Shown here one piece after another: positions 1 through 64,000 of a stretch of DNA of 64,000 bases. The position numbers and the translations under genes were made by a program. The DNA is taken from assembly GCA_963920765.1 (NCBI GenBank), contig OY987243.1, positions 26,097,419 to 26,161,418 on the forward strand, given 5' to 3'. The notes under the pieces are model-generated. The model did not search any database and was not told the origin of the DNA. It saw nothing but the letters and a program-made list of their open reading frames with translations. How positions within the stretch are numbered: position 1 is the stretch's first letter; each line of letters starts with the position of its first letter. The stretch comes from Ulota crispa. Lineage: Eukaryota > Streptophyta > Bryopsida > Orthotrichales > Orthotrichaceae.

Positions 1-534
1 TATTCTGTACATTCAGGAGTCAAAATTCTTTTGAAGTTAGATTATTGGTGATTGTTCACCCAAAATTGATCTACCTTGTCAATTAAAATTTCAGGATTAC
101 GCAGGAATCTCTAGCCACTGATCAAAAACATTTTAAAGTACCATAGTATGTTGCAGAAATAACATTCTACAAAATAATTGTAGAAGGATAACTGGTATTA
201 GTAAGTGCTTCCATGGAAGTAATTTGAAGAAACATCATATCTAAATATGTTTGCACAAGATTCTAAACTACGAATACCACTTGACGGGAGCCATTATTAC
301 CAATTTCTAGTATTACTTCATGAAGAGAAATGGATAGATCAGCTCAATTCAAATTGAAATTTCTACTAACGCCTAAAGCAGAATCGACTAAACTTTCTGT
401 GAGTCAAAAAAGGTATGCCGTAAAAACATATGCTTATACGGGTTACCCAGGCTAAATATTCATATTTCCTCAGATAAAATGACGACTGGAGGGTAAATGC
501 AAACATATTTGTACCTCTGTACAGAAAGATCCTA

Positions 535-3500
535 CTACCGAACTTGCACAATGCCAGCATTGACCAATTTTTGGATTTTACCCATAACCATAGGATTCTT
601 CATGTGCTCCTGTGCAGCATTGGGGTTCTCTTGAAAATCTGTCAGTACCTGCAATTCGGTGGAGTCACGTCAGGACAACGTTACGCTTGTAAACATAGCA
701 AATAACCATAGGTACTCCTGACCTATAGATTGCAGCCTTATCGAAACAATGAGTACGGGGCAGTGATCCCAATTGATATTCTTAATTCGCTACATAGCTA
801 AAGACAGTGCTAAGCGAGATTAATTTTTTAAAGTTTAACTGTGAGATTCACGCTATTTGTAGCTACAAAAAATACTTAGAAGATAATTAGCTGAATTTAG
901 TACAAACTTGAACACTAGTACAGGGAACCCATTGAGGTTAGTATTCAAATCTGTGCACACCGAAGGTACTGGAGTAGGATTACGTACCTGTCTCATGACT
1001 GGATCGGACAATATCCCTTGGATTTCCGGGTCTTGCATTGACCTCGCCTGCAAATGAGAGAACACAGAAGCAAACTTAGATCGACAAGTTTGAAATGATA
1101 ATCTAAACCATGTATAAGAACAATCCCGATACAAAACTTCAAGATTAGCACAAATCATAACCAAACTATGCAACTCACCTGCTTCTCTTTCAAGTCATCA
1201 GCACTAATATCACCTCTGTTCATCTTGTTTATTTGATCCACACATCTGCACCGAAAGAAGAACAGCGAAAAATAGTTAGAACAGTAATACGGGGCATATC
1301 AGGATAGGGAGATGGGGAAAGTTTAAAGTCAAGTCATGGTCAGAACAGACAGCGCAATGCAACAAAAAGCAGCCTCACAGAAAATGAAATTACTGCGTAC
1401 AACACTAGTACGGACTTCCACTACAGCAAAGCCTTCGTAAACGCCAGAAAGAACTCTGAAGCCAGAAACCAGCAACACTAGAAGAAACATACCTGCGAAC
1501 TCCATCCATCAACTCCTGGTTGCCTTCATTGTGCTTCAATCCAAGCTGATATAGTCAACCAATGGACAGTAAGGATGAAGATACTCAAAATTATAAAATG
1601 TACTACAAAGTATTTCTATGTATGCGCTCAAACATGACCAAAAATGAAATGAAGCATACAACCCCATACTCGATCAATATGGAGTTGTCAGTTATATATG
1701 GAGTGTATCTAGACTTCGTGCTGGTCCAGATACACTCCATATATAACTGACAACTCCATATTGATCGAATCTGGGGTTATATCCTCTATTACTGCAAGGT
1801 TGTTTTGAAGTTAACCACAGAAAGCCTCCAACAACGAACATTGGCACATAACCCCCAAGCCTAAAAACTTACTTACTCCTGACTCAAGATCAGCAGTACC
1901 TGGTAGGTTTCCAGAGCTTTGTCATATTCCTTCATGAAAAATTGGATGGCTCCCTTTCGTGAATATCCTTTCACAAATTTCGGATCCAGGTCTATGCATT
2001 TGTTAGCATCTTTCAGACCCTCTGGAAGAGCTGCAAGCTTTGTGTAGCATGCTGCCCTATTGCTATACACCTGCCAAGTTACCAACGAGATTGCCACCTT
2101 GGTCCATTTCTTGAACACACGTATAAAATTGCAAATTGTGGATCTCACACAAAATCAATCAATCATTCAACTGGCTAAAATGCTCACCTTTGGATCCGAG
2201 GGGTTCCTCTTAATTGCCTCAGTGTAGTGCTTCACAGCCTCTGGATACTTGTCCTGCTTAAAGTACTCATTTCCTGTCATTACGACATCACAATCATCAA
2301 TCTTATCTGTCTAATGTAAATGTTGAAATAAACCCTGAACTATTTCATCAAATGGAAACGTCACTAGCAAACGACGAAGTTCAATTAAGTGCAATAATCC
2401 CAAACTTCAGCTACAGGATCCACAATTTTCAAATGTTCCCTGAGTAAATGAAACCAGAGGTCCCATGCACCTTGGCCTTGACAAGATTTTTTCCTAGAAA
2501 CCATACCTTTTTCCCTTTCTGTATCAGCTACTGTCGGGTCAAAGTACTCTTGCTGCTCTAGTTCCTTTTTGACACGCTCTGCATCATTCAACTTTTTCAG
2601 AGTATCTGGATTACGGTGTTCGGTCAAAGCTTTGTTGAAAACTTCAATAGCAGCTTCGTAGTCTTTGGATGTTTTAGCGAGCTTCACTAAAGCTGTGCCC
2701 TTTCTTGTCAATGCTTTTGCAATCAGTTTGTAATCCGCATGCACAGACCTGCCAATCTCCACAGCCGATTCACAATCTGCAATGCAATCCTCGTACTGCA
2801 GACACCACAGATCGAGACAATAAGGTAAACAAACAAGAAAAGCATTTGCACAGTATATCAATAGAGTTGAAACACAACGATTACGTGGGCAATGGTCAAA
2901 ACAGCAACCACTACTACCTAGGGAGAATTAACAGACACTAACATAAGTACTAATTTCAAACCCAATAGGCACTGAATACAGAACCTCAACTCTAGGAACT
3001 ATAAAAACATTCCATGTGTTCAATAAATCACCAGAACCTCCATGGATACAACATGCAAGTTAAATGATTCACATCATAAAGGTTTCACAACACGCACCTT
3101 GCCCATCTCCATATATACAGCAGCACGGTTAGTAACGAATGAAATGTCTTCTCCATCGAGCTCCACCGCTTTGCTGTAGTGCTGCACAGCCACTTCAAAG
3201 TTCTTCTTCTTGTACTCCGCATTTCCAGCCTCCTTCTCCTTCAATGCTTCCGCCTTTCGGGCTTTTCTCTCCTTTTCCTCCTCATCCTCGCTGTCGACTT
3301 CCATGGGCTTCGGTGGCGGCTCTGGAACCGCTTCTGGTTTCGGCACACTTCGTGGTCGCTCCACAGGAACCTCCGGCTTCGCAGGAGTGGATACCTCCTC
3401 GTCTTTGTCATCTTCCGGAAATTCAGCGCCCGCCTCTGCATTTTGGATATTCACACCAAGTAGGACACCAATTACCTGCGTAGTGAAAAAAAATTGCAAA

Positions 3501-4286
3501 AATCTTAGCTAAATGGCAAGAAGAACATCCTTGGCTAAACTCATTGAAGGAACGTCTAGGGACAATTAGCCAAATAATGCAGTGCGTGTTACTCAACAAA
3601 ATTGATAAGAAAAAAATCACAGATGGTTCAACACTTCTTTTCAAGAACTCAGTTTTCTCAATCAAATTTCGGTATCAAAATTCAAAATTTTAGTAGTTTG
3701 AGTTTACGAAAAAACATCTATATACCTGCATCATGCGAGGGTCGTTAATGTAGCGCGACACATTGCTGGGATTCTTTTGAGAGTCGTTGATCATCGCCAC
3801 AAAGTCGGGCTGTTGCAAGTATGGTCGAGTACGCGGGTCGCCTTGCAGTTTCACCCACACATCAGGTCCGAACATGTTCCCAAAAGGAGAACCACCTCCG
3901 AAAGGAGAGTCACCTGGAGGACCCCGGGCTCTAGGCTTTGCAGCCTTAGCATCCGATAACCCTGACTTGAGGCCATCATTTGCAGGATCAAATTTCAAAC
4001 CTTTCTCATAAGCCGAGATGGCTTCATTGTACTCCCTTAGACCTACATAGGCCGCACCTAACCGGCTGTAACCCTTTGGCCACTCGGACTTCAGTTCGAC
4101 AGTCTTCTTAGCATCACGAAGAGCCTCCTCATACTTGTGTTGAGAGGCATATGCGGCTGAGCGATTGGAATACAAGACATGATTGTCAGGGGCTAGCGCA
4201 ATCGCTTCCCCAAAGTGCTGAATAGCCTCCTCAAACTTCCCTGCCGAGAATGCCGCATTCCCCTTCGCCTTCGCCTCGTCAGCCAT
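535..4286 (-). CDS. STI1/HOP: Hsp70-Hsp90 organizing protein (HOP/STI1), 9 coding exons
   Basis: Cytosolic co-chaperone that bridges Hsp70 and Hsp90 through TPR clamps. Coding exons on the minus strand: 4286-3726, 3475-3098, 2795-2507, 2273-2188, 2070-1900, 1545-1493, 1245-1179, 1047-988 and 648-535. All junctions are GT/AG and the phases agree, giving 592 aa, close to the roughly 570 aa of Arabidopsis HOPs. TPR1 spans about aa 1-118 and carries carboxylate-clamp residues K6, N10, N41, K71 and R75 (human HOP K8, N12, N43, K73, R77). DP1 is about 140-187, then an acidic Pro-rich linker with a basic KERKARK stretch (NLS-like in plant HOPs). TPR2A is about 263-385, TPR2B about 403-515, and DP2 is at the C-terminus. 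The stop is a tandem TAG TAG. The start is the only ATG that opens TPR1. Function rests on family knowledge; the exon model was built by eye. Confidence 0.95.
1660..1778. repeat. 119-bp near-perfect hairpin in STI1 intron 5
   Basis: Two arms of about 50 bases (1660-1710 and 1728-1778) are inverse complements with only a few mismatches near the outer ends. They are separated by a loop of about 17 bases. The core arm, about 40 bases from 1671, appears perfectly paired. It lies in the intron between coding exons 5 and 6. The outer ends read AACCCC...GGGGTT, so it may be a tiny MITE. A small-RNA precursor is the other possibility. The sequence alone cannot decide. Confidence 0.8.
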
Positions 4287-4304
4287 GATTCTCCAGCTCT
4301 AACC

Positions 4305-5168
4305 CTACATCCACACCCGCATCTTATCAGTACAACACATCAAATGCTCCAACTCACATCTACCACCCTGGAAGTCATCCACATATCCCCGAATCAGACT
4401 GTACATCACCACCTCTTGACACGCTACCAAAATACTCACATCCATTCACTACGGTCCCTCGCCACAAGACAAACCAAAACATACAGTAACTTCAACAACG
4501 GACAACTCCACAACTTCCACACCAACATACCGCGCCCTAAACTCCTCGACCTAAACACCGCATGCATCACTTCTGTTTCCTAAAAACCACTAACTAGTGC
4601 CTTCCGCGCCTCAACCGCGATCGCTCTGTCCGACGCTCTCAACAACAACACCGGACTCACGTCACTAACCACATAATCGCAGTCAACCCTAAATGTTCCT
4701 CTTGCAAGTCGTTCAATACAAAGCTTATCAACTACAAACCAAATTCCCTTTGCAACCAGCAATGCCATCCAAAGCATCAAACCTCGAAAACCTAATCACA
4801 CCGAACCTCAAAAACCTAGCCGCATCAAACCTCGAAAACCTAATCACATCGAACCTCGAAACCCTAATCGCATCGAACCTGTCACCGCTTACCGAAAGAA
4901 AACACCAGAATCCACGCCAAACTCAGACAAGACCTAAACATTTCAAATACAATCCGCCACGCAAACGAGCCGCTCAAAATTGATCGCTAACATCAGTCAC
5001 CATACCATCCGATTGTGCACCGAAACTCGATCAATCGTGCAGAATAAAACCATCGCGAGATCAAAACCGGCCGCGAAAGGAGCTAAAAAAAATTCATTGA
5101 TACCTTAAGAACAAAGAGCATTTGACAGAATAAGAGAAAAGAGCTTTGCAGCAGGAGCATCAACTTAC
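4305..5168 (-). other. STI1 5' UTR intron
   Basis: On the minus strand a strong donor (G|GTAAGTTG, GT at 5168-5167) ends a non-coding exon. A plausible acceptor (TGTAG, ending at 4305) lies 18 bases before the ATG, giving an intron of about 864 bp. Both sites are preserved in the duplicated copy at 26089-27165, where the donor reads GTGAGT. This places the transcription start beyond about 5230, next to the heat-shock-element-like sites. Inferred from splice-site consensus without transcript evidence. Confidence 0.65.
4780..4881. repeat. 24-bp minisatellite in the STI1 5' UTR intron
   Basis: Four tandem 24-bp units begin AACCTCGAAAACCTAATC, followed by a partial fifth. Several carry the telo-box-like AACCCTAA. 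The duplicated promoter at 26651 has only about 1.5 units, so the array has expanded here or contracted there since the duplication. Confidence 0.8.
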
Positions 5169-5254
5169 CGGAAAGCGATACGAAGAGATCGCGCAGCAAA
5201 ACAGACAACGACGCAAAGGAAGGATTAGAACGCTGGTGCGGTAAACTTATGGGA

Positions 5255-5370
5255 AACCTGATTGGAATGCTGCCGAAGGTCGCGGCTGGAAGGTCCTAGA
5301 ACCCTCTGTGGGAACGCTGACGCTCCCCAGAGGTTCTATAAGGTCCCGAAGGTCCCCTCTTCGGGAACGC
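5255..5370 (-). promoter_or_regulatory. STI1 core promoter with heat-shock-element-like sites
   Basis: Just upstream of the predicted first exon, 5288-5302 reads GGAAGGTCCTAGAAC. This is three alternating GAA/TCC/GAA units in the nGAAnnTTCnnGAAn heat-shock pattern, with one base off in the middle unit. A second site, TTCGGGAA at 5360-5367, is a perfect two-unit HSE core. A CCAAT motif (minus strand) is near 5263 and a TATA-like TTATAGAA near 5335-5342. The duplicate at 27057-27071 keeps the three-unit pattern. HOP genes are heat-inducible in plants, so heat-factor control is a reasonable inference. Confidence 0.5.
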
Positions 5371-5424
5371 GATCATGTGGTTCCTTGACTCCTTGACTGA
5401 GGTTTGGAGTTTGGACGATCGCAT

Positions 5425-6059
5425 TTAACCCCTAAATGCCTATAAATGCCTATTTTGGGCTCTTAGGAATTTGCTTCAAATTGAACATAAAGGCAATATT
5501 TTAATAAGCTGTATCCAGTTGTAATCGTAAAAATTCAAACCAGATATGTTAGAGGTCACACAAGAAAAGAATACATAACAATTTCACTAATAGATTGGAA
5601 GATTATAATGTTTAATCATAAGGGTGTTAAAATTACAAACATGACTTGAAGCCTTTGAATCCTCTTTTCACATGTTGGATTTTAAAAAATGATCATCAAA
5701 AAAGTATAAGGTTAAAGAAAATAACATACATAACCCCAATCACTTTATATTTTTTCAAAATATTTTCTACAGTTTTTGCATATGAATTTTTTATATAAAT
5801 TTTTCTTCAAGATCTCTTGTATTTGAGGCTCATTTCCAAGAGCTCTCAACATTAGAGAAAGTCAAGACCCTTGCACAAAAGCTTGAATAAAAAACTCATA
5901 ATTGATCATTTTCAAAATCAAATTTTTGATCCTAAAATTAGACTTCACAACAAATAAATCCAAAATGTAAGCTATTAAAAATAGTAACTTAGTTAGGTTT
6001 ATTGAACTTTAGAGTATTACAAACACCAAAATTTGGTGCAGCAAGCATTTAGGGGTTAA
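5425..6059. mobile_element. TTAA-flanked MITE, piggyBac-like family A, copy 1
   Basis: The element (5429-6055, 627 bp) begins CCCCTAAATGCC and ends GCATTTAGGGG. It is flanked on both sides by TTAA. Its interior matches the elements at 21117-21769 and 48143-48795. There is no reading frame of note, so it is non-autonomous. TTAA target sites and CCC termini are typical of piggyBac elements. Confidence 0.8.
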
Positions 6060-6079
6060 TGATTTTTGGGGTAATTTTA

Positions 6080-6472
6080 GGGAGCAACTAGGTGGACACC
6101 CCCCAATTGCTACGAGGACACCCCCATAGTCAAATCTATTAAATTTTAGATTATTATTACACTGAAATATGAAATAAAATCAAAGAATACTTTAGTGTAC
6201 AAAAGCGCTACAAACATACAACAAATTTGCCTCATTTGTGACACAATTAAGAATCAAACCAGTAAATGAAGGGAGCAATTGGTTTAATTCCTAACCATGT
6301 CACAAATGAGGCAAATTTGTTGTATGTTTGTAACAATTGTAAACACAAATGTACGCTAAAGTATTGCTTTGATTTTATTTCATATTTCAACATAATAATA
6401 ATCTAAAATTTAATAAATTTGGCTATGGGGGTGTCTCCATAGCAATTGGGGGGTGTCCACCTAGTTGCTCCC
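6080..6472. mobile_element. hAT-like MITE, family D, copy 1
   Basis: The termini are long inverted repeats, GGGAGCAACTAGGTGGACAC and its complement. The 393-bp element folds back almost end to end. It is bounded by a perfect 8-bp duplication, TAATTTTA, at 6072-6079 and 6473-6480. Eight-base target duplications are the hAT signature. A second copy lies at 36054-36457. Confidence 0.85.
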
Positions 6473-6508
6473 TAATTTTATGGACACACCTTAAGTTTGC
6501 AATATTTG

Positions 6509-6890
6509 TATAAGGTAGCAAACACTCATAAGCGTGAAACTAAAGGTTTTGGAGTAGGAAAATCAATTGACAAACTTTGAAAAAAATATTGTAAATTAGC
6601 AAGAGGAAACTAAAAATATTGGCATCAATTTCAATGTTCCAATTTCATGTATTTGTTCACGAAGATTTTTCAAAGTCCTAAATCACTAAAAATGTATAGT
6701 TGTGTGTAGGAGATGCTAAAAACAATGCAATGGGGCACTCAAAACCGTCATGCAAATCACCTACAACCATCATTTTGTCACCCATAACCATCACTTTGTA
6801 ACCCACAACTAATTTTTTAAAGGTTTATAAGTCATTGACAGCTTGACACATGCATAGGTCACGCCCATAGAGACAATGGCAGTTATGGGT
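6509..6890. mobile_element. MITE family B (TAAGGTAG...CTACCTTA), copy 1
   Basis: Ends read TAAGGTAGCAAACACTCAT and the matching inverse near 6890. The interior matches 27189-27590, including the shared phrase TTTTGGAGTAGG. The target-site duplication is ambiguous because the termini themselves carry TAA/TTA, so I do not assign a superfamily. Confidence 0.65.
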
Positions 6891-6897
6891 GTTGCTA

Positions 6898-7135
6898 CCT
6901 TAGATAAGGTAGGAGGTTCATGAATCGACCATCTAAGGGTTGAAATTGAATTTGGGAGACAACTTTTTTAAATGTTTTTTTAGTAAATCTTCCTTGAAAG
7001 ACAAGAAGAATTGGCATCTAACCCAAGTTGTTTTGTGTTTTTGGAGCTTTATGGAATTAGTTATGAAATTTTAAAGTTGAAATGGCATAGGGTTCTAAAA
7101 TTGCCCACCTTCTCAAATGTACATTGCTTGTACCA
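6898..7135. mobile_element. MITE family G fragment
   Basis: Starts TAAGGTAGGAGGTTCATGAATC. It runs through a segment that is the inverse complement of most of the element in eIF3f intron 5 (39953-40280), including the GGGTTCTAAAATTG piece near 7091. The right end is missing or diverged. Confidence 0.6.
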
Positions 7136-7423
7136 TTAAAAGAAATTGAGCACTCCCAAGGGCTACAAGTTTGGTTGTTCCCAATGTTGGGAACCAGCCC
7201 TTGTTGGTTGTCAGGAAAAATTAAAAAACTAATATTTTATTTTATTTTTTATAATCATATCATCTATCGTGTAAATCAACATTGCTACACAGAACACATT
7301 GTGTACCTAAACCACAATCACATAAAAAAAAAATGTAGCATTTACAAGGGATTTGGGCCCAAGAAAGCGTTGTGAATTTGGATGTTCCTAATGCTGAGAA
7401 CTAGCCACTATTGGTGGTCCGAA
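7136..7423. other. Intergenic, short internal duplication
   Basis: About 50 bases at 7160-7210 (GTTTGGTTGTTCCCAATG...) recur in altered form at 7374-7424 (ATTTGGATGTTCCTAATG...). No gene is recognised. Confidence 0.4.
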
Positions 7424-8190
7424 AAAAATCAAAAAAATTAAAAAAATTAAAAAAATTAAAAAAATTAAAAAAATTAAAAAAATTAAAAAAATTAAAAAAA
7501 TTAAAAAAATCAAAAAAATCAAAAAAATTAAAAAAATTAAAAAAATTAAAAAAAAATTAAAAAAAAATTAAAAAAATTAAAAAAACTAAAAAAATCAAAA
7601 AAATTAAAAAAAATCAAAAAAATCAAAAAAATCAAAAAAATCAAAAAAATCAAAAAAATCAAAAAAATTAAAAAAATCAAAAAAATCAAAAAAATTAAAA
7701 AAATTAAAAAAATTAAAATAATTAAAAAAATTAAAATAATCAAAAAAATTAAAAAAATTAAAATAATCAAAAAAATTAAAAAAATTAAAAAAATCAAAAA
7801 AATTAAAAAAATTAAAAAAATCAAAAAAATTAAAAAAATCAAAAAAATCAAAAAAATTAAAAAAATTAAAAAAATCAAAAAAATTAAAAAAATTAAAAAA
7901 ATTAAAAAAATTAAAAAAATTAAAAAAATTAAAAAAATTAAAAAAATCAAAAAAATCAAAAAAATCAAAAAAATCAAAAAAATTTAAAAAATTTAAAAAA
8001 TTTAAAAATTTAAAAAAATTTAAAAATTTAAAAAAGTTTAAAAAATTTAAAAAAGTTTAAAAAAGTTTAAAAAAGTTTAAAAAAATTTCAAAAACTAAAA
8101 AAAACTAAAAAAAAATTTAAATTTTAAAAACTTTAAAAACTTTAAAAACTTTAAAAACTTTAAAAACTTTAAAAACTTAAAAGTTAAAAA
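7424..8190. repeat. A-rich 9-bp tandem array (TTAAAAAAA/TCAAAAAAA)
   Basis: About 60 copies of a 9-bp unit, TTAAAAAAA or TCAAAAAAA, occupy 7424-7980. They decay into TTTAAAAA, GTTTAAAAA and ACTTTAAAA variants up to 8190. Because the period is a multiple of three, the array stays open as a long Leu-Ile-Phe frame on the minus strand, which is an artefact and not a gene. Confidence 0.95.
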
Positions 8191-9183
8191 AAAAGTCAAA
8201 AACATTCTCTTTTTTTTTTCCAAAAAAATTATATATTCAATCATGTTTGACGTGGTCGCCCTAATGCCATGTCATACTACTGCAAGTTGCCTATGTGGAA
8301 GTGTTCTCAAAGTTCCCATAGTTTTGGGAGAAGGGGCCCATTCTTGGGTCCTAATCCCTTGTAATACTAAGGACATACATGCAAACATGCTTTCAATGAT
8401 TAGATTAGCAATCTATGCACTATGCGTCAGTCAAGCTACCTTTCACTCCATTCATAGAAGATTCCAAGAGCGTAAGGAATAACACGAAAGAAAGAGAGTA
8501 TATAATAATGAATCCCAAATACAACAAGCTCTCTCTCTCAACAACCTCACAAGACTTGACTTGGCAAAGATCAAATGCCAAATCAGGAGCGTAAACTCCT
8601 CTATCTACCCAAACCCTAACTCACTAGAATGAATAGACATCCACTAAATGAACTCCATTCGATGTGGCATGTACACAATGCCACATCATGTGATACATCT
8701 GGCGTGGTCAGACTACGACCAGGTCAATTTGCCCATGTGGAAGTGTTCCCATGTTCTGAGAGAATGGGCTCAAAATTCCCATAGTTTTGAGGAAGGAGCC
8801 CCTTTTTGGGCCCAACTCCTTTGTAATGCATAAATGCTTGTGTGGCAAAAAAAAAAAAAAAAAACGCAAAAATTTGAGCCCAAATAAAAAAAATTGAATC
8901 ACCACAATACAACAGTTCAATTCAAGAACTTGCACCCAATTTGTTAAATTTAAATTGGACCACAAATTAAATCCAAGGGCTATACTTTAGAAATAATCAA
9001 ATTTTTGACCTAACAGACAATATGATGAAATGTGAATTTGGCCAACTCCAAATTAAACCTGCACCCTATTTCAAAGTGGCCCTAAGATCCATAACTTTTC
9101 TAACCTCTCGATAACTTAGCATCTCAAAGCCAAAGACTACATTGGAAATAAATGAGTATCTCCAACACTAAATACTATATTTA
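8191..9183. other. Intergenic with a duplicated 130-bp motif and poly(A)
   Basis: Segments at about 8243-8375 and 8693-8835 are diverged copies of each other. Both contain CATGTGGAAGTGTTC-like and CCCATAGTTTTG phrases. The second is followed by an 18-base A run at about 8846-8863. No gene is seen. The middle part (8400-8660) has a CT-repeat and short direct repeats but nothing I can assign. Confidence 0.4.
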
Positions 9184-9561
9184 GGGAATTGATATGTGCA
9201 CATCAGGGGTTTAATATTTTGCACACCGCAAATTGAATTTGAAATATTTGAATTCAAATTTTGGATTTAGATATCTTGACTTAGTTTAGAATCACAAGAA
9301 GGTTACAATTGAACAATGCCTATTGGAAAAGCTTAGTTTGGGAGCAAATTTTTACCTATATCCGTATTTATAAAAAGAAGCTAAGCTTTTCCACTAGATG
9401 TTGTTTGATTGTAACCCCTTTGTAGTTCTAAACTAAATCAAGGTCTCTAAATCCAAATTTGAATTCAACTTTTCCAAATTCAACTTGTTGATGGTAAATA
9501 TCTAAAATTTCCTCCTCTAGTGTGTATATATCAAACCTCAAATATGCACATATCAATTCCC
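9184..9561. mobile_element. hAT-like MITE, family F, copy 1
   Basis: The 378-bp element starts GGGAATTGATATGTGCACAT and ends with the inverse ATGCACATATCAATTCCC. Flanking 8-mers are TATATTTA (9176-9183) and TACATTTA (9562-9569), an 8-bp duplication with one change. A relative is at 35389-35804 and a fragment around 49330-49470. Confidence 0.8.
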
Positions 9562-9576
9562 TACATTTAAATTGCC

Positions 9577-10312
9577 TTATCCCTTAAAGGACAGGCCTAC
9601 AACCATGAAGTTTATGTGGTATTGCAATCATCTTCTAGGAGTTATTTTTGTAATGTAATCAATATCAAAATTCAATATTACAATTTTAGTAGTAGAAGGT
9701 ATGTGCATACTACATGTATAAACAATGTTCATAAGTTTTGGTGAAAATTTGAAATTATTGTAATTTTTTGAAGCAAATGCTAAAGAAATTCATATTAATT
9801 ACAAAATGTATTCAATTTTGCCAAATTTTGTATCATGGATGTGAATCATGATGAAGATCATCATGATGGAGTTTTTCTTCCCATGTTGCTAAAATTAGAA
9901 AAAGTAACTATTCCATAATAATAGGTACTCAATTTGTGATAGTAATGAAAATTTCAAAACTTAATTTCTTTCACAATATTAAAGTACAAGGAGAAACTAC
10001 ATTTGGTAAACTTTCAAATGCTGGTTATGCTCAAACTAAAAATACATCATTTTAATAACTCATATTGAGTTTTGGTAAAAAAATTCTCAAAATTCAAAAT
10101 ACACTACACGGTGGTGCATCTTTAGAACTCAATTGGCAAGTGGGACCATTTTGTGAACATTATGCATACAAAAGCTATCTATCTACATGCTCTAAATTGC
10201 ATTACTCATATCCCAATGGAATCTAAGATGAAAAACAGTGTTATTCCACTGTCACAGCACTTTTCAGTCATCCAGAAGCCACAAAATGGCTTCTGCGACG
10301 TTTACGGGTTAA
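9577..10312. mobile_element. TTAA-type MITE, weak left flank
   Basis: The left end CCCTTAAAGGACAGG and right end GCGACGTTTACGGG fit the shared TTAA-element terminal consensus. The right flank is TTAA but the left is TTAT, so one base has changed or the left border is misjudged. The right end resembles that of 16120-16343. Confidence 0.5.
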
Positions 10313-10990
10313 TAATTAGGTTGCCCTACCCTAAAAATTACCTCATGACTCATTGCTTGGCCACTTGGAGGTGCATGCAACTCTCTACAGTCTAGTACAT
10401 ACTAGGATTTCACACAATTTGTGACCTTGACATCAGTGAGTTGTTTTTGCAACGTTGCTATTGCCAAGTCTTTAGTGTTTTTAAAAGTTGTTTCATAAGC
10501 AAAGTTTTGAGCCCTCCAAGAGCCCCCCAAAGTTTGACAAACCAAACTATTAATTTGCTAGCATGAGTACAAGAAAAGGGCACTCATACCCATTGCTACC
10601 TTATATAAAGGACCTAAGCCACATGCACAACCCAAAACAATAAAAAAAGGCATTGTACTCATAAAATATGTAAATGTACTCACTACTCACTATCCAAGTA
10701 CCTCACTCATCTATTCAAGTAGAGTGAAGTAGAATTTATGGTCCTACTGTACATTTGTACCCATAACTTTTGTCCAATAGGAATAACATAATAGTATAGT
10801 TTTCATGATTGCATTGCACTCAAGGATGAGCGGAAATAGGGGATTAGTGGTTTGTTTGTTGTAGGAAGTACATGCCTTGAGACCATTTTTGGTGTTTTGG
10901 AGGGGGTTCTTGGAGGGCTCAAAACTTTGCTAATGATTGCATTAGTTATTGATGAAGATTATTGTACTATTAGTAAGTACTAGTATGCAC
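10313..10990. mobile_element. MITE family E copy split by another insertion
   Basis: Family E body sequence (ATTAGGTTGCC, CTCATGACTCATTGCTTGGCC, GGAGGTGCATG) runs from about 10316 to 10497. It resumes at about 10935 (TTATTGATGAAGATTATTG). The interruption is the element at 10498-10934. The left terminus and the right terminal repeat are incomplete. Confidence 0.6.
10498..10934. mobile_element. MITE family K inserted in a family E element
   Basis: Terminal inverted repeats of about 28 bases: AGCAAAGTTTTGAGCCCTCC at the left and GGAGGGCTCAAAACTTTGCT at the right. Length is about 437 bp. No coding potential. Its insertion splits a family E copy, so it is younger than that copy. Confidence 0.7.
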
Positions 10991-11441
10991 CACGCGTTTT
11001 ACTCCGTATCTTTTTTATGTGACTTTTTACCCACCCTTTTGCTACCTGTTCCTCTCCCTCCCCCTTTCTTGAATTTCAAAGTTTGAGGAACATAGAGACA
11101 CCCCATGTTATAAAGATTTTCAAAATTATAATGTAATGCTTCAAAATATCAAATTTGAGAATTTATATGACTTTTCATAATTCCAAATGACTTTTAGAAA
11201 CTAATGACTTTCCATATTTCTAAATGATTTTTCACCCTCACCTTGGGTGTCTTTTCCTCTCTGTTTTCCCCTCTCTATTAAAACTTATAATGTTAATAGA
11301 GAATGTATGGCATGACACATCATTATACCATGAGACACTTTTATATGGTGACACCTTTATGACACCTTTATGATGAGACAAACACACCAACCTTTATAAT
11401 ATAGATTCTTATAGTGTAAAATGTCAAAAAAATTTGTCAGA
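10991..11441. other. Intergenic, nothing recognised
   Basis: AT-rich sequence with short imperfect repeats (for example ATGACTTTTCATAATTCC and ATGACTTTCCATATTTC near 11168-11220). No gene or transposon ends seen. Confidence 0.4.
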
Positions 11442-11445
11442 TAAC

Positions 11446-11930
11446 CTAACACAACCATACGATTCGCATACACAACCATACGATCCGCATACACAACCAT
11501 ACGATCCGCATACACAAGCATACGATCCGCATACACAAGCATACGATCCGCATACACAAGCATACGATCCGCATACACAAGCATACGATCCGCATACACA
11601 AGCATACGATCCGCATACACAAGCATACGATCCGCATACACAAGCATACGATCCGCATACACAAGCATACGATCCGCATACACAACCATACGATCCGCAT
11701 ACACAACCATATGATCCGCATACACAACCATACGATCCGCATACACAACCATACGATCCGCATACAAACCATACGGTCCGCATACACATACATATAGTCC
11801 GCATACATAAGCATATGGTCCACGTACATAAGCATACGATCAACATACATAAGCATACAGTCATCATAAATAAGCATACGGTCATCGTACACAAGCATAC
11901 GGTCCGCATACGCGTACAAGCACGAACACA
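11446..11930. repeat. 21-bp minisatellite upstream of ECHIDNA
   Basis: Tandem units of CATACACAACCATACGATCCG, or the G variant CATACACAAGCATACGATCC, repeat regularly to about 11760. They continue in degenerate form (CATACATAAGCATACGGTC) to about 11930. Around 20 units. The 21-bp period keeps several frames open on both strands, which explains the repetitive predicted peptides here; I do not regard them as genes. Confidence 0.95.
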
Positions 11931-11970
11931 TACATGTAAGCATAGCATCGGAACGAGAGGCTTGCGCACA

Positions 11971-12100
11971 AGGTTCGGAGAACACGGTCCCTGCTTAGGT
12001 TCGCAGTACACGGTCCCTGCTTAGGTTCGCAGTACACGGTCCCTGCGTAGGTTCGAAGTACACGGTCCCTGCGTAGGTTCGAAGTACACGGTCCCTGCTT
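11971..12100. repeat. 26-bp minisatellite, 5 units
   Basis: Five exact-length 26-bp units begin AGGTTCGCAGTACACGGTCC, at 11971, 11997, 12023, 12049 and 12075. A degenerate sixth follows from 12101. It lies directly upstream of the ECHIDNA 5' UTR, so it is probably in the promoter region. Confidence 0.95.
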
Positions 12101-12228
12101 AGGTGCGGAAACTAGGTCCGGATGCAAGGTTCGGCGGAGGGTCGGAGTAGCCATAATTTGGAAGATTGGTAGATTTCAGGAATGCTCGAGAAGCAAGGCA
12201 GGGGTTGTATCTCAGAGAGCTCCTCGCT

Positions 12229-12272
12229 TGCTTGCTCGCTCGCTCGCTCGCTCGTCGTCGTCGTCGCCGAGG
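12229..12272. repeat. GCTC / GTC microsatellite in the ECH 5' UTR region
   Basis: A run of GCTTGCTC and GCTC units grades into GTC triplets just upstream of the ECHIDNA start codon. Probably 5' UTR sequence. Confidence 0.8.
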
Positions 12273-12403
12273 AATTCATTGCCGATGCGCCATCGCAATT
12301 CGGCTGTGGAACGCGCTGCTGCCAGATCCATTCTCTCGCGACCCGCAGCCGCAAAGATCTCACGAAACAGAAGCATTATTTTGCAGCTGCTGCTCCTGCC
12401 ACC

Positions 12404-15372
12404 ATGGTCAGTTTCTTCCATCCATTTTGCAGCAAAATGGTTGTACGCTCCCTCTCGCGATCAGCTGATGATTGAATTCGAAGGAGATCTCGTGCGGTTC
12501 TTTAGATCTTTCTTCCATGTTGCGCTTTGCTGACTATGCCGCAAGTTGTGTTATGGTTTATGCACATAGTCTAGGGTTTACTCTATTGGAGCTCAAGTGC
12601 CTAATTTCTTAGTTGCTCTATGTTTTCTCCAGCTGTTTAGTATGTTGATACTTTAAGCTTCGAATAGCATGCGTTGTTGTGGAATTGAAAGTATTGAATC
12701 GCCGTTTCTTGAACTCGCATTATTGTTTTTCCTCCGTTTGCTGCTTTGGTGAAGTCTGAACTAAATTTTTGATATCATTAGTGTTCGGTAAGCTCCCTCT
12801 CCTGTCGTGCGTTTTTAGATCCTTCCATGTTGCGCTTTGATGACTATGCCGCAAGTTGTGTTATGGTTCTTGAATATAGTCAGCTTAAGTGCATAATTTC
12901 TTAGTTGCTTCATGTTTTCTCCAGCTTTTTAGTATGTTGATAACTTTAAGCGAATGCGGCGTTATTGTGGAATTGAAAAGAATTGAATTGCCGTTTCTTG
13001 AACTCGCATTACGCTCTTCTCGCTTTTCAGCTGATTATTACGTTGAAAGGAGATCTCGTGCGGTTCTTTATATCTTCTTCCATGTTGCGCTTTGCTGGCT
13101 ATGCCGCAAGTTGTGTTTTGGTTCCTGAAAATTGCCTAGCGTTTTCTCTATTGGAGCTCGAGTGCCTAATTTCTTAGTTGCACTATGTTTTCTCAAGGTT
13201 TTTAGTATATTGATAACTTTAGGCTTCGGATAGAATGCATTATCGTGGAATTGAAAGTATTGAATCGCCATTTCTTGAACTCGCATTACTGTTTTTCCTC
13301 CGTTTGCTGCTTTAGATAAGTTTGAACTGAATTTCTGCTATCGGTGAGCCCCCTCTTATGTAGGCGTTGATTTTAATTTGTTTCGCCGGAGTAGATATGA
13401 TGACCTCTTTTTTTGTCCGGTACGGTAATTTAGTTCGAGGTGTACTTTTGGTGTGTATGTGTTTTTGGCTCAGTCAAGGAAGATGATCTTTGAATGTTGT
13501 CCATCTACGTTGTGTTTAATACGATGGTTGTGTTTTTGACTAATTTCCTAGTTGGACGATGTTTTCTTTGCTCTTTAAATGTTAGTTTGATAGGTTTAGA
13601 GGGATGGTTATACTTTTGGCTTGTGAAATGTAATGCGTCAGGATCTGAGGAAGGCTAGGGTGGATCGAAGTGTTGAATCGCCGTTTCTTGAAGTTGTAGT
13701 AGTGTTTTTATGCCTTATGCTGGCTTGGTGAGGTCGGAAACTGAATTCCTGCTTTCATTGGTGCTTTTTTTGTTCCCTCTTGTTTAGTTGGCGGTTTTAA
13801 CCTGCCATGCCAGGAGGAGGCTTCACCACCTCTTTGTTTGCTGAGCATGATAATGCGATTTTTTCAAAAGTTTGCTTATTGGTGTGGATTTTTGCAGGCA
13901 GAAGAGCAATATGCACATCCTGGGGTATGCTTGTTCACAGTATTGTTTAAGGTGTGTTTATTTCTTTACTTGATGTTAGGTTCTTGAAGTCACAGGATTG
14001 CTTCAAGATAGGGTTTGTTTGTAGTTCTCTTGTTGGAACGTGGCTGTCATCAGGGGTTTCTACTTGCAACCATGATTTTCGGTTTTCGTGACTTTGTGTG
14101 TGCCTTGTATTTGCGTGGCAGTTCTCAGCCCTGGCGTTCTATATTCTCTGCTCCATATTCATTCAAAGCTTCGTGATCCAATTCGTTGTCACGGTTTTCT
14201 TGATAGCGTTGGATTTCTGGACTGTCAAGAATGTGAGTGGTCGGATCTTGGTGGGACTGCGTTGGTGGAATGAAGTTGACGAACAAGGTCAAAGTGTGTG
14301 GCATTTTGAATCTCTGGACCAGCAGGTTTGTATTTTTGTGTTCATACTTTGTCATGTTCACTTATTGTTTCTTAGTGTTACATTGACCCTTTAATGACGA
14401 GGGTACCGGAAAAGTCGTCGATTGCTAGTGTATCTTCAGAACCCTCATCGTTGGAGGGTTAATGATCCTCGTTTGATCTCTGGGCTTACAGTAATTTGTT
14501 GAAACGATTGATGACTGCCCTGAATCGTCGTCGGTTAGTTTATCGCATGTTGGATCGTTACTTAGTAACAGTTATTCGGTTGTTTAGTCCTTGCTTAAAT
14601 TCGTTGAGGAATGATCCTGTGATGTTTTAGATTTCCATTGATTAGGAGTTACCTGAGTTGAATGAAGCTCTTGATGATACCTGCAGACCTTGGATACGTT
14701 GAACAAGAAGGACTCTTGGCTATTCTGGTGGACCTTATACATCACTGTAAGCCCTTCGTGTTCTTCAGACTCTTTCGACAATTCGTGTGTTCTTACCAGC
14801 TAATACTCGTTAGTACGTGAAGTAGTATGAAGTGCCTTTTGGTCAGGTAGTATACCAGTTCATGTGCACTTTTCTACCAAATTTATTCTACTCACTTCTT
14901 TTATGTACTTTATGTTAGGCCTTATTGACTTTTAACTAAGGTTAGATGCTTACTTTCTGTTGCAGCCTGTGGTATGGGTGGCGCTTGGAATAGTTGCGCT
15001 TATCAAGTTTAACTTTGACTATCTACTGGTAGTTGGGGTTGCCATAATCCTCAATGCAGCTAATATTGTTGGGTTCACCAAATGTCGGAAAGGTACTATA
15101 CTTCATTAATTTTGGGTTCTCAAATTAGTGAGTAGAATCTGATTTTTTCAAAACGCTTCTATTTGCCATTGGTCCCACTATGCCTCTCGTCTGGCTGTTA
15201 ACATAAATTATTACTAGATGTGACCCTCATTTAGGAGATTTAAGGTGCCTTACACTGACGTGTGATCTGTACTTGAGCAGACGCGAAGAAACAAATCCAG
15301 CAGTTTGCAACCTCAAATTTGGCTTCGCGCATGAGCAACTCAATCCAATCAGCTTTCATTTCGAGTGTTTAG
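12404..15372 (+). CDS. ECH: ECHIDNA / TVP23 family trans-Golgi membrane protein, 6 exons
   Basis: Exons: 12404-12406, 13898-13951, 14122-14325, 14687-14746, 14966-15092 and 15281-15372. All introns are GT/AG and phases join to a 179-aa protein (Arabidopsis ECH is about 186 aa). The family hallmark GRILVGLRWWNE follows two membrane segments (FSALAFYIL... to DFW). Two further membrane segments follow (SWLFWWTLYIT to ALIKF, and YLLVVG to NIVGF), then a basic DAKKQIQQFA tail. Plant ECHIDNA acts in trans-Golgi secretion and vesicle sorting. The first exon would contribute only the ATG, in a perfect GCCACCATGG context, ending at a GTCAGT donor and giving MAEEQYAHPG. That start is the least certain part; exons 2-6 are secure from conservation. 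Confidence 0.92.
12486..13790. repeat. Tandem duplications inside ECH intron 1
   Basis: Intron 1 (12407-13897) consists largely of 3 to 4 diverged copies of a 250-310 bp unit. The anchor TTCCATGTTGCGCTTTG occurs at 12513, 12823 and 13078. The anchor GAATCGCCGTTTCTTGAA recurs near 12696, 12985, 13262 and 13675. The fourth copy is the most diverged. Long first introns can carry expression enhancers, but nothing here proves that. Confidence 0.85.
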
Positions 15373-15541
15373 TTCTCTGGAACTGTCTGTGAGTTTTCTG
15401 CATTTGTGTTCTAGAAGCAGTGTTTCTAATTGTTTTTTTTTTTACTTAGGACTTTAAACTGGCTAGTGAACTGTTTCGCATGCACTGTACTTTGTGAGCC
15501 AGATTCGCATTGCAATACTTCGGGTAAATGGCATGGGCTGA

Positions 15542-16119
15542 TTAACCCCCAATGGACCAAGGGTTTTGGCATTTTTAGGAATGTGCTGTTTAATTTGTGT
15601 TCAAGGATTAAATTGCTATTGCAATAAAATTTGAGCGTTTATAGATTGGTCTTAATTGTATGGTTACATTCAACAGTACCACCAGTACTCTTTCGTCAAT
15701 ATTAAATCTAATTTTAGCCTTTCCGAATTGTAGTTATAAGTTCAGAATGTCAAGCATTCAAACATAGCCAGGTATTAATCGCTTGTCCTTCAACTAGTCG
15801 CTTCAAGCCAAAGGACTCTATTTCGTCGCATTGGTTCCTCAACTGCATGACATGAGCAAGGTATGGGACTTGTTAACTCCTAAAGGATGTTGCCTACCAA
15901 AAGTGTTGTATGTATTCCTATGAGGACCATTTAGTACTTGAAGAAATATCTTTATGACAAATGCCAAAAATACCCCTAAAAATCCAAGTTGATCAACAAT
16001 ATGTTTATGACTTGGCTTGAAATCTACAACTCCAATGGGATTCATGTGCTACTCAAATGTTTTGTATGTATACAATATGAGAGTCTGTATATGAAACAGC
16101 AACATCCTTTACGGGTTAA
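15542..16119. mobile_element. TTAA-flanked MITE, diverged termini
   Basis: TTAA (15542-15545) then CCCCCAATGGACC. The right end is GCATCCTTTACGGG-like (CCTTTACGGG) then TTAA (16116-16119). Termini fit the shared consensus CCCnTAAAGGAC with a few changes. Shares its right TTAA with the next element. Confidence 0.5.
15623..15628 (+). terminator. Possible ECH polyadenylation signal
   Basis: AATAAA lies about 250 bp after the ECH stop codon. It falls inside the TTAA-flanked element at 15546-16115, so the 3' end of the transcript may come from a transposon. Confidence 0.4.
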
Positions 16120-16347
16120 CCCTTGAAGGGCCCTTGGGCTCTATAGCTATGGTACCAAATACGGTCATAACCAATATTCATAAGTTTGAATCAGCTGGAA
16201 ATGAAGTATTACAACCATACATATTAAAGGGTTGTATGATGGTGGGTGCATAAAAAAAATTGGAAAGCCCTCAGAGTAGCTCAAATACGTCTGAACATAT
16301 GGCCATACATACAGCTGCAATGGGCTTTTGTGACGTTCAAGGGTTAA
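16116..16347. mobile_element. TTAA-flanked MITE, 224 bp
   Basis: CCCTTGAAGGGCCC at the left and GACGTTCAAGGG at the right, with TTAA on both sides (16116-16119 and 16344-16347). Non-coding. Immediately adjacent to the previous element, using the same TTAA. Confidence 0.75.
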
Positions 16348-17389
16348 ACTAAGGCATTTTTGAAGAATTTTTGAAGAGTGTGAAGGGAAACTGGCGTTGC
16401 ATCTAGATGTGAGTAGTGTAGGTTGATAGCAGATTTAGCATAAAATAATTCCCCAAAATTTTGCCTAATTATTCTATAAATTATTCTCCAAAAGTGCCCA
16501 ATGTCAAACAAATCAAAAAATTGAAATGTCAAATATTATAAAAGTCATTAAGCTTGCTAACAATGGAAGGTCAAGGTTGATTCCAAGAGGGCTCAATCTA
16601 TTGCAAATTTTATATCAAGGACAAATTTTAGAAAGTGAAAAAGGCTTAGAAAAAGACTAAACTCTACTAAAAAATTTGGTTGAATGCCTTGAAAATGCCT
16701 AATCTTGTTTAATTATGAAATTAGATGCTAACTGCGTTTTTCTCAAAAATAATTGATTCGGCAGAAACCTGCCGAATCTGCTCCGAACCTACAGTAGTAT
16801 CGGGTATGAATTGTGATTATAATAGTGACAGGAAACTATTAGTCTTACATAACTGCAAAGCCTAGTTGCAAATGAGCATTGCGTTTCATTATGAATTAAT
16901 GGGTTCTCGTACAATTGGATTCGAATTGTACCTGTTTTTCACAAAGCGGTCATTTCGTACACGACGATGACCTCATTGTATTCCAAGTTGTTCTGCAATA
17001 CCGTTTGTTTGGGGACAGCTAAGAGCATCTCCTGCCACCTGCCAAATGAGCCCTCTGTGTTTCATACATAACAGCTTCTGTAATTTAAATCTCTAATAAC
17101 AATGTACTTGTCGTTGTGCAAGAGCATGACTATTCAGGGTTAGCCACTTTTATGTCAAATTTGAGGTTTCTCTAAGCCCCCTTCTTGATCCTTGTCAAGC
17201 ACTTTTCATGCATTGTTCATGCTATGTAGCTGGATGTACCATTGCGATTTGTTGTAATACAAGTATAGGTTCTAAAACCTTCCAGAATGAAGGAGAACTT
17301 CATGCCTTGTTGCACTACTTGCTGCTCCTGCCCCCTCCAAACCTAATTTCTAGGGGCTTCATTTGGCAGGTGGCAGGATATGCTTTAAA
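16348..17389. other. Intergenic, nothing recognised
   Basis: AT-rich sequence with no gene, terminal repeats or RNA gene that I can support. Confidence 0.4.
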
Positions 17390-17744
17390 GGCCGCTTCAC
17401 ACTATGGCCAACCAAGTCAAGAGGTCGTCAAATTGTGATTGAGTGGCCAAAATTTGTTGAGAGGCCAAGAAAATATGCTAAAAATATGCAATAAATGCTA
17501 AAATTAATGACCTCTCAACCATAGTTTGGGTCTCCATTTTTGCTAAATCCAAACTTCCCTTTGAGATGCCGTTGTTTTGGATGATAAAGTATTGCCATGT
17601 AGGCAGTTTAGTGAATGACGGACTATGGGCTTTGGCCTCTAGTCAATCTAGTGTGAAGGGTCAAGAGGCCAAACTCTTGATTTCTTGCAATCTGATTGGT
17701 GGAAACCAATGGCCTCTCAACCTTTGGCCATAATGTGAATGGCC
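17390..17744. mobile_element. MITE family H, copy 1
   Basis: Left end GCCGCTTCACACTATGGCC and right end GGCCATAATGTGAATGGCC are imperfect inverted repeats. The interior has multiple GAGAGGCCA and GGCCTCT phrases. A related segment is nested at 19081-19609. Confidence 0.65.
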
Positions 17745-19001
17745 CTGATAAAACAGAAAAGACAATGACACATTAACCCCCCATCAACTAAGCCATTTTC
17801 ACCAAAAATATGGTTTTCAGAGACATATAGCTTTGATGCATCATATCTCAGCTAATTGGATGATGCAAAAAGTGCTTCTATGAAAATAGTGGAACACCTA
17901 CTTAGAAAACAACTAGCAAATTTTGGGAACAGTTGACTAGGAGGAGATTATAACATTTGATTAAACAATATGTGGTGGCAAAGTCTCATTTTTGGTAGGT
18001 GGTTGTTATTTATTGATTTTTACAAAATTCTATAAGCCATTGATTCATCTCAAAGTTTGTGAGTAGCAAGATTAGATGTGAATGCTCACACATGCAAATC
18101 ATTGAAGATTTTACATCTTTGTATGTTAAGTTTTAGGGATTTGAAGTGCTATTGCACAAAAAATGATGACTGGCACAATTGGTGAGGGCAGCCATGACAA
18201 GGGTTTAGAACATGCTTGAAATCTTGCTGACAAATTTCTTGCTACCACAAAGCTCATGCAAGGAAGTTTGTAAGAGGTATTGACCAGTTGCAGCCTATAA
18301 GAAGTTGCTTTCTACCTTGACTTGAATGGTGTTTCACCCAATCAAGGCTCTTGAGAAACTTCTACAACATTTGGCTTGCCTTGCCATTACTCCACTTGCA
18401 TGGACTACTTAAATACCTTGATAACTGTAATTTATAGCAAGGCCAAAAAATTAAATCCAGTGCCTCAAAGAGGATTGTGAAGTGAAATCATGTGAGGACA
18501 CTTTATGTTGTCTAGTTTGTTCAAAGGTTAACCCTATGCTACGTTTGAGCCACAAGGTAGCCTCTTGATTTTAAATGCAAAATTCATGGATGAAGCATTA
18601 CAAATTTTTATCTAGTTTCTTATAAGAGAGTTCTTTGAATATGTTTGCAATTGATAATGGTGAAAATTCCCTCAATTATATTTTAATGATTAATTTACAA
18701 AGAAGACTCTAAAAAATCAAGTACTTAAAGTTTTCTTTTAAAACAATTTGGAAAAATGTACTTCTTTGCTTTAGATATAAATTTGAGCATTAAAACAACA
18801 GTTTATTAAAATTTTGAACTCAATCAATGAATGAATCTTTCTAAGTCTACGAAAAGTTAAATCCAATTCAAATGTTTCAAATTTTGATTACTATATTGCA
18901 ATTTGAAGTGTGAGTTTAAGGCCAAGTACTATAAATGCTCTAACTATAGGTGTACATGGAATTTTGGTTTATACCATGTCCTACAATATCAAATACGCTA
19001 C
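17745..19001. other. Intergenic with one weak TTAA-type candidate
   Basis: TTAACCCCCC at 17773 and AAAGGTTAA at 18533-18541 could bound an old TTAA element, but the ends match each other poorly. Otherwise AT-rich with no gene. Confidence 0.3.
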
Positions 19002-19656
19002 GGGTATGTTCACACTTGGTGTTAGGAGGGATATTAGCAACACATGAAATCTAAAGGTGTGTCCAAATGGATTTAAAAATTATGGTCAATCAAGTTGAGA
19101 GGCCATGGGATTGAGTGGCCAAACTTTGAGGCCAAAGAAATGGACTAAAAATAGGTACTAAAATATTCTTTTTGACACCTTTGGCCACCCTTAATGTGAA
19201 GCCTCCAAAGGCCAAGTCCAAAAGCCAAACTCTTGGCAATAAGCTTCCAAGGCCTCTCAACTTGAATGGCCATAGTGTGAAGCCTCCAAAGGCCAACCCC
19301 AAAGTCCAAAGTCATAGCATTTATTAGACCTTCCAAATCTAACAGGCAAGATCTTGTCAACTTTTGATTATTTTACAAAAAAAAAGTGACAACCTCTCAA
19401 CCATAGTTTGGATCTCCATTTTTGCTTGACCCAAAATTTTCTTGAGAGGCCATTGTTTTGGATGAAAGGATGGTGTTATGGGGGGTGATGGCCTTTGGAG
19501 TTTGACCTCTAGTGTGAGGAGTTGAGAAGCCAAACTCTCAATTTCTTGCAATTTGATTGGTGGAAATCAATGGCCTCTTGACCTTCGGCCATAATGTGAA
19601 GCCGCACTAAGTTTCCTTCAATACTACCACTCTTAACACCAAGTGTGAACATACCC
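19002..19656. mobile_element. MITE hosting a nested family H element
   Basis: Outer inverted repeats are GGGTATGTTCACACTTGG at 19002 and the exact inverse ending at 19656 (CCAAGTGTGAACATACCC). Inside, 19081-19609 is family H sequence, ending GGCCATAATGTGAAGCCGC. The H element is therefore younger than the outer one. Confidence 0.7.
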
Positions 19657-20302
19657 AAAGAGTTTTTAGATTTTATAAGCTTATTTTATATTTAACAAGA
19701 AATTTTTCCAATTATCGTTATATATTTCAAAATAATTTATAGTTTTCATAGTTCCTTTTTGATAAAATAACATTTAAAAGTCATGTAGTTTCATCTCCAC
19801 ACAATAAAATAAGATAACTACCACTCGATTTTCAATAAAGTTAGAAAATATGAATGTTGAATTGATTACATTGTTTTAGGGTGCATCATTTAAGGATTAT
19901 TGAAGATATGCAACATTTGGTTGAGCCAAGCTTCATATAGCATTTGCAGCTTTGCTCTTCAAATTGATTTCCTAAGAATTTCCATTTATATTGGTAGACC
20001 CTTCAAATACTTGTCTCTCTTCTATCACCAAACATGACTTACAAATAGTCAACTGATCACTTGCAAAGTTGAATGTAAGATAAAACTAGAATGAACATTG
20101 AGTTAAGGGCCATTGCTTCACACACGAATTGAATAGCACTAGGTATATATTACGAAGCCTATAACAATTCTCAACTTTGCCACATGCCAAACTCTTGACA
20201 AGTAAGGGTAAAAATGCTCTTAAGGGAGGATCACATGCCAAGCAAGAGAAAAAGTTCCTTTCAGAAGGACTAAAAGTTTTTCAGGGCAAAAGGAACTCAT
20301 AT
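19657..20302. other. Intergenic, nothing recognised
   Basis: AT-rich; no gene or element ends seen. Confidence 0.4.
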
Positions 20303-20625
20303 AAGAGAAATTTCATGGATATCTCTGAAGTTTGCAATATTTACATGGATATCCCTACATTTTCAGGAATTACACAAATACCTTTGGATCAAAGTTTTCA
20401 GGAGTTTGTTTTGTTGTACATGCCACTTTCCTTCTCCCTTTGTGCAGACATTGCTTCTTTTTTGTTTCATTACATTCCTTTCTTCAACATTGGTCATGAA
20501 GAAAGTACGAGCAAAGCAAATAAATGCCTAAAAATATGGTCCAAGGGTATTTGTGTAATTTTTGAAAAAGCAAAGCTATCTATGTAAATATTACAAACTT
20601 CGTGGGTATACATGAAGTTTTCTCT
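20303..20625. mobile_element. MITE family C (Mutator-like), copy 1
   Basis: Inverted ends AGAGAAATTTCATGGATATC and GGGTATACATGAAGTTTTCTCT. The body matches the family C element in eIF3f intron 4, including GAATTACACAAATACCTTTGG and the terminal TTTGCAATATTTACAT arms. Confidence 0.75.
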
Positions 20626-21116
20626 ATAATCAAAGGCTTGGGTTTGGTTAGGACAATAAACCACCACTATTATATGACCTCCTATGGCAAGTAACAAAAA
20701 TGGCAATTTTGTTCTAGCCAAGATCTGTAAAATATTGTTTAAGGTAGACACACCCATTCTCCACTACTCCCCAATTCCACACCCTACTTTTGAGGTATTC
20801 ACCATCCATTCTTGAACCCAAAGTGGAGCAATGCACGCTACTTGCACAAGCAAGTTTTGCCTCATGTCAATTGTTAAACTGCTTTAAGAGGGTTTGAATT
20901 GGGACCATCAAGTGCCATCATAGGAACACATCCAAGGGGTTTCAAAGCTAGTTTAGAGTTGCTAATAGGGACCCTACGAGCTACAACTATGCCCTTTAAT
21001 ATAAAATAATCTAAATTACTTTTTTCCACAAAAATTACATTCCATGATAGCTTGTTGAAAGGCTAACCCTACAGATTTTCTGGATTTTTTGAAAACCTTA
21101 AAGTACCCCCAAACCC
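20626..21116. other. Intergenic, nothing recognised
   Basis: No gene or repeat assigned. Confidence 0.4.
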
Positions 21117-21769
21117 TTAACCCCTAAATGCCCAAGGCCTTTTTTGAACTTCTAGGAATTTGTTCTAGACTAAACAAAAAGCCAACATTTTGATAAGTTG
21201 TATCAATTTTTTTAAAATTGTAACCATACAAATTCAAAATAGATAAGTTAGATATCACATAGGAAAAGAAAACACAATAATTCTTCTTATGGATTGAAAG
21301 ATTATAATGTTTGATCAAGAGGGTGTTAAAACTACAAAAATGACTTCAAGTCTTTTAATGCTCTTTTCACATGTCAAATCTAAAAAAACAATCACATGAA
21401 AAATATGGGTTCAAAGGATATAACATCCATAACTCCAATAAATTTACAACTTTTCAAAATCTCCTCTACAATGTTTTAAAATAAATTTCTAATGTGAATA
21501 TTTCTCCAAGATCTAGTGCATTTGAGGCTCATTTTCATGGGCTCTCAATACTAAAAAAGTCAAGATTGTAGTGGACACCCTTGCACAAAATCTAAACTAG
21601 AAAATTCACAATCAATAATTTTCAAAATCGGGTTTTAAAGCTAAAACTAGACTTCAAAAAGAATAATTTGAAATTACAAAATACTAAAAATAGCAGCTTA
21701 GTTAGGTTTTATTGAAATTCAAAGTATTGTCGGCACCAAAATGTGGTGCCTTGGGCATTTAGGGGTTAA
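21117..21769. mobile_element. TTAA-flanked MITE, piggyBac-like family A, copy 2
   Basis: TTAA, then CCCCTAAATGCCCAAGGCC. It ends GGTGCCTTGGGCATTTAGGGG, then TTAA. The 645-bp body is clearly homologous to 5429-6055 and 48147-48791. Confidence 0.85.
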
Positions 21770-22080
21770 ACGGTCGGGTATGGGTCTGTCTACCATAAAG
21801 GGTCTTGTTAAGAACTTTCCAGCCATGCATCGTGCGTCCAATTTGAATGACAACTCCACCAGTGGGACCCTGTTCAAGTGTTAAAGTTTTAATGCAAGCA
21901 GTGTGAATCTCAGCACATTTCAAATTTCCTTGACAGCAAAACAATCCACTAGTTCACTTGATTCCTCTCCAGGTGATTGGTAAAACTTCAGTTTGGCAAT
22001 GTGGGAACTCACTTCACCAACTTCTCCAGTAAACGCTTCGGATCTCTGCCAGCTTCGCCAGCACATGGCAGTTTGCCCTA
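21770..22080 (-). pseudogene. Coding-like fragment, unidentified
   Basis: On the minus strand this stretch reads as protein-like peptides in more than one frame, for example SSHIAKLKFYQSPGEESSEL and then TLEQGPTGGVVIQIGRTMHG. The composition looks coding, but frames change and no start or splice structure is clear. It abuts the family A element at 21769 and lies downstream of the hAT gene. It could be a gene relic, distal exons, or the hAT gene's 3' UTR. I do not recognise the protein. Confidence 0.3.
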
Positions 22081-22562
22081 AGAACAATATAAGGCAGTCA
22101 ATGGATCCGATACAATATTCATCATCACGGACTAGATGGGTTTGAAAAACATGGAATTCATGTAGGTAGACAACATATAACAGAGCAGTTTCATATCCAG
22201 AATCATATCTTTAATACTTACACATGAGGGACCTCCTTAAAATTATGTTAATTTTTGGCAGGAAAAGACTACCAGGATACATAATCGCCCTTTCCTGCAG
22301 ACAGAACAGCTTGAATGACCCCCTTTCCCCTTATCTACAGCTCTTTTCAATTCTTTCAATTTGGTTGCATCTGAAAGAAGATTTAAGTACATACATTACC
22401 ATGAAGTTCAATTGTACAGCCACAAATAAACCTGAACCAGAACAAGGCAGAGATTAGATTTTGACAGATACAGTAAAATATACTACACAGTTCAATCTTT
22501 TTGTACACTTCTGAAAAAAAAGCATGGTAAAAGAAAAACATGTACCTTGGTATTGAGAAGTT

Positions 22563-25109
22563 TTACTTCTCAAACAACTCAGCTTCCTCTATAAAGTGAA
22601 TGTTATCATCAACGATGACGTCTTCAATTTCGAGGAAGTGCTCGACAGATTCGTCCTCCAATTTCCCAACATTATTTGGCTCGTCTGGCCAGTTCTTAGA
22701 AATAAATACCAATTTCTCTAAGTGCTCCATGCCAAGTCTACGCCGTTGTTGAGATAATATGACACCTGTAATGCTGAAAATTCTTTCAATTTCAACTTGA
22801 GATCCAACAACTCCGAGAATCTGTCGAGCCAAAAATGCCACATTTCGAAATTCTTTCTCATGCTTTCTCCACCAAATAAGGGGACTATCATAATCCCCAT
22901 CCGCAACATGCAGCCTTCTGAATAAGGACAGCTCGGATTTCAGCTGTTCTAGAATTACTTCTTCTGCTGAAGCTTGGGCTCCAAAAATTGAATTCTCAGA
23001 AATGGGGGTAATAGGTTCTTGGCTCTGAGCTGTTGGATGTAAACGCTTATAGCACTGCATTAACAACGGTAACAGGACCAGATTGTCATACTCGAATACG
23101 ATACTCACGACTTTCTCCCCTCCAACATAGTCGCGCACAAGACCCAGCCCCTTGAAACGCGGATCCAACATGAGCGCCAGCATGTTGTGTGCACTCTGCC
23201 GAGAAAAGGTTCCAGCAAATGATAATAAGGGCTCGAGCACGGCTAACACCTCTTCTTCCATACGTGACTTCAGAACCAACAGTTCACCATCGAAGTCGCC
23301 ATCCCCTTGTGAGGTAGATACCTCACCAGCAAGAAAGTGAGTTTGTCGAAAGTGAATCGACAAAGAAAGAGCGGCCGCAAGAGCCTCAGATAGGAACCAA
23401 AACCCATGATTTTGCTTCAGAACGCCCTGTTTGACCACAGGAATAAGGGTCTCAGTAGCTGCCCTTGCAACAGCCCACATCTGTTGAGTTAAAATCGGCA
23501 ACTGCGTATCAGCATTTTGACTTGACCAGAAGCTGGTGATAGCTTCACTATAATCCAAAGACTCCTGAAAAAATAATGCTCTTGACGCAAATCGGGTCTT
23601 AACAGGAGGCTTCAAAGTCCGATGTGACAGCTGCTTCTCCGCACAAGCCTTTGCCCACTCTTGCCTTCTCTTTCGAGAGTGCTGAATCCACGTTATAGAT
23701 TTTTGTAGAGAAACCTGTGCATCCTTCAAGCTAACAGTCTTCAACCCATCACATACCTGAATAAACATCACGCACCCAGAAAAAACATAAGATGCTAGTT
23801 CAAAGTTCTCATGTTCATGAACATTGGCACGAGAGATAAACACCAATAGTAGAACCGGCACAACAACGACAGCAAATAGTAACAAAATCCAGATACCCCG
23901 TGTCATGTTTCCAACATATGTGTTGGATAAACAGCAATAGTTTATATTCGCAAAACAGAAAGCAGTTGAGCAAATATTCAGGAGGGATTTGAACGGCTTT
24001 CAATTCACCTTCGAATCGTCAGTCGCATGATCGCAACATCTGGACAAGGCATGGCCAAAGCAAGTGCCTGAAAATGGCTCCGGTAAATCAAGAAGCTCAC
24101 ACGAGACTACAGAGGCCAATGCTGTAGTCACGATATCAAGACTGGGACTCTCATCTTTTACATATGCAATTATCCGCGAGGTGAGATTGTACCGGTTCAG
24201 AATGTCTTGCAACTGTACCGCGATTGGGGCCTGCAACATGCTAGACGTGTCAAGCAGTCCAATAGTAACATTGCAAGGGACCCATGCATCGTTGATGAAG
24301 TTGACTACAACTGCATAAATGGCCCCCTCTGAACATGACATCCACAAATCAAAGGATATCGTGGCGGTTGTGCATCCTGCAAGGGAAGGGACAACGTATT
24401 TCTCCAAGGTCTTCGTTACCAACTTCGGAATCATGTCGTCCAAGAACTCAAGGCGTGAAGGAAACAAAATGCGCGGACACTGGCTGAGCAGCAACCTTCT
24501 TAACCAAACATTCTCTACACTGGAGAGCGGCTGATGCGCCTTCATAATGTACAATGCCAGGTCCTCAAGAAATTGTTGATGTTGTTCGTCCTGCTTTTGT
24601 GGGTTAGAGCCACCATATACATAAACCAACGAACCTGGAAAAGATCCCGACCTCTTCTTGGAAGGTTGCCGAGGTGTAATCAAAGAAGGTTCAGAAGAAC
24701 TTCGCAATGCTTTGTATCTGCCGAACGCTTGTGGATGCTCAGCATGCACATGTCGTTTCATGGCAGAAGTGCCGTGCTCTTTGTTGTACAGTACTACACC
24801 TTTCCGGCAACGTGTACTTCGTAGACCCAATGTTTCTCTTCTGCTCGGATGACAAACAATACATCTCATAAGCTGAGGCTTTACAAGGTCCACTGGGCAG
24901 CTATCATTGGTTGTAAAAAATGCCCATGTAGGAGAGTTTCGATGATAAACCCTCCAGAATGCCTGCTGATTTTCTAAAGCAGTAAGCTGTTCCATCATGC
25001 ACTCTTCGGAGTCCTCTCCGCTCCTAGAGGAGAGAACAACAGCGCTGCTTCCATCAATGAGCGCTAATGGAAGCCCTTCTGTCATGGAATTCGAATTAAG
25101 AGCAGTCAT
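22563..25109 (-). CDS. hAT-family transposase-like protein (BED zinc finger, dimerization domain), 2 exons
   Basis: Exon 1 is 25109-24009 and exon 2 is 23756-22563. The intron is GT/AG in phase 0, giving 764 aa. A BED-type zinc finger shows C83-x2-C86 and H120-x4-H125. The RNase-H-like core has D254 (in SFDLWMS) and D319 (in VKDESPS). A C350-x2-H353 motif sits in the insertion region, and E691 is in the VEIERIFS block. The C-terminal hAT dimerization region is WWRKHEKEF through SQQRRRLGMEHLEKL. All residues expected for DNA cutting appear present and both exons are open, so it is either a recent element or a domesticated gene. I could not find terminal inverted repeats or an 8-bp duplication. 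The copied STI1 promoter lies about 1 kb upstream in the same orientation. An in-frame stop shortly upstream supports ATG 25109. Confidence 0.88.
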
Positions 25110-26088
25110 GGTGCGGAAGCTTAAAGGAGTCGAATTTGCCCGAAAGCTATCCAGTTACTCAGTGTAATTCCATACCCTGCACCAGTCACATTGTACATCC
25201 CATGCGTCAGTAAAAGCCGTCACCACCAAAAAATGAAATCTAGCGAGCATGCGCCCCTGAGAAAAACCATAAGATACAAGTATAAGAAGTGGAAGCTTGA
25301 GCATATGGTGCGTACCGAATGAACGAATCTAGAAGAATCTTGATATAGAAGATTCGCCAAAAAACAAAACTAACTGGACCATCAATCACATAACCGCAGC
25401 CGAGATCCCAGCCAGAGTTGTACACGAATCAGGAGCTCATGTCCGGGGGTATGGCAAAACCGAAGCAGAAGAAACTACCAAAGATTACAACAACCACTTT
25501 AGTATTCCAACAAAGCTGAATAATAACCAAACTGTCTTGAAAATAAATATGCTAAAAATCTATCCCACTCAATTCTGTGCACTGGAAATCTACAAAGTTA
25601 CGCTGGAATTCAAAGAGCATACTTCTGGCTATGTGAGAAATTTGTTCCTTCTATTTAATCCAGAAAAAGTAAAAAAATAACACAACTAGTCAAAATCAAG
25701 AGAGCCAATGCACACTAGATCATGTACAAACAAGAAGTTCACGCTTGACTTCAGTCTATGGTAAAATAAACTTACTCCTTAAAAAAGTACCGAGGCTTCC
25801 TTGTTTCAAACAATTTGTTCCTTTCAAACGTATCCAAGAACGCAGTTAACCATGTCCAAGGACGGCAGAGGTCACACTACGACCTCCTCCAGCTGATGCC
25901 CAACACAACCTTGGGATCATTAGATCAAAGGCATCGTCCATTAAATACTCTACTCTAACGCCAAACAAAAAGTCACCCTGTCAACTCCGATTCTCAGGAT
26001 TCGAGTCATGGAGTTGCAAAAAACGCTCCGACGCTGTTCACATTATAGCAACTGTTCTAACCTAATACACCAACTTGAATTAGTGGAG
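25110..26088. other. Spacer between the hAT ORF and the STI1-derived promoter copy
   Basis: Moderately AT-rich, no long open frame. If transcription starts at the STI1-like copy, this would be 5' leader or intron sequence of the hAT gene. No repeat ends identified. Confidence 0.35.
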
Positions 26089-27165
26089 CTTTCCCAAAGT
26101 GCTGAATAGCCTCCTCGAACTTCCCTGCCGAAAATGCCGCCTTCGCCTCGTCAGCCATGATTCTCCAGCTCTAACCCTACATCCACGCCCGCATCTTATC
26201 AGTACAACAAACCAAATGCTCCAACTCACATCTGCCACCCTGGAAGTCATCCACATATCCCCGAATCAGGCTGTACATCACCACCTCTTCACAAGCTACC
26301 AAAATACTCACATCCATTCACTACGGTCCCTCGCCACGAAACAAACCAAACATACAGTAACTTCAACAACACACAAATCCACAACTTCCACACCAACATG
26401 CCGCGCCCTAAAACTCGTAAACCTAATCACTGCATGCATCACTTCTACTTGCTCAAAATCGCAATCTAGTGCCTTCCGCGTCTCGACCACGATCGCTCTG
26501 TCGACGCTCTCAACAGCAACACCGGACTCGCGTCACTAACCACATCATCGCAGTCAACCCTAAATGTTCCTCTTGCAAGTCGTTCAATACAAAGCTCAAC
26601 AACTACAGACCGAATTCAATTCGCAACCAGCAATGCCATCCGAAGCAACAAACCTCGAAACCCTAATCGCATCCAACCTCGAAAGAAAACACCAGAATCC
26701 ACGCAGAACTCAGACACGACCTAAACATTTCAAAGCACAATCCGCCGCTCAAAATTGATCGCTAACCTCAGTCACCATACCATTCGATTGTGCACCGAAA
26801 CTCGATCATTCATGCAAAATAGGACCATCGGGAGACCAAAACTGGCCGCGAAAGAAGCTAAAAAAAAGTCATTGCTACCTCAAGAATAAAAAGTATTGAT
26901 GAAAACAGAGAAAAGAGCTTTGCGGTAGCAGCATCAACTCACCAGAAAGCGTTACGAGGAATACTTTACAGCGACACCGACAGCGAAACAGAGGACGATT
27001 AGAAAGCTGGTGAGGGGGAAACCTACTGTAGGGCAACCTGATTGGAATGTTGTCGAAGGTCCTCGAACAACTCTGTGGGAACGCAAACGCTCCCAAGGTT
27101 CTAAAGGTTCTAAAGGTCCCGCTCGGGAACGTCGCCTTATGCGTTCCCGAACTGAACTTTGAACT
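26089..27165 (-). pseudogene. Duplicated STI1 promoter, 5' UTR intron and start of exon 1
   Basis: Clear paralogue of 4215-5390. It includes the promoter with the three-unit HSE-like site (27057-27071), the UTR exon, the intron donor (now GTGAGT near 26950) and acceptor, and the ATG at 26158. About 20 codons of TPR1 follow ([20 protein letters not shown], three codons shorter than STI1). Homology stops at about 26089, and no other STI1 exons follow. Because the intron and promoter are present it is a DNA-level copy, not a retrocopy. It points towards the hAT gene. Confidence 0.88.
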
Positions 27166-27188
27166 GGTCACTGTAAGGTAGCATGCTC

Positions 27189-27590
27189 TAAGGTAGGCGC
27201 ACCCATAAGCGTGGAAATAAGGGTTTTGGAGTAGGTAAAACAATTGACTAACTTTGAAAAAAATATTGTAAGTTAGAAAGTAGAAATCAAAAATATTGGC
27301 ATCAGTTTTAAGGTTTTAACTGCAAGCATTTGTTCTCAAAGAATTATTAAGGTCCAAAATCACTGAAATTGTAAGAACCATGTGTAAGAGATGCTAAAAA
27401 TAAGGCTTGTTGGTTCTTAAATAGTGAGATGGGTACTCAAAATCGTCAAGCTAGTCACCCACAACCATCATTTCATCACCCATAACCATCACTCCCATCA
27501 CCCACAACCATTTGATTCTTTATTGATTAGCCTTTGCCCCTGTCAGGTGACTCCCATGGGGACACAACGCTTATGGATGCTGATACCTTA
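27189..27590. mobile_element. MITE family B, copy 2
   Basis: TAAGGTAGGCGCACCCATAAGC at the left; GCTTATGGATGCTGATACCTTA at the right. The interior matches 6509-6890. It lies just beyond the end of the STI1 promoter copy. Confidence 0.7.
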
Positions 27591-28123
27591 AACCATCATT
27601 TTTTGTCTAATTTTTAGAGAAAGAGAAATGGATGCTAAATGTATAACATGATGTTTTTTCATATATACTTCATCCTATTTGTTTGGATGTTTGTCACATT
27701 GAGATCTCTCAAACTATGTGTCCCTTGTTGCGTGCTTGGTACCATCAGAAAGCTCTTGGCAAGGAGGGGTCCACGGGCTTGGTTTTGTGGCGTTTGGGCC
27801 CACTGTGGGAAAGCTATTGAATTTCAAAGTTTTTTATGGATTAAAAATTTAGAAAATTATTTTTACTTTTATTTTGGTGGCATTCTTGGTGTTATCCGAA
27901 AGGTCTCGCCAAAGAGGGGTGCAAATTTGGGCCAACATCACAAGGCCACATATACACTAGTACTTTTTGAAGCACTATTGAATTGTTGATGAATTTTCAA
28001 AGTTTTCTATAGTAGATGCCTATTTGTGACTCTAGGTCTCCCATAAATTGTCCCCTTGGCAACTTGTGAAAAGATGACTGGTGAAATCAAGAACTATGAA
28101 TGGCTCTTGCAATAGAATACACA
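27591..28123. repeat. Dispersed repeat L, left part
   Basis: Inverse complement of roughly 35060-35280 (shared phrases ATTTTCAAAGTTTT, GTAGATGCCTATTTGTGAC and TGGCTCTTGCAATA). It resumes at 28836 on the other side of the Helitron, up to about 28950 (TTTCTTCTATGA..., GCATACTACCTTAA). No open frame. Confidence 0.65.
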
Positions 28124-28835
28124 TCTATACTACTAAGTGGGAGGCACTCACTCCATGCCCTTTTCTAGAACTTTTTAGAACTTTTTAACTGCTGAAGGTC
28201 AACAATCCTTGGGAAACCTCACATCAAGGTTGTTGAACTTCCCTTATTCAAATCCTTGAGCTTCCTTCATACAAACCTTTGAGCTTCCTTCATAAAGATT
28301 GATTGATCTTTTACTCAAGAGGAGAAGAAACACCAAAAACTATCTATCTATCTATACCACTAAGTGGGAGGATTTCCTTGAGTGCGCCCTTTTCTAGAAC
28401 CTTCTAGAAGTTTTTTTGTAAGTTGAAGCAACAAAGGACGCGCAAGATATAGAACACCAAGTGTCCTCCAATCATATCATTTTCCAAAATGTTCTAGAAC
28501 TTTTTGGTGGAAGTTGAGACAATAAGCCATGCTCCAAATATAAAACATCAAACGCTTTCCAACCATGTGCTAAAAATTTAATAAAATGCCAAACACCTCC
28601 TAGCAAAGTATTAAAGAGTAGCATTGTGATGAAGCCATGCCATTGGTATTTTTGGTCTCACCAAAATGATGGTGTATGAAGGTTAGATTCTAGACTAATT
28701 GTGAGATTGATTTTTGTACAATACATCTAGATTGAATTCTAGACCAATTGAATTGAGAGATCACTTTTTTGAAAAGTTGAATGTTGCATTACCCATACAT
28801 GCCCAACTCACGCAAAGCATGTGCCTGTATTCTAG
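28124..28835 (+). mobile_element. Non-autonomous Helitron with two 5' termini
   Basis: Begins A|TCTATACTACTAAGTGGGAG, ends CTGTATTCTAG|T, and has a 6-bp stem (ACATGC/GCATGT) just before the 3' end. TC start, CTAG end with a hairpin, and A/T insertion are Helitron hallmarks. The related repeat L copy at about 35060-35085 lacks the insert and joins AATACAC directly to TTTTCTTC, which fixes both borders. A second 5'-like terminus, TCTATACCACTAAGTGGGAG, occurs at 28351. 712 bp, no coding capacity. Confidence 0.8.
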
Positions 28836-29300
28836 TTTTCTTCTATGATTTAAAAGGGTCCATTCAAGGACTACTTCATATCCATTCTTGAGCCATATAT
28901 AGAACGCTTTATCTACGAGGGTTGCAATTAGAGCATACTACCTTAATTCATAGCTAGTAGTACCATTTGCACCAAGGGAGATGAAAACATGAGGTATATA
29001 ATACAAGTTTAGGTACATGTAGTATCAATATAAGCAACAGCTTGATTCTAAGTAAACTCTCACTCTAAACCACTTTACGCATGCACTTGTCTCTCCTCTA
29101 TTGATCTTATGCTAAAAAGACATAATGCAAACCACTTTATGCATGTTCTCTTCTCTCCCATGTTAGTCAATCATTGGAAGTTACACCACAACACTCTCTC
29201 CTTAGAATGAGCTGGTTATCAAAACCCTAGGTTGGAGGGACTCTTTTTTATATATAGATAGATAGGGACAGAGGGACTCTTTTATATATATAGATAGATA
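28836..29300. other. Rest of repeat L, then unassigned sequence
   Basis: 28836-28950 matches the inverse of about 34970-35065. The remainder up to the next MITE contains only short GATA/TATA runs (29250-29300). Confidence 0.45.
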
Positions 29301-29617
29301 AGGAAAATTTGATGATACCCTTGAAGTTTGCAATATTTGTAGAGATACCCTTGGTATTTCAGAATTACACAAATATCCTTGAACCATAAATTTTAGGCAT
29401 TTATCTTGTCGTGGTCGTCACTTCCTTCATAACCAATATTGAAGCAAGGAGTGCAATAGAACATAAAAGAAACAACATGCGCACAAGGAGAAGAAGTGGC
29501 ATGCACAATAGAACAAATGCCTAAAATTTATGATCTGAGGGTGTTTGTGTAATTTTTGAAAAACTAAGGATATCTTTATAAATATAGCAAACTTTAGGGT
29601 ATACATCAAGTTTTCCC
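29301..29617. mobile_element. MITE family C, copy 2
   Basis: AGGAAAATTTGATGATACCC at the left, GGGTATACATCAAGTTTTCC at the right. Body as in the other family C copies. Confidence 0.75.
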
Positions 29618-29685
29618 CATAATATAACCTTGTGGATTATAGTGGAACTTAAAATAAGGAGAATATCAACAATACCCCTCAATTA

Positions 29686-31152
29686 TTTCAAACATCAAAT
29701 GTAGGGATGTGGACACAAAGATCCATTCTTAAATCACATCCCTCCCACGCACTAAATATTTCACTAAATTCAACATTTAAAACTACATGTCTTGAAAGCT
29801 GTAATAATAGATTGAGAATGTTTTGGTTTTAGATTGGTGGTGGATTGTGATGATTCTAAAAGCAATTTTATCATAATTTGATGCTTTTCAAATGTTTTTT
29901 ACAAACACTTTTCATAATTTGGTTCAGGTCAAATTTTAGTGCATTATGTCCTTCTTTCTATTTTCAAGAGGCTTGCTTGAGTTGAGGCAATTTCAAGCTC
30001 TTAAAGGTGGTTAAAAGCTTAAAATTTGTTCTTGGAAGACTAGAAGTTGATGAATTTAGCATATTTGATAATGCAAAATTGCACTTGGCATGAGTTAAAG
30101 GCTTGGAGTTGGAATAGTCTCCACTTTAAATTTTAATGCATCTTGTCCTCCTTTGTAAGCTTTTAGAATGTGTAATTGGTTTTAGATTTGGTGAAGAATC
30201 GATTACATGGGAAGGGTTTGAGTGAGGAATGGATCTTTTTGTCCACATCTCTATCATTGTATTATTTGAAACATCAAAAGTATACTTGGTTTTGTTATAA
30301 GAATATCAGTTATATCCTTACTTATTTTTTAGAATATCATAAATATCCCTAGTTTTCTTGTATCTCTTTATAGCAAGTTTTGGTAAATATTGGGATGACA
30401 ACAAACATTACAATGCCATCAATGCAATAATAGGTTTACATGCTAAAATTATGTTTTGAGCTTGAAGATCAAGCTTGCCTCCAAGATTTGACTTGTATTC
30501 AACTTGCATCTAGTTTTTGTAATTTACACTGTCATCCCATTATTTACAAAAGTTTATAGTAAAGAGGTACAATGAAACTAGAAGCAAAGATGTGGACAAA
30601 AAGATCCATTCCTCACTCAAACGCTTCCCATGTAATCGATTCTTCACCAAATCTAAAACCAATTACACATTCTAAAAGCTTACAAAGGAGGACAAGATGC
30701 ATTAAAATTTAAAGTGGAGACTATTCCAACTCCAAGCCTTTAACTCATGCCAAGTGCAATTTTGCATTATCAAATATGCTAAATTCATCAACTTCTAGTC
30801 TTCCAAGAACAAATTTTAAGCTTTTAACCACCTTTAAGAGCTTGAAATTGCCTCAACTCAAGCAAGCCTCTTGAAAATAGAAAGAAGGACATAATGCACT
30901 AAAATTTGACTTGAACCAAATTATGAAAAGTGTTTGTAAAAAACATTTGAAAAGCATCAAATTATGATAAAATTGCTTTTAGAATCATCACAATCCACCA
31001 CCAATCTAAAACCAAAACATTCTCAATCTATTATTACAGCTTTCAAGACATGTAGTTTTTAATGTTGAATTTAGTGAAATATTTAGTGCGTGGGAGGGAT
31101 GTGATTTAGGAATGGATCTTTGTGTCCACATCCCTACATTTGATGTTTGAAA
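29686..31152. repeat. 1.47-kb palindrome made of two inverted MITE copies
   Basis: The arms 29686-30252 and 30589-31152 are nearly identical inverse complements over about 550 bp. Each arm is itself a TIR element with ends GATGTGGACA(C/A)AAAGATCC. The central 330 bp holds another imperfect inverted repeat (30349-30405 against 30527-30581). The high arm identity suggests a recent inverted duplication or homogenisation between arms. Non-coding. A transcript would form a very long hairpin. Confidence 0.9.
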
Positions 31153-31729
31153 AGATAGCAAGCAGTCTAATTGATATTCTTACACAATCCAAGGGTATGT
31201 TTCATATTTCAAAATGCTTGAGGGGCCTTTTGATATTTTCCCTTAAAATACAATCCATATAAAAACAAACACAATTGAAGGGATTAGCATAAAACTAAAT
31301 GACTGCACTCTCTTCATGAAGTTAAATATCTTTGTTATTGCTTTTCAACATCTAAACACCTTGAAATTTATAATCTTGTAAGAGTAAAATGTAACCCTCA
31401 AAAGTTTTTTAAGTTATAAATCACTTGCCATGTTGCATTGACTTTAAGTTTAACTTGGATCACTTGGTGCCAACACAATGGGAATTTGAAATTTTTTAAC
31501 TCAAAGTTTCATATTACTTACTGTCATGTGAATTTACTCCAAAAAACATGCATAGTAGGAGGAACAATGTAGATTTAGCTTCTTTTTTTAATGTAAAGTA
31601 AGCTACGGCCTAAGAGATTTTTGAAATAAGATTTTAAGATCTGCAAGTTTTACCTTTTGCCATTTCTATATAATTTGACTTGAGAGCTGTAAAAAAAACC
31701 TCAAGTAACATGAAGCTTCCATTAACTAA
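31153..31729. other. Intergenic, nothing recognised
   Basis: AT-rich; no gene or element ends. Confidence 0.4.
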
Positions 31730-31889
31730 GGGCGTCCTTCCATGTGAAGGGGGTGGTTGGTGAAACTTACTATAACTAGCTAAGAATTGGTTAGATGGGA
31801 GTTCTAGTTTATCTGGAATTACATCCCATTAATTATTGGCAAGCTACATTAAGTTGCACCAGCCACTCCCCTCACATGGAAGGATGTCC
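31730..31889. mobile_element. Tourist-like (PIF/Harbinger) MITE, 160 bp
   Basis: Begins GGGCGTCCTTCCATGTGA and ends TCACATGGAAGGATGTCC. It is flanked by TAA on both sides (31727-31729 and 31890-31892). A 3-bp TAA duplication and a GGGC-type terminus are Tourist characteristics. Confidence 0.75.
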
Positions 31890-33599
31890 TAAGTTGATTA
31901 CAAAGGTGAAGAATAGACAAAAAAATTAGATTTCAATGAGTTTTGAATGTACTTCCTTTGTTCATATAACTCATATTTTGAGTATTTGAATACATTTGTT
32001 GTTCATATAACTAGCTACTTTAACTTTAATTAAAGTGAATAGTGAGTATTAGTGGATTTTTTTTGGCAATTTGTTGCCAACTGGCAAAAAATCTTGCCAG
32101 TAATACGTCATCCCGCCATTTACTGAGCAATGGGCTAGCGCCATTGCGAATCTAGCAAAAATAGATTTGCCCTTAAAAAATGCCCTGGTGAATGTACCAT
32201 TACCTTAGGAATTTTTCAAAAATCTATCATTTCCTTTTTTTAATTTGCATTTGTTTGGTTCTAGTGGTGGTAACTAGTCCTCACTTATTGGTCACTAAAT
32301 ATGAATCAGACAATCACTCATTACTTAGATGTGTAGTTTGTCTTTTAGCTAATTAGGTAAAATAACCTAAGCTACTCAAGTGGGGATTATTTTGAAAGAT
32401 GGTCAATTTGTTTTGTGTTTTCATTCAAATGGAGAAACGATATGTTAGTTTTAGACGAGAGTCTAAAAAATATGTGATTTCTGACTTGTTCTACTATTTA
32501 CCTTTCATTTGTTTTAAACTCGAGTCAAATAAACAAGATCACTTTTGTTGTTTTTAAGTTTATTTTTTCTTGCACGTTTTTGCTTTGTTCTCCAACTTTT
32601 GTTGAAGATTGCATCTTTTATCTACTGTACTTTTGCCTTGGATGTTGAGTAAATGATGGTATTTATAAAAATTCTTTCTTTCTGGTCTTTTGTTTTTCAC
32701 TACATATTTGATTTGACATTTTTGCACTTTTATTCTTTGAAGTTGAAACTTTTGCATTGGTTTCTAGAGTCGTCTATGATGCCAAACTACTACTTATGTT
32801 GTGATGCACAATTTTTGCTTTTTATTTTGTTCAATTTACTTGAATGCTTGGCATTCCTTGTGAGATATCTACTTATTGTGGCTTTTTTAATGTTGAAGAT
32901 TTCTTTCTTAAAATGACTAACTTTTATCATATTTTGAGTCTTTTGATTATTAATGCTAAATCTCTAGCTTGACATTTCAAAGGAGGCAAATGTTTAGCAC
33001 CTAAGGCCAACATTTAGCGCTATGTTTACCATTTTTTTTAATTTTGTACTTCCTTTTGATATTATATTATTGATAAGAATTTAGCAAGTAAATTTAATTT
33101 TGCAAGTAGTTCTCTTATTGCAAATGTATTTCCACATGGCAACAAAAAACCAAAGCATTTTAGCCAAGCTTATACATGTAAACAAAATAGAAACTGGGGG
33201 ATTTTGTTTTTGTAGGATATGTGCTAAACTTCTCTTCAAGTAATGGCCTATGTAGCTGTATTATTTCTTCTTGTAAATTCTAAACAAAGCCAAACTGTAT
33301 GTAAGAGTTTGGTATATGACATTCATATAGTGCATGACATTGATAACCAACAACTCCCAAAGTTTTGAGTGGCCAATCTAGTGCTTTGTTAAAAAAAAAA
33401 TCTTATCAAAAGTCCAAAACCACTAGGATGAAGCATAGGTTTAATTTTCCTTAGTAGGGGAATTGCTTTTCAAGTAATGCATATATGTGTTGTGCTTTTA
33501 GTATTTCTTCTTGCAACAATAATTGTTGGTTAAAAGTGTTAAAATGTTGTGCACTAAGTTAACACAACTCTCAAAGTGAAACTAAATAGGAAAAAACAT
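31890..33599. other. Intergenic, nothing recognised
   Basis: AT-rich with small GC-richer patch at 32080-32200. Short open frames (for example 32653-32916, hydrophobic) have no recognisable domain and I do not call them genes. Confidence 0.4.
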
Positions 33600-33877
33600 G
33601 GGAAAATTTAATGACTACCTTTGAAGTTTGTCATATTTGTATATATACCTCTCTTTTTCAGAAATTACATAAATATCCTTGGACCATAATTTTCAATTGT
33701 TTGTTCTATTGTGCATGTCACTTCTTTCTCCCTTATGCACAAGCTACTTCTTTTATATTCTATAGCACTCCTTGCTTTAACATTGGTCATGAAGGAATTA
33801 GCTTGCACAATAAATAAATAAATGCCTAAAATTTATGATCCGGGGTACTTTGTGCAATTTCTGAAAAATCAAGGGAA
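33600..33877. mobile_element. MITE family C, copy 3, right end missing
   Basis: GGGAAAATTTAATGACTACC at the left and the characteristic ATTACATAAATATCCTTGGACC. It breaks off near 33877 into family G-like sequence (GGAGGAGGTTCTAAAAGCG). Confidence 0.65.
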
Positions 33878-34959
33878 AGGGAGGAGGTTCTAAAAGCGCC
33901 CATGCTCTAAAATCACCTCCTCAATGCTTGCTCAAACGTGCTCTATTTGTACATGTTGTTTTTCACAATCTTCAATAGTCATTAGGAGGGATTTGAACCC
34001 AAGGGAGGGCTCCTAAACCATAAACCTATGAGAGCTTTGGAAACACTGCCACATGAGCAGTTTGACAACAGTCTTTGCTGGTCACCTCAATGCCTTGTCA
34101 ACTAATAATATTTAGTTAATTGTTTTATAAAAACATTTTTTTCAAAAAATACCAATAATCTAATCTTTTTTTCTAAGACTTTATTTATTTATTTTTTAAT
34201 TTTTTCTCACGGCCATTCCCAACCTAGCAGTTCCCCAAAACTTGCAGCCCTGTCACCGGTCTAGATTGTTTCTAGTGTTATTGGACAAATGAGAACGTCG
34301 CTAGTGCCATCTAAGGTTTTATAAATGTATTTCTTCATTTTGTAAAATTGAAAGTTTCAAGATTTTAAAAAACTCAACAACATTCATCTTTAGTTTTAGA
34401 GAAAATCCAAAATTTACTCAACAGTCTACAAACAAACATAGTTTTTAATAAGATACCTCATTAGACACTTGAGGTCTCATGAAAGTTTTGCAAATCATTC
34501 AAAAAAGTCAAAAAAATTCACTACTTGTAAATAGAGTGACTTTGATTTTTAATTAAGAGCTTAGCTCAAAATTTTGGTTTTCTCCTTTTACCAAGCGGGG
34601 TTTGATTTTGATAAAATCTACAATTTTGTTAAAGGACCCATTAAGGATTTGATTGGAAATAACATGGATGAAAGCCAAATGGATTTTCTTGATGATCTAA
34701 AGAGCATGTAGAGATGTATTCAAATGCTTTTCAACTTTAGGCATTTGAAGGTGAGGTGTTAATTCCTAGTTGCTAAGCTCTCTTAACATCAACACCATTA
34801 ATTATGAGGCAAACTCTTAATCTATCCCACCAACTATAGTTTTAATTTTTTGAATTGGGAACGGTCATTAAATTTTGTTTTCAAACTTTAGGTTTAATAC
34901 ATACTTTAAAAAAAAAAATCTAACTTGAAGTGGAGAAAAGTGGCTCACTTTGAATGCTT
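33878..34959. other. Intergenic with family G-like fragment
   Basis: 33880-33960 resembles the inner hairpin of family G (CTCTAAAATCACCTCCTC, TTTGTACATG). The rest is AT-rich and unassigned. Confidence 0.35.
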
Positions 34960-35280
34960 GTAAGTTATGAGGTAGTATGCTCTAGTTGCGACCCTCTCAA
35001 ACAAAGTGTCTCATAGGTAGCTATGAAGTGGTTCTTGAATAGACACCTTCAAGTCATAGAAGAAAAGGTGTATTTATTGCAAGAGCCAATCATACTTTTT
35101 GATTTCACCCATCTCTTCACAAGTTGCAAGGGGAACGGTTTATGGAAGACCTAAAGTCACAAGTAGGTGTCTACTACAAAAAACTTTGAAAATTCATCAA
35201 CATTTCAATAATGCTTCAAAAAAACTATGAAAAAACTGTGCTACATTTAGCATACATTTCCCCTTGTCTAAAAATTAAAT
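34960..35280. repeat. Dispersed repeat L, uninterrupted copy
   Basis: Inverse complement of 27960-28123 joined to 28836-28950. Because it lacks the Helitron, it serves as a natural empty site. Confidence 0.65.
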
Positions 35281-35388
35281 AAAAAATCTTCTTATCTCAA
35301 AAACCCCATGAAAAAGCAAACCAACCCTTAAAGTGATTGTTTTAGAGCACAGTACCTTAATTGAAAGCAAGTCAAGGATTTAAAAAAA

Positions 35389-35804
35389 GGGAATTGGTAT
35401 GGGCACACCGGGGATTTTAGTATATGCACTCCCCCTTGCGGGATATATTTTAGATTTTACCCTCAAAAAGCTAAATTTGAACATTTTAAATTCAAATTTG
35501 GACTTAGAGACCTCAATTTAGTCTAGAACCATAAAGTAGGTTACAATTGAACTAACACCCCATAAAAAAACTTAGCTAGGGGGCAAATTATTACTTTTAT
35601 TTTTGTTTGTAGAAAAAACTAAGTTTTTTTGTTGGGTGTTGTTCAATTGTAACCTCCTTTATGGTTTTAAACTAAATGAAGGTCTCTAAGTCTAAGTCTA
35701 AGTTCAAAAGTTTTAAGTTCACCTTTTTGATGATAAAAATCTAAAATTTATCCCGGAAACGGGTGTGCATATATCAAACCCAGGGTGTGCCCATATCAAT
35801 TCCC
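35389..35804. mobile_element. hAT-like MITE, family F, copy 2
   Basis: GGGAATTGGTATGGGCACAC at the left and GTGCCCATATCAATTCCC at the right. Flanks TAAAAAAA (35381-35388) and TAAAAAAT (35805-35812) form an 8-bp duplication with one change. Homologous to 9184-9561. Confidence 0.75.
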
Positions 35805-35825
35805 TAAAAAATCATCAAGACAACT

Positions 35826-36586
35826 TAAGGTAGGAACACCCATAAACGTTAGTGTCCCCATAACTGTCACCTCTAAAATCTTGGAAAATCTGTAGAAGTA
35901 AATAGATGTAATTATAAGGATGTACAACATGTGAGCATGAAACTTTAGTGTTGGTTATGGGTACTGAATGGTAGTTTGCTCTTTAAAAATTCACAACTTA
36001 TTCTCACAATATCCAAATAATACATTAAAAAATGCAAACCCATTATTTTTCTAGGGACCAACTAGGTGGACACCCCCCAATTGCTACGCGGACACCCCCC
36101 CTAGCCAAATCTATTAAATTTGAGATTATTATTACATTGAAATATGAAATAAAATCAAAGCAATACTTCAACATACATCTGCATTTACAAGTGTTGCAAA
36201 CATACAACAAATTTGCCTCATTTGTAACATGGTCAAGAGTCAAACTAATAAATGAAGGGAGCAACTGGTTTGACTCCTAGCAGTGTCACAAATGAGACAA
36301 ATTTGTTGTATGTTTGCAGCGCTTGTAAACACAAATGTATGCTAAAGTATTGCTTTGATTTTATTTCATATTTCAACATAATAATAATCTCAATTTAATA
36401 AATTTGGCTATGGGGGTGTCCGCGTAGCAATTGGGGGGTGTCTACCTAGTCGCTCCCTTTTTCTATTGCTAAGTGCAAACTCATTATTTTTCTATTGCTA
36501 ATAGGATCCTATAATTTGCTAGATGTTTATTAATATTCATCATGTTCAAAACCCTTAAACTAATGCTTATGGGTGTTCCTACCTTA
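35826..36586. mobile_element. MITE family B, copy 3, with nested family D element
   Basis: TAAGGTAGGAACACCCATAAAC at the left and ATGGGTGTTCCTACCTTA at the right. The hAT-like element 36054-36457 is inserted inside. Confidence 0.75.
36054..36457. mobile_element. hAT-like MITE, family D, copy 2
   Basis: GGGACCAACTAGGTGGACAC ... CCTAGTCGCTCCC, bounded by a perfect 8-bp duplication TTTTTCTA (36046-36053 and 36458-36465). Nested in a family B element. Confidence 0.9.
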
Positions 36587-36966
36587 AGATAGGAGCATTC
36601 ATAAGCATTAGTGTCCCCATAACCGTCACCTCTGAAATCTTGGAAAATCTGTGGAAGTTAATAGATGTAATGACAAGAATGTACAACATGTGAACATGAA
36701 ATCTTAAAAGTGGTTATGGGTGCAATGGCAATTTGCTCTTTAAAAATTCACAACTTATTCTCAAAGTATCCAAACAATACATTCGAAAGTGCAAATTGAT
36801 TTTTTTCTGTTCCTAATAGAAACTTATAATTTACTATAGTTGTTTATTAATAGTCATCATGTTCAAAACCCTTAGTTTAACATTTATGGGTGCTCCTACC
36901 TTACATTCAATTCAAGAGGGTGGGCGGTTTTAGAGCCTGCACGATTTATGAGCCGCCTACCTTACA
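36585..36966. mobile_element. MITE family B, copy 4, followed by family G remnant
   Basis: TAAGATAGGAGCATTCATAAG to TGGGTGCTCCTACCTTA (36585-36903). Then about 60 bp of a family G end (GGGTGGGCGGTTTTAGAGCC ... GAGCCGCCTACCTTA). These insertions stop only about 225 bp before the eIF3f start codon. Confidence 0.65.
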
Positions 36967-37191
36967 TGTAAGATTCAGCGTAGTTTCGTTTTGGCGGAGT
37001 CCGAACCTGGCTCACTTAGGTCTGGAAACCCTTGCCGAAGCTAATCTTTTTAGGTTAGGCGATTGTCTCTCCTGTTCGATTACGGATCGCTGCTCCCGTT
37101 GCTGCTACTCCCCCTTTGCTCGCTTTCTCGCGCGATAGAGCTTGCTCGCCACGGTTACCGAATCCCCTCTTCTTCCGGCGTTCCTTCAGCT

Positions 37192-40100
37192 ATGGCGATG
37201 GGACGGACAGTGTTGCACATGCCGTCAGGCCACACTGGAGTGGTGGCCAAGCTCCACCCGACGGTGCTCTTCAACATCTGCGATTCCTTCATCCGCCGTA
37301 ATGACCAGCAAGAGCGCGTCATCGGCACCTTGCTCGGCTCCGTCGCCGCGGACGGCACCGTCGAGATCCGCAACTCGTATGCCGTGCCTCACAGCGAGCA
37401 AGCCGATCAGGTGTGTATCATTTTATAGCCAATTCCAAATCACAAACATTTCCCTTACTCCATACTTAGGGTTTACCAATGAGGAGCGGCATTCATCGTC
37501 TGTTGGAGACACGGAATTCTACACAACTAAAACCAGTTCGGCACTCTCTCTTAATGCAACTTAAGGTAGGAGTACCCATAAACGTCAAACTAAGGGTTTT
37601 GAACATGATGACTATTAATAAATAGCTAGCAAATTATAGGATCCTATTAGGAACAGAAAGTTTGCACTTTCAAATGTATTATTTGGATACTGTGAGAATA
37701 AATTGTGAATTTTTAAAGAACAAACTGCCATTGCACCCATAACCACTTTTAAGAATTCATGTTCACATGTTGTACATTCTTGTCATTACATCTATTCACT
37801 TCCGTAGATTTTCCAAGATTTCAGAAGTGACTGTTATGGGGACACTGACGCTTATGGGTGCTCCTACGTTATCAGGAATTGTATTTATAAAAAAATAGCC
37901 CGATCTTTGTTTCGCTTAGAAATTTGGAAAAAACCAGTTAGGTTTAGGGTTTAGCTACAAAATGTATTCGTGAGCCAAACGTGCTTGCATATGTTCTCTC
38001 CGAAGTGAATAGAGTTTTAGATTTTTTTTAGGTTTTCGAAGTTTTCGTGGTTTGTTGTAAGGATGACTGTGTTTTTACAGTTTTATGAGCATGCTGCTAC
38101 TTCTGTAGTAATCAGGCGGTTGATGCTCGAGTAGTTTTTTTGTGAATATACGCTACCACTATACGTTATTTTTCACTACTTACATATTTCACTGAATAGT
38201 TTTTTGTGTGTGTACGCTTTTTAAAGGTTGCAGTGGATATCGACTACCACCGAACTATGTTCGAGCTGCATCAGCGTGTGAATTCTAAAGAAATCATTAT
38301 TGGTTGGTAAGTTCAGTTCCTTGTATCTTTTTACGCTCATCGGTATATCAGTTGTTGTTTCTTTTTCGTTAACATACTAGCGGTTTATGCATTCGCCATT
38401 AGAATTTTATTAGGATTTTCATATGTTGAATTTTATTAGGATTTTCATATGTTGAATAGAATGCGAAGTAAAAATTCCATTAAGTCTTCAAATTGTGTAT
38501 CTATGTGATAATATCGCAGAGAGTGGAGATGTGATATTAAAAAATGTCAAGATGTGATATTATAGATGTCAATGTTATTGTAGTAGTATAATATCACAAG
38601 CTGTAGATGTGATGTTACAAAGGTCGGGATGTGATATTACAGATGGCCTTGTGATTTTAGTATTATGATTGGCATTGACACGGGTTTTCTGGTTTTTTTC
38701 TTCTTTTGTATCTGCAGGTATTCTACAGGTGCCAGTTTGAGCCCCAGTGACACTCTAATTCACGAGTTTTACGGGCGAGAAGTAGCCAATCCTGTGCTGC
38801 TTACTGTGGATACCGCTTTCGCAGAGGAGAAGGCAAATATCAAGGTTTTCGTGTCTACTCTTCTTACTCTTGGAGATCGCCAGCTAGCAGCTCAATTCCA
38901 CGAGGTCCAGCTTGACTTGCGCCTGATTGAAGCTGAGAGAATAGGATGTAAGTGAGAAAAATTCACTTGATACATACAGCCTTAGTAGTCAGCTCTTTCG
39001 ATTTCTGTTGCATTTTTGCATAGATTTGGATATTCTGAAATTCTGCATTTTTTTTGCATGTACATTCCTGACTGTTGTTATCTTCGTTTTTTGGCAGTTG
39101 ATGTCTTGAAGAAGACGGTGGTGGAGAGGTTGCCAAACGATCTTGAGGGATTGGAAGCAACGATTGAGAGGCTGCAAGTAATGATCGACAGAGTCTTCAG
39201 ATACGTGGATGATGTTGTGGTAATAATGTGTTCCACACTCCCTTTACTATTTTATCATGGGAAAATTTCATGGATACCCCTGAAGTTTGCAACATTTACA
39301 TACATACCCCTGCTTTTTCAGAAATTACACAAATACCTTTGGACCAAAAATTTCAGGCGTTTGTTTTGTTGTGCATGCCACTTCCCTACTTCCTTTGTGC
39401 GCACATTGCTTTTTTGTTTCATTACATTCCCTTCTTCAACATTGGTCATGATGGAAGTACAAGCATAACAAATAAATGCCTAAAAATTATGGTCCAGGGG
39501 TGTTTGTGCAATTTCTAAAAAGCAGGGGTATTTATGTAAATATTGCAAACTTCAGGGGTATCCATGAAATTTTCCCTTTTATCATTAGGTCTTTCTTATT
39601 AAGAGTAGTAACACTTCTTTTGCATTACGTGACTTCTTCTAATATTACGACTTTTGCTGTTTATTATGTCAGGAAGGACAAATCGAACCTGACAACTCCG
39701 TAGGCAGGTTCCTTGCTGACACAATGGCTTCTGTGCCAAGAATCTCGTCTGATTCTTTCGACAAGCTTTTCAACGATAGTGTTCAGGTAAGGGTTTTCCA
39801 CTTTTCTTGTTTTACGATTTCACCTCATTTTTTTCTCACACGCGCTTCAAAATGGTTTCATAAAAGTGGAAAAGGGGTTTTATACTACCGAAGTAAAGAA
39901 GTTCAAAAGTCAAGGTTCTGAAACACAAGGCTTTTCTCTTTATTTTCTTGTGTAAGGTAGGAAGCTCTAATTCGGAGCAGGCTCTAAAATGGAGCACCTC
40001 CTCAAGTGTACTGTATTTGTACATGTTTTTCATAGCCCTTCAACAATGTACAAGTAATGTACATTTGAGGAGGTGCTCCATTTTAGAGCCCTATGACCTT

Positions 40101-40450
40101 TCCAGTTCAAAATTTCATTACTAATTTTACAAAGCCTCAAAAATTATGAAACAACTTGGGTTAGATGCCAATCCTTCTCGTCTTTCAAGGAAAATTTACT
40201 GAAAAATCTTTTGAAAAGTTTCACCTACCCAAAATTCAGTTTCAGCCCTTAGATGCTCCATTCATGAGCCTCCTACCTTAATGCAATAACAAGCCTGTGC
40301 CACATCTACCATCTCTCCTTTCCTTTCCTGACATATCTATGTTATGGGGCATGTTTGCAGGATCTTTTGTTGGTGTTGTACCTGGCCAATCTTACGAAAA
40401 CACAGCTCACGTTAGCAGAGAAGCTAAATACTGCCGCTCAAGTAGTCTAG
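37192..40450 (+). CDS. EIF3F: Eukaryotic translation initiation factor 3 subunit F, 6 exons
   Basis: Exons: 37192-37410, 38227-38306, 38718-38947, 39098-39219, 39673-39786 and 40361-40450. All are GT/AG and phases join to 284 aa (Arabidopsis eIF3f is about 293). An MPN domain covers about aa 7-140 (VLHMPSGHTGVVAKLHP, GTLLGSVAADG, VNSKEIIIGWYSTG). It lacks a JAMM metal-binding set, as expected for the inactive MPN subunit of the eIF3 scaffold. The C-terminal helices (ISSDSFDKLFNDSVQDLLL, LTLAEKLNTAAQVV) match the family. Two in-frame ATGs occur at the start (ATGGCGATG); the first is chosen. Introns 1, 4 and 5 each contain a MITE from a different family. The 5' flank between the last MITE and the ATG is only about 225 bp. 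Confidence 0.96.
37562..37871. mobile_element. MITE family B in eIF3f intron 1
   Basis: TAAGGTAGGAGTACCCATAAAC ... TTATGGGTGCTCCTACGTTA. Inverse orientation to 36585-36903, with which it shares most of its length. Confidence 0.75.
38500..38655. repeat. Short GATGTGATATTA repeats in eIF3f intron 2
   Basis: GATGTGATATTA-like motifs recur at least five times, some as inverses (ATAATATCACA). A low-complexity feature only. Confidence 0.6.
39259..39576. mobile_element. Mutator-like MITE (family C) in eIF3f intron 4
   Basis: GGGAAAATTTCATGGATACC ... GGTATCCATGAAATTTTCCC. It is flanked by a perfect 9-bp duplication TTTTATCAT (39250-39258 and 39577-39585). Nine-base duplications and long inverted ends are typical of Mutator-type MITEs. 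The intact duplication suggests a fairly recent insertion. Confidence 0.88.
39953..40280. mobile_element. MITE family G in eIF3f intron 5
   Basis: TAAGGTAGGAAGCTCTAATTC ... ATGAGCCTCCTACCTTA. An inner hairpin (about 39982-40092) pairs GGCTCTAAAATGGAGCACC with its inverse. Related copies lie at 6898-7135 and 33880. Confidence 0.75.
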
Positions 40451-40830
40451 ATTTATTTTGAACCAAATTACATGCAGATTTCGTACCCACCCCCTGCAAT
40501 TTTGATCTTAAGCTTGCAAGCATTTTGTGTTCTTCCCACTCGTAATGGACTCGTATTCCTGTTTTTTTTTTGCTGCCGGAGTTGGTCTCAAATGCATTTA
40601 CTCAAGGCTAAATATTTTCCAAGCAATTCTTGTCCCACGTACTTCCAACTTCTGATTGTGCAGCAGTCTATGTAGGTGACACGACATGCAGGAATCGATG
40701 CCACGTCACCACCGCCCTTGTCATGACTTGCACGACAACCATGCTACGTTGCGGTTTGTTTCAAAATCCATGCTCATGCATTTATATGACGTGGACTGAT
40801 AAAGGGGGTGGGGAGGGGGAGAAAAATATC

Positions 40831-40836
40831 AATAAA
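40831..40836 (+). terminator. Possible eIF3f polyadenylation signal
   Basis: AATAAA about 380 bp after the stop codon. No transcript evidence. Confidence 0.3.
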
Positions 40837-40989
40837 TATCTGGAAAATAATAGGGTGCACTGCAATTGCAAACGTAGAGCTGGATTCTGACTTTTTCACT
40901 TGGGAGTGGGCGGAATCTACGGAAACTTTTCACTACCATGGCGGTTGTAACTTTGTGTTTATTCTATCTTTTGCTTTTCTGTTCTTGGG

Positions 40990-41308
40990 TACACCGGATA
41001 TTGCATTTAGATTGCATTGCCTTATCCAATTAGGTTGCCTTATCCTAAAAAGTTATCTCATGACTCATCACTTGACCACCCGGAGGTGTATGTAACTCTG
41101 TAAATACTATGGTTTGACATCTTGTACATCCTAGATGTTGCTAGTTTATTTGTCTGGAGTGTCATTGTTGTCAAGCCCTTCTTGTTATTAAAATTGTTTA
41201 CTGCAGTAATTACTGATGAAGATTATCGTAGTATTAACAAGTATTTATATAAACCTGAATTTGAAGAAATTAGTGTGGGGGCAGCCTAAATGCACTATTT
41301 CGTGTACT
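40990..41308. mobile_element. MITE family E, copy
   Basis: ACACCGGATATTGCATTTAG ... GCAGCCTAAATGCACTATTTCGTGTAC. The body includes CTCATGACTCATCACTTGACCAC. Confidence 0.7.
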
Positions 41309-41582
41309 GACAGGATTTAGTCAACCAGTTGGTGTACTCGTCTCTTTTTGGGACCACAACAACAAGGCCTGAGGGTTTTAGCCTGATCTCCACGCTTCGC
41401 TTTGCTTTGCTTGGGGTGAATCTTTGATTGCGCATGTGCCTTTTGAGGAATATTCAAGAGTTATAGGAACTGCTTCACTTTACGCTGAGCTATTGCCAGG
41501 GGGGACAAACGTAGGATAAAGTTTGAATTATCCGGCCTTGTCTTGGGTGGGGGTGGATGACTGGGTGGGGTACTACACCGAG
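41309..41582. other. Intergenic between family E copies
   Basis: No gene or element ends seen; somewhat GC-richer than its surroundings. Confidence 0.35.
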
Positions 41583-41891
41583 TACACTGAATATTGCGTT
41601 TAAGTTGCCCCACGCTAATTTCTCGACATTTGACACTGTATTTACTGTTGCTACAGTATCTTTCATTAAAAATTAGTGCAACAAACCATTTTTAGATACT
41701 CTATCAATAACAATGAAGCAATAAAAAGACAAACTAGTGGCTTCCAATTCACAAACCATGTGAAATCTAAATATTTAGTGAGTTGCATGTGCCTCCAAGT
41801 GGCCAAGTGATGAGTCATGAGGTAACTTACTTGGATAAGGCAACCTAATTGCACAGGCAACCTAAATGCACTAAATGCAATATTCAGTGTA
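41583..41891. mobile_element. MITE family E, copy
   Basis: TACACTGAATATTGCGTTTAAG ... ATGCAATATTCAGTGTA. Complete TIRs. Confidence 0.75.
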
Positions 41892-42294
41892 GTGCATTTA
41901 GGTTGCCTCACACTAATTTCTCAACATTTCACACTATTTAATTACTAACGGCTGCTACAGTAATTTTCAGCAATAATTTACTGCAATGAACCACTTTTGA
42001 AAGCCTTGACAACAACACAGCTCAGTAGGGTTAAGGATGGATAGAACTGCCTCCGTGGTTAAGTTATCCAAATATTTGTGACAAGTTTTTCCTCCCGAGT
42101 TGCCCCGCCTGCTGGCTGGCCTGGTGCTGTGATCCGTGCGTGGACCACTCCCCCTGATATCGCTCACTGTCTGAGCTCTGCATGTGAGTTTGGGGGGGGT
42201 CATTCAAACCGGCGCTGTAGATATTCTGGACCCCCACCCCCACGACCAACTTCCTGACCCACCTTTTGTTTGGTTTTCTTTTTTTCTTCTTCTC
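41892..42294. other. Partial family E arm with unrelated GC-richer insert
   Basis: GTGCATTTAGGTTGCCTCACAC to about 42000 is a family E arm. 42000-42290 is GC-richer unique sequence (including a run of eight G near 42192) with no recognisable gene. Confidence 0.45.
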
Positions 42295-43192
42295 TACACC
42301 AAATAGTGCATTTAGGTTGCTCCACGCTAATTTCTTGACATTTCACACTATTTAAATACTTACTTACTGTTATTGTTATCAATAATTATTGTGGTAAATA
42401 GTTTTAAAAGATTTGACAACTATTACAAAGCTATAGAAACGCAAACTAGCAACATCCAAGTTGTAGACCAAGTGAAATTTTAATATATAAAGAGTTACAT
42501 GCACTTCTAAGTGGGCAAGTGGTGGGTTATGAGGTAACTTTCCAAGGTAAGGCAACGTAATTGTTGAGGCAACCTAAATGCACTATTTGGTGTACACTAA
42601 ATAGTGCATTTAGGTTGCCCCATACTAATTTCTCAACACTCCACACTATTTAAATACTTATTGTTAGTGCAGTAGCTTTTATCAATATTTATTGTGGTAA
42701 ATAAACTTTAAAAGATTTGACAACTATTACAAAGCTATAGAAACACAAACTAACAACATCCAAGTTGTAAACTAGGTGAAATTTTAATATATAAAGAGTT
42801 ACATGCACTTCCAAGTGGACGAGTGGTGGGTCATGAGGTAACTTTCCAAGGTAAGGCAACCTAATAGTTAAGGCAATCTAAATACACTATTTGGTGTACA
42901 CTGAATATTGCATTTAGGTTGCCTTGACAATTCGGTTGCCTTACCGTGGTAAGATACCTCATGATTCATCATTTGGCCACTTGGAGGTGCATGTAACTAT
43001 CTATATTCTTGGATTTCCCATGGCTTACGACTTACACATTGCTACTTTGTTTTTCTGCAACTTAATTGTTGTTGCTAGGCTCTTATAAAATTGTTTGTTG
43101 CAGTAAATTTCAATGAAAATTACTGTAGCAGCAATATAGTGTAAAATGTCAAGAAATCAGTGTGGGGCAACCTAAACGCGATATTCAAAGTA
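42295..43192. mobile_element. Three family E MITEs in a chain sharing TA
   Basis: Elements 42295-42594, 42593-42898 and 42897-43192 abut end to end. Each starts TACAC(C/T)(A/G)AATA and ends with the inverse (for example TATTTGGTGTA). Neighbours share a single TA dinucleotide. This fits TA-targeting (Tc1/mariner-like) elements inserting at each other's terminal TA. Confidence 0.75.
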
Positions 43193-44121
43193 TGTTTCTT
43201 AATATTTCTCAAGGTCAAGCCATACCAAACAAAACCAGCTTTTCAAAACAACATTTTGTAAAAAAAAAGTGGCAACTATTACGTCTGTGTGAAAAAGCAA
43301 ATTCTTTGACTTCTTACTCCTACTTTTCTAGTGAATCTGGTGGTCCATTCAAAATTGACGTTTTTGAGAGTTTAGAAATTGATGTCTCAAACCAATGATG
43401 AAAACTTTATATTTAGAAGAACAATAGATGAAACTTGAAAAAGTGATTGTCCCCAAATTTTTCAAAAACACAAGTTACTTCTTCATCCGTTTCAAACCGG
43501 CAGTTTTGGCCATCGAGACCCACGTTTTGGATTTTGGTTTCCACCCTCCCCATACTTCTCACGGCCCACTATTTTGTATGTTTGTATATCTGTCGGTATG
43601 TTTATTCTTTTTGGTATTTTGCAAGGCCCACTTTTTGTGTTTTTTTTAAATTCCTCCTTTGTTTTTGAGAGTGCTAGAATGGTGAAAATCTAACATTACG
43701 GTGGACGGCACATGCTTGCACATATATATACCACAAGTTTACAGCTACACTCAATATATGTTGCCTTAACCGGCCCCTAAAGGACCAAGAAGCCCTTTTT
43801 TTTTTGGCTTTTTTAATATTTAGGCAAGCATTTATTGTGTAAATCCTTGAGATAAGATTGTGAAAATAAGGGTGTATATGCTCATATTGAAAAGTTTGTA
43901 TTCCTTCAAAAGAAACATGAAATTTAATGGTTTTTGAGTAAGATATGGTATCATATGTGATTTAGGTGTAAGCACAATTAAGGAGAGTCAACAACAAATT
44001 TTGCCCATTGACCAAGCTGTTGTAAAATAATTTTGAACATTTTGTGGGCAACACCCTTCCTCAATCCTTTGTTTTTTATTTGTTTTAAGGATGCCTATGT
44101 AATAACTTTCATTTTTTTAGC
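43193..44121. other. Intergenic with one degenerate TTAA-type end
   Basis: TTAACCGGCCCCTAAAGGACC at about 43768 resembles a TTAA-element left end, but no partner was found. Otherwise unassigned. Confidence 0.3.
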
Positions 44122-44130
44122 AAAAAATTA

Positions 44131-44560
44131 GGGGATAACAAATAGGGGCATGAAAACGTAAAATACTACAAAAAGGGGGCACAATTTCAAAATAAGTACA
44201 AAGAGGGGCATGATTTCAAAAAAAGTTGTAATTTTTTGTACCTTTTTTTGGTTTGGATAGTTGATTTAGATGCATCACATTAAATGTTAGCAAACCTTCA
44301 AAAATATCGAAAGTCTTCAAAAATTGCCATTTCTTGTACTAAAGTTTCTTTATTTAGGCTTGATTTGGCGAGACCTTTAAGTTTTTTGGAAGTTACCTAA
44401 CATTTAATGCAATGTGTCTAAGTCAACCAATGTTCAAACCAAAAAAAACTACAAAAACTTACAATTTTTTTTGAAATTGTGCCCCTATTTGTAATTATTT
44501 TGAAACTGCACCCCTCTCTATAATATTTTACGTTTTCATGTCCCTATTTGTAATTTCCCC
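44131..44560. mobile_element. Mutator-like MITE, family I
   Basis: GGGGATAACAAATAGGGGCAT ... ATGTCCCTATTTGTAATTTCCCC. Perfect 9-bp duplication AAAAAATTA (44122-44130 and 44561-44569). 430 bp, non-coding, with long imperfect inverted arms. Confidence 0.85.
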
Positions 44561-44569
44561 AAAAAATTA

Positions 44570-45828
44570 CCTTGGCAAGAACTCCAAATAATGTTCTAGA
44601 TTTATACTATATGGGTTTTGTAATTCAGATCTATTACTATAAGAGTCTCTTTCTTGAAGAATTGCCTTAGTGTAATGATAGATTCAATAAAGCAACTCCT
44701 ACTTCCAAAATTTTCCCACTATGTTTTAAACATTGGATGATCATGAAATTTGTGAGGCAAATAGCCAACTTCATACTCTAAAAGAAGTTCAAACTCCATA
44801 AGTAATTTATAAAGTGGAAGATATCCATTTGGATGACCAAAAAAAATCTAACCCCTTAGACAAGCTTCAAAAAAAGTTTTGACCAATTTTTGAGTCTTAT
44901 GATCTAATGAAGTATGCACTTACAAGACCTAAAATTTTGAAAGGGTGTACATAAGTAAGTGAAAGGTTGAATTATAGAAAAAATTTCCAAAATTTGATCC
45001 ACTAATCATTTTATTGAGAGAGGTCAATTATGAGCCATTTGAGCATGTAAATATACAAGAATTTTAGGGATGAACAATTAAGTTGTCTTACTTTGAAAAG
45101 TTACTTCATGCATCATTGCTTGGCCACTTAGGCGCATGCAAAGTTCTAGTTACTACTATTTCACATGGTTTGTGACTTGAATGCTGCTAGTTTGTTTTTT
45201 TCCAAATTTGTTATTGTTTTCAAGCCCTTTGAAAATAGTTTATTGCTATAATTACTAATGAAAATCACTATAATATTAGCAAATATTTATGTAGAGGAAA
45301 TTATTGAGAAGTTACTGTGGAGCAACCTAAATAACATCATATTAGGTAAATTGGGAAAAATGGAGGGACCAATTTGTACACCTTAATCTTACATATAGTA
45401 CATACAGGCATAGCTATAGCTCAAACTTGTACTTATTTGCAACTTGAATGCAATCATTGAGACTTCACTATTGTACAAGAAAATATACTCTTAATTTTTT
45501 GTAATAAGCTAAATTTAATTTAATGACAGAAATAGTGAAACGTGTAGTGAAAGTCCAAGAATGTACTGCTTTTCTCAATTTACGTAATATGGTATTAATG
45601 CAATATTTAGTGTAGTTCATTACATCTCCAATAAATAAATTAATATTTTTCAAAATACTAGGTTCACCATTATTGAATTTTCCTTCAAATTATTTGTTTT
45701 CCTATGCAAAAAAAAAGGTTTGTTTTCAATAAACAAATTTGCATGCAATAATCTTGTTTCTTATCTTTTCACAACATCTTTTGCCCAATGTATTGATTGG
45801 CATTGTTGTTTTAATTAGAAATTTTCAG

Positions 45829-45831
<3 letters not shown>
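44570..45831. other. Intergenic with MITE fragments
   Basis: 45083-45330 is a family E fragment (TTGCTTGGCCACTTAGG, GGAGCAACCTAAAT). 45338-45385 starts like the element at 55732 (ATATTAGGTAAATTGGG). No gene seen. Confidence 0.4.

Positions 45832-45878
<47 letters not shown>
45832..45878. repeat. (TA)n microsatellite
   Basis: About 23 TA dinucleotides, immediately followed by a Stowaway-like element that used TA as its target. Confidence 0.95.
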
Positions 45879-45879
<1 letters not shown>

Positions 45880-46456
45880 TCCTTCTATCCCAATATAAAG
45901 CTCCAAATTAGGCATAGTTCTTGTCCCACTAAAAAGCTCCTTTTTTTTAATTTCAATGGTTGAAAAAGCGTTCGTCATGTCCAATGATCTTATGGAGGCA
46001 AAGCAATTATTGAGCATTCTTCTCCTAACAAGCTTGGCCTTGCCCATATGAGGTACCATTGTTGCTACTAATCTTTAAACCATCAATCATGAGGAGCTAG
46101 CAACATGTACAAATATGGTACTTTTTGCATAGAATTTGGGTGCCTAGACGGTAACCTCAAAGCTGGAGATTTTGCACACATTTGGTAGATGATATATTGA
46201 TTCTAGAGCTCATGTGTCATTAGTACAAATACAAAAATAATGAGGAGCTCGCATCCTTCACAAACTATGCACAAATAGGGTACTTTTTGCATGGAATTTG
46301 GGTGTCTAAACAACAACATTAAAACTTGAGATTTTGCCAATATTTGGTAGGTGGTATATTGATTCTAGAATGCATTTGTCACTAGCATAATAACTTAAAA
46401 TTCAATTAATCCCTCATGGAGAAGTTTTTTGGAGTTTTATAATAGGGCAAAGGGAG
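45879..46456. mobile_element. Stowaway-like (Tc1/mariner) MITE
   Basis: Begins CTCCTTCTATCCCAATATAAAG and ends TTATAATAGGGCAAAGGGAG, flanked by TA on both sides. This is the classic Stowaway CTCCCTCCGTCCC terminus. It contains an internal tandem duplication of about 160 bp (around 46085-46240 and 46240-46400; shared TACTTTTTGCATAGAATTTG). It is inserted in a TA microsatellite. Confidence 0.85.
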
Positions 46457-46494
46457 TATATATATATGTGTGTGTGTATATATATTTATATATA

Positions 46495-46897
46495 GGAAAT
46501 TGTTAAAGCAACACCCAAAATTGCTAACGTACATGTGAACATGTAAGTTGAGAATTTAATGCTATTTTTTTCATTCAAGTGGTCCATCATTCATTCAATC
46601 ACAACATTATCACCTCCTTGAAAGAAAGAAGAACAAATACAAATTTTAGTTGAATTTTTATTGCTCCATTGCTAATTTTAAATGTATTTTTGCTTTAAGT
46701 AATTCAAAAGTTGTATAATTTTAGTTTCAAATTCAAACACCTCCAATTTTTTTGAATACAACCTTAGAATGATAGAGGTAAATAAAATATTTTGATTTAA
46801 ATTCAAAAATATAGCATTAAATTCTCACACATCATGCTCAAAAGCACACCTTGGAGGTGTGGTGTTAATAATTTTTGGTGGGACTTTAGCAATTCCC
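46495..46897. mobile_element. hAT-like MITE, family M
   Basis: GGAAATTGTTAAAGC ... GCTTTAGC-type inverse ending GCAATTCCC. Flanking 8-mers are TATATATA and TATCTATA, differing by one base. 403 bp. Confidence 0.6.
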
Positions 46898-46967
46898 TAT
46901 CTATAATCTATAAAGAAATTGCAGGGACTACTTGTCCGTTTGGTCTTAGTGACCAACAATATCCGGA

Positions 46968-47505
46968 GGATGGGGGGATGGGGAGATAGGGATGTGATGG
47001 GGGGATAGGGGTGTGATGGGGGCATAGGGGTGTGATGGGGGGATAGGGGTGTGATGGGGGGATAGGGGTGTGATGGGGGGATAGGGGTGTGATGGGGGGA
47101 TAGGGGTGTGATGGGGGCATAGGGGTGTGATGGGGGGATAGGGGTGTGATGGGGGATAGGGGTGTGATGGGGGATAGGGGTGTGATGGGGGATAGGGGTG
47201 TGATGGGGGATAGGGGTGTGATCGGGGATGGGGTGGGATGGGGGTGTGATGGGGGATGGAGGGGGGTTGAGGATGGGATGGGGGAAGTAGGGGATGGGAT
47301 GGGACGTGGGGATGGGACGTGGGGATGGGATGTGGGGATGGGATGTGGGATGTGGGATGTGGGTTTGGGATGGGACGTGGGGATGGGATGTGGGGATGGG
47401 ATGTGGGATGTGGGATGTGGGTTTGGGATGGGACGTGGGGATGGGACGTGGGGATGGGATGGGGATGTGGGATGAGGACGTGGGCTATGGCCTGTGGGGG
47501 AAGAT
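46968..47505. repeat. G-rich minisatellite
   Basis: The first part (to about 47225) is about 12 units of 18-19 bp, TGATGGGGGGATAGGGGTG. The second part is a related GGGATGGGACGTGGGGAT / GGGATGTGGGATGTGGG array with a higher-order repeat of about 75 bp. Almost every unit carries two or more G runs of 3-6, so the plus strand has strong quadruplex-forming potential. Long Pro/Gly-type open frames here are artefacts of the period. Confidence 0.95.
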
Positions 47506-47690
47506 TAAGACACACATAAAAAGTACATATCATTTACTCTACATTTAGAGCTAAATGGGTTTACCAACTCGTTTATACATATAATCTTTCATTATGCTCT
47601 TTTTGCCTAAACATCCCAGTTTCATACAATGTTTTATTGGAGGTGGTAGTAAAATGGTGCCAAAACAATTCTCAGTTTTTGGGCCTCTAA

Positions 47691-48121
47691 TGGCATCTCC
47701 AATCCAACCGCGATATTAACCCCGCAAAGTGTGTCAGACCGAATCTGACTTGGAGTTAGATACAGAGCAGGGCCATTTCCTAGTTTAGCAGCCGCCAATG
47801 CAAGCAAGATATGACACTCACTAACCATAATGTTTTAATAGTTTATATCTTTTTTAAGTGCTTGTGTGTGGCTGATTCATGTTAGAAGTATATGAAATTC
47901 CCTGAAATTATGTCAGAGTTGGAGCTAGAATGGTATGCAATGGTATGCAGGACTCTTCAAATAGTGAAAATATACAGAGGAGGGGCTCTTATGTGGGGAG
48001 CCCTAAAAAATACAGTTGCAATTAACTACTGCATTGGAGCCCATTTTTTTGCTCAAGCCCTCTTGAACACACTCCACAAGCTTTTGTCTGCCTCTGTTGC
48101 GGCTGGATTAAGGATGCCCTA
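47691..48121. mobile_element. MITE with GGCATCTCCAATCC termini
   Basis: GGCATCTCCAATCCAACCGC at the left and GCGGCTGGATTAAGGATGCC at the right. A terminus of this type is common in plant PIF/Harbinger and related MITEs. Target duplication unclear (TAAT/CTAA). Confidence 0.6.
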
Positions 48122-48142
48122 AGTTAATAGCCAGATCCTATA

Positions 48143-48795
48143 TTAACCCTAAATGCACAAGGCCTTTCTGAACTTCTTGGCATTTTCAAGAAAGTGAACA
48201 ATCAACCAATCTTTTCATAAATCTCATCAAATTTTTTTCAAATTGTAACAGTACAAATTTAAACTTGACATGTCGAAGATTACATGGAAAAAGAAAACAC
48301 AACAATATCACTTATAGTTTGAAAGATTATAACATTTGAACATGAGGGTGTTAAAATTATAAAAGTGACTTGAAGTCTTCTAATCCTCATTTCACATGTC
48401 AAATCTAAAATGTTGGTCATCAAAAAAATATGAGGTTTAAGGTCATTACATGTTTAACCTCAACCAATTTATGGCTTTCACAATCTACTCCTCTATTTTT
48501 TTTAAATGGATTTCTAATGCGGATTTTTCTCCAAGCTCTAGTATATTTGAGGCTCTTTTTCAAGATCTTCCAACACCAAAAAACTCAAGATTGTAGTGGA
48601 CACCCTTGTACAAAATCTTGAATAGAAAAATCATGAACATTCATTTTCAAAATCAGATTTTTGATACTGAAAATAGACTCCAAAACAAACCTGTGTTCAA
48701 CAGAAAATACCAAATATACTGATTTGATAAAATTTCATTTGTCTTCAAAGTTTTGCAAACACCCAAATTGGGTGCCTTGGTCATTTAGGGGTTAA
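48143..48795. mobile_element. TTAA-flanked MITE, piggyBac-like family A, copy 3
   Basis: TTAA then CCCTAAATGCACAAGGCC; ends GGTGCCTTGGTCATTTAGGGG then TTAA. Homologous along its 645 bp to the copies at 5425 and 21117. Confidence 0.85.
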
Positions 48796-51300
48796 CTGGT
48801 GCAATCTGGGCCTGCACTGCCAAATAAAAATATAAGATCTGCCCAACTCCAAAGGTAGAAAAGTAAAAAAAGTAAAAAATATAAGTAAAAAGTAAAAAAA
48901 AAGGATTGTCAGAATTAACGACATCTTTTAGAGTTCCAGCAAAGCTACTGCTCACAAAGTTTGACCAAATCTTGAGTACGTGGAAGTAAAGTAAATTGTA
49001 CTTATCTGACCTTGCAATTTATAGTTCCCACATTTCAACACAACTTTAACCCTCTTAAGGTCCCAGAAAAAAGGAGTCCAAGAATAAAAAGTGGTCCAAA
49101 ATTTTAAACATGGTCCTTTTTATTTGGAAACGTAAAGGAGTTTTGTAAAGGGTGAACTTCTATGTTGGCCAAAAACTTCAAAATGGAATTCTAAAATGCC
49201 GAAATGACAAACAAGTTTGCAATGTAAATTTTATTGTTATTGGATTTTTCAAAGTTTTGGGATTCATTGTGGAAGTTAGACCTTAGAAGGAGGCCCGGCT
49301 TACTGCTCATACTTTGAAATGGAGCCAATAAGGAAAAGCTCAATCTCTATTTATAAACAAGGGTAGTAATAATTTGCCCCTTACTTTGTCCTTTGTGGTT
49401 TCTATACTAAAGCAAGGTCTTAGAATCCAAATGTGAATTCAAAATTCCCAAGTTCAATCTCCTAGTGGAAAATGTCTAAACTCTTACATTTTTTGTTTGT
49501 TGAAAAATTAAAGCTTTTCCACCTTGGTCTCACATTGATGCATGTGTAGTAAACTGCGCCTTGGAAGGAAAATTTAGTGTGTAACACTTTAAATGAGAGT
49601 AATAGATCATGATCATCCAAATAGATCTACCATGGAACACTCACTAATCTTTACCAATAAAATTTATAAACCAAAGAAATCAAAAATAAATTTCTAAACC
49701 AATTAAGAAAACAAGCTCTTTTAGAGAACTTTTTCGTTGCAAAAACATTATTTTTTTAGATTTCGAAGTTTAGAATCTTGATTCCTGTTGATTTCAATGG
49801 TTTTGGTATTAGTTTTATACTTTGCGTTCAAATTTTCAGGATTTAAATTTGGGGTTTTGAAAAGTTAAAAGAAACATGCTTGTAATTTGTTTTTAAGTGT
49901 TGATGTTTATAAAGCAAGGTACTTGAGAATTTATAATATGCGATTGTCAGGAAACCAATAGAAAATCTTGAGAACATTTGACAGATGAAAATGGGTTTTT
50001 TATTATATGTATGGGACATGATTGCATTCACTTGCATCAAAGGTTGTATTCTAGGGGTTCAAGAGACTAAAGGACATATCCACCCATGATGTGCTTGTAC
50101 TATAAATAAATAAAAGATATCTGGTGGTTTAAATTGATGGCAAATTAGTTTAAATGTTTTACTCACTTTTTAATAAACTCAAACAAGATTTGGGAAAAAA
50201 ATCGATTCGCAAATAGAAAATCAAAAACAAAAACATTGTATGTTTTGTGTCAAATTTTGAGACCTAATTTCTAGGATATCGTTACAATAATGGTGGCAGT
50301 ATATTATTACATTTTGAGTCAACATATATATGCTATAACTTATTTGAACATATTTCCAATAGATTTCAATTAAAATAATAATAATTTGAGATCAAAACAG
50401 ATATATGATCTTCGTGACAATTACAATTTTTCTTAAACTATGGTTAGTTTTAAATTTTTATTAACTTTTTTGATTCGTGAATACTTTCAAAATTATATAA
50501 AAACCGACATCAATAGAAAATGAATATGATCATTAAAATATCCTTGGCTTGTTGTAAATTGACCAAATCATTCCTAGGTTTTGAGAAATTTTCAAAATGA
50601 TCCTCATTACTATGTGCATACGACTTAAACAAACCTATGACAATTGTGCTTTCAAATTATTTGATGTCAATTCAAAGAACCCGGTTAAAGTTCATGGTAT
50701 TAGTACCTTAGATAAGGCTATTTACATGTCTTTCCTAAAATGGCATAGTTGCAAACATCTCTATTATGATGCATCAAGTGCTGGCCCGTCTTAGGAATTC
50801 ATAATTCTATACCAACATCAAAATTTTAAATTCTCTATTAGATAGGAAATTTAGGGGAGAGAGAAAAAGGGAGGATGAAAAAGGAAGGCACAAAGAGGAA
50901 CAAGTTGTATAAGACAAAACAACAAAAAGAGAGGGAAAAAAGCAGGTGAAATTGTGCAAAGCACAAGCAAGACAAACTTGTCTTTCATAATGCACAACTT
51001 GGTTCTCTGTAACCCAATTCGAATTTTTTTTTGCAAATTTTTTGCATATTTATATAGCTTAGTAGGTTTTTATTATTTTGTCAAAAGAAGAAAACAAAAT
51101 TGTTGATCAAACAAGTGTCAAATGGGAAAGGTAACATTGTTGGATATTTGGGATTGGCAATTTCTTTCTAAATGAACAAACAATTTTGGGATAAATTATA
51201 CACCAACCCCTTTTTCAACAATAAACAAGTAGATTCAAACCTCTTCAACCCACAACCGCATTAAAACCTTTTTAGTATGATTATTCATAGGAGAAGCAAT
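48796..51300. other. Long intergenic stretch, little recognised
   Basis: 49330-49470 is a family F fragment (CTAAAGCAAGGTCTTAGAATCC). A lone TTAACCCTCTTAAGGTCCC near 49053 looks like one end of a TTAA element. The remainder is AT-rich without supported genes; open frames at 49843-50040 and 50597-50794 have no domain. Confidence 0.4.
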
Positions 51301-52237
51301 TTAACCCCTAAAGGACCATTGTCTGTTTGGCAGACAAATGGGATTTCAGGCATGTACCTATGACTAAACTACTTTGCACGATTTTTTGAAACTTTTATTA
51401 AAGATGAGGAATTCAAAGATCTATGTGGTAATGTAATTTTTTCTTCATTCCGACATATGATGAAGAAGTTATCCATGAATTTATGAAAATTTGGGGAGGA
51501 CTGCCCGTCTCGGCAACCCAAAACTTCTTTAAAAATTACATTTTTTTACAATAAAAATTTGAAATTGGTTTTTTAGACTTATATAGACGTGGGGAGCTTT
51601 GAATCATTCAATTTTGATAGATGAGATGAAAGTTATGAGGAGTTTTTGTTTACAGGTAGTTTTAGATTCTCTACTCTAAAATAAACTTTGAAGTCCTTTA
51701 TTTTACTCAATTTTCATTATTTTGGAAAAAAACAAAACGAGAGGATGTAGACTGTTCATCACAACATTAGAACCGTTGGGATTTGCATTTTTCATTTTAA
51801 TAATTAAATTCTTAACAATTTAGTGTTTTGACTCATTCTCTACTTCTTTTTACTTACTATTTTTTCCCATGTTTTGTATAGTTCCAATTGATTTGAAAAT
51901 TCTCCCACACACACCTAATTTGGTCTCCTACATGGGTAAAAATAAACCTCAACTTTGTGTAGAGTAGTTTTTTTGATCTAAGAGTGGTCAAAGCCTTCTA
52001 AAATTTCTAGGCAGCACCAAGAAAAAACATTTTTCCGCAATCCGGATGTAATTATCTCACTCATTTTTGTGTAGATTGAGCTGATTATTTTACCCATGTG
52101 TGCCTCTTGTAGTCTACTATAAGATCTTACGGTTGAATTCTTGTAAAAAAATTTTTTTACCACTATACTTGCTTCCCTAAAAGTGGCAGTTTTCTATGTT
52201 TTTTGCAAAAAAAATGGCTTGGTCCTTTACGGGTTAA
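51301..52237. mobile_element. TTAA-flanked MITE, family P, copy 1
   Basis: TTAA, CCCCTAAAGGACCATTGTC ... TGGTCCTTTACGGG, TTAA. 929 bp. Its first third matches the left arm of the next element (AAATGGGATTTCAGG..., ACTATTTTGTG...). Confidence 0.8.
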
Positions 52238-52954
52238 CCCGTAAAAGACCATTGTCCCTTGGGGGGACAAATGAGATTTTGGACATATACCTATGGCTAA
52301 ACTATTTTGTGTGATTTTTTGAAACTTTTATGGATGATGGGGAATTCAAAGACTTATGTGGGCATCAAATTTTTTCTTCAATTAGGCATTTATTGAAGAA
52401 GTCAAAAAAGAATTTTTTGGAAAACATGCAAGATCAGGCAGCCCAATAACTCCTTTAAAAATTGCATTTAAGAAAAATAAAAGTGTGAAATAGGTTCTTT
52501 AGACTTATATATAGGTGAGGAGCTTTGAATCATTCAATTTTGATTGATGAGATGAAAGTTATGAGAAATTTTTGTTTGCGGGTAGGCATGATTTCTTTCA
52601 AAACTGCACCTACCCGCAAACAAAAATTTCTCATAACTTTCATCTCATCAATCAAAATTGAATGGTTCAAAGCTCCTCACCTATATATAAGTCTAAAGAA
52701 CCTATTTCATACTTTTGTTTTTTTTAATTCAATTTTTAAAGAAGTTCTTGGGCTGCCCAATCTTGCATGTTTTCCAAAATTCTATTTTAACTTCTTCAAT
52801 AAATCTCAAATTGAAGAAAGAATTAGATGCCCACATAATCCTTTAAGTTCCCCATCATCCATAAAAGTTTCAAAAAACCACATAAAGTAGTTTAGCCATA
52901 GGTACATGCCCAAAATCCGATTTGTCCCCCAAAGGGACAATGGTCTTTTAGGGG
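52234..52954. mobile_element. Foldback TTAA-type element with arms of about 350 bp
   Basis: CCCGTAAAAGACCATTGTCC at 52238 and GGGACAATGGTCTTTTAGGGG ending 52954. The two halves are inverse complements over nearly the whole length, meeting at a small loop near 52590 (TGCGGGTAGG / CCTACCCGCA). The left TTAA is shared with the previous element; the right flank is CGTT rather than TTAA. A transcript would form a long double-stranded RNA. Confidence 0.8.
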
Positions 52955-53037
52955 CGTTTTATTTTGTTGTGGCTCGGCCTTTGTAATGCCTTATTTGTTG
53001 AGTGTTAGAGCATTTGCATAGTTATACACCAAAAGTC
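52955..53037. other. Short spacer between TTAA-type elements
   Basis: About 80 bp of unique AT-rich sequence. Confidence 0.4.
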
Positions 53038-53950
53038 TTAATCCTTTAAGGACCACGCAACCATATTTTGGTTGTTGGGGGTGATTTTTGGCCTATAGGT
53101 TGAAATTGCTCAATAATTTGGAATTTGGTTTTGAAGAACGCATGTGATCACAAGAATTTTGCATCCATCTAAAAAAATAACAATGCAATTGGGTATGTGA
53201 GTTGACAAATAATGGTGTTTATACGGCATGGCTTTAAAATACATATCCAATTTTTGTCAAAGATGGATCAAAGCAACAATACAATACATCAAGTATGCAA
53301 GAAGAATGTCAACTTTCAATTGCACAATTCTAAAAAATTTCAAATTGCTTAAGAAATACGCTTGTATTGTTTTCATATACAGTAGTAGTATAATTGTAGT
53401 ATTTGAAGATCTATTGAAATGGTGTTGTCATTTCATCTTTAAAACTTGTCATCCTACATTTAAGGCCAATTCTTGATTGTTTTCACCAATTGGATTTTCC
53501 AGAATAATTATCAAATATCTTGTAGAACCGTTTTAGGGTAGCAAAGAAAGTGGGTTTTTTGACCCTTTTGTCCACTTAGCTACACCTTGTGATTGCTATT
53601 TTGTCAATTTTGTGTGAAACCAATCTTATTGTAAAGGTGGAGAACCTTGCTTTCTAGAAATGTAAGGCTCTTTTCAATCAAAGCTTGCATGAAGCATTAA
53701 CATTCAAAACCAAACAAGCATGAAACACTATAGACTTTTTGCATACGGCTCACTCAATCATTATAATGTTTCACCTCTAATAGTAGATCTAGCTGAAATT
53801 GTGGTGCTTTACAATAAACAAGGTTTACTTCCCATTTGTATGGTTGGATTACTGAAAATGGGTCCATATTTGAGTCAATTGCACATCTAAGTTTACATCC
53901 GATGTTTTTAGTGGATTTTGTGAAAATGGGTGTGCTCCTTAAAGGGTTAA
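53038..53950. mobile_element. TTAA-flanked MITE, 905 bp
   Basis: TTAA, TCCTTTAAGGACCAC ... GTGCTCCTTAAAGGG, TTAA. Termini are inverse with two mismatches. Interior unlike families A and P. The 82-aa open frame at 53228-53476 has no domain and I do not call it. Confidence 0.75.
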
Positions 53951-54174
53951 TCCACACAATGCTTGGATGATAAGTGTTTTGGGCTCCTCAAAATGTTCAC
54001 TTGACACTCAAATTGAGTAAGTTAAGAAATGACCCTTGAAATCACTATTCACCCTAAATTTAGTGAGCTTTATCATATATTCCACTTGATGATTGATTAA
54101 TTGACTATATGGGGGGCACATTTGAAAAGCAAGGGTGGGAGACAATTTTTTTAAGAATTTTTCAAAAATAGATG

Positions 54175-54320
54175 TTAACACTTAGCGAGCAAGGTTTAAA
54201 TTGCTGGTGAATGCATGCTCAGTTGTCCACTTGTTATTGAAGAATATCACAAGGGAAGGGAAAGCAGTGGACAAATTCTGTCAGAATTCGCCAGCATTTT
54301 AAACCCTGATAGCGAGTCAA
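54175..54320. repeat. Imperfect inverted repeat
   Basis: CACTTAGCGAGCAAGGTTTAAA... at 54179 pairs with the inverse of ...TTTTAAACCCTGATAGCGAGTC ending near 54318. Probably an old small MITE. Confidence 0.6.
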
Positions 54321-54524
54321 ATATTGCTTGTAAAGGTATGGATGCTCTTACCCTAAACATGAATTCCAAGTATTTCTCCATGTAGCATATTAGAATGGCT
54401 CTTTTAGATGAGGCCTTCGAGGGATTAAGGGTCAAGAAAGGAGGGGGGACTCATGTGGGGGTGACTTCTCATGGCGTGAGAGGGTAAAACGTGGCAAAAG
54501 TAAAAGGTTGGCCTACTTTTTACT

Positions 54525-54740
54525 AGCTGAGGAGCGCGCGAAGTAAGAGCGGGGGCGCTGGACCACCGTGTGCGATGGACCTCATGGGGACGGACACGTG
54601 GCCCTCTTAGACGCCTCGGTTGTTCCCGCGCGTGGTCCCCCCTGCGCAGCACCGGCTGCCCCCGCTGCCCGAGCCCGGGCAGTGCAGCCACCCGAGCGAG
54701 TGTGACTAGGAGACTCGGTCCTGGATCGGGAGATTTGACT
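54525..54740. other. Isolated GC-rich island
   Basis: About 215 bp that is strikingly GC-rich compared with its AT-rich surroundings. It includes a G-box/ABRE-like GACACGTGGCC at about 54592 and CGCGCG-type strings. No convincing protein or RNA gene fits. It could be a relic of a GC-rich exon or promoter. Confidence 0.5.
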
Positions 54741-54878
54741 AAGGTAGACATATCCATAATGGAGTGTTTAAGAAATCGGACCTTATGTATCCAGAGTGTT
54801 TATTGTAGTTTTGAAATGAACATTTTAGGTACATAGGGTCCAATTTAGAACCCGCTCCAAATTGGGTGTATTTATCTT

Positions 54879-55177
54879 ACATTGAATATTGCATTTCGGT
54901 TGTTTTGATAATTAGGTTGCCTTACCTTGAAAGATTATCTCATGACTCATCACTTGATCACTTGGAGGTGCATGTAACTCTCTAAGAACTTGGATTTCAC
55001 ATGGTTTACTACTTGAAAGCTATTAGTTTGTTATTCCAGAGCTTAGTTGTTGTTGCTAGACTTTTTAAAACTTGTTAATAATTATAAATGAAGATTACTG
55101 TAGCAGCAGTAAATATTTAAATAGTATAAGATGTCAAGAAATTAGTATGGGGCAACCTAAACGCAATATTCAGTGTA
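54879..55177. mobile_element. MITE family E, copy
   Basis: TACATTGAATATTGCATTTCGG ... AACCTAAACGCAATATTCAGTGTA. Confidence 0.75.
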
Positions 55178-55731
55178 GGGAATTGAGGGACTTGGGGGAG
55201 GGGGCTTTCCTCAAGTGTTTAGGGCATGCAGGCCCCTTTTTATTATTACTCTTACTTTTTATCTTTGTGTGATTTTTGTGTGTATTGGGAGTAAACATTG
55301 TGTGTGGGGGTTACATATTGTGTGAGGGGTAAAAAAAAAAAACTCGAAAAAGAAATCCAAGGTAATCAGTTTTTGCTAAACTTAGGGTGAACTTGTATGC
55401 TATCTTGAAAATTTGTAAACAACAAATAAATTTACAATAAGGTAGTCACACCTTTTCCAAGAATGAAACTTTTGTGAAGAATGAGAAGTGGTGGAGTAAA
55501 AGTTGGAGCCAATGGGAGCACTTTTCCATGGAAGAAAGTGTGACACCCCTTTTGTGGGTGATGGAGAATGGAGAATGGAGAATTGTTTAAAATAGGAAAA
55601 GCTAAAGTGAAAGTAAGAGGAGTAACTTCTATAAACAAAGAAGCTATTGCTAAATATGAAAAAGTAATGGTAAACAAAAACTAATTAACTAGAGTGAAAA
55701 CAAGCACAAATGGATAAAGAGTTAGATCATC
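55178..55731. other. Intergenic, nothing recognised
   Basis: Includes a GTGTGTGGGGGTTACATATT-like low-complexity patch; no gene. Confidence 0.4.
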
Positions 55732-55974
55732 ATATTAGGTAAATTGGGCGAAAGAGGTCATTTTGGGACTTTTGAAGGTTTGGGGTGATCACCCCAAACC
55801 GAGCTCCAGATTTTTTTTGTGGTATACGTGCCCTACCTGAGAGGAGGAATTTGTGAGGGAAAAAATCTTAGTGGCTCAAACTGAATCTGATACTTTTGAA
55901 TCTTGTTTGAGATGACTTTTTGAGTTTAAGGTGGAGTACAATTGGTACATTTGTTTTTCCCAATTTACCTAATA
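55732..55974. mobile_element. MITE family J
   Basis: ATATTAGGTAAATTGGGCG ... TTCCCAATTTACCTAATAT, 243 bp. A one-ended relative is at 45338. Confidence 0.65.
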
Positions 55975-56582
55975 TAACAATGTAGTGTGTGAAGATTTCT
56001 CCACCCCATTCTTCACCTACAAAAGAGAAAAACTTCTTAGTCTTCAAAAAATGGAGCCTTAGCAGATCTCGGACAGGTTGCCATGACCCCCATTCTCTAA
56101 AAACTGGGAATAGGGTGGAGAGGGTGTGAAAATTTGTTTGGCGTGTATGGATTTTTAAATTTTGTCTTTACTTAGAGCAAGCACTTAGCTAGCTAGTGTA
56201 AAAAACAATTGAATGAGTGATTTTAGAATAGATGAAAAAGGAACAAGTGCACAATGTATTGGTAGAATCCCCAGCATGTAGAACCTTGTAGCTTTACTCT
56301 CAAAAGAAAGGGGGAGGTGTAAAATGTGGAATAAATCATATTTGTTTTGTGGTTGAGGTTGAAATAATCAAGTATGTAACTTGTTTGACACAACTTTCAC
56401 GGCAAACAAATAATTATTAGGTGAGGAGAAGGCCTAGTTTTCAAATCAAATATGTGCCGTTGGTTTGAGTGAACAAATCTATGAGAATGTGGTTTTTTGT
56501 GGTAGACCCTTGATTTTGAAACCTTTTGATCATGTTTTAGACATAGAAAATAGTTGAACATTTAGATGTATATGTACACACC
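55975..56582. other. Intergenic, nothing recognised
   Basis: AT-rich, no element ends. Confidence 0.4.
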
Positions 56583-56712
56583 CACTACAAGGAAATCATG
56601 GTTGAATGTACAAAAAGTTGACAAAAAATGTGACCTAATTTACAGTATATTGTAGGTTAGGTCACAACTTTTGTCAACTTTTTGTAAATTTGATCATGAT
56701 TTCCTTGTAGTG
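56583..56712. mobile_element. CACTA-type MITE, 130 bp
   Basis: Starts CACTACAAGGAAATCATG and ends CATGATTTCCTTGTAGTG. Perfect 3-bp duplication ACC on both sides. Folds into a near-complete hairpin. Confidence 0.85.
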
Positions 56713-57090
56713 ACCCTAAGCCATTAACATAAGTTGTGTTTAAACATCAATTTTTTTGAGGACATCTAAACATTTTTGGGTGATGTTTCATAGCATTGCA
56801 AGAAATACAAAGACCTTTCAAGTGCATTTGGAGGCACCACTTTATCACTTATTATTGTTATTGTTACTTTAATTAAAATTTTATGTTTAGAAGTCATTGG
56901 AAGAAACGAATAACACTTTTATACCAAAACACAATGTGACTGCATTGCTATAAGTACAATCAGTACTATTCCTAGACTTCAAAATAATTGCAACTGTCGA
57001 TTGTTAGAATTGCATCTAAGCAAACATAGACATGTATGCAATGAGTACTATGTAAAACACAAGATGGATGATTTTTTTAAATGATTTATT

Positions 57091-57266
57091 CACGAGTAGA
57101 AAATTGTGTTAGAACTCTTTTTTTCATATCATGTAGTTTTTGTTGAGTTTCTTATTTCCAACATTGATTCTGCATTGGAAATAAGTAACTTTGCGTTGGA
57201 AGTAAGGAATTTAACAAAAATTACATGATATGAAAACATGAATTCTAATACAGATTACTATTAGTG
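57091..57266. mobile_element. CACTA-type MITE, 176 bp
   Basis: CACGAGTAGAAAATTGTGTTAG ... ACTATTAGTG (left terminus one base off CACTA), with 3-bp duplication ATT. The inner arms (ATCATGTAGTTTTTGTTGA and inverse) pair. Confidence 0.75.
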
Positions 57267-57356
57267 ATTACTTGTTAATTTTCCCAATTTGATATATTAT
57301 TTTGCAATTTTGGAGGTTTTAGGGTCTTGGATAGTATCTAACAAATGTATATATCA

Positions 57357-57493
57357 ATAGTAGAAATTTGTGTTGAAGTCAACATAAACTACATGATATT
57401 TTCATGCTTCTAATGCAAAACGCAAAAATTTGCGTTAGAAGCAGGATAACATCATGTAGTTTATGTTGACTTCAACACAAATTTCTACTAGTG
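57357..57493. mobile_element. CACTA-type MITE, 137 bp
   Basis: CAATAGTAGAAATTTGTGTTG ... CAACACAAATTTCTACTAGTG, with 3-bp duplication TAT. Near-perfect hairpin. Confidence 0.8.
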
Positions 57494-59362
57494 TATATAC
57501 ACACATATATACATATATACATATATGGCAAAGAATGCTTCCATACACCTTCTTTGCAAATTTCAAATCTGTTAGAAGTAGTATGCAAAATTTGTAGCCA
57601 ATAAATCAAATCTCACATAATTGAAGGATAAAAATAATATATAAGAATTTCTTGCAACAACCTTTTAGTACAAAAATATGCTTTAACAAATGATTGTGAG
57701 CATTTTGAAGCTCTTCCTTACTTCATAACATTTTAACACAAAGTTGGAATGATAATAATATCATTATATTCATGCAAAAAATTTAGTTATCCACCGCTAA
57801 AAAGATAATGATTGATAACAAAGACCTTTGTAATTTTCATGAGATTTGCACTATAGTGATTGAACTATGTAATTTTTTTTGAAGAAGAGCATTTTCCCTT
57901 GCTTAAATAAGGTTAAGCTTGCAAGTTTTTCTTGATGTTTTGCTTTCTAAGTTTAAGATCAATGGTTCATAGAGGTCATTATTTGATCACAAGTTGCCAG
58001 CAAAATTAAAATTTATTGGTATCTTAAATCTCAACACCGTATTTTTGGAAATGCGTGTGTTTATGTTTATGGGTATAGTTTCAATATAAACATGTTTTCA
58101 TAAATCGTAGTCACAACTTATCATTTGTCACAAATTGTATAAAAATTACACAGTTTCTTGTGATCATTTAGGTTCTACGCTTTAAAAACTAATCCCTAAT
58201 TGCCCTAACTCTCCAAAGCCTATGTTCTACACAAGGAATGGAGCCCTTAAAGTAGTGTTTTGTCCCAAAAATAATTTGCTCACTCAAAGTAATGTTTGAT
58301 TATTTAAGCTTGACATTGTGTTTATGACCACTTTGATGAAATTGAAATCAACAATGCGTTTAGGCAAAGATATATGCAAAAACACTAAAAAACCCTAAGG
58401 AAATTGGGCTTTGAAGGGTCAATAAACAACATGCATCAGTTTTGTATGGCTATTCATGCTATGAAACAATGTTGTATGCTCTTATGTGTAAGTTTGGATA
58501 TTGTAAAGCACAAAAATGTCCTAAGGTAGTAAAAGAAGGTTTTCTTGTTTAGTATGTCAAGGAAAGATCTTTGACCTCAATTTTGCAAGACTTATCAGCT
58601 CTTATATATTCTCTTAATTATTTTCAACACTATTGGCTAATGAAGCACCTTTGCACCAAATCATGTATCTTAGAATCAATTTAATATGAAGATACAACGT
58701 CTTAACTTACATTATTGAGCTTCTATGATTTAGCTCCTTATGTAACTTTTGTTCAAAGAATAATCAATTCATGAAACATGCCCAAACCACAAGTATTATG
58801 AAACTCCATGCAAGCATAAGAAAACAAGTCTAAATTATACATGCAAAAAAATTATCACTTAATTATATCAAACACTACTCATGCTGAAAAGTTGAATATA
58901 ACTCTCAAGTTTGAGAAGTGAAGAAATGGTACTAGAAGTGCTTCACACTACAACACTGTGTCCTACATCCCACTTTTCATTTGTGAAAGTTCACTTTAAT
59001 GCAAATTCTCAAATTTGTTGGATTATCAAAGGCAAAAAGAGGTTCTAAAGAAAGTCTTAGATATTCTATGCAAGATATTAGTGGGACTTGGGTTAAAGGT
59101 TGGATTTTGCAAAGTGTTTGACTCAAACCTTAAGTAAAGTTTCACCTTCCTTGACCTCAAAACTTCCAAAAAGTGATGTCATGTAAGCAAAACGCATTCA
59201 ATTGAGACGTGGAACTCAACATGGAACATTGTGCTAAACGCCCCTTATTAAAACCTTTTCTTCTTGACTAGTGCCATCCAAAATTTCCTTTTCATGCATT
59301 GATATTAAGTTTATTATTACACACCTCACTTCCAACAATCATATATATTTTAGGTACGTAAA
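57494..59362. other. Long intergenic stretch, nothing recognised
   Basis: AT-rich, no gene, no transposon ends detected. Confidence 0.4.
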
Positions 59363-59608
59363 GGGCGGCTCACACTATGTCTCATGTCCCACTAAAATCT
59401 CAAAATCCAATTGGTTGAGAGCCAAAAGTTAGGACTTGGCAATCCACGTTGTGTTCCAAGCCTCACGTCTTGGTTTGCAATACATTTTGCCTATATGGTA
59501 ATACTTTTAGAAAGTTTTTGGTGCCAATCTTTGGGCCAACCAATTTGCTAAACCCAATTGTTTGCTCAAGTTCCACCAACCTGTTTGCATAAAATATTCA
59601 TAATTTTC

Positions 59609-59976
59609 TTAACCCTTAAATGCCAAGCTAGTCAATATGGCTGCTTGTTACAATGGCACTATAGTAGTGTAGCAAGTGCCCACATATTTCAATATTGTTT
59701 CCAAAAATTGCATAGTTCAACATTGCATGTTATCCTCATGAAAATTGCAAGAAGGGCAGCATGGGACCTAACACCATGTTTGTGAATATTCTCACAATTT
59801 GGATTACCTAAAAATATGAGTGCATTCAATGAGGTAATTTCTTGCCTTCCATGATGAACCATGTCTACATAATAATTTTTAAAAAAAAATCAAATGAAGA
59901 ACAATTTTTTATCCTACAAAGTGTTTATTTGTTATCCATTGGACAAAACATGTCCACATTGATGTCTAAGGGTTAA
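59609..59976. mobile_element. TTAA-flanked MITE, 360 bp
   Basis: TTAA, CCCTTAAATGCCAAGC ... GATGTCTAAGGG, TTAA. Nested in the element 59363-60575. Confidence 0.75.
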
Positions 59977-60119
59977 AAACTCCTTTTTGCCCTTAACTAC
60001 CCACTTAGGGCCTATTTCCATTAGTGACTAAGAGCTAGTCCATGTTTATCTATTGGTGGAGGCTCTTGGTCAAGACTAGTGACCAATAACCAATTTTCTC
60101 ATCCATTGGTCGCCTCTAA

Positions 60120-60513
60120 TAGTGTAAAGTGAACTCAGACTAATCCTATAGAGATATTTAGTGTAGAATGTCAAAAAATTAGTGTGGTGCAACATAAATG
60201 CACTATTTAGTGTACAATGAATATTGCATTTAGATTGCCTTATCAATTAAGTTGCCTTACCTTAGTAAGTTACCTCATGACTCATCACTTGACCACTTGG
60301 AGGCCCATGTAACTTTATAGTTAGTAGAATTCCACGTGGTTTATGCCTTGATTGCTAGTTTGTTATTTGACAACTTCATTGTTGTTGCGAGGTTTATTTG
60401 TTACAATAATTTTTCATGAAAATTAGTGTAGCTGAGCAGTATATATTTTTGTAGTGTAAAATGTTAAGAAATTAGTATGAGGGCAACCTAAACACAAGAT
60501 TCAGTTTAGTGTA
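60120..60513. mobile_element. MITE family E copies (one partial, one full)
   Basis: 60120-60214 is the right end of one copy (AACATAAATGCACTATTTAGTGTA). 60213-60513 is another (TACAATGAATATTGCATTTAG ... GGGCAACCTAAACACAAGATTC). They share the TA at 60213-60214, as in the 42-kb chain. Confidence 0.7.
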
Positions 60514-60575
60514 AAGAGGCCCTAAGCTGGGACCTTGCGTCCAGGTGGGACATGGAACGTATTGTGAACCGCCCC

Positions 60576-61063
60576 TGATAATAATATGTAAGAATCCACT
60601 GGACCCTTATAAAGCGTGGAACGCACACTTCACCCGTAATATGAGCTAACCGGGGGACATGTACACGACCTGGAGTGCAGAGCCAAAACTCAAAAGCCAC
60701 AAGACGTGAAGACTGAGATTGCATTTCACAGAAACAAATGGCGTCGTCATCGTCGCTGCATGAGACAGAAATGAAGTTACAGCAATTTAATACAATTTTT
60801 TTTCTTTTGTATTTCTTTTGCTAAGGATCATGTCTGATAGATACCAGCTACTACTACAGTACTCTATAACAGTCAAAATTGATGAAAAGTAAGGGAATCT
60901 GAGTATAAGTATGATTTTTTTTTCCTTGAGGAAAAATTGGAGGAACTGAATACCTAAGAGACGGCATGTATATTACACTCTGTTTTCGTTAGAGGAAGAG
61001 ACGACCTAACGTAAACTCCTTATAATCTGGAAAAAATGGAAACGGAAAAACGGACCTACACAA
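60576..61063. other. Intergenic downstream of the ERF gene
   Basis: No gene or repeat recognised; the last part may be ERF 3' UTR. Confidence 0.35.
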
Positions 61064-61385
61064 GCAGGAGAGCTTGCGGCGAAACTGAAGAAGAAGAAGG
61101 ACAAGTAGAAAGAGAGCTTGCAGTGAAATGGAAGAAGAAGGGGAGGAATTGTTTGGTGAATAGAAAAAAAAATTGAAACTATTCTATGGATTGGATTGTT
61201 CGTCGCTGTCTAAATGGCGGCGGAGTTTCTTTGAAAATAGGAATGAAAACGGAACTATACAAGCAGGAGAGCTTGCGGAGAAACGGAAGAAGAAGAAGAA
61301 GAGTAGAAGGGGAAAAAATGTTTGAAAAACCAAAATTGAAACTATTCTATGGATTGTTCGTCATTGTCTAAATGGCGGCGAAGAT
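61064..61385. repeat. Tandem duplication at the 3' end of the ERF gene
   Basis: GCAGGAGAGCTTGCGG occurs at 61064 and 61263, and ACTATTCTATGGATT at 61178 and 61341. The ERF stop codon context (GTCTAAATGGCGGCG) is present twice, near 61208 and 61366. A partial second copy of the gene's end therefore lies in the 3' UTR. Confidence 0.75.
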
Positions 61386-63203
61386 CTTCGCCGCGTCAAC
61401 CCCCGTGGTTGTTGCCTTCGGAGTATCGCAGAATACGTCTGTGAGAGAGTCGAAGGTCAAGTTCGGCAGGTCGGGGAGATCGAAAAGAGGAGGCGGGGAG
61501 AGCATTCGAATTGGAACGTTGTTGCTCTTATTCTCCTCGTCGTCGTTGTTGTTGCAGTTCCAGCATGTGTTTGTGTTTGAATCTTGTAAAGCTCCGCATG
61601 GCTGCTTCATGAGGAAGCTCGACGACGACGACATCTGGTCTTGCAATTGAATGTTGTTCCAAAAAAAAGAAGAATCGGAACCTGGATGAAGTGCGCAGCA
61701 GTCTTGCGTCACAGTGCTGCTGCTGTTGTCTGGCCAGAACGACGTCGGCGAGCCTGCGTCGCCTCCGAGCATCGTTGACGACGTGATTGACGACACTGGC
61801 GAAACGTCTTCACTGCTCTGAAATTGTTGTGACTCGTGCGGCGTGGCTTGCAACTCAGACTCAAGCAAAAAGCTTCCGAAGTCCGACGGTTGCACTATCT
61901 CGAACGAATTTTCAGCATCAGAGCACTCGGATATGGCGGCGTAGTCGGAGAAATCTTGAAGGCAGCAACTCTCTTGGCAGGTTTCGTGATGCTGCTGTGT
62001 AGTAACAACGTTGAGCGTGTCGACTCGAGAGACGTCGTCACCGGGAAGAGCTCCTCCTCCGCCATAGTGCATTTCAACAGGAAACGCGTCGATTTTAAAC
62101 TGAGCTGCTCGACCGGAGGCGCTCGTCGTCGTCGTCGTCGTCGTCTTGTGATGTTGTTGTTGCGTTGAATGTAAGCCTTTCTCTTTCCTGTTCGCAAACG
62201 GACAATCCTCACCAAGCTCACACTCGATAATCGGCGACCGCAGTCCTAAGCTCCGACTATAATTCGCATTAAACAACAACTCATGCGTTAACTGCTGCTG
62301 CTGCCGGTCCGGCGTGAGTTTACGAGGACTTAATCGCTGGTAATCCGACGGCAAAAAAAGACGATCCGAACCAGCATTGCTCGACGACGAGCACAACTGC
62401 ACACTCTCGGGACAGGCAAAATCCGACCAAGGAAGCGACTGCTGCTGCGAGACAACAAAGCTTCCGACCGGCATCACGCCACCGTCACAGCTACAATTAT
62501 TATCAAGCAGCTTTGTTCCAAAGCTTTCTACCGGCATCACGCCACCTCCTCCTTGCAATTGCAAATCACAGCTACAATTGTTATCCAGCAGCTTTGCTCC
62601 AGTCTCCTCCTGTGAATTGTGCACATTTGGCAGAGTTCTAAAGTGATTGAAGCTGTTGCTATTTGTTGCACCGCTCCGATGCAGCTCTCTCTCATGCGGC
62701 AAGTTTAATCTGGCGCCACTGCCATGGTACACCAGTGCTGCTTCATCGTAAGCTCTCGCTGCTTCTAACGCCGTTCCGAACGTGCCTAACCACATGCGCG
62801 TCCGCAACCTCGGCTCCCGGATCTCCGCCACCCAGCGCCCCCACTGCCTCTGCCTCACCCCTCGGTACTGGTGTAATCCGTTCTCTGGTCCTCCTCGTCG
62901 TCTCCTCACTCTCTCCCCCTGTCCTTGTCCCTGTCCTTCTCCCCCGCCCTCTCCCGCTCCCTCTCCATCTTCCCGCTCGCGCTTCGTTCTCCCGCTCGTT
63001 TTTGAATTGCAGTCCACATCTGAGGCCTCCGAGTTGATGTCGACGTCATCCTCCCGCCCTCCATCAATCACCTCTCCTCCATCGCTCACGAGCTTCATCT
63101 CCTTCGAATTTAAATTCTCCATAGCCACTCCTCTCTCCAGTCCTTTCTCTACTCCACTCTTGATTCCACTCTCTAAGCTTACTCCACTCTCTACTCCACT
63201 CAT
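61368..63203 (-). CDS. AP2/ERF transcription factor, DREB group (group IV-like), intronless
   Basis: Single 611-aa open frame. The AP2 domain is about aa 112-169: [45 protein letters not shown]. The preceding RRRRGGPEN matches the basic GGPEN motif of DREB2/ABI4-type (group IV) factors, and WVAEIREP carries the valine typical of DREBs, which bind DRE/CRT or related GCC-like sites. The N-terminus has acidic and Gly-rich low-complexity stretches. The long C-terminus is Ser/Gln/Asp-rich and ends near [18 protein letters not shown], an acidic hydrophobic patch that looks like an activation domain. I chose ATG 63203; an upstream open extension begins only with TTG. ATG 63122 (MENLNSKEM) is an alternative, because the first 27 residues come from repeat DNA. 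Confidence 0.93.
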
Positions 63204-63910
63204 CCCTCCCAAACCTCAAATCTACTGCAAAGTTTACTGCAAAATCCAGTCCAAAATCCAGTCCAAAATCCACTGAAAAATTCACTGAAAAATTCACTGC
63301 AAAATCCACTCCAAATCCACTCCAAATCCACTCCAAATTCCACTCCAGAATTCCACTCCAGAATTCACTGATAAAGCAACACAAACAAGTACAGGAGAAA
63401 CGTCAAGTAGTGCTGAGAAATGGAAGGATTGCTCTAGCACTCTTGACATCAACAGTAGCAGCAACAACAACTACATATGATAGCCACGTAGATGAAAGAT
63501 CCAGATCCCTCCTAAACCTCAAAATCCACTCCAAAATCCACTCCAAATTCCACTCCAAATTCCACTCCAAATTCCACTCCAAAATTCACTGAAAAAGCAA
63601 CACAAATAAGTACAGAAAAACGTCAAGCAGTGCTGAGAAATTGAAGGATTGCTCTAGCACTCTTGACATCAACAGTAGCAGCAACAACAACTACAGATGA
63701 TAGCCACCTTGATGAAAGATCCAGATCCCTCCCAAACCTCAAAATCCACTCAAAATCCACTGCAAAATCCTTTGAAAAAGCAATACAAACAAGTACAGAA
63801 AAAACGTCAAGTAGTGCTGAGAAATTGAAGGATTGCTCCAGCACTCTTGACATCAACAACAACAACAACTACAGATGATAGCTACCTCGATGAAAGATCG
63901 AGATTGCCTT
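63204..63910. repeat. Nested tandem repeats in the ERF upstream region
   Basis: Three copies of a 180-220 bp unit start with GCAACACAAACAAGTACAG at 63376, 63597 and 63780. Each contains AACGTCAAG, GAGAAATTGAAGGATTGCTC and GATGAAAGATCCAGATCCCTC. Between them, and in 63215-63370, runs a degenerate 10-12 bp repeat of the AAATCCACTCC type. The tail of the unit (CCCTCCCAAACCTCAAA) also sits at 63205, at the start codon. Probably promoter or 5' UTR. Confidence 0.9.
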
Positions 63911-64000
63911 GTTATATAAGCAACAATAACAACAAAAATTCAGGAATTCTGTAATTGCAACAGGGGCGACGTCCACTGTAGTTGCAATGTGGACCGCCAA
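63911..64000. other. End of window, nothing recognised
   Basis: Ninety bases upstream of the tandem repeats, no feature. Confidence 0.3.

Follow-up and report, generated by a model that had tools for sequence, protein, structure and literature searches.

Short elements at TTAA sites

A 64,000-nucleotide stretch of the Ulota crispa genome (contig OY987243.1, positions 26,097,419 to 26,161,418; hereafter the window) holds a series of short elements with similar ends, which raises the question of the transposon superfamily to which they belong and of the transposase that moved them. A preliminary description had read them as ten TTAA-flanked elements with a shared terminus, a piggyBac-like radiation of miniature inverted-repeat elements (MITEs) in a plant, in which one transposase encoded elsewhere mobilized many unrelated passengers. 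On the evidence below, we assign the window elements, with a probability of about 95%, to the piggyBac superfamily, as non-autonomous miniature elements in the nuclear genome of a moss.

TTAA is present at nine of the ten listed starts and TTAT at 9577, and a CCC-like end comes next, with TCC in place of CCC at 53038. The description stood in that all starts resemble the motif and eight of the ten elements have TTAA on both flanks; the motif is exact at only four of the starts, some of the others carry two or three mismatches, and the start at 15542 was wrong. When 15542–16119 was treated as one element, its 40 non-self matches lay within approximately the last 247 of 578 bases, one of them extending back to base 296. 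The true element is therefore taken to be 15873–16119 (247 bp, TTAA on both sides, inverted ends sharing TAAAGGATGTTGC), with 1,360 candidate copies genome-wide. It adjoins the element at 16116–16347 (232 bp), with which it has a TTAA in common and which is 84% identical to L041:193–424.

The kinship proposed for two groups was borne out. Family A comprises 5425–6059 (635 bp, TTAA on both sides, ends CCCCTAAATGC), 21117–21769 (653 bp, inserted at a TTAA of a dispersed repeat) and 48143–48795 (653 bp, TTAA on both sides, left end one C short). Family P comprises 51301–52237 (937 bp, TTAA on both sides) and 52234–52957 (724 bp, TTAA on the left and GCGT on the right), which is nearly palindromic: it is a fold-back copy of the family's left half, its arms are 89% identical, and its left TTAA is common with the 51301 element. 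The remaining elements, described as unrelated, do have relatives: in addition to the 16116 element, that at 59609–59976 (368 bp, TTAA on both sides) has a relative of 1,112 bp in locus L004, with internal blocks of 81% identity over 144 bp and 83% over 78 bp. For the element at 9577–10312 (736 bp, TTAT on the left and TTAA on the right), candidates number 367 genome-wide, and the 39 scored copies besides itself are at 88–93% identity, 29 of them end to end. For that at 53038–53950 (913 bp, TTAA on both sides, ends CCTTTAAGGA), they number 2,416 genome-wide, and 39 of its 41 other matches are at 90–93%. No strand is assigned to any of these features.

The palindromic copy has the longest stop-free stretch, of 123 amino acids, none in the other window elements exceeds 87, and by this check no captured gene is evident. 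The window elements are 232–937 bp long and most scored family copies are approximately full length with inverted ends; short, non-coding, uniform in length, high in copy number and bounded by inverted ends, they have the properties of MITEs. The term 'unrelated passengers' does not fit families with hundreds to thousands of candidate copies genome-wide, and the passengers are better described as numerous MITE families, with high copy numbers in those for which a genome-wide search was made. The reading of a MITE radiation in a plant is upheld, and PsaL similarity groups the host with moss.

The shared end throughout the genome

A genome-wide search for the shared end returned tens of thousands of matches. 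The exact end TTAACCCNTAAAKG occurs 27,425 times (13,752 + 13,673) against 26 (14 + 12) in a backward-read control, and a wider form of the motif 42,149 times against 92; two further end counts were 4,761 against 1 and 12,445 against 0. In the window, the motif with one mismatch allowed occurs 15 times, compared with a shuffled mean of 0.38, and none of 100 shuffles reached 15. Chance or base composition might be invoked to explain the shared motif, given the listed starts with two or three mismatches and a loose 16-base form with two mismatches, which was found 76 times in a 250-kb sample and still seven times when that sample was reversed. However, every count far exceeds its shuffled or backward-read control, and most scored copies start and stop at the motif or a few bases off, making this explanation negligible.

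The ends are also arranged as those of elements. An inverse partner lies 650–1112 bp away in all eight loci cut around listed ends, and the 24 neighbour pairs less than 2 kb apart among the first 100 listed TAAATGCC ends comprise 22 that face each other, 2 in the same orientation and none that point apart. Ends of the form TTAA-CCCYTNANNGNC are present in very high number in a moss nuclear genome. Element ends mostly start with CCC, followed by T in some lineages and by C in the commonest, which have the form CCCCTAAA; the single ends of L030, L036 and L041 read CTCC, CCTT or TACT. A CC[C/T]T start is given as a hallmark of piggyBac terminal inverted repeats (PMC2872659), from which the commonest ends, starting with CCCCT, depart.

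Insertion at TTAA

Empty sites were sought among paralogous repeat copies rather than alleles, and a clean result came from one window element. The dispersed repeat around 21117–21769 has 38 scored copies that pass uninterrupted through the join, which in 21 inspected copies reads TTAA in 19, TTAG in 1 and TCAA in 1. For this element, insertion at TTAA duplicates TTAA alone; in this paralogous form, the search for another duplication yielded a single TTAA in 19 of 21. Matches of the joined flank of the 51301 element were discounted as trivial, being copies of the window's own elements. The uninterrupted copies are clean, yet possibly never held an insertion.

TTAA targets are also used by Kolobok, and Kolobok-type MITEs might therefore be proposed. 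However, Kolobok ends are AG/RR (PMC6004289) and those observed here are CCC, and the transposase within same-ended elements (L032, below) is a PF13843 piggyBac transposase, so a Kolobok origin is very improbable.

Transposase-bearing elements with the same ends

The transposase was expected to be encoded elsewhere and to be of piggyBac type, and elements with the same ends agree on both points. The PF13843 profile gave 120 matches on C1–C11 (best, 1.3e-73) and none in 14 control genomes, and approximately 116 transposase places were scored on C1–C11. A PF13843 (DDE_Tnp_1_7) transposase lies between such ends in L032, L033, L034 and others, and both-ended elements measure 5.0–6.3 kb. In L032:1067–6812 (5.7 kb), TTAACCCCTAAATGCC is present at both ends of a 2.6e-59 match, and a search for a full-length relative with another transposase family thus led to a piggyBac transposase. 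The best solved relatives of this protein are piggyBat (9c0f, 1.7e-16) and 6x67 (listed as 'Transposase', 3e-13), which we take to be piggyBac. Equivalents of the catalytic residues D268, D346 and D447 (PMC2533014) are found in 18 of 20, 14 of 20 (hand count) and 17 of 19 covered copies, respectively, and all three in 12 of 20. The C terminus of the L032 protein contains a Cys/His cluster by eye and gives no Pfam match for a cysteine-rich domain at 0.01.

Element limits were drawn for 20 transposase loci, of which four have no recognized end and five only one; L031 has no recognized left end. Over 5,028 columns, L029 aligns with L038 from one end to the other at 90.5%, and the flanks outside L032 and L042 gave no match. 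L046:695–7315 was rejected as a single transposase element, its right part being a separate MITE at 6347–7315, and 695–6350 was used. An inverse-repeat score was likewise rejected as sole proof of ends, as an AT-rich pair without CCC reaches 10/12 in L031.

Sequence shared between MITEs and transposase-bearing elements was assessed with nine elements plus L031, L037, L038, L042 and L048 in full. Terminal similarity between L032 and family A spans 33–49 bp, and that between L032/L042 ends and family A ends 33–55 bp; the right end of the 5425 element has 37 bp at 84% in common with L032. The right end of L031 matches that of family P over 62 bp at 85% and more weakly to approximately 300 bp. Its bases 66–300 match family P (three of four members tried) and the L002/L003 family (two of two) at 70–75% identity, with z of 5.4–7.0 against letter shuffles; of 144 comparisons, these five alone exceeded z of 5. 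An end region of approximately 300 bp at one locus, L031, is therefore common to family P and the L002/L003 family. Beyond the 33–55 terminal bases, the family A interior matched the sampled transposase elements only in scattered blocks of 20–27 bp, and the middle parts of families A and P were traced to none of them. Because no middles were traced, descent by internal deletion is backed only at a single end in family P and in the L002/L003 family.

Sola3 uses TTAA, and the short elements could belong to it or to another such superfamily, the piggyBac elements being mere unrelated neighbours. Sola has been reported in Physcomitrella (PMC9033089). However, MITEs and transposase elements share ends of approximately 16–21 bp, with diverged similarity to 33–62 bp and, in family P, to approximately 300 bp, and the end variants track the transposase clade. 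We give this alternative as little credence as Kolobok and retain the piggyBac assignment.

Several transposase lineages

The 20 transposase loci are 27–80% identical and their end variants follow the transposase clade, from which it follows that the genome harbours several piggyBac lineages, each having its own variant of the ends; the 'one transposase' of the preliminary description is not supported. A single lineage might nevertheless have mobilized all of the elements: TAAATGCC and TAAAGGAC ends are alike, L031 joins the L032/L042/L048 clade with weak support (0.58), and one lineage could cover families A and P. Against this, three well-supported clades stand apart, each with ends of its own: L033/L044/L046 (TTTA..GACC), L029/L038 (TCATTGCC) and L034/L041. 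We consider a single lineage unlikely.

With several lineages, the transposase of the longer elements would have bound the approximately 20-bp terminal repeats of the short ones and mobilized them in trans. Hairpin-type cutting may then have excised the short elements, which would have entered new TTAA sites, each transposase lineage putatively driving its own MITE families through its own end variant: TAAATGCC, probably TAAAGGAC, TTTA..GACC, TCATTGCC and others. Because most scored transposase matches contain stops (introns disregarded in the count), the burst may have ended or be close to its end.

Discussion

The elements and transposases of this genome share with piggyBac of Trichoplusia ni and bat piggyBat the TTAA duplication, CCC ends, PF13843, the DDD residues, a P...Y...M..VD..DQ motif and, by eye, a C-terminal cysteine cluster. 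They differ in their moss host, in the several deep lineages within one genome and in the commonest ends, CCCCTAAA. Stowaway and Tourist of flowering plants are likewise short inverted-repeat elements of high copy number, with other target sites. They are assigned to Tc1-Mariner and PIF-Harbinger (PMC9033089). Both-ended elements are 5.0–6.3 kb here, in contrast to approximately 2,472 bp for the well-defined PB (PMC10813416). T2-MITE of Xenopus, a Kolobok MITE family, has the same TTAA target but AG/RR ends and a different transposase (PMC6004289). Coral CMITEs are also short, TTAA-flanked piggyBac MITEs, with several copies in a row and a helper with the same ends and weak adjacent similarity; they are approximately 100 bp long with conserved interiors and variable ends (PMC2872659), whereas in those of the moss, mostly 230–1,100 bp long, the interiors vary and the ends are similar.

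The piggyBac superfamily is already known; the moss host is unexpected and the scale is great. A literature search, covering titles and abstract openings among the matches listed and mostly not subscription journals, found no report of piggyBac in moss or plant. Statements that piggyBac-like elements occur in 'plants' name no plant where they are made (PMC8086355, PMC10140906, PMC10813416), a fern study tabulates 1,230 PiggyBac-labelled repeats totalling 122 kb (PMC6890710), and a moss paper uses 'piggybacking' in another sense (PMC10619864). In its list of land-plant TIR superfamilies, a 2022 review gives six, piggyBac being absent (PMC9033089), and the tens of thousands of ends of piggyBac type in this moss run counter to that list. 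According to a paper from 2023 on the use of piggyBac as a tool in plants, every DNA transposon found in plants leaves footprints (PMC10905368).

More tentatively, the genome may house a plant piggyBac ecosystem, in which deep lineages diversified together with their ends and many MITE families were amplified through 16–20 bp. This whole reading is possible rather than probable; if true, it would mean footprint-free transposition at the scale of a plant genome, perhaps ongoing and perhaps of non-plant origin. With its shared ends, differing interiors and several transposase lineages with matching ends, the genome lends itself to asking what minimal sequence a MITE needs to be mobilized and how ends and transposases diversify together, and the moss is a natural plant system for seeking precise excision.

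Abundance of the terminal motif

The terminal motif TTAACCCNTAAAKG, with at most one mismatch, occurs 15 times in the window, compared with a mean of 0.38 in shuffled sequence (largest shuffle, 3). Across the 274.8 Mb of genome searched for end motifs, exact TTAACCCNTAAAKG was found 13,752 times in the forward and 13,673 times in the reverse orientation, and the backward-read control pattern 14 and 12 times. The corresponding counts are 2,382 and 2,379 for the 16-base form TTAACCCNTAAATGCC (control, 1 and 0), 6,260 and 6,185 for the 16-base form TTAACCCNTAAAGGAC (control, 0 and 0) and 21,051 and 21,098 for the wider form TTAACCCYTNANNGNC (control, 43 and 49). In all eight loci extracted at the first sites listed, an inverse partner lies 650–1112 bp downstream (at most three mismatches per pair). 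Neighbours at most 2 kb apart, taken from the first 100 TAAATGCC ends listed, were facing in 22 cases, in the same direction in two and facing apart in none; the pair sizes were 72–1,503 bp, with a peak near 650. In a 250-kb sample biased by locus choice (the window, eight loci picked for ends and 20 picked for transposase), a fuzzy pattern gave 21 pairs and 76 single ends, versus 0 and 7 in the reversed sequence. These pairs fall into nine groups, two of the 21 being alternative pairings of one element (15542/15873; L008); the two-mismatch rule of this pattern missed the elements at 48143, 52234 and 59609.

Four facing TAAATGCC pairs (C1:241512-241590, C1:531562-531640, C1:3324724-3324795 and C1:3362792-3362870) total only 72–79 bp and are possibly minimal elements, barely more than both ends. 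At window position 43774, a solitary TAAAGGAC-type end (CCCCTAAAGGACCAAG) is preceded by CCGG in place of TTAA; no partner was seen for it, and it is perhaps a truncated element.

Boundaries and families of the window elements

All ten short elements between 5425 and 59976 begin with the TTAA–CCC type of end ascribed to them in the preliminary description, with deviations of TTAT at 9577 and TCC at 53038. TTAA on both sides, reported there for eight of the ten, still holds for eight after boundary correction, and the corrected elements span 6,090 of the window's 64,000 bases (9.5%). The interval 15542-16119 was rejected as a single element: its 40 non-self matches in the genome search (one extending back to base 296, one a partial second match) are confined to approximately the last 247 bases, and the element is therefore 15873-16119. 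It has a single TTAA in common with 16116-16347, as does 51301-52237 with 52234-52957. The element at 52234-52957 is a near-palindrome composed of left-half sequence of family P (51301 and 52234), with arms 89% identical and a right flank of GCGT; no other clear copy of these two inverted left halves was seen among 40 scored candidates.

The elements outside family P and family A (5425, 21117 and 48143) had been considered unrelated, a view that did not hold, as those apparently unrelated have families of their own. For the element at 9577, at least 39 further copies were scored (out of 367 candidates), at 88–93% identity, 29 of the 39 end to end; that at 53038 has at least 41 other matches, 39 at 90–93% and two at 81–84% (40 of 2,416 candidates scored); the 15873 family gave 1,360 candidates, 40 of them scored; and the scored matches of 51301-52957 (40 of 11,683 candidates) are approximately full-length family P copies at 85–91%, these candidate numbers coming from a loose first look and therefore not being copy counts. 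Element 16116 has a relative, 84% identical, in the transposase locus L041, and 59609 has blocks in common with locus L004.

The window also contains one AP2-domain gene and one STI1/HOP-like gene. An identical 40-base stretch at 4686 and 26557, both on the + strand, suggests a repeat or duplicated segment near the HOP-like gene. Two adjoining open frames lie at 22563-25154 (−). A hAT C-terminal dimerisation domain (PF05699, 9.9e-13) in the first marks this as a probable hAT transposon copy; the second frame had no Pfam match. Long stop-free frames of short repeats at 11377-12024 and 46897-47533 (AYDPHTQ-like, SHPHPIP-like) are probably tandem repeats, not genes.

Transposase-bearing elements

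A profile search with PF13843 (DDE_Tnp_1_7, the piggyBac transposase family) gave at least 120 matches on C1 to C11 (best E = 1.3e-73; 116 of 528 candidates scored) and none in 14 control genomes. At least one internal stop is present in 110 of the 120, counted irrespective of introns. Twenty loci were fetched with flanks and searched for TTAA-flanked inverse ends. Both ends were found in 11 (L029, L030, L032, L033, L034, L036, L037, L038, L041, L042 and L046; 5.0–6.3 kb), with exact TTAA on both sides in seven and one TTAA altered in four. One end only was found in five (L031, L044, L045, L047 and L048; weak in L045 and L047), and this search found none in L035, L039, L040 and L043. Some of these ends were picked as the best of many options, least securely in L036 and L041. 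The anticipated longer element with the same ends and a piggyBac transposase exists as L032:1067-6812 (5,746 bp), which carries TTAACCCCTAAATGCC at each end and matches PF13843 at 2.6e-59, with one stop within the matched stretch.

Among solved structures, the L032 transposase matches piggyBat best (1.7e-16), followed by 6x67, 'Transposase' (3e-13), which we take to be T. ni piggyBac. Of the three catalytic aspartates, the first is found in 18 of 20 copies, the second in 14 of 20 and the third in 17 of the 19 copies covered there; the full set is found in 12 of 20. A cysteine/histidine cluster, read by eye and with no Pfam match, follows in L032. L032, L042 and L048 have extensive internal stretches and one entire end region in common; L029 and L038 align end to end at 90.5%; and the sequences flanking L032 and L042 on the outside, when compared, gave no match. 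These are therefore mobile elements with defined boundaries. A repeat at window 9230-9572 and 35382-35808 is related to the interiors of L032 (element bases ~1008-1430) and L042 (4082-4411), matching in both orientations, and is probably another nested repeat.

Pairwise identity among the 20 transposase stretches ranges from 27% to 80% (median 35%), and in a FastTree phylogeny the end variants appear to follow clade: TAAATGCC ends with L032/L042/L048, TTTA..GACC ends with L033/L044/L046 (with ATTAAGGATC on the left of L046) and TCATTGCC ends with L029/L038. Further clades are L034/L041 and L030/L047/L040, the last without a found end. Support is 0.98–1.00 for the named clades and 0.58 for L031 beside the L032 clade. 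This divergence and the clade-specific ends argue against the single transposase originally proposed for all elements.

Relationship of long and short elements

The full comparison with the short elements covered nine transposase elements and later five more. The ends of L032 and L042 match those of family A over 33–55 bp at 78–91%, and 62 bp at the right end of L031 match family P with 85% identity. Bases 66-300 from the right end of L031 match, at 70–75%, the corresponding end of family P (three of the four members compared) and that of the L002/L003 family (two of two), with z of 5.4–7.0 against 100 letter shuffles each, the sole five of 144 comparisons above z = 5. On this similarity, an element resembling L031 was probably the source of one end region in both families. 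Family A has no such extended similarity to the sampled transposase elements, and the middle parts of the short elements gave only scattered short blocks against them, none traced. An apparent exception was a short element lying within the L046 interval as initially set.

Target site and mechanism

Element 21117-21769 is inserted in a dispersed repeat. Its joined flanks, used as a query, recovered the two flanks themselves and at least 38 other copies through the join at 84–88% (40 of 2,186 candidates scored). The join was inspected in 20 of the 38 and in L035, giving 21 uninterrupted copies, which are paralogous repeat copies, not alleles; it reads TTAA in 19, TTAG in one and TCAA in one, and one copy, L058, has an extra base directly after it. 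The single TTAA expected of an empty site is thus seen for this element. The transposase element L041:1015-6039 breaks a local tandem repeat whose other units are uninterrupted; because their sequence at the join is not the same (GTTTAAAAG and GTCTAAG versus GTTTAAGTG), this second case is only suggestive.

The elements have inverted ends and a TTAA duplication, and in the longer elements a transposase lies between the same ends. By analogy with established piggyBac biology, the transposase would bind the element ends, excise the element through a hairpin-type reaction and reinsert it at TTAA. Passages of PMC10905368 describe TTAA as restored upon excision.

Host and precedents

Among solved structures, PsaL of this genome scores highest with 6l35, 7xqp, 8htu and 7ksq (288–301 bits; next, 267), the last three presumably from Physcomitrella. 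An excerpt of PMC7884438 assigns 6L35 to the moss Physcomitrella patens. The spread of the transposase matches over C1–C11 argues against contamination.

In the excerpts consulted, Tc1-Mariner, hAT, Sola, MULE, PIF-Harbinger and CACTA are the plant superfamilies named (PMC9033089), 1,230 small PiggyBac-labelled repeats are tabulated for a fern (PMC6890710) and 'plants' are mentioned in passing as piggyBac hosts (PMC8086355, PMC10140906, PMC10813416); no report of piggyBac in a moss was found in the portions of the literature searched. Given these earlier mentions and the lack of a moss report, the kind of element is already known, and, within that literature, its moss host and its scale look new.
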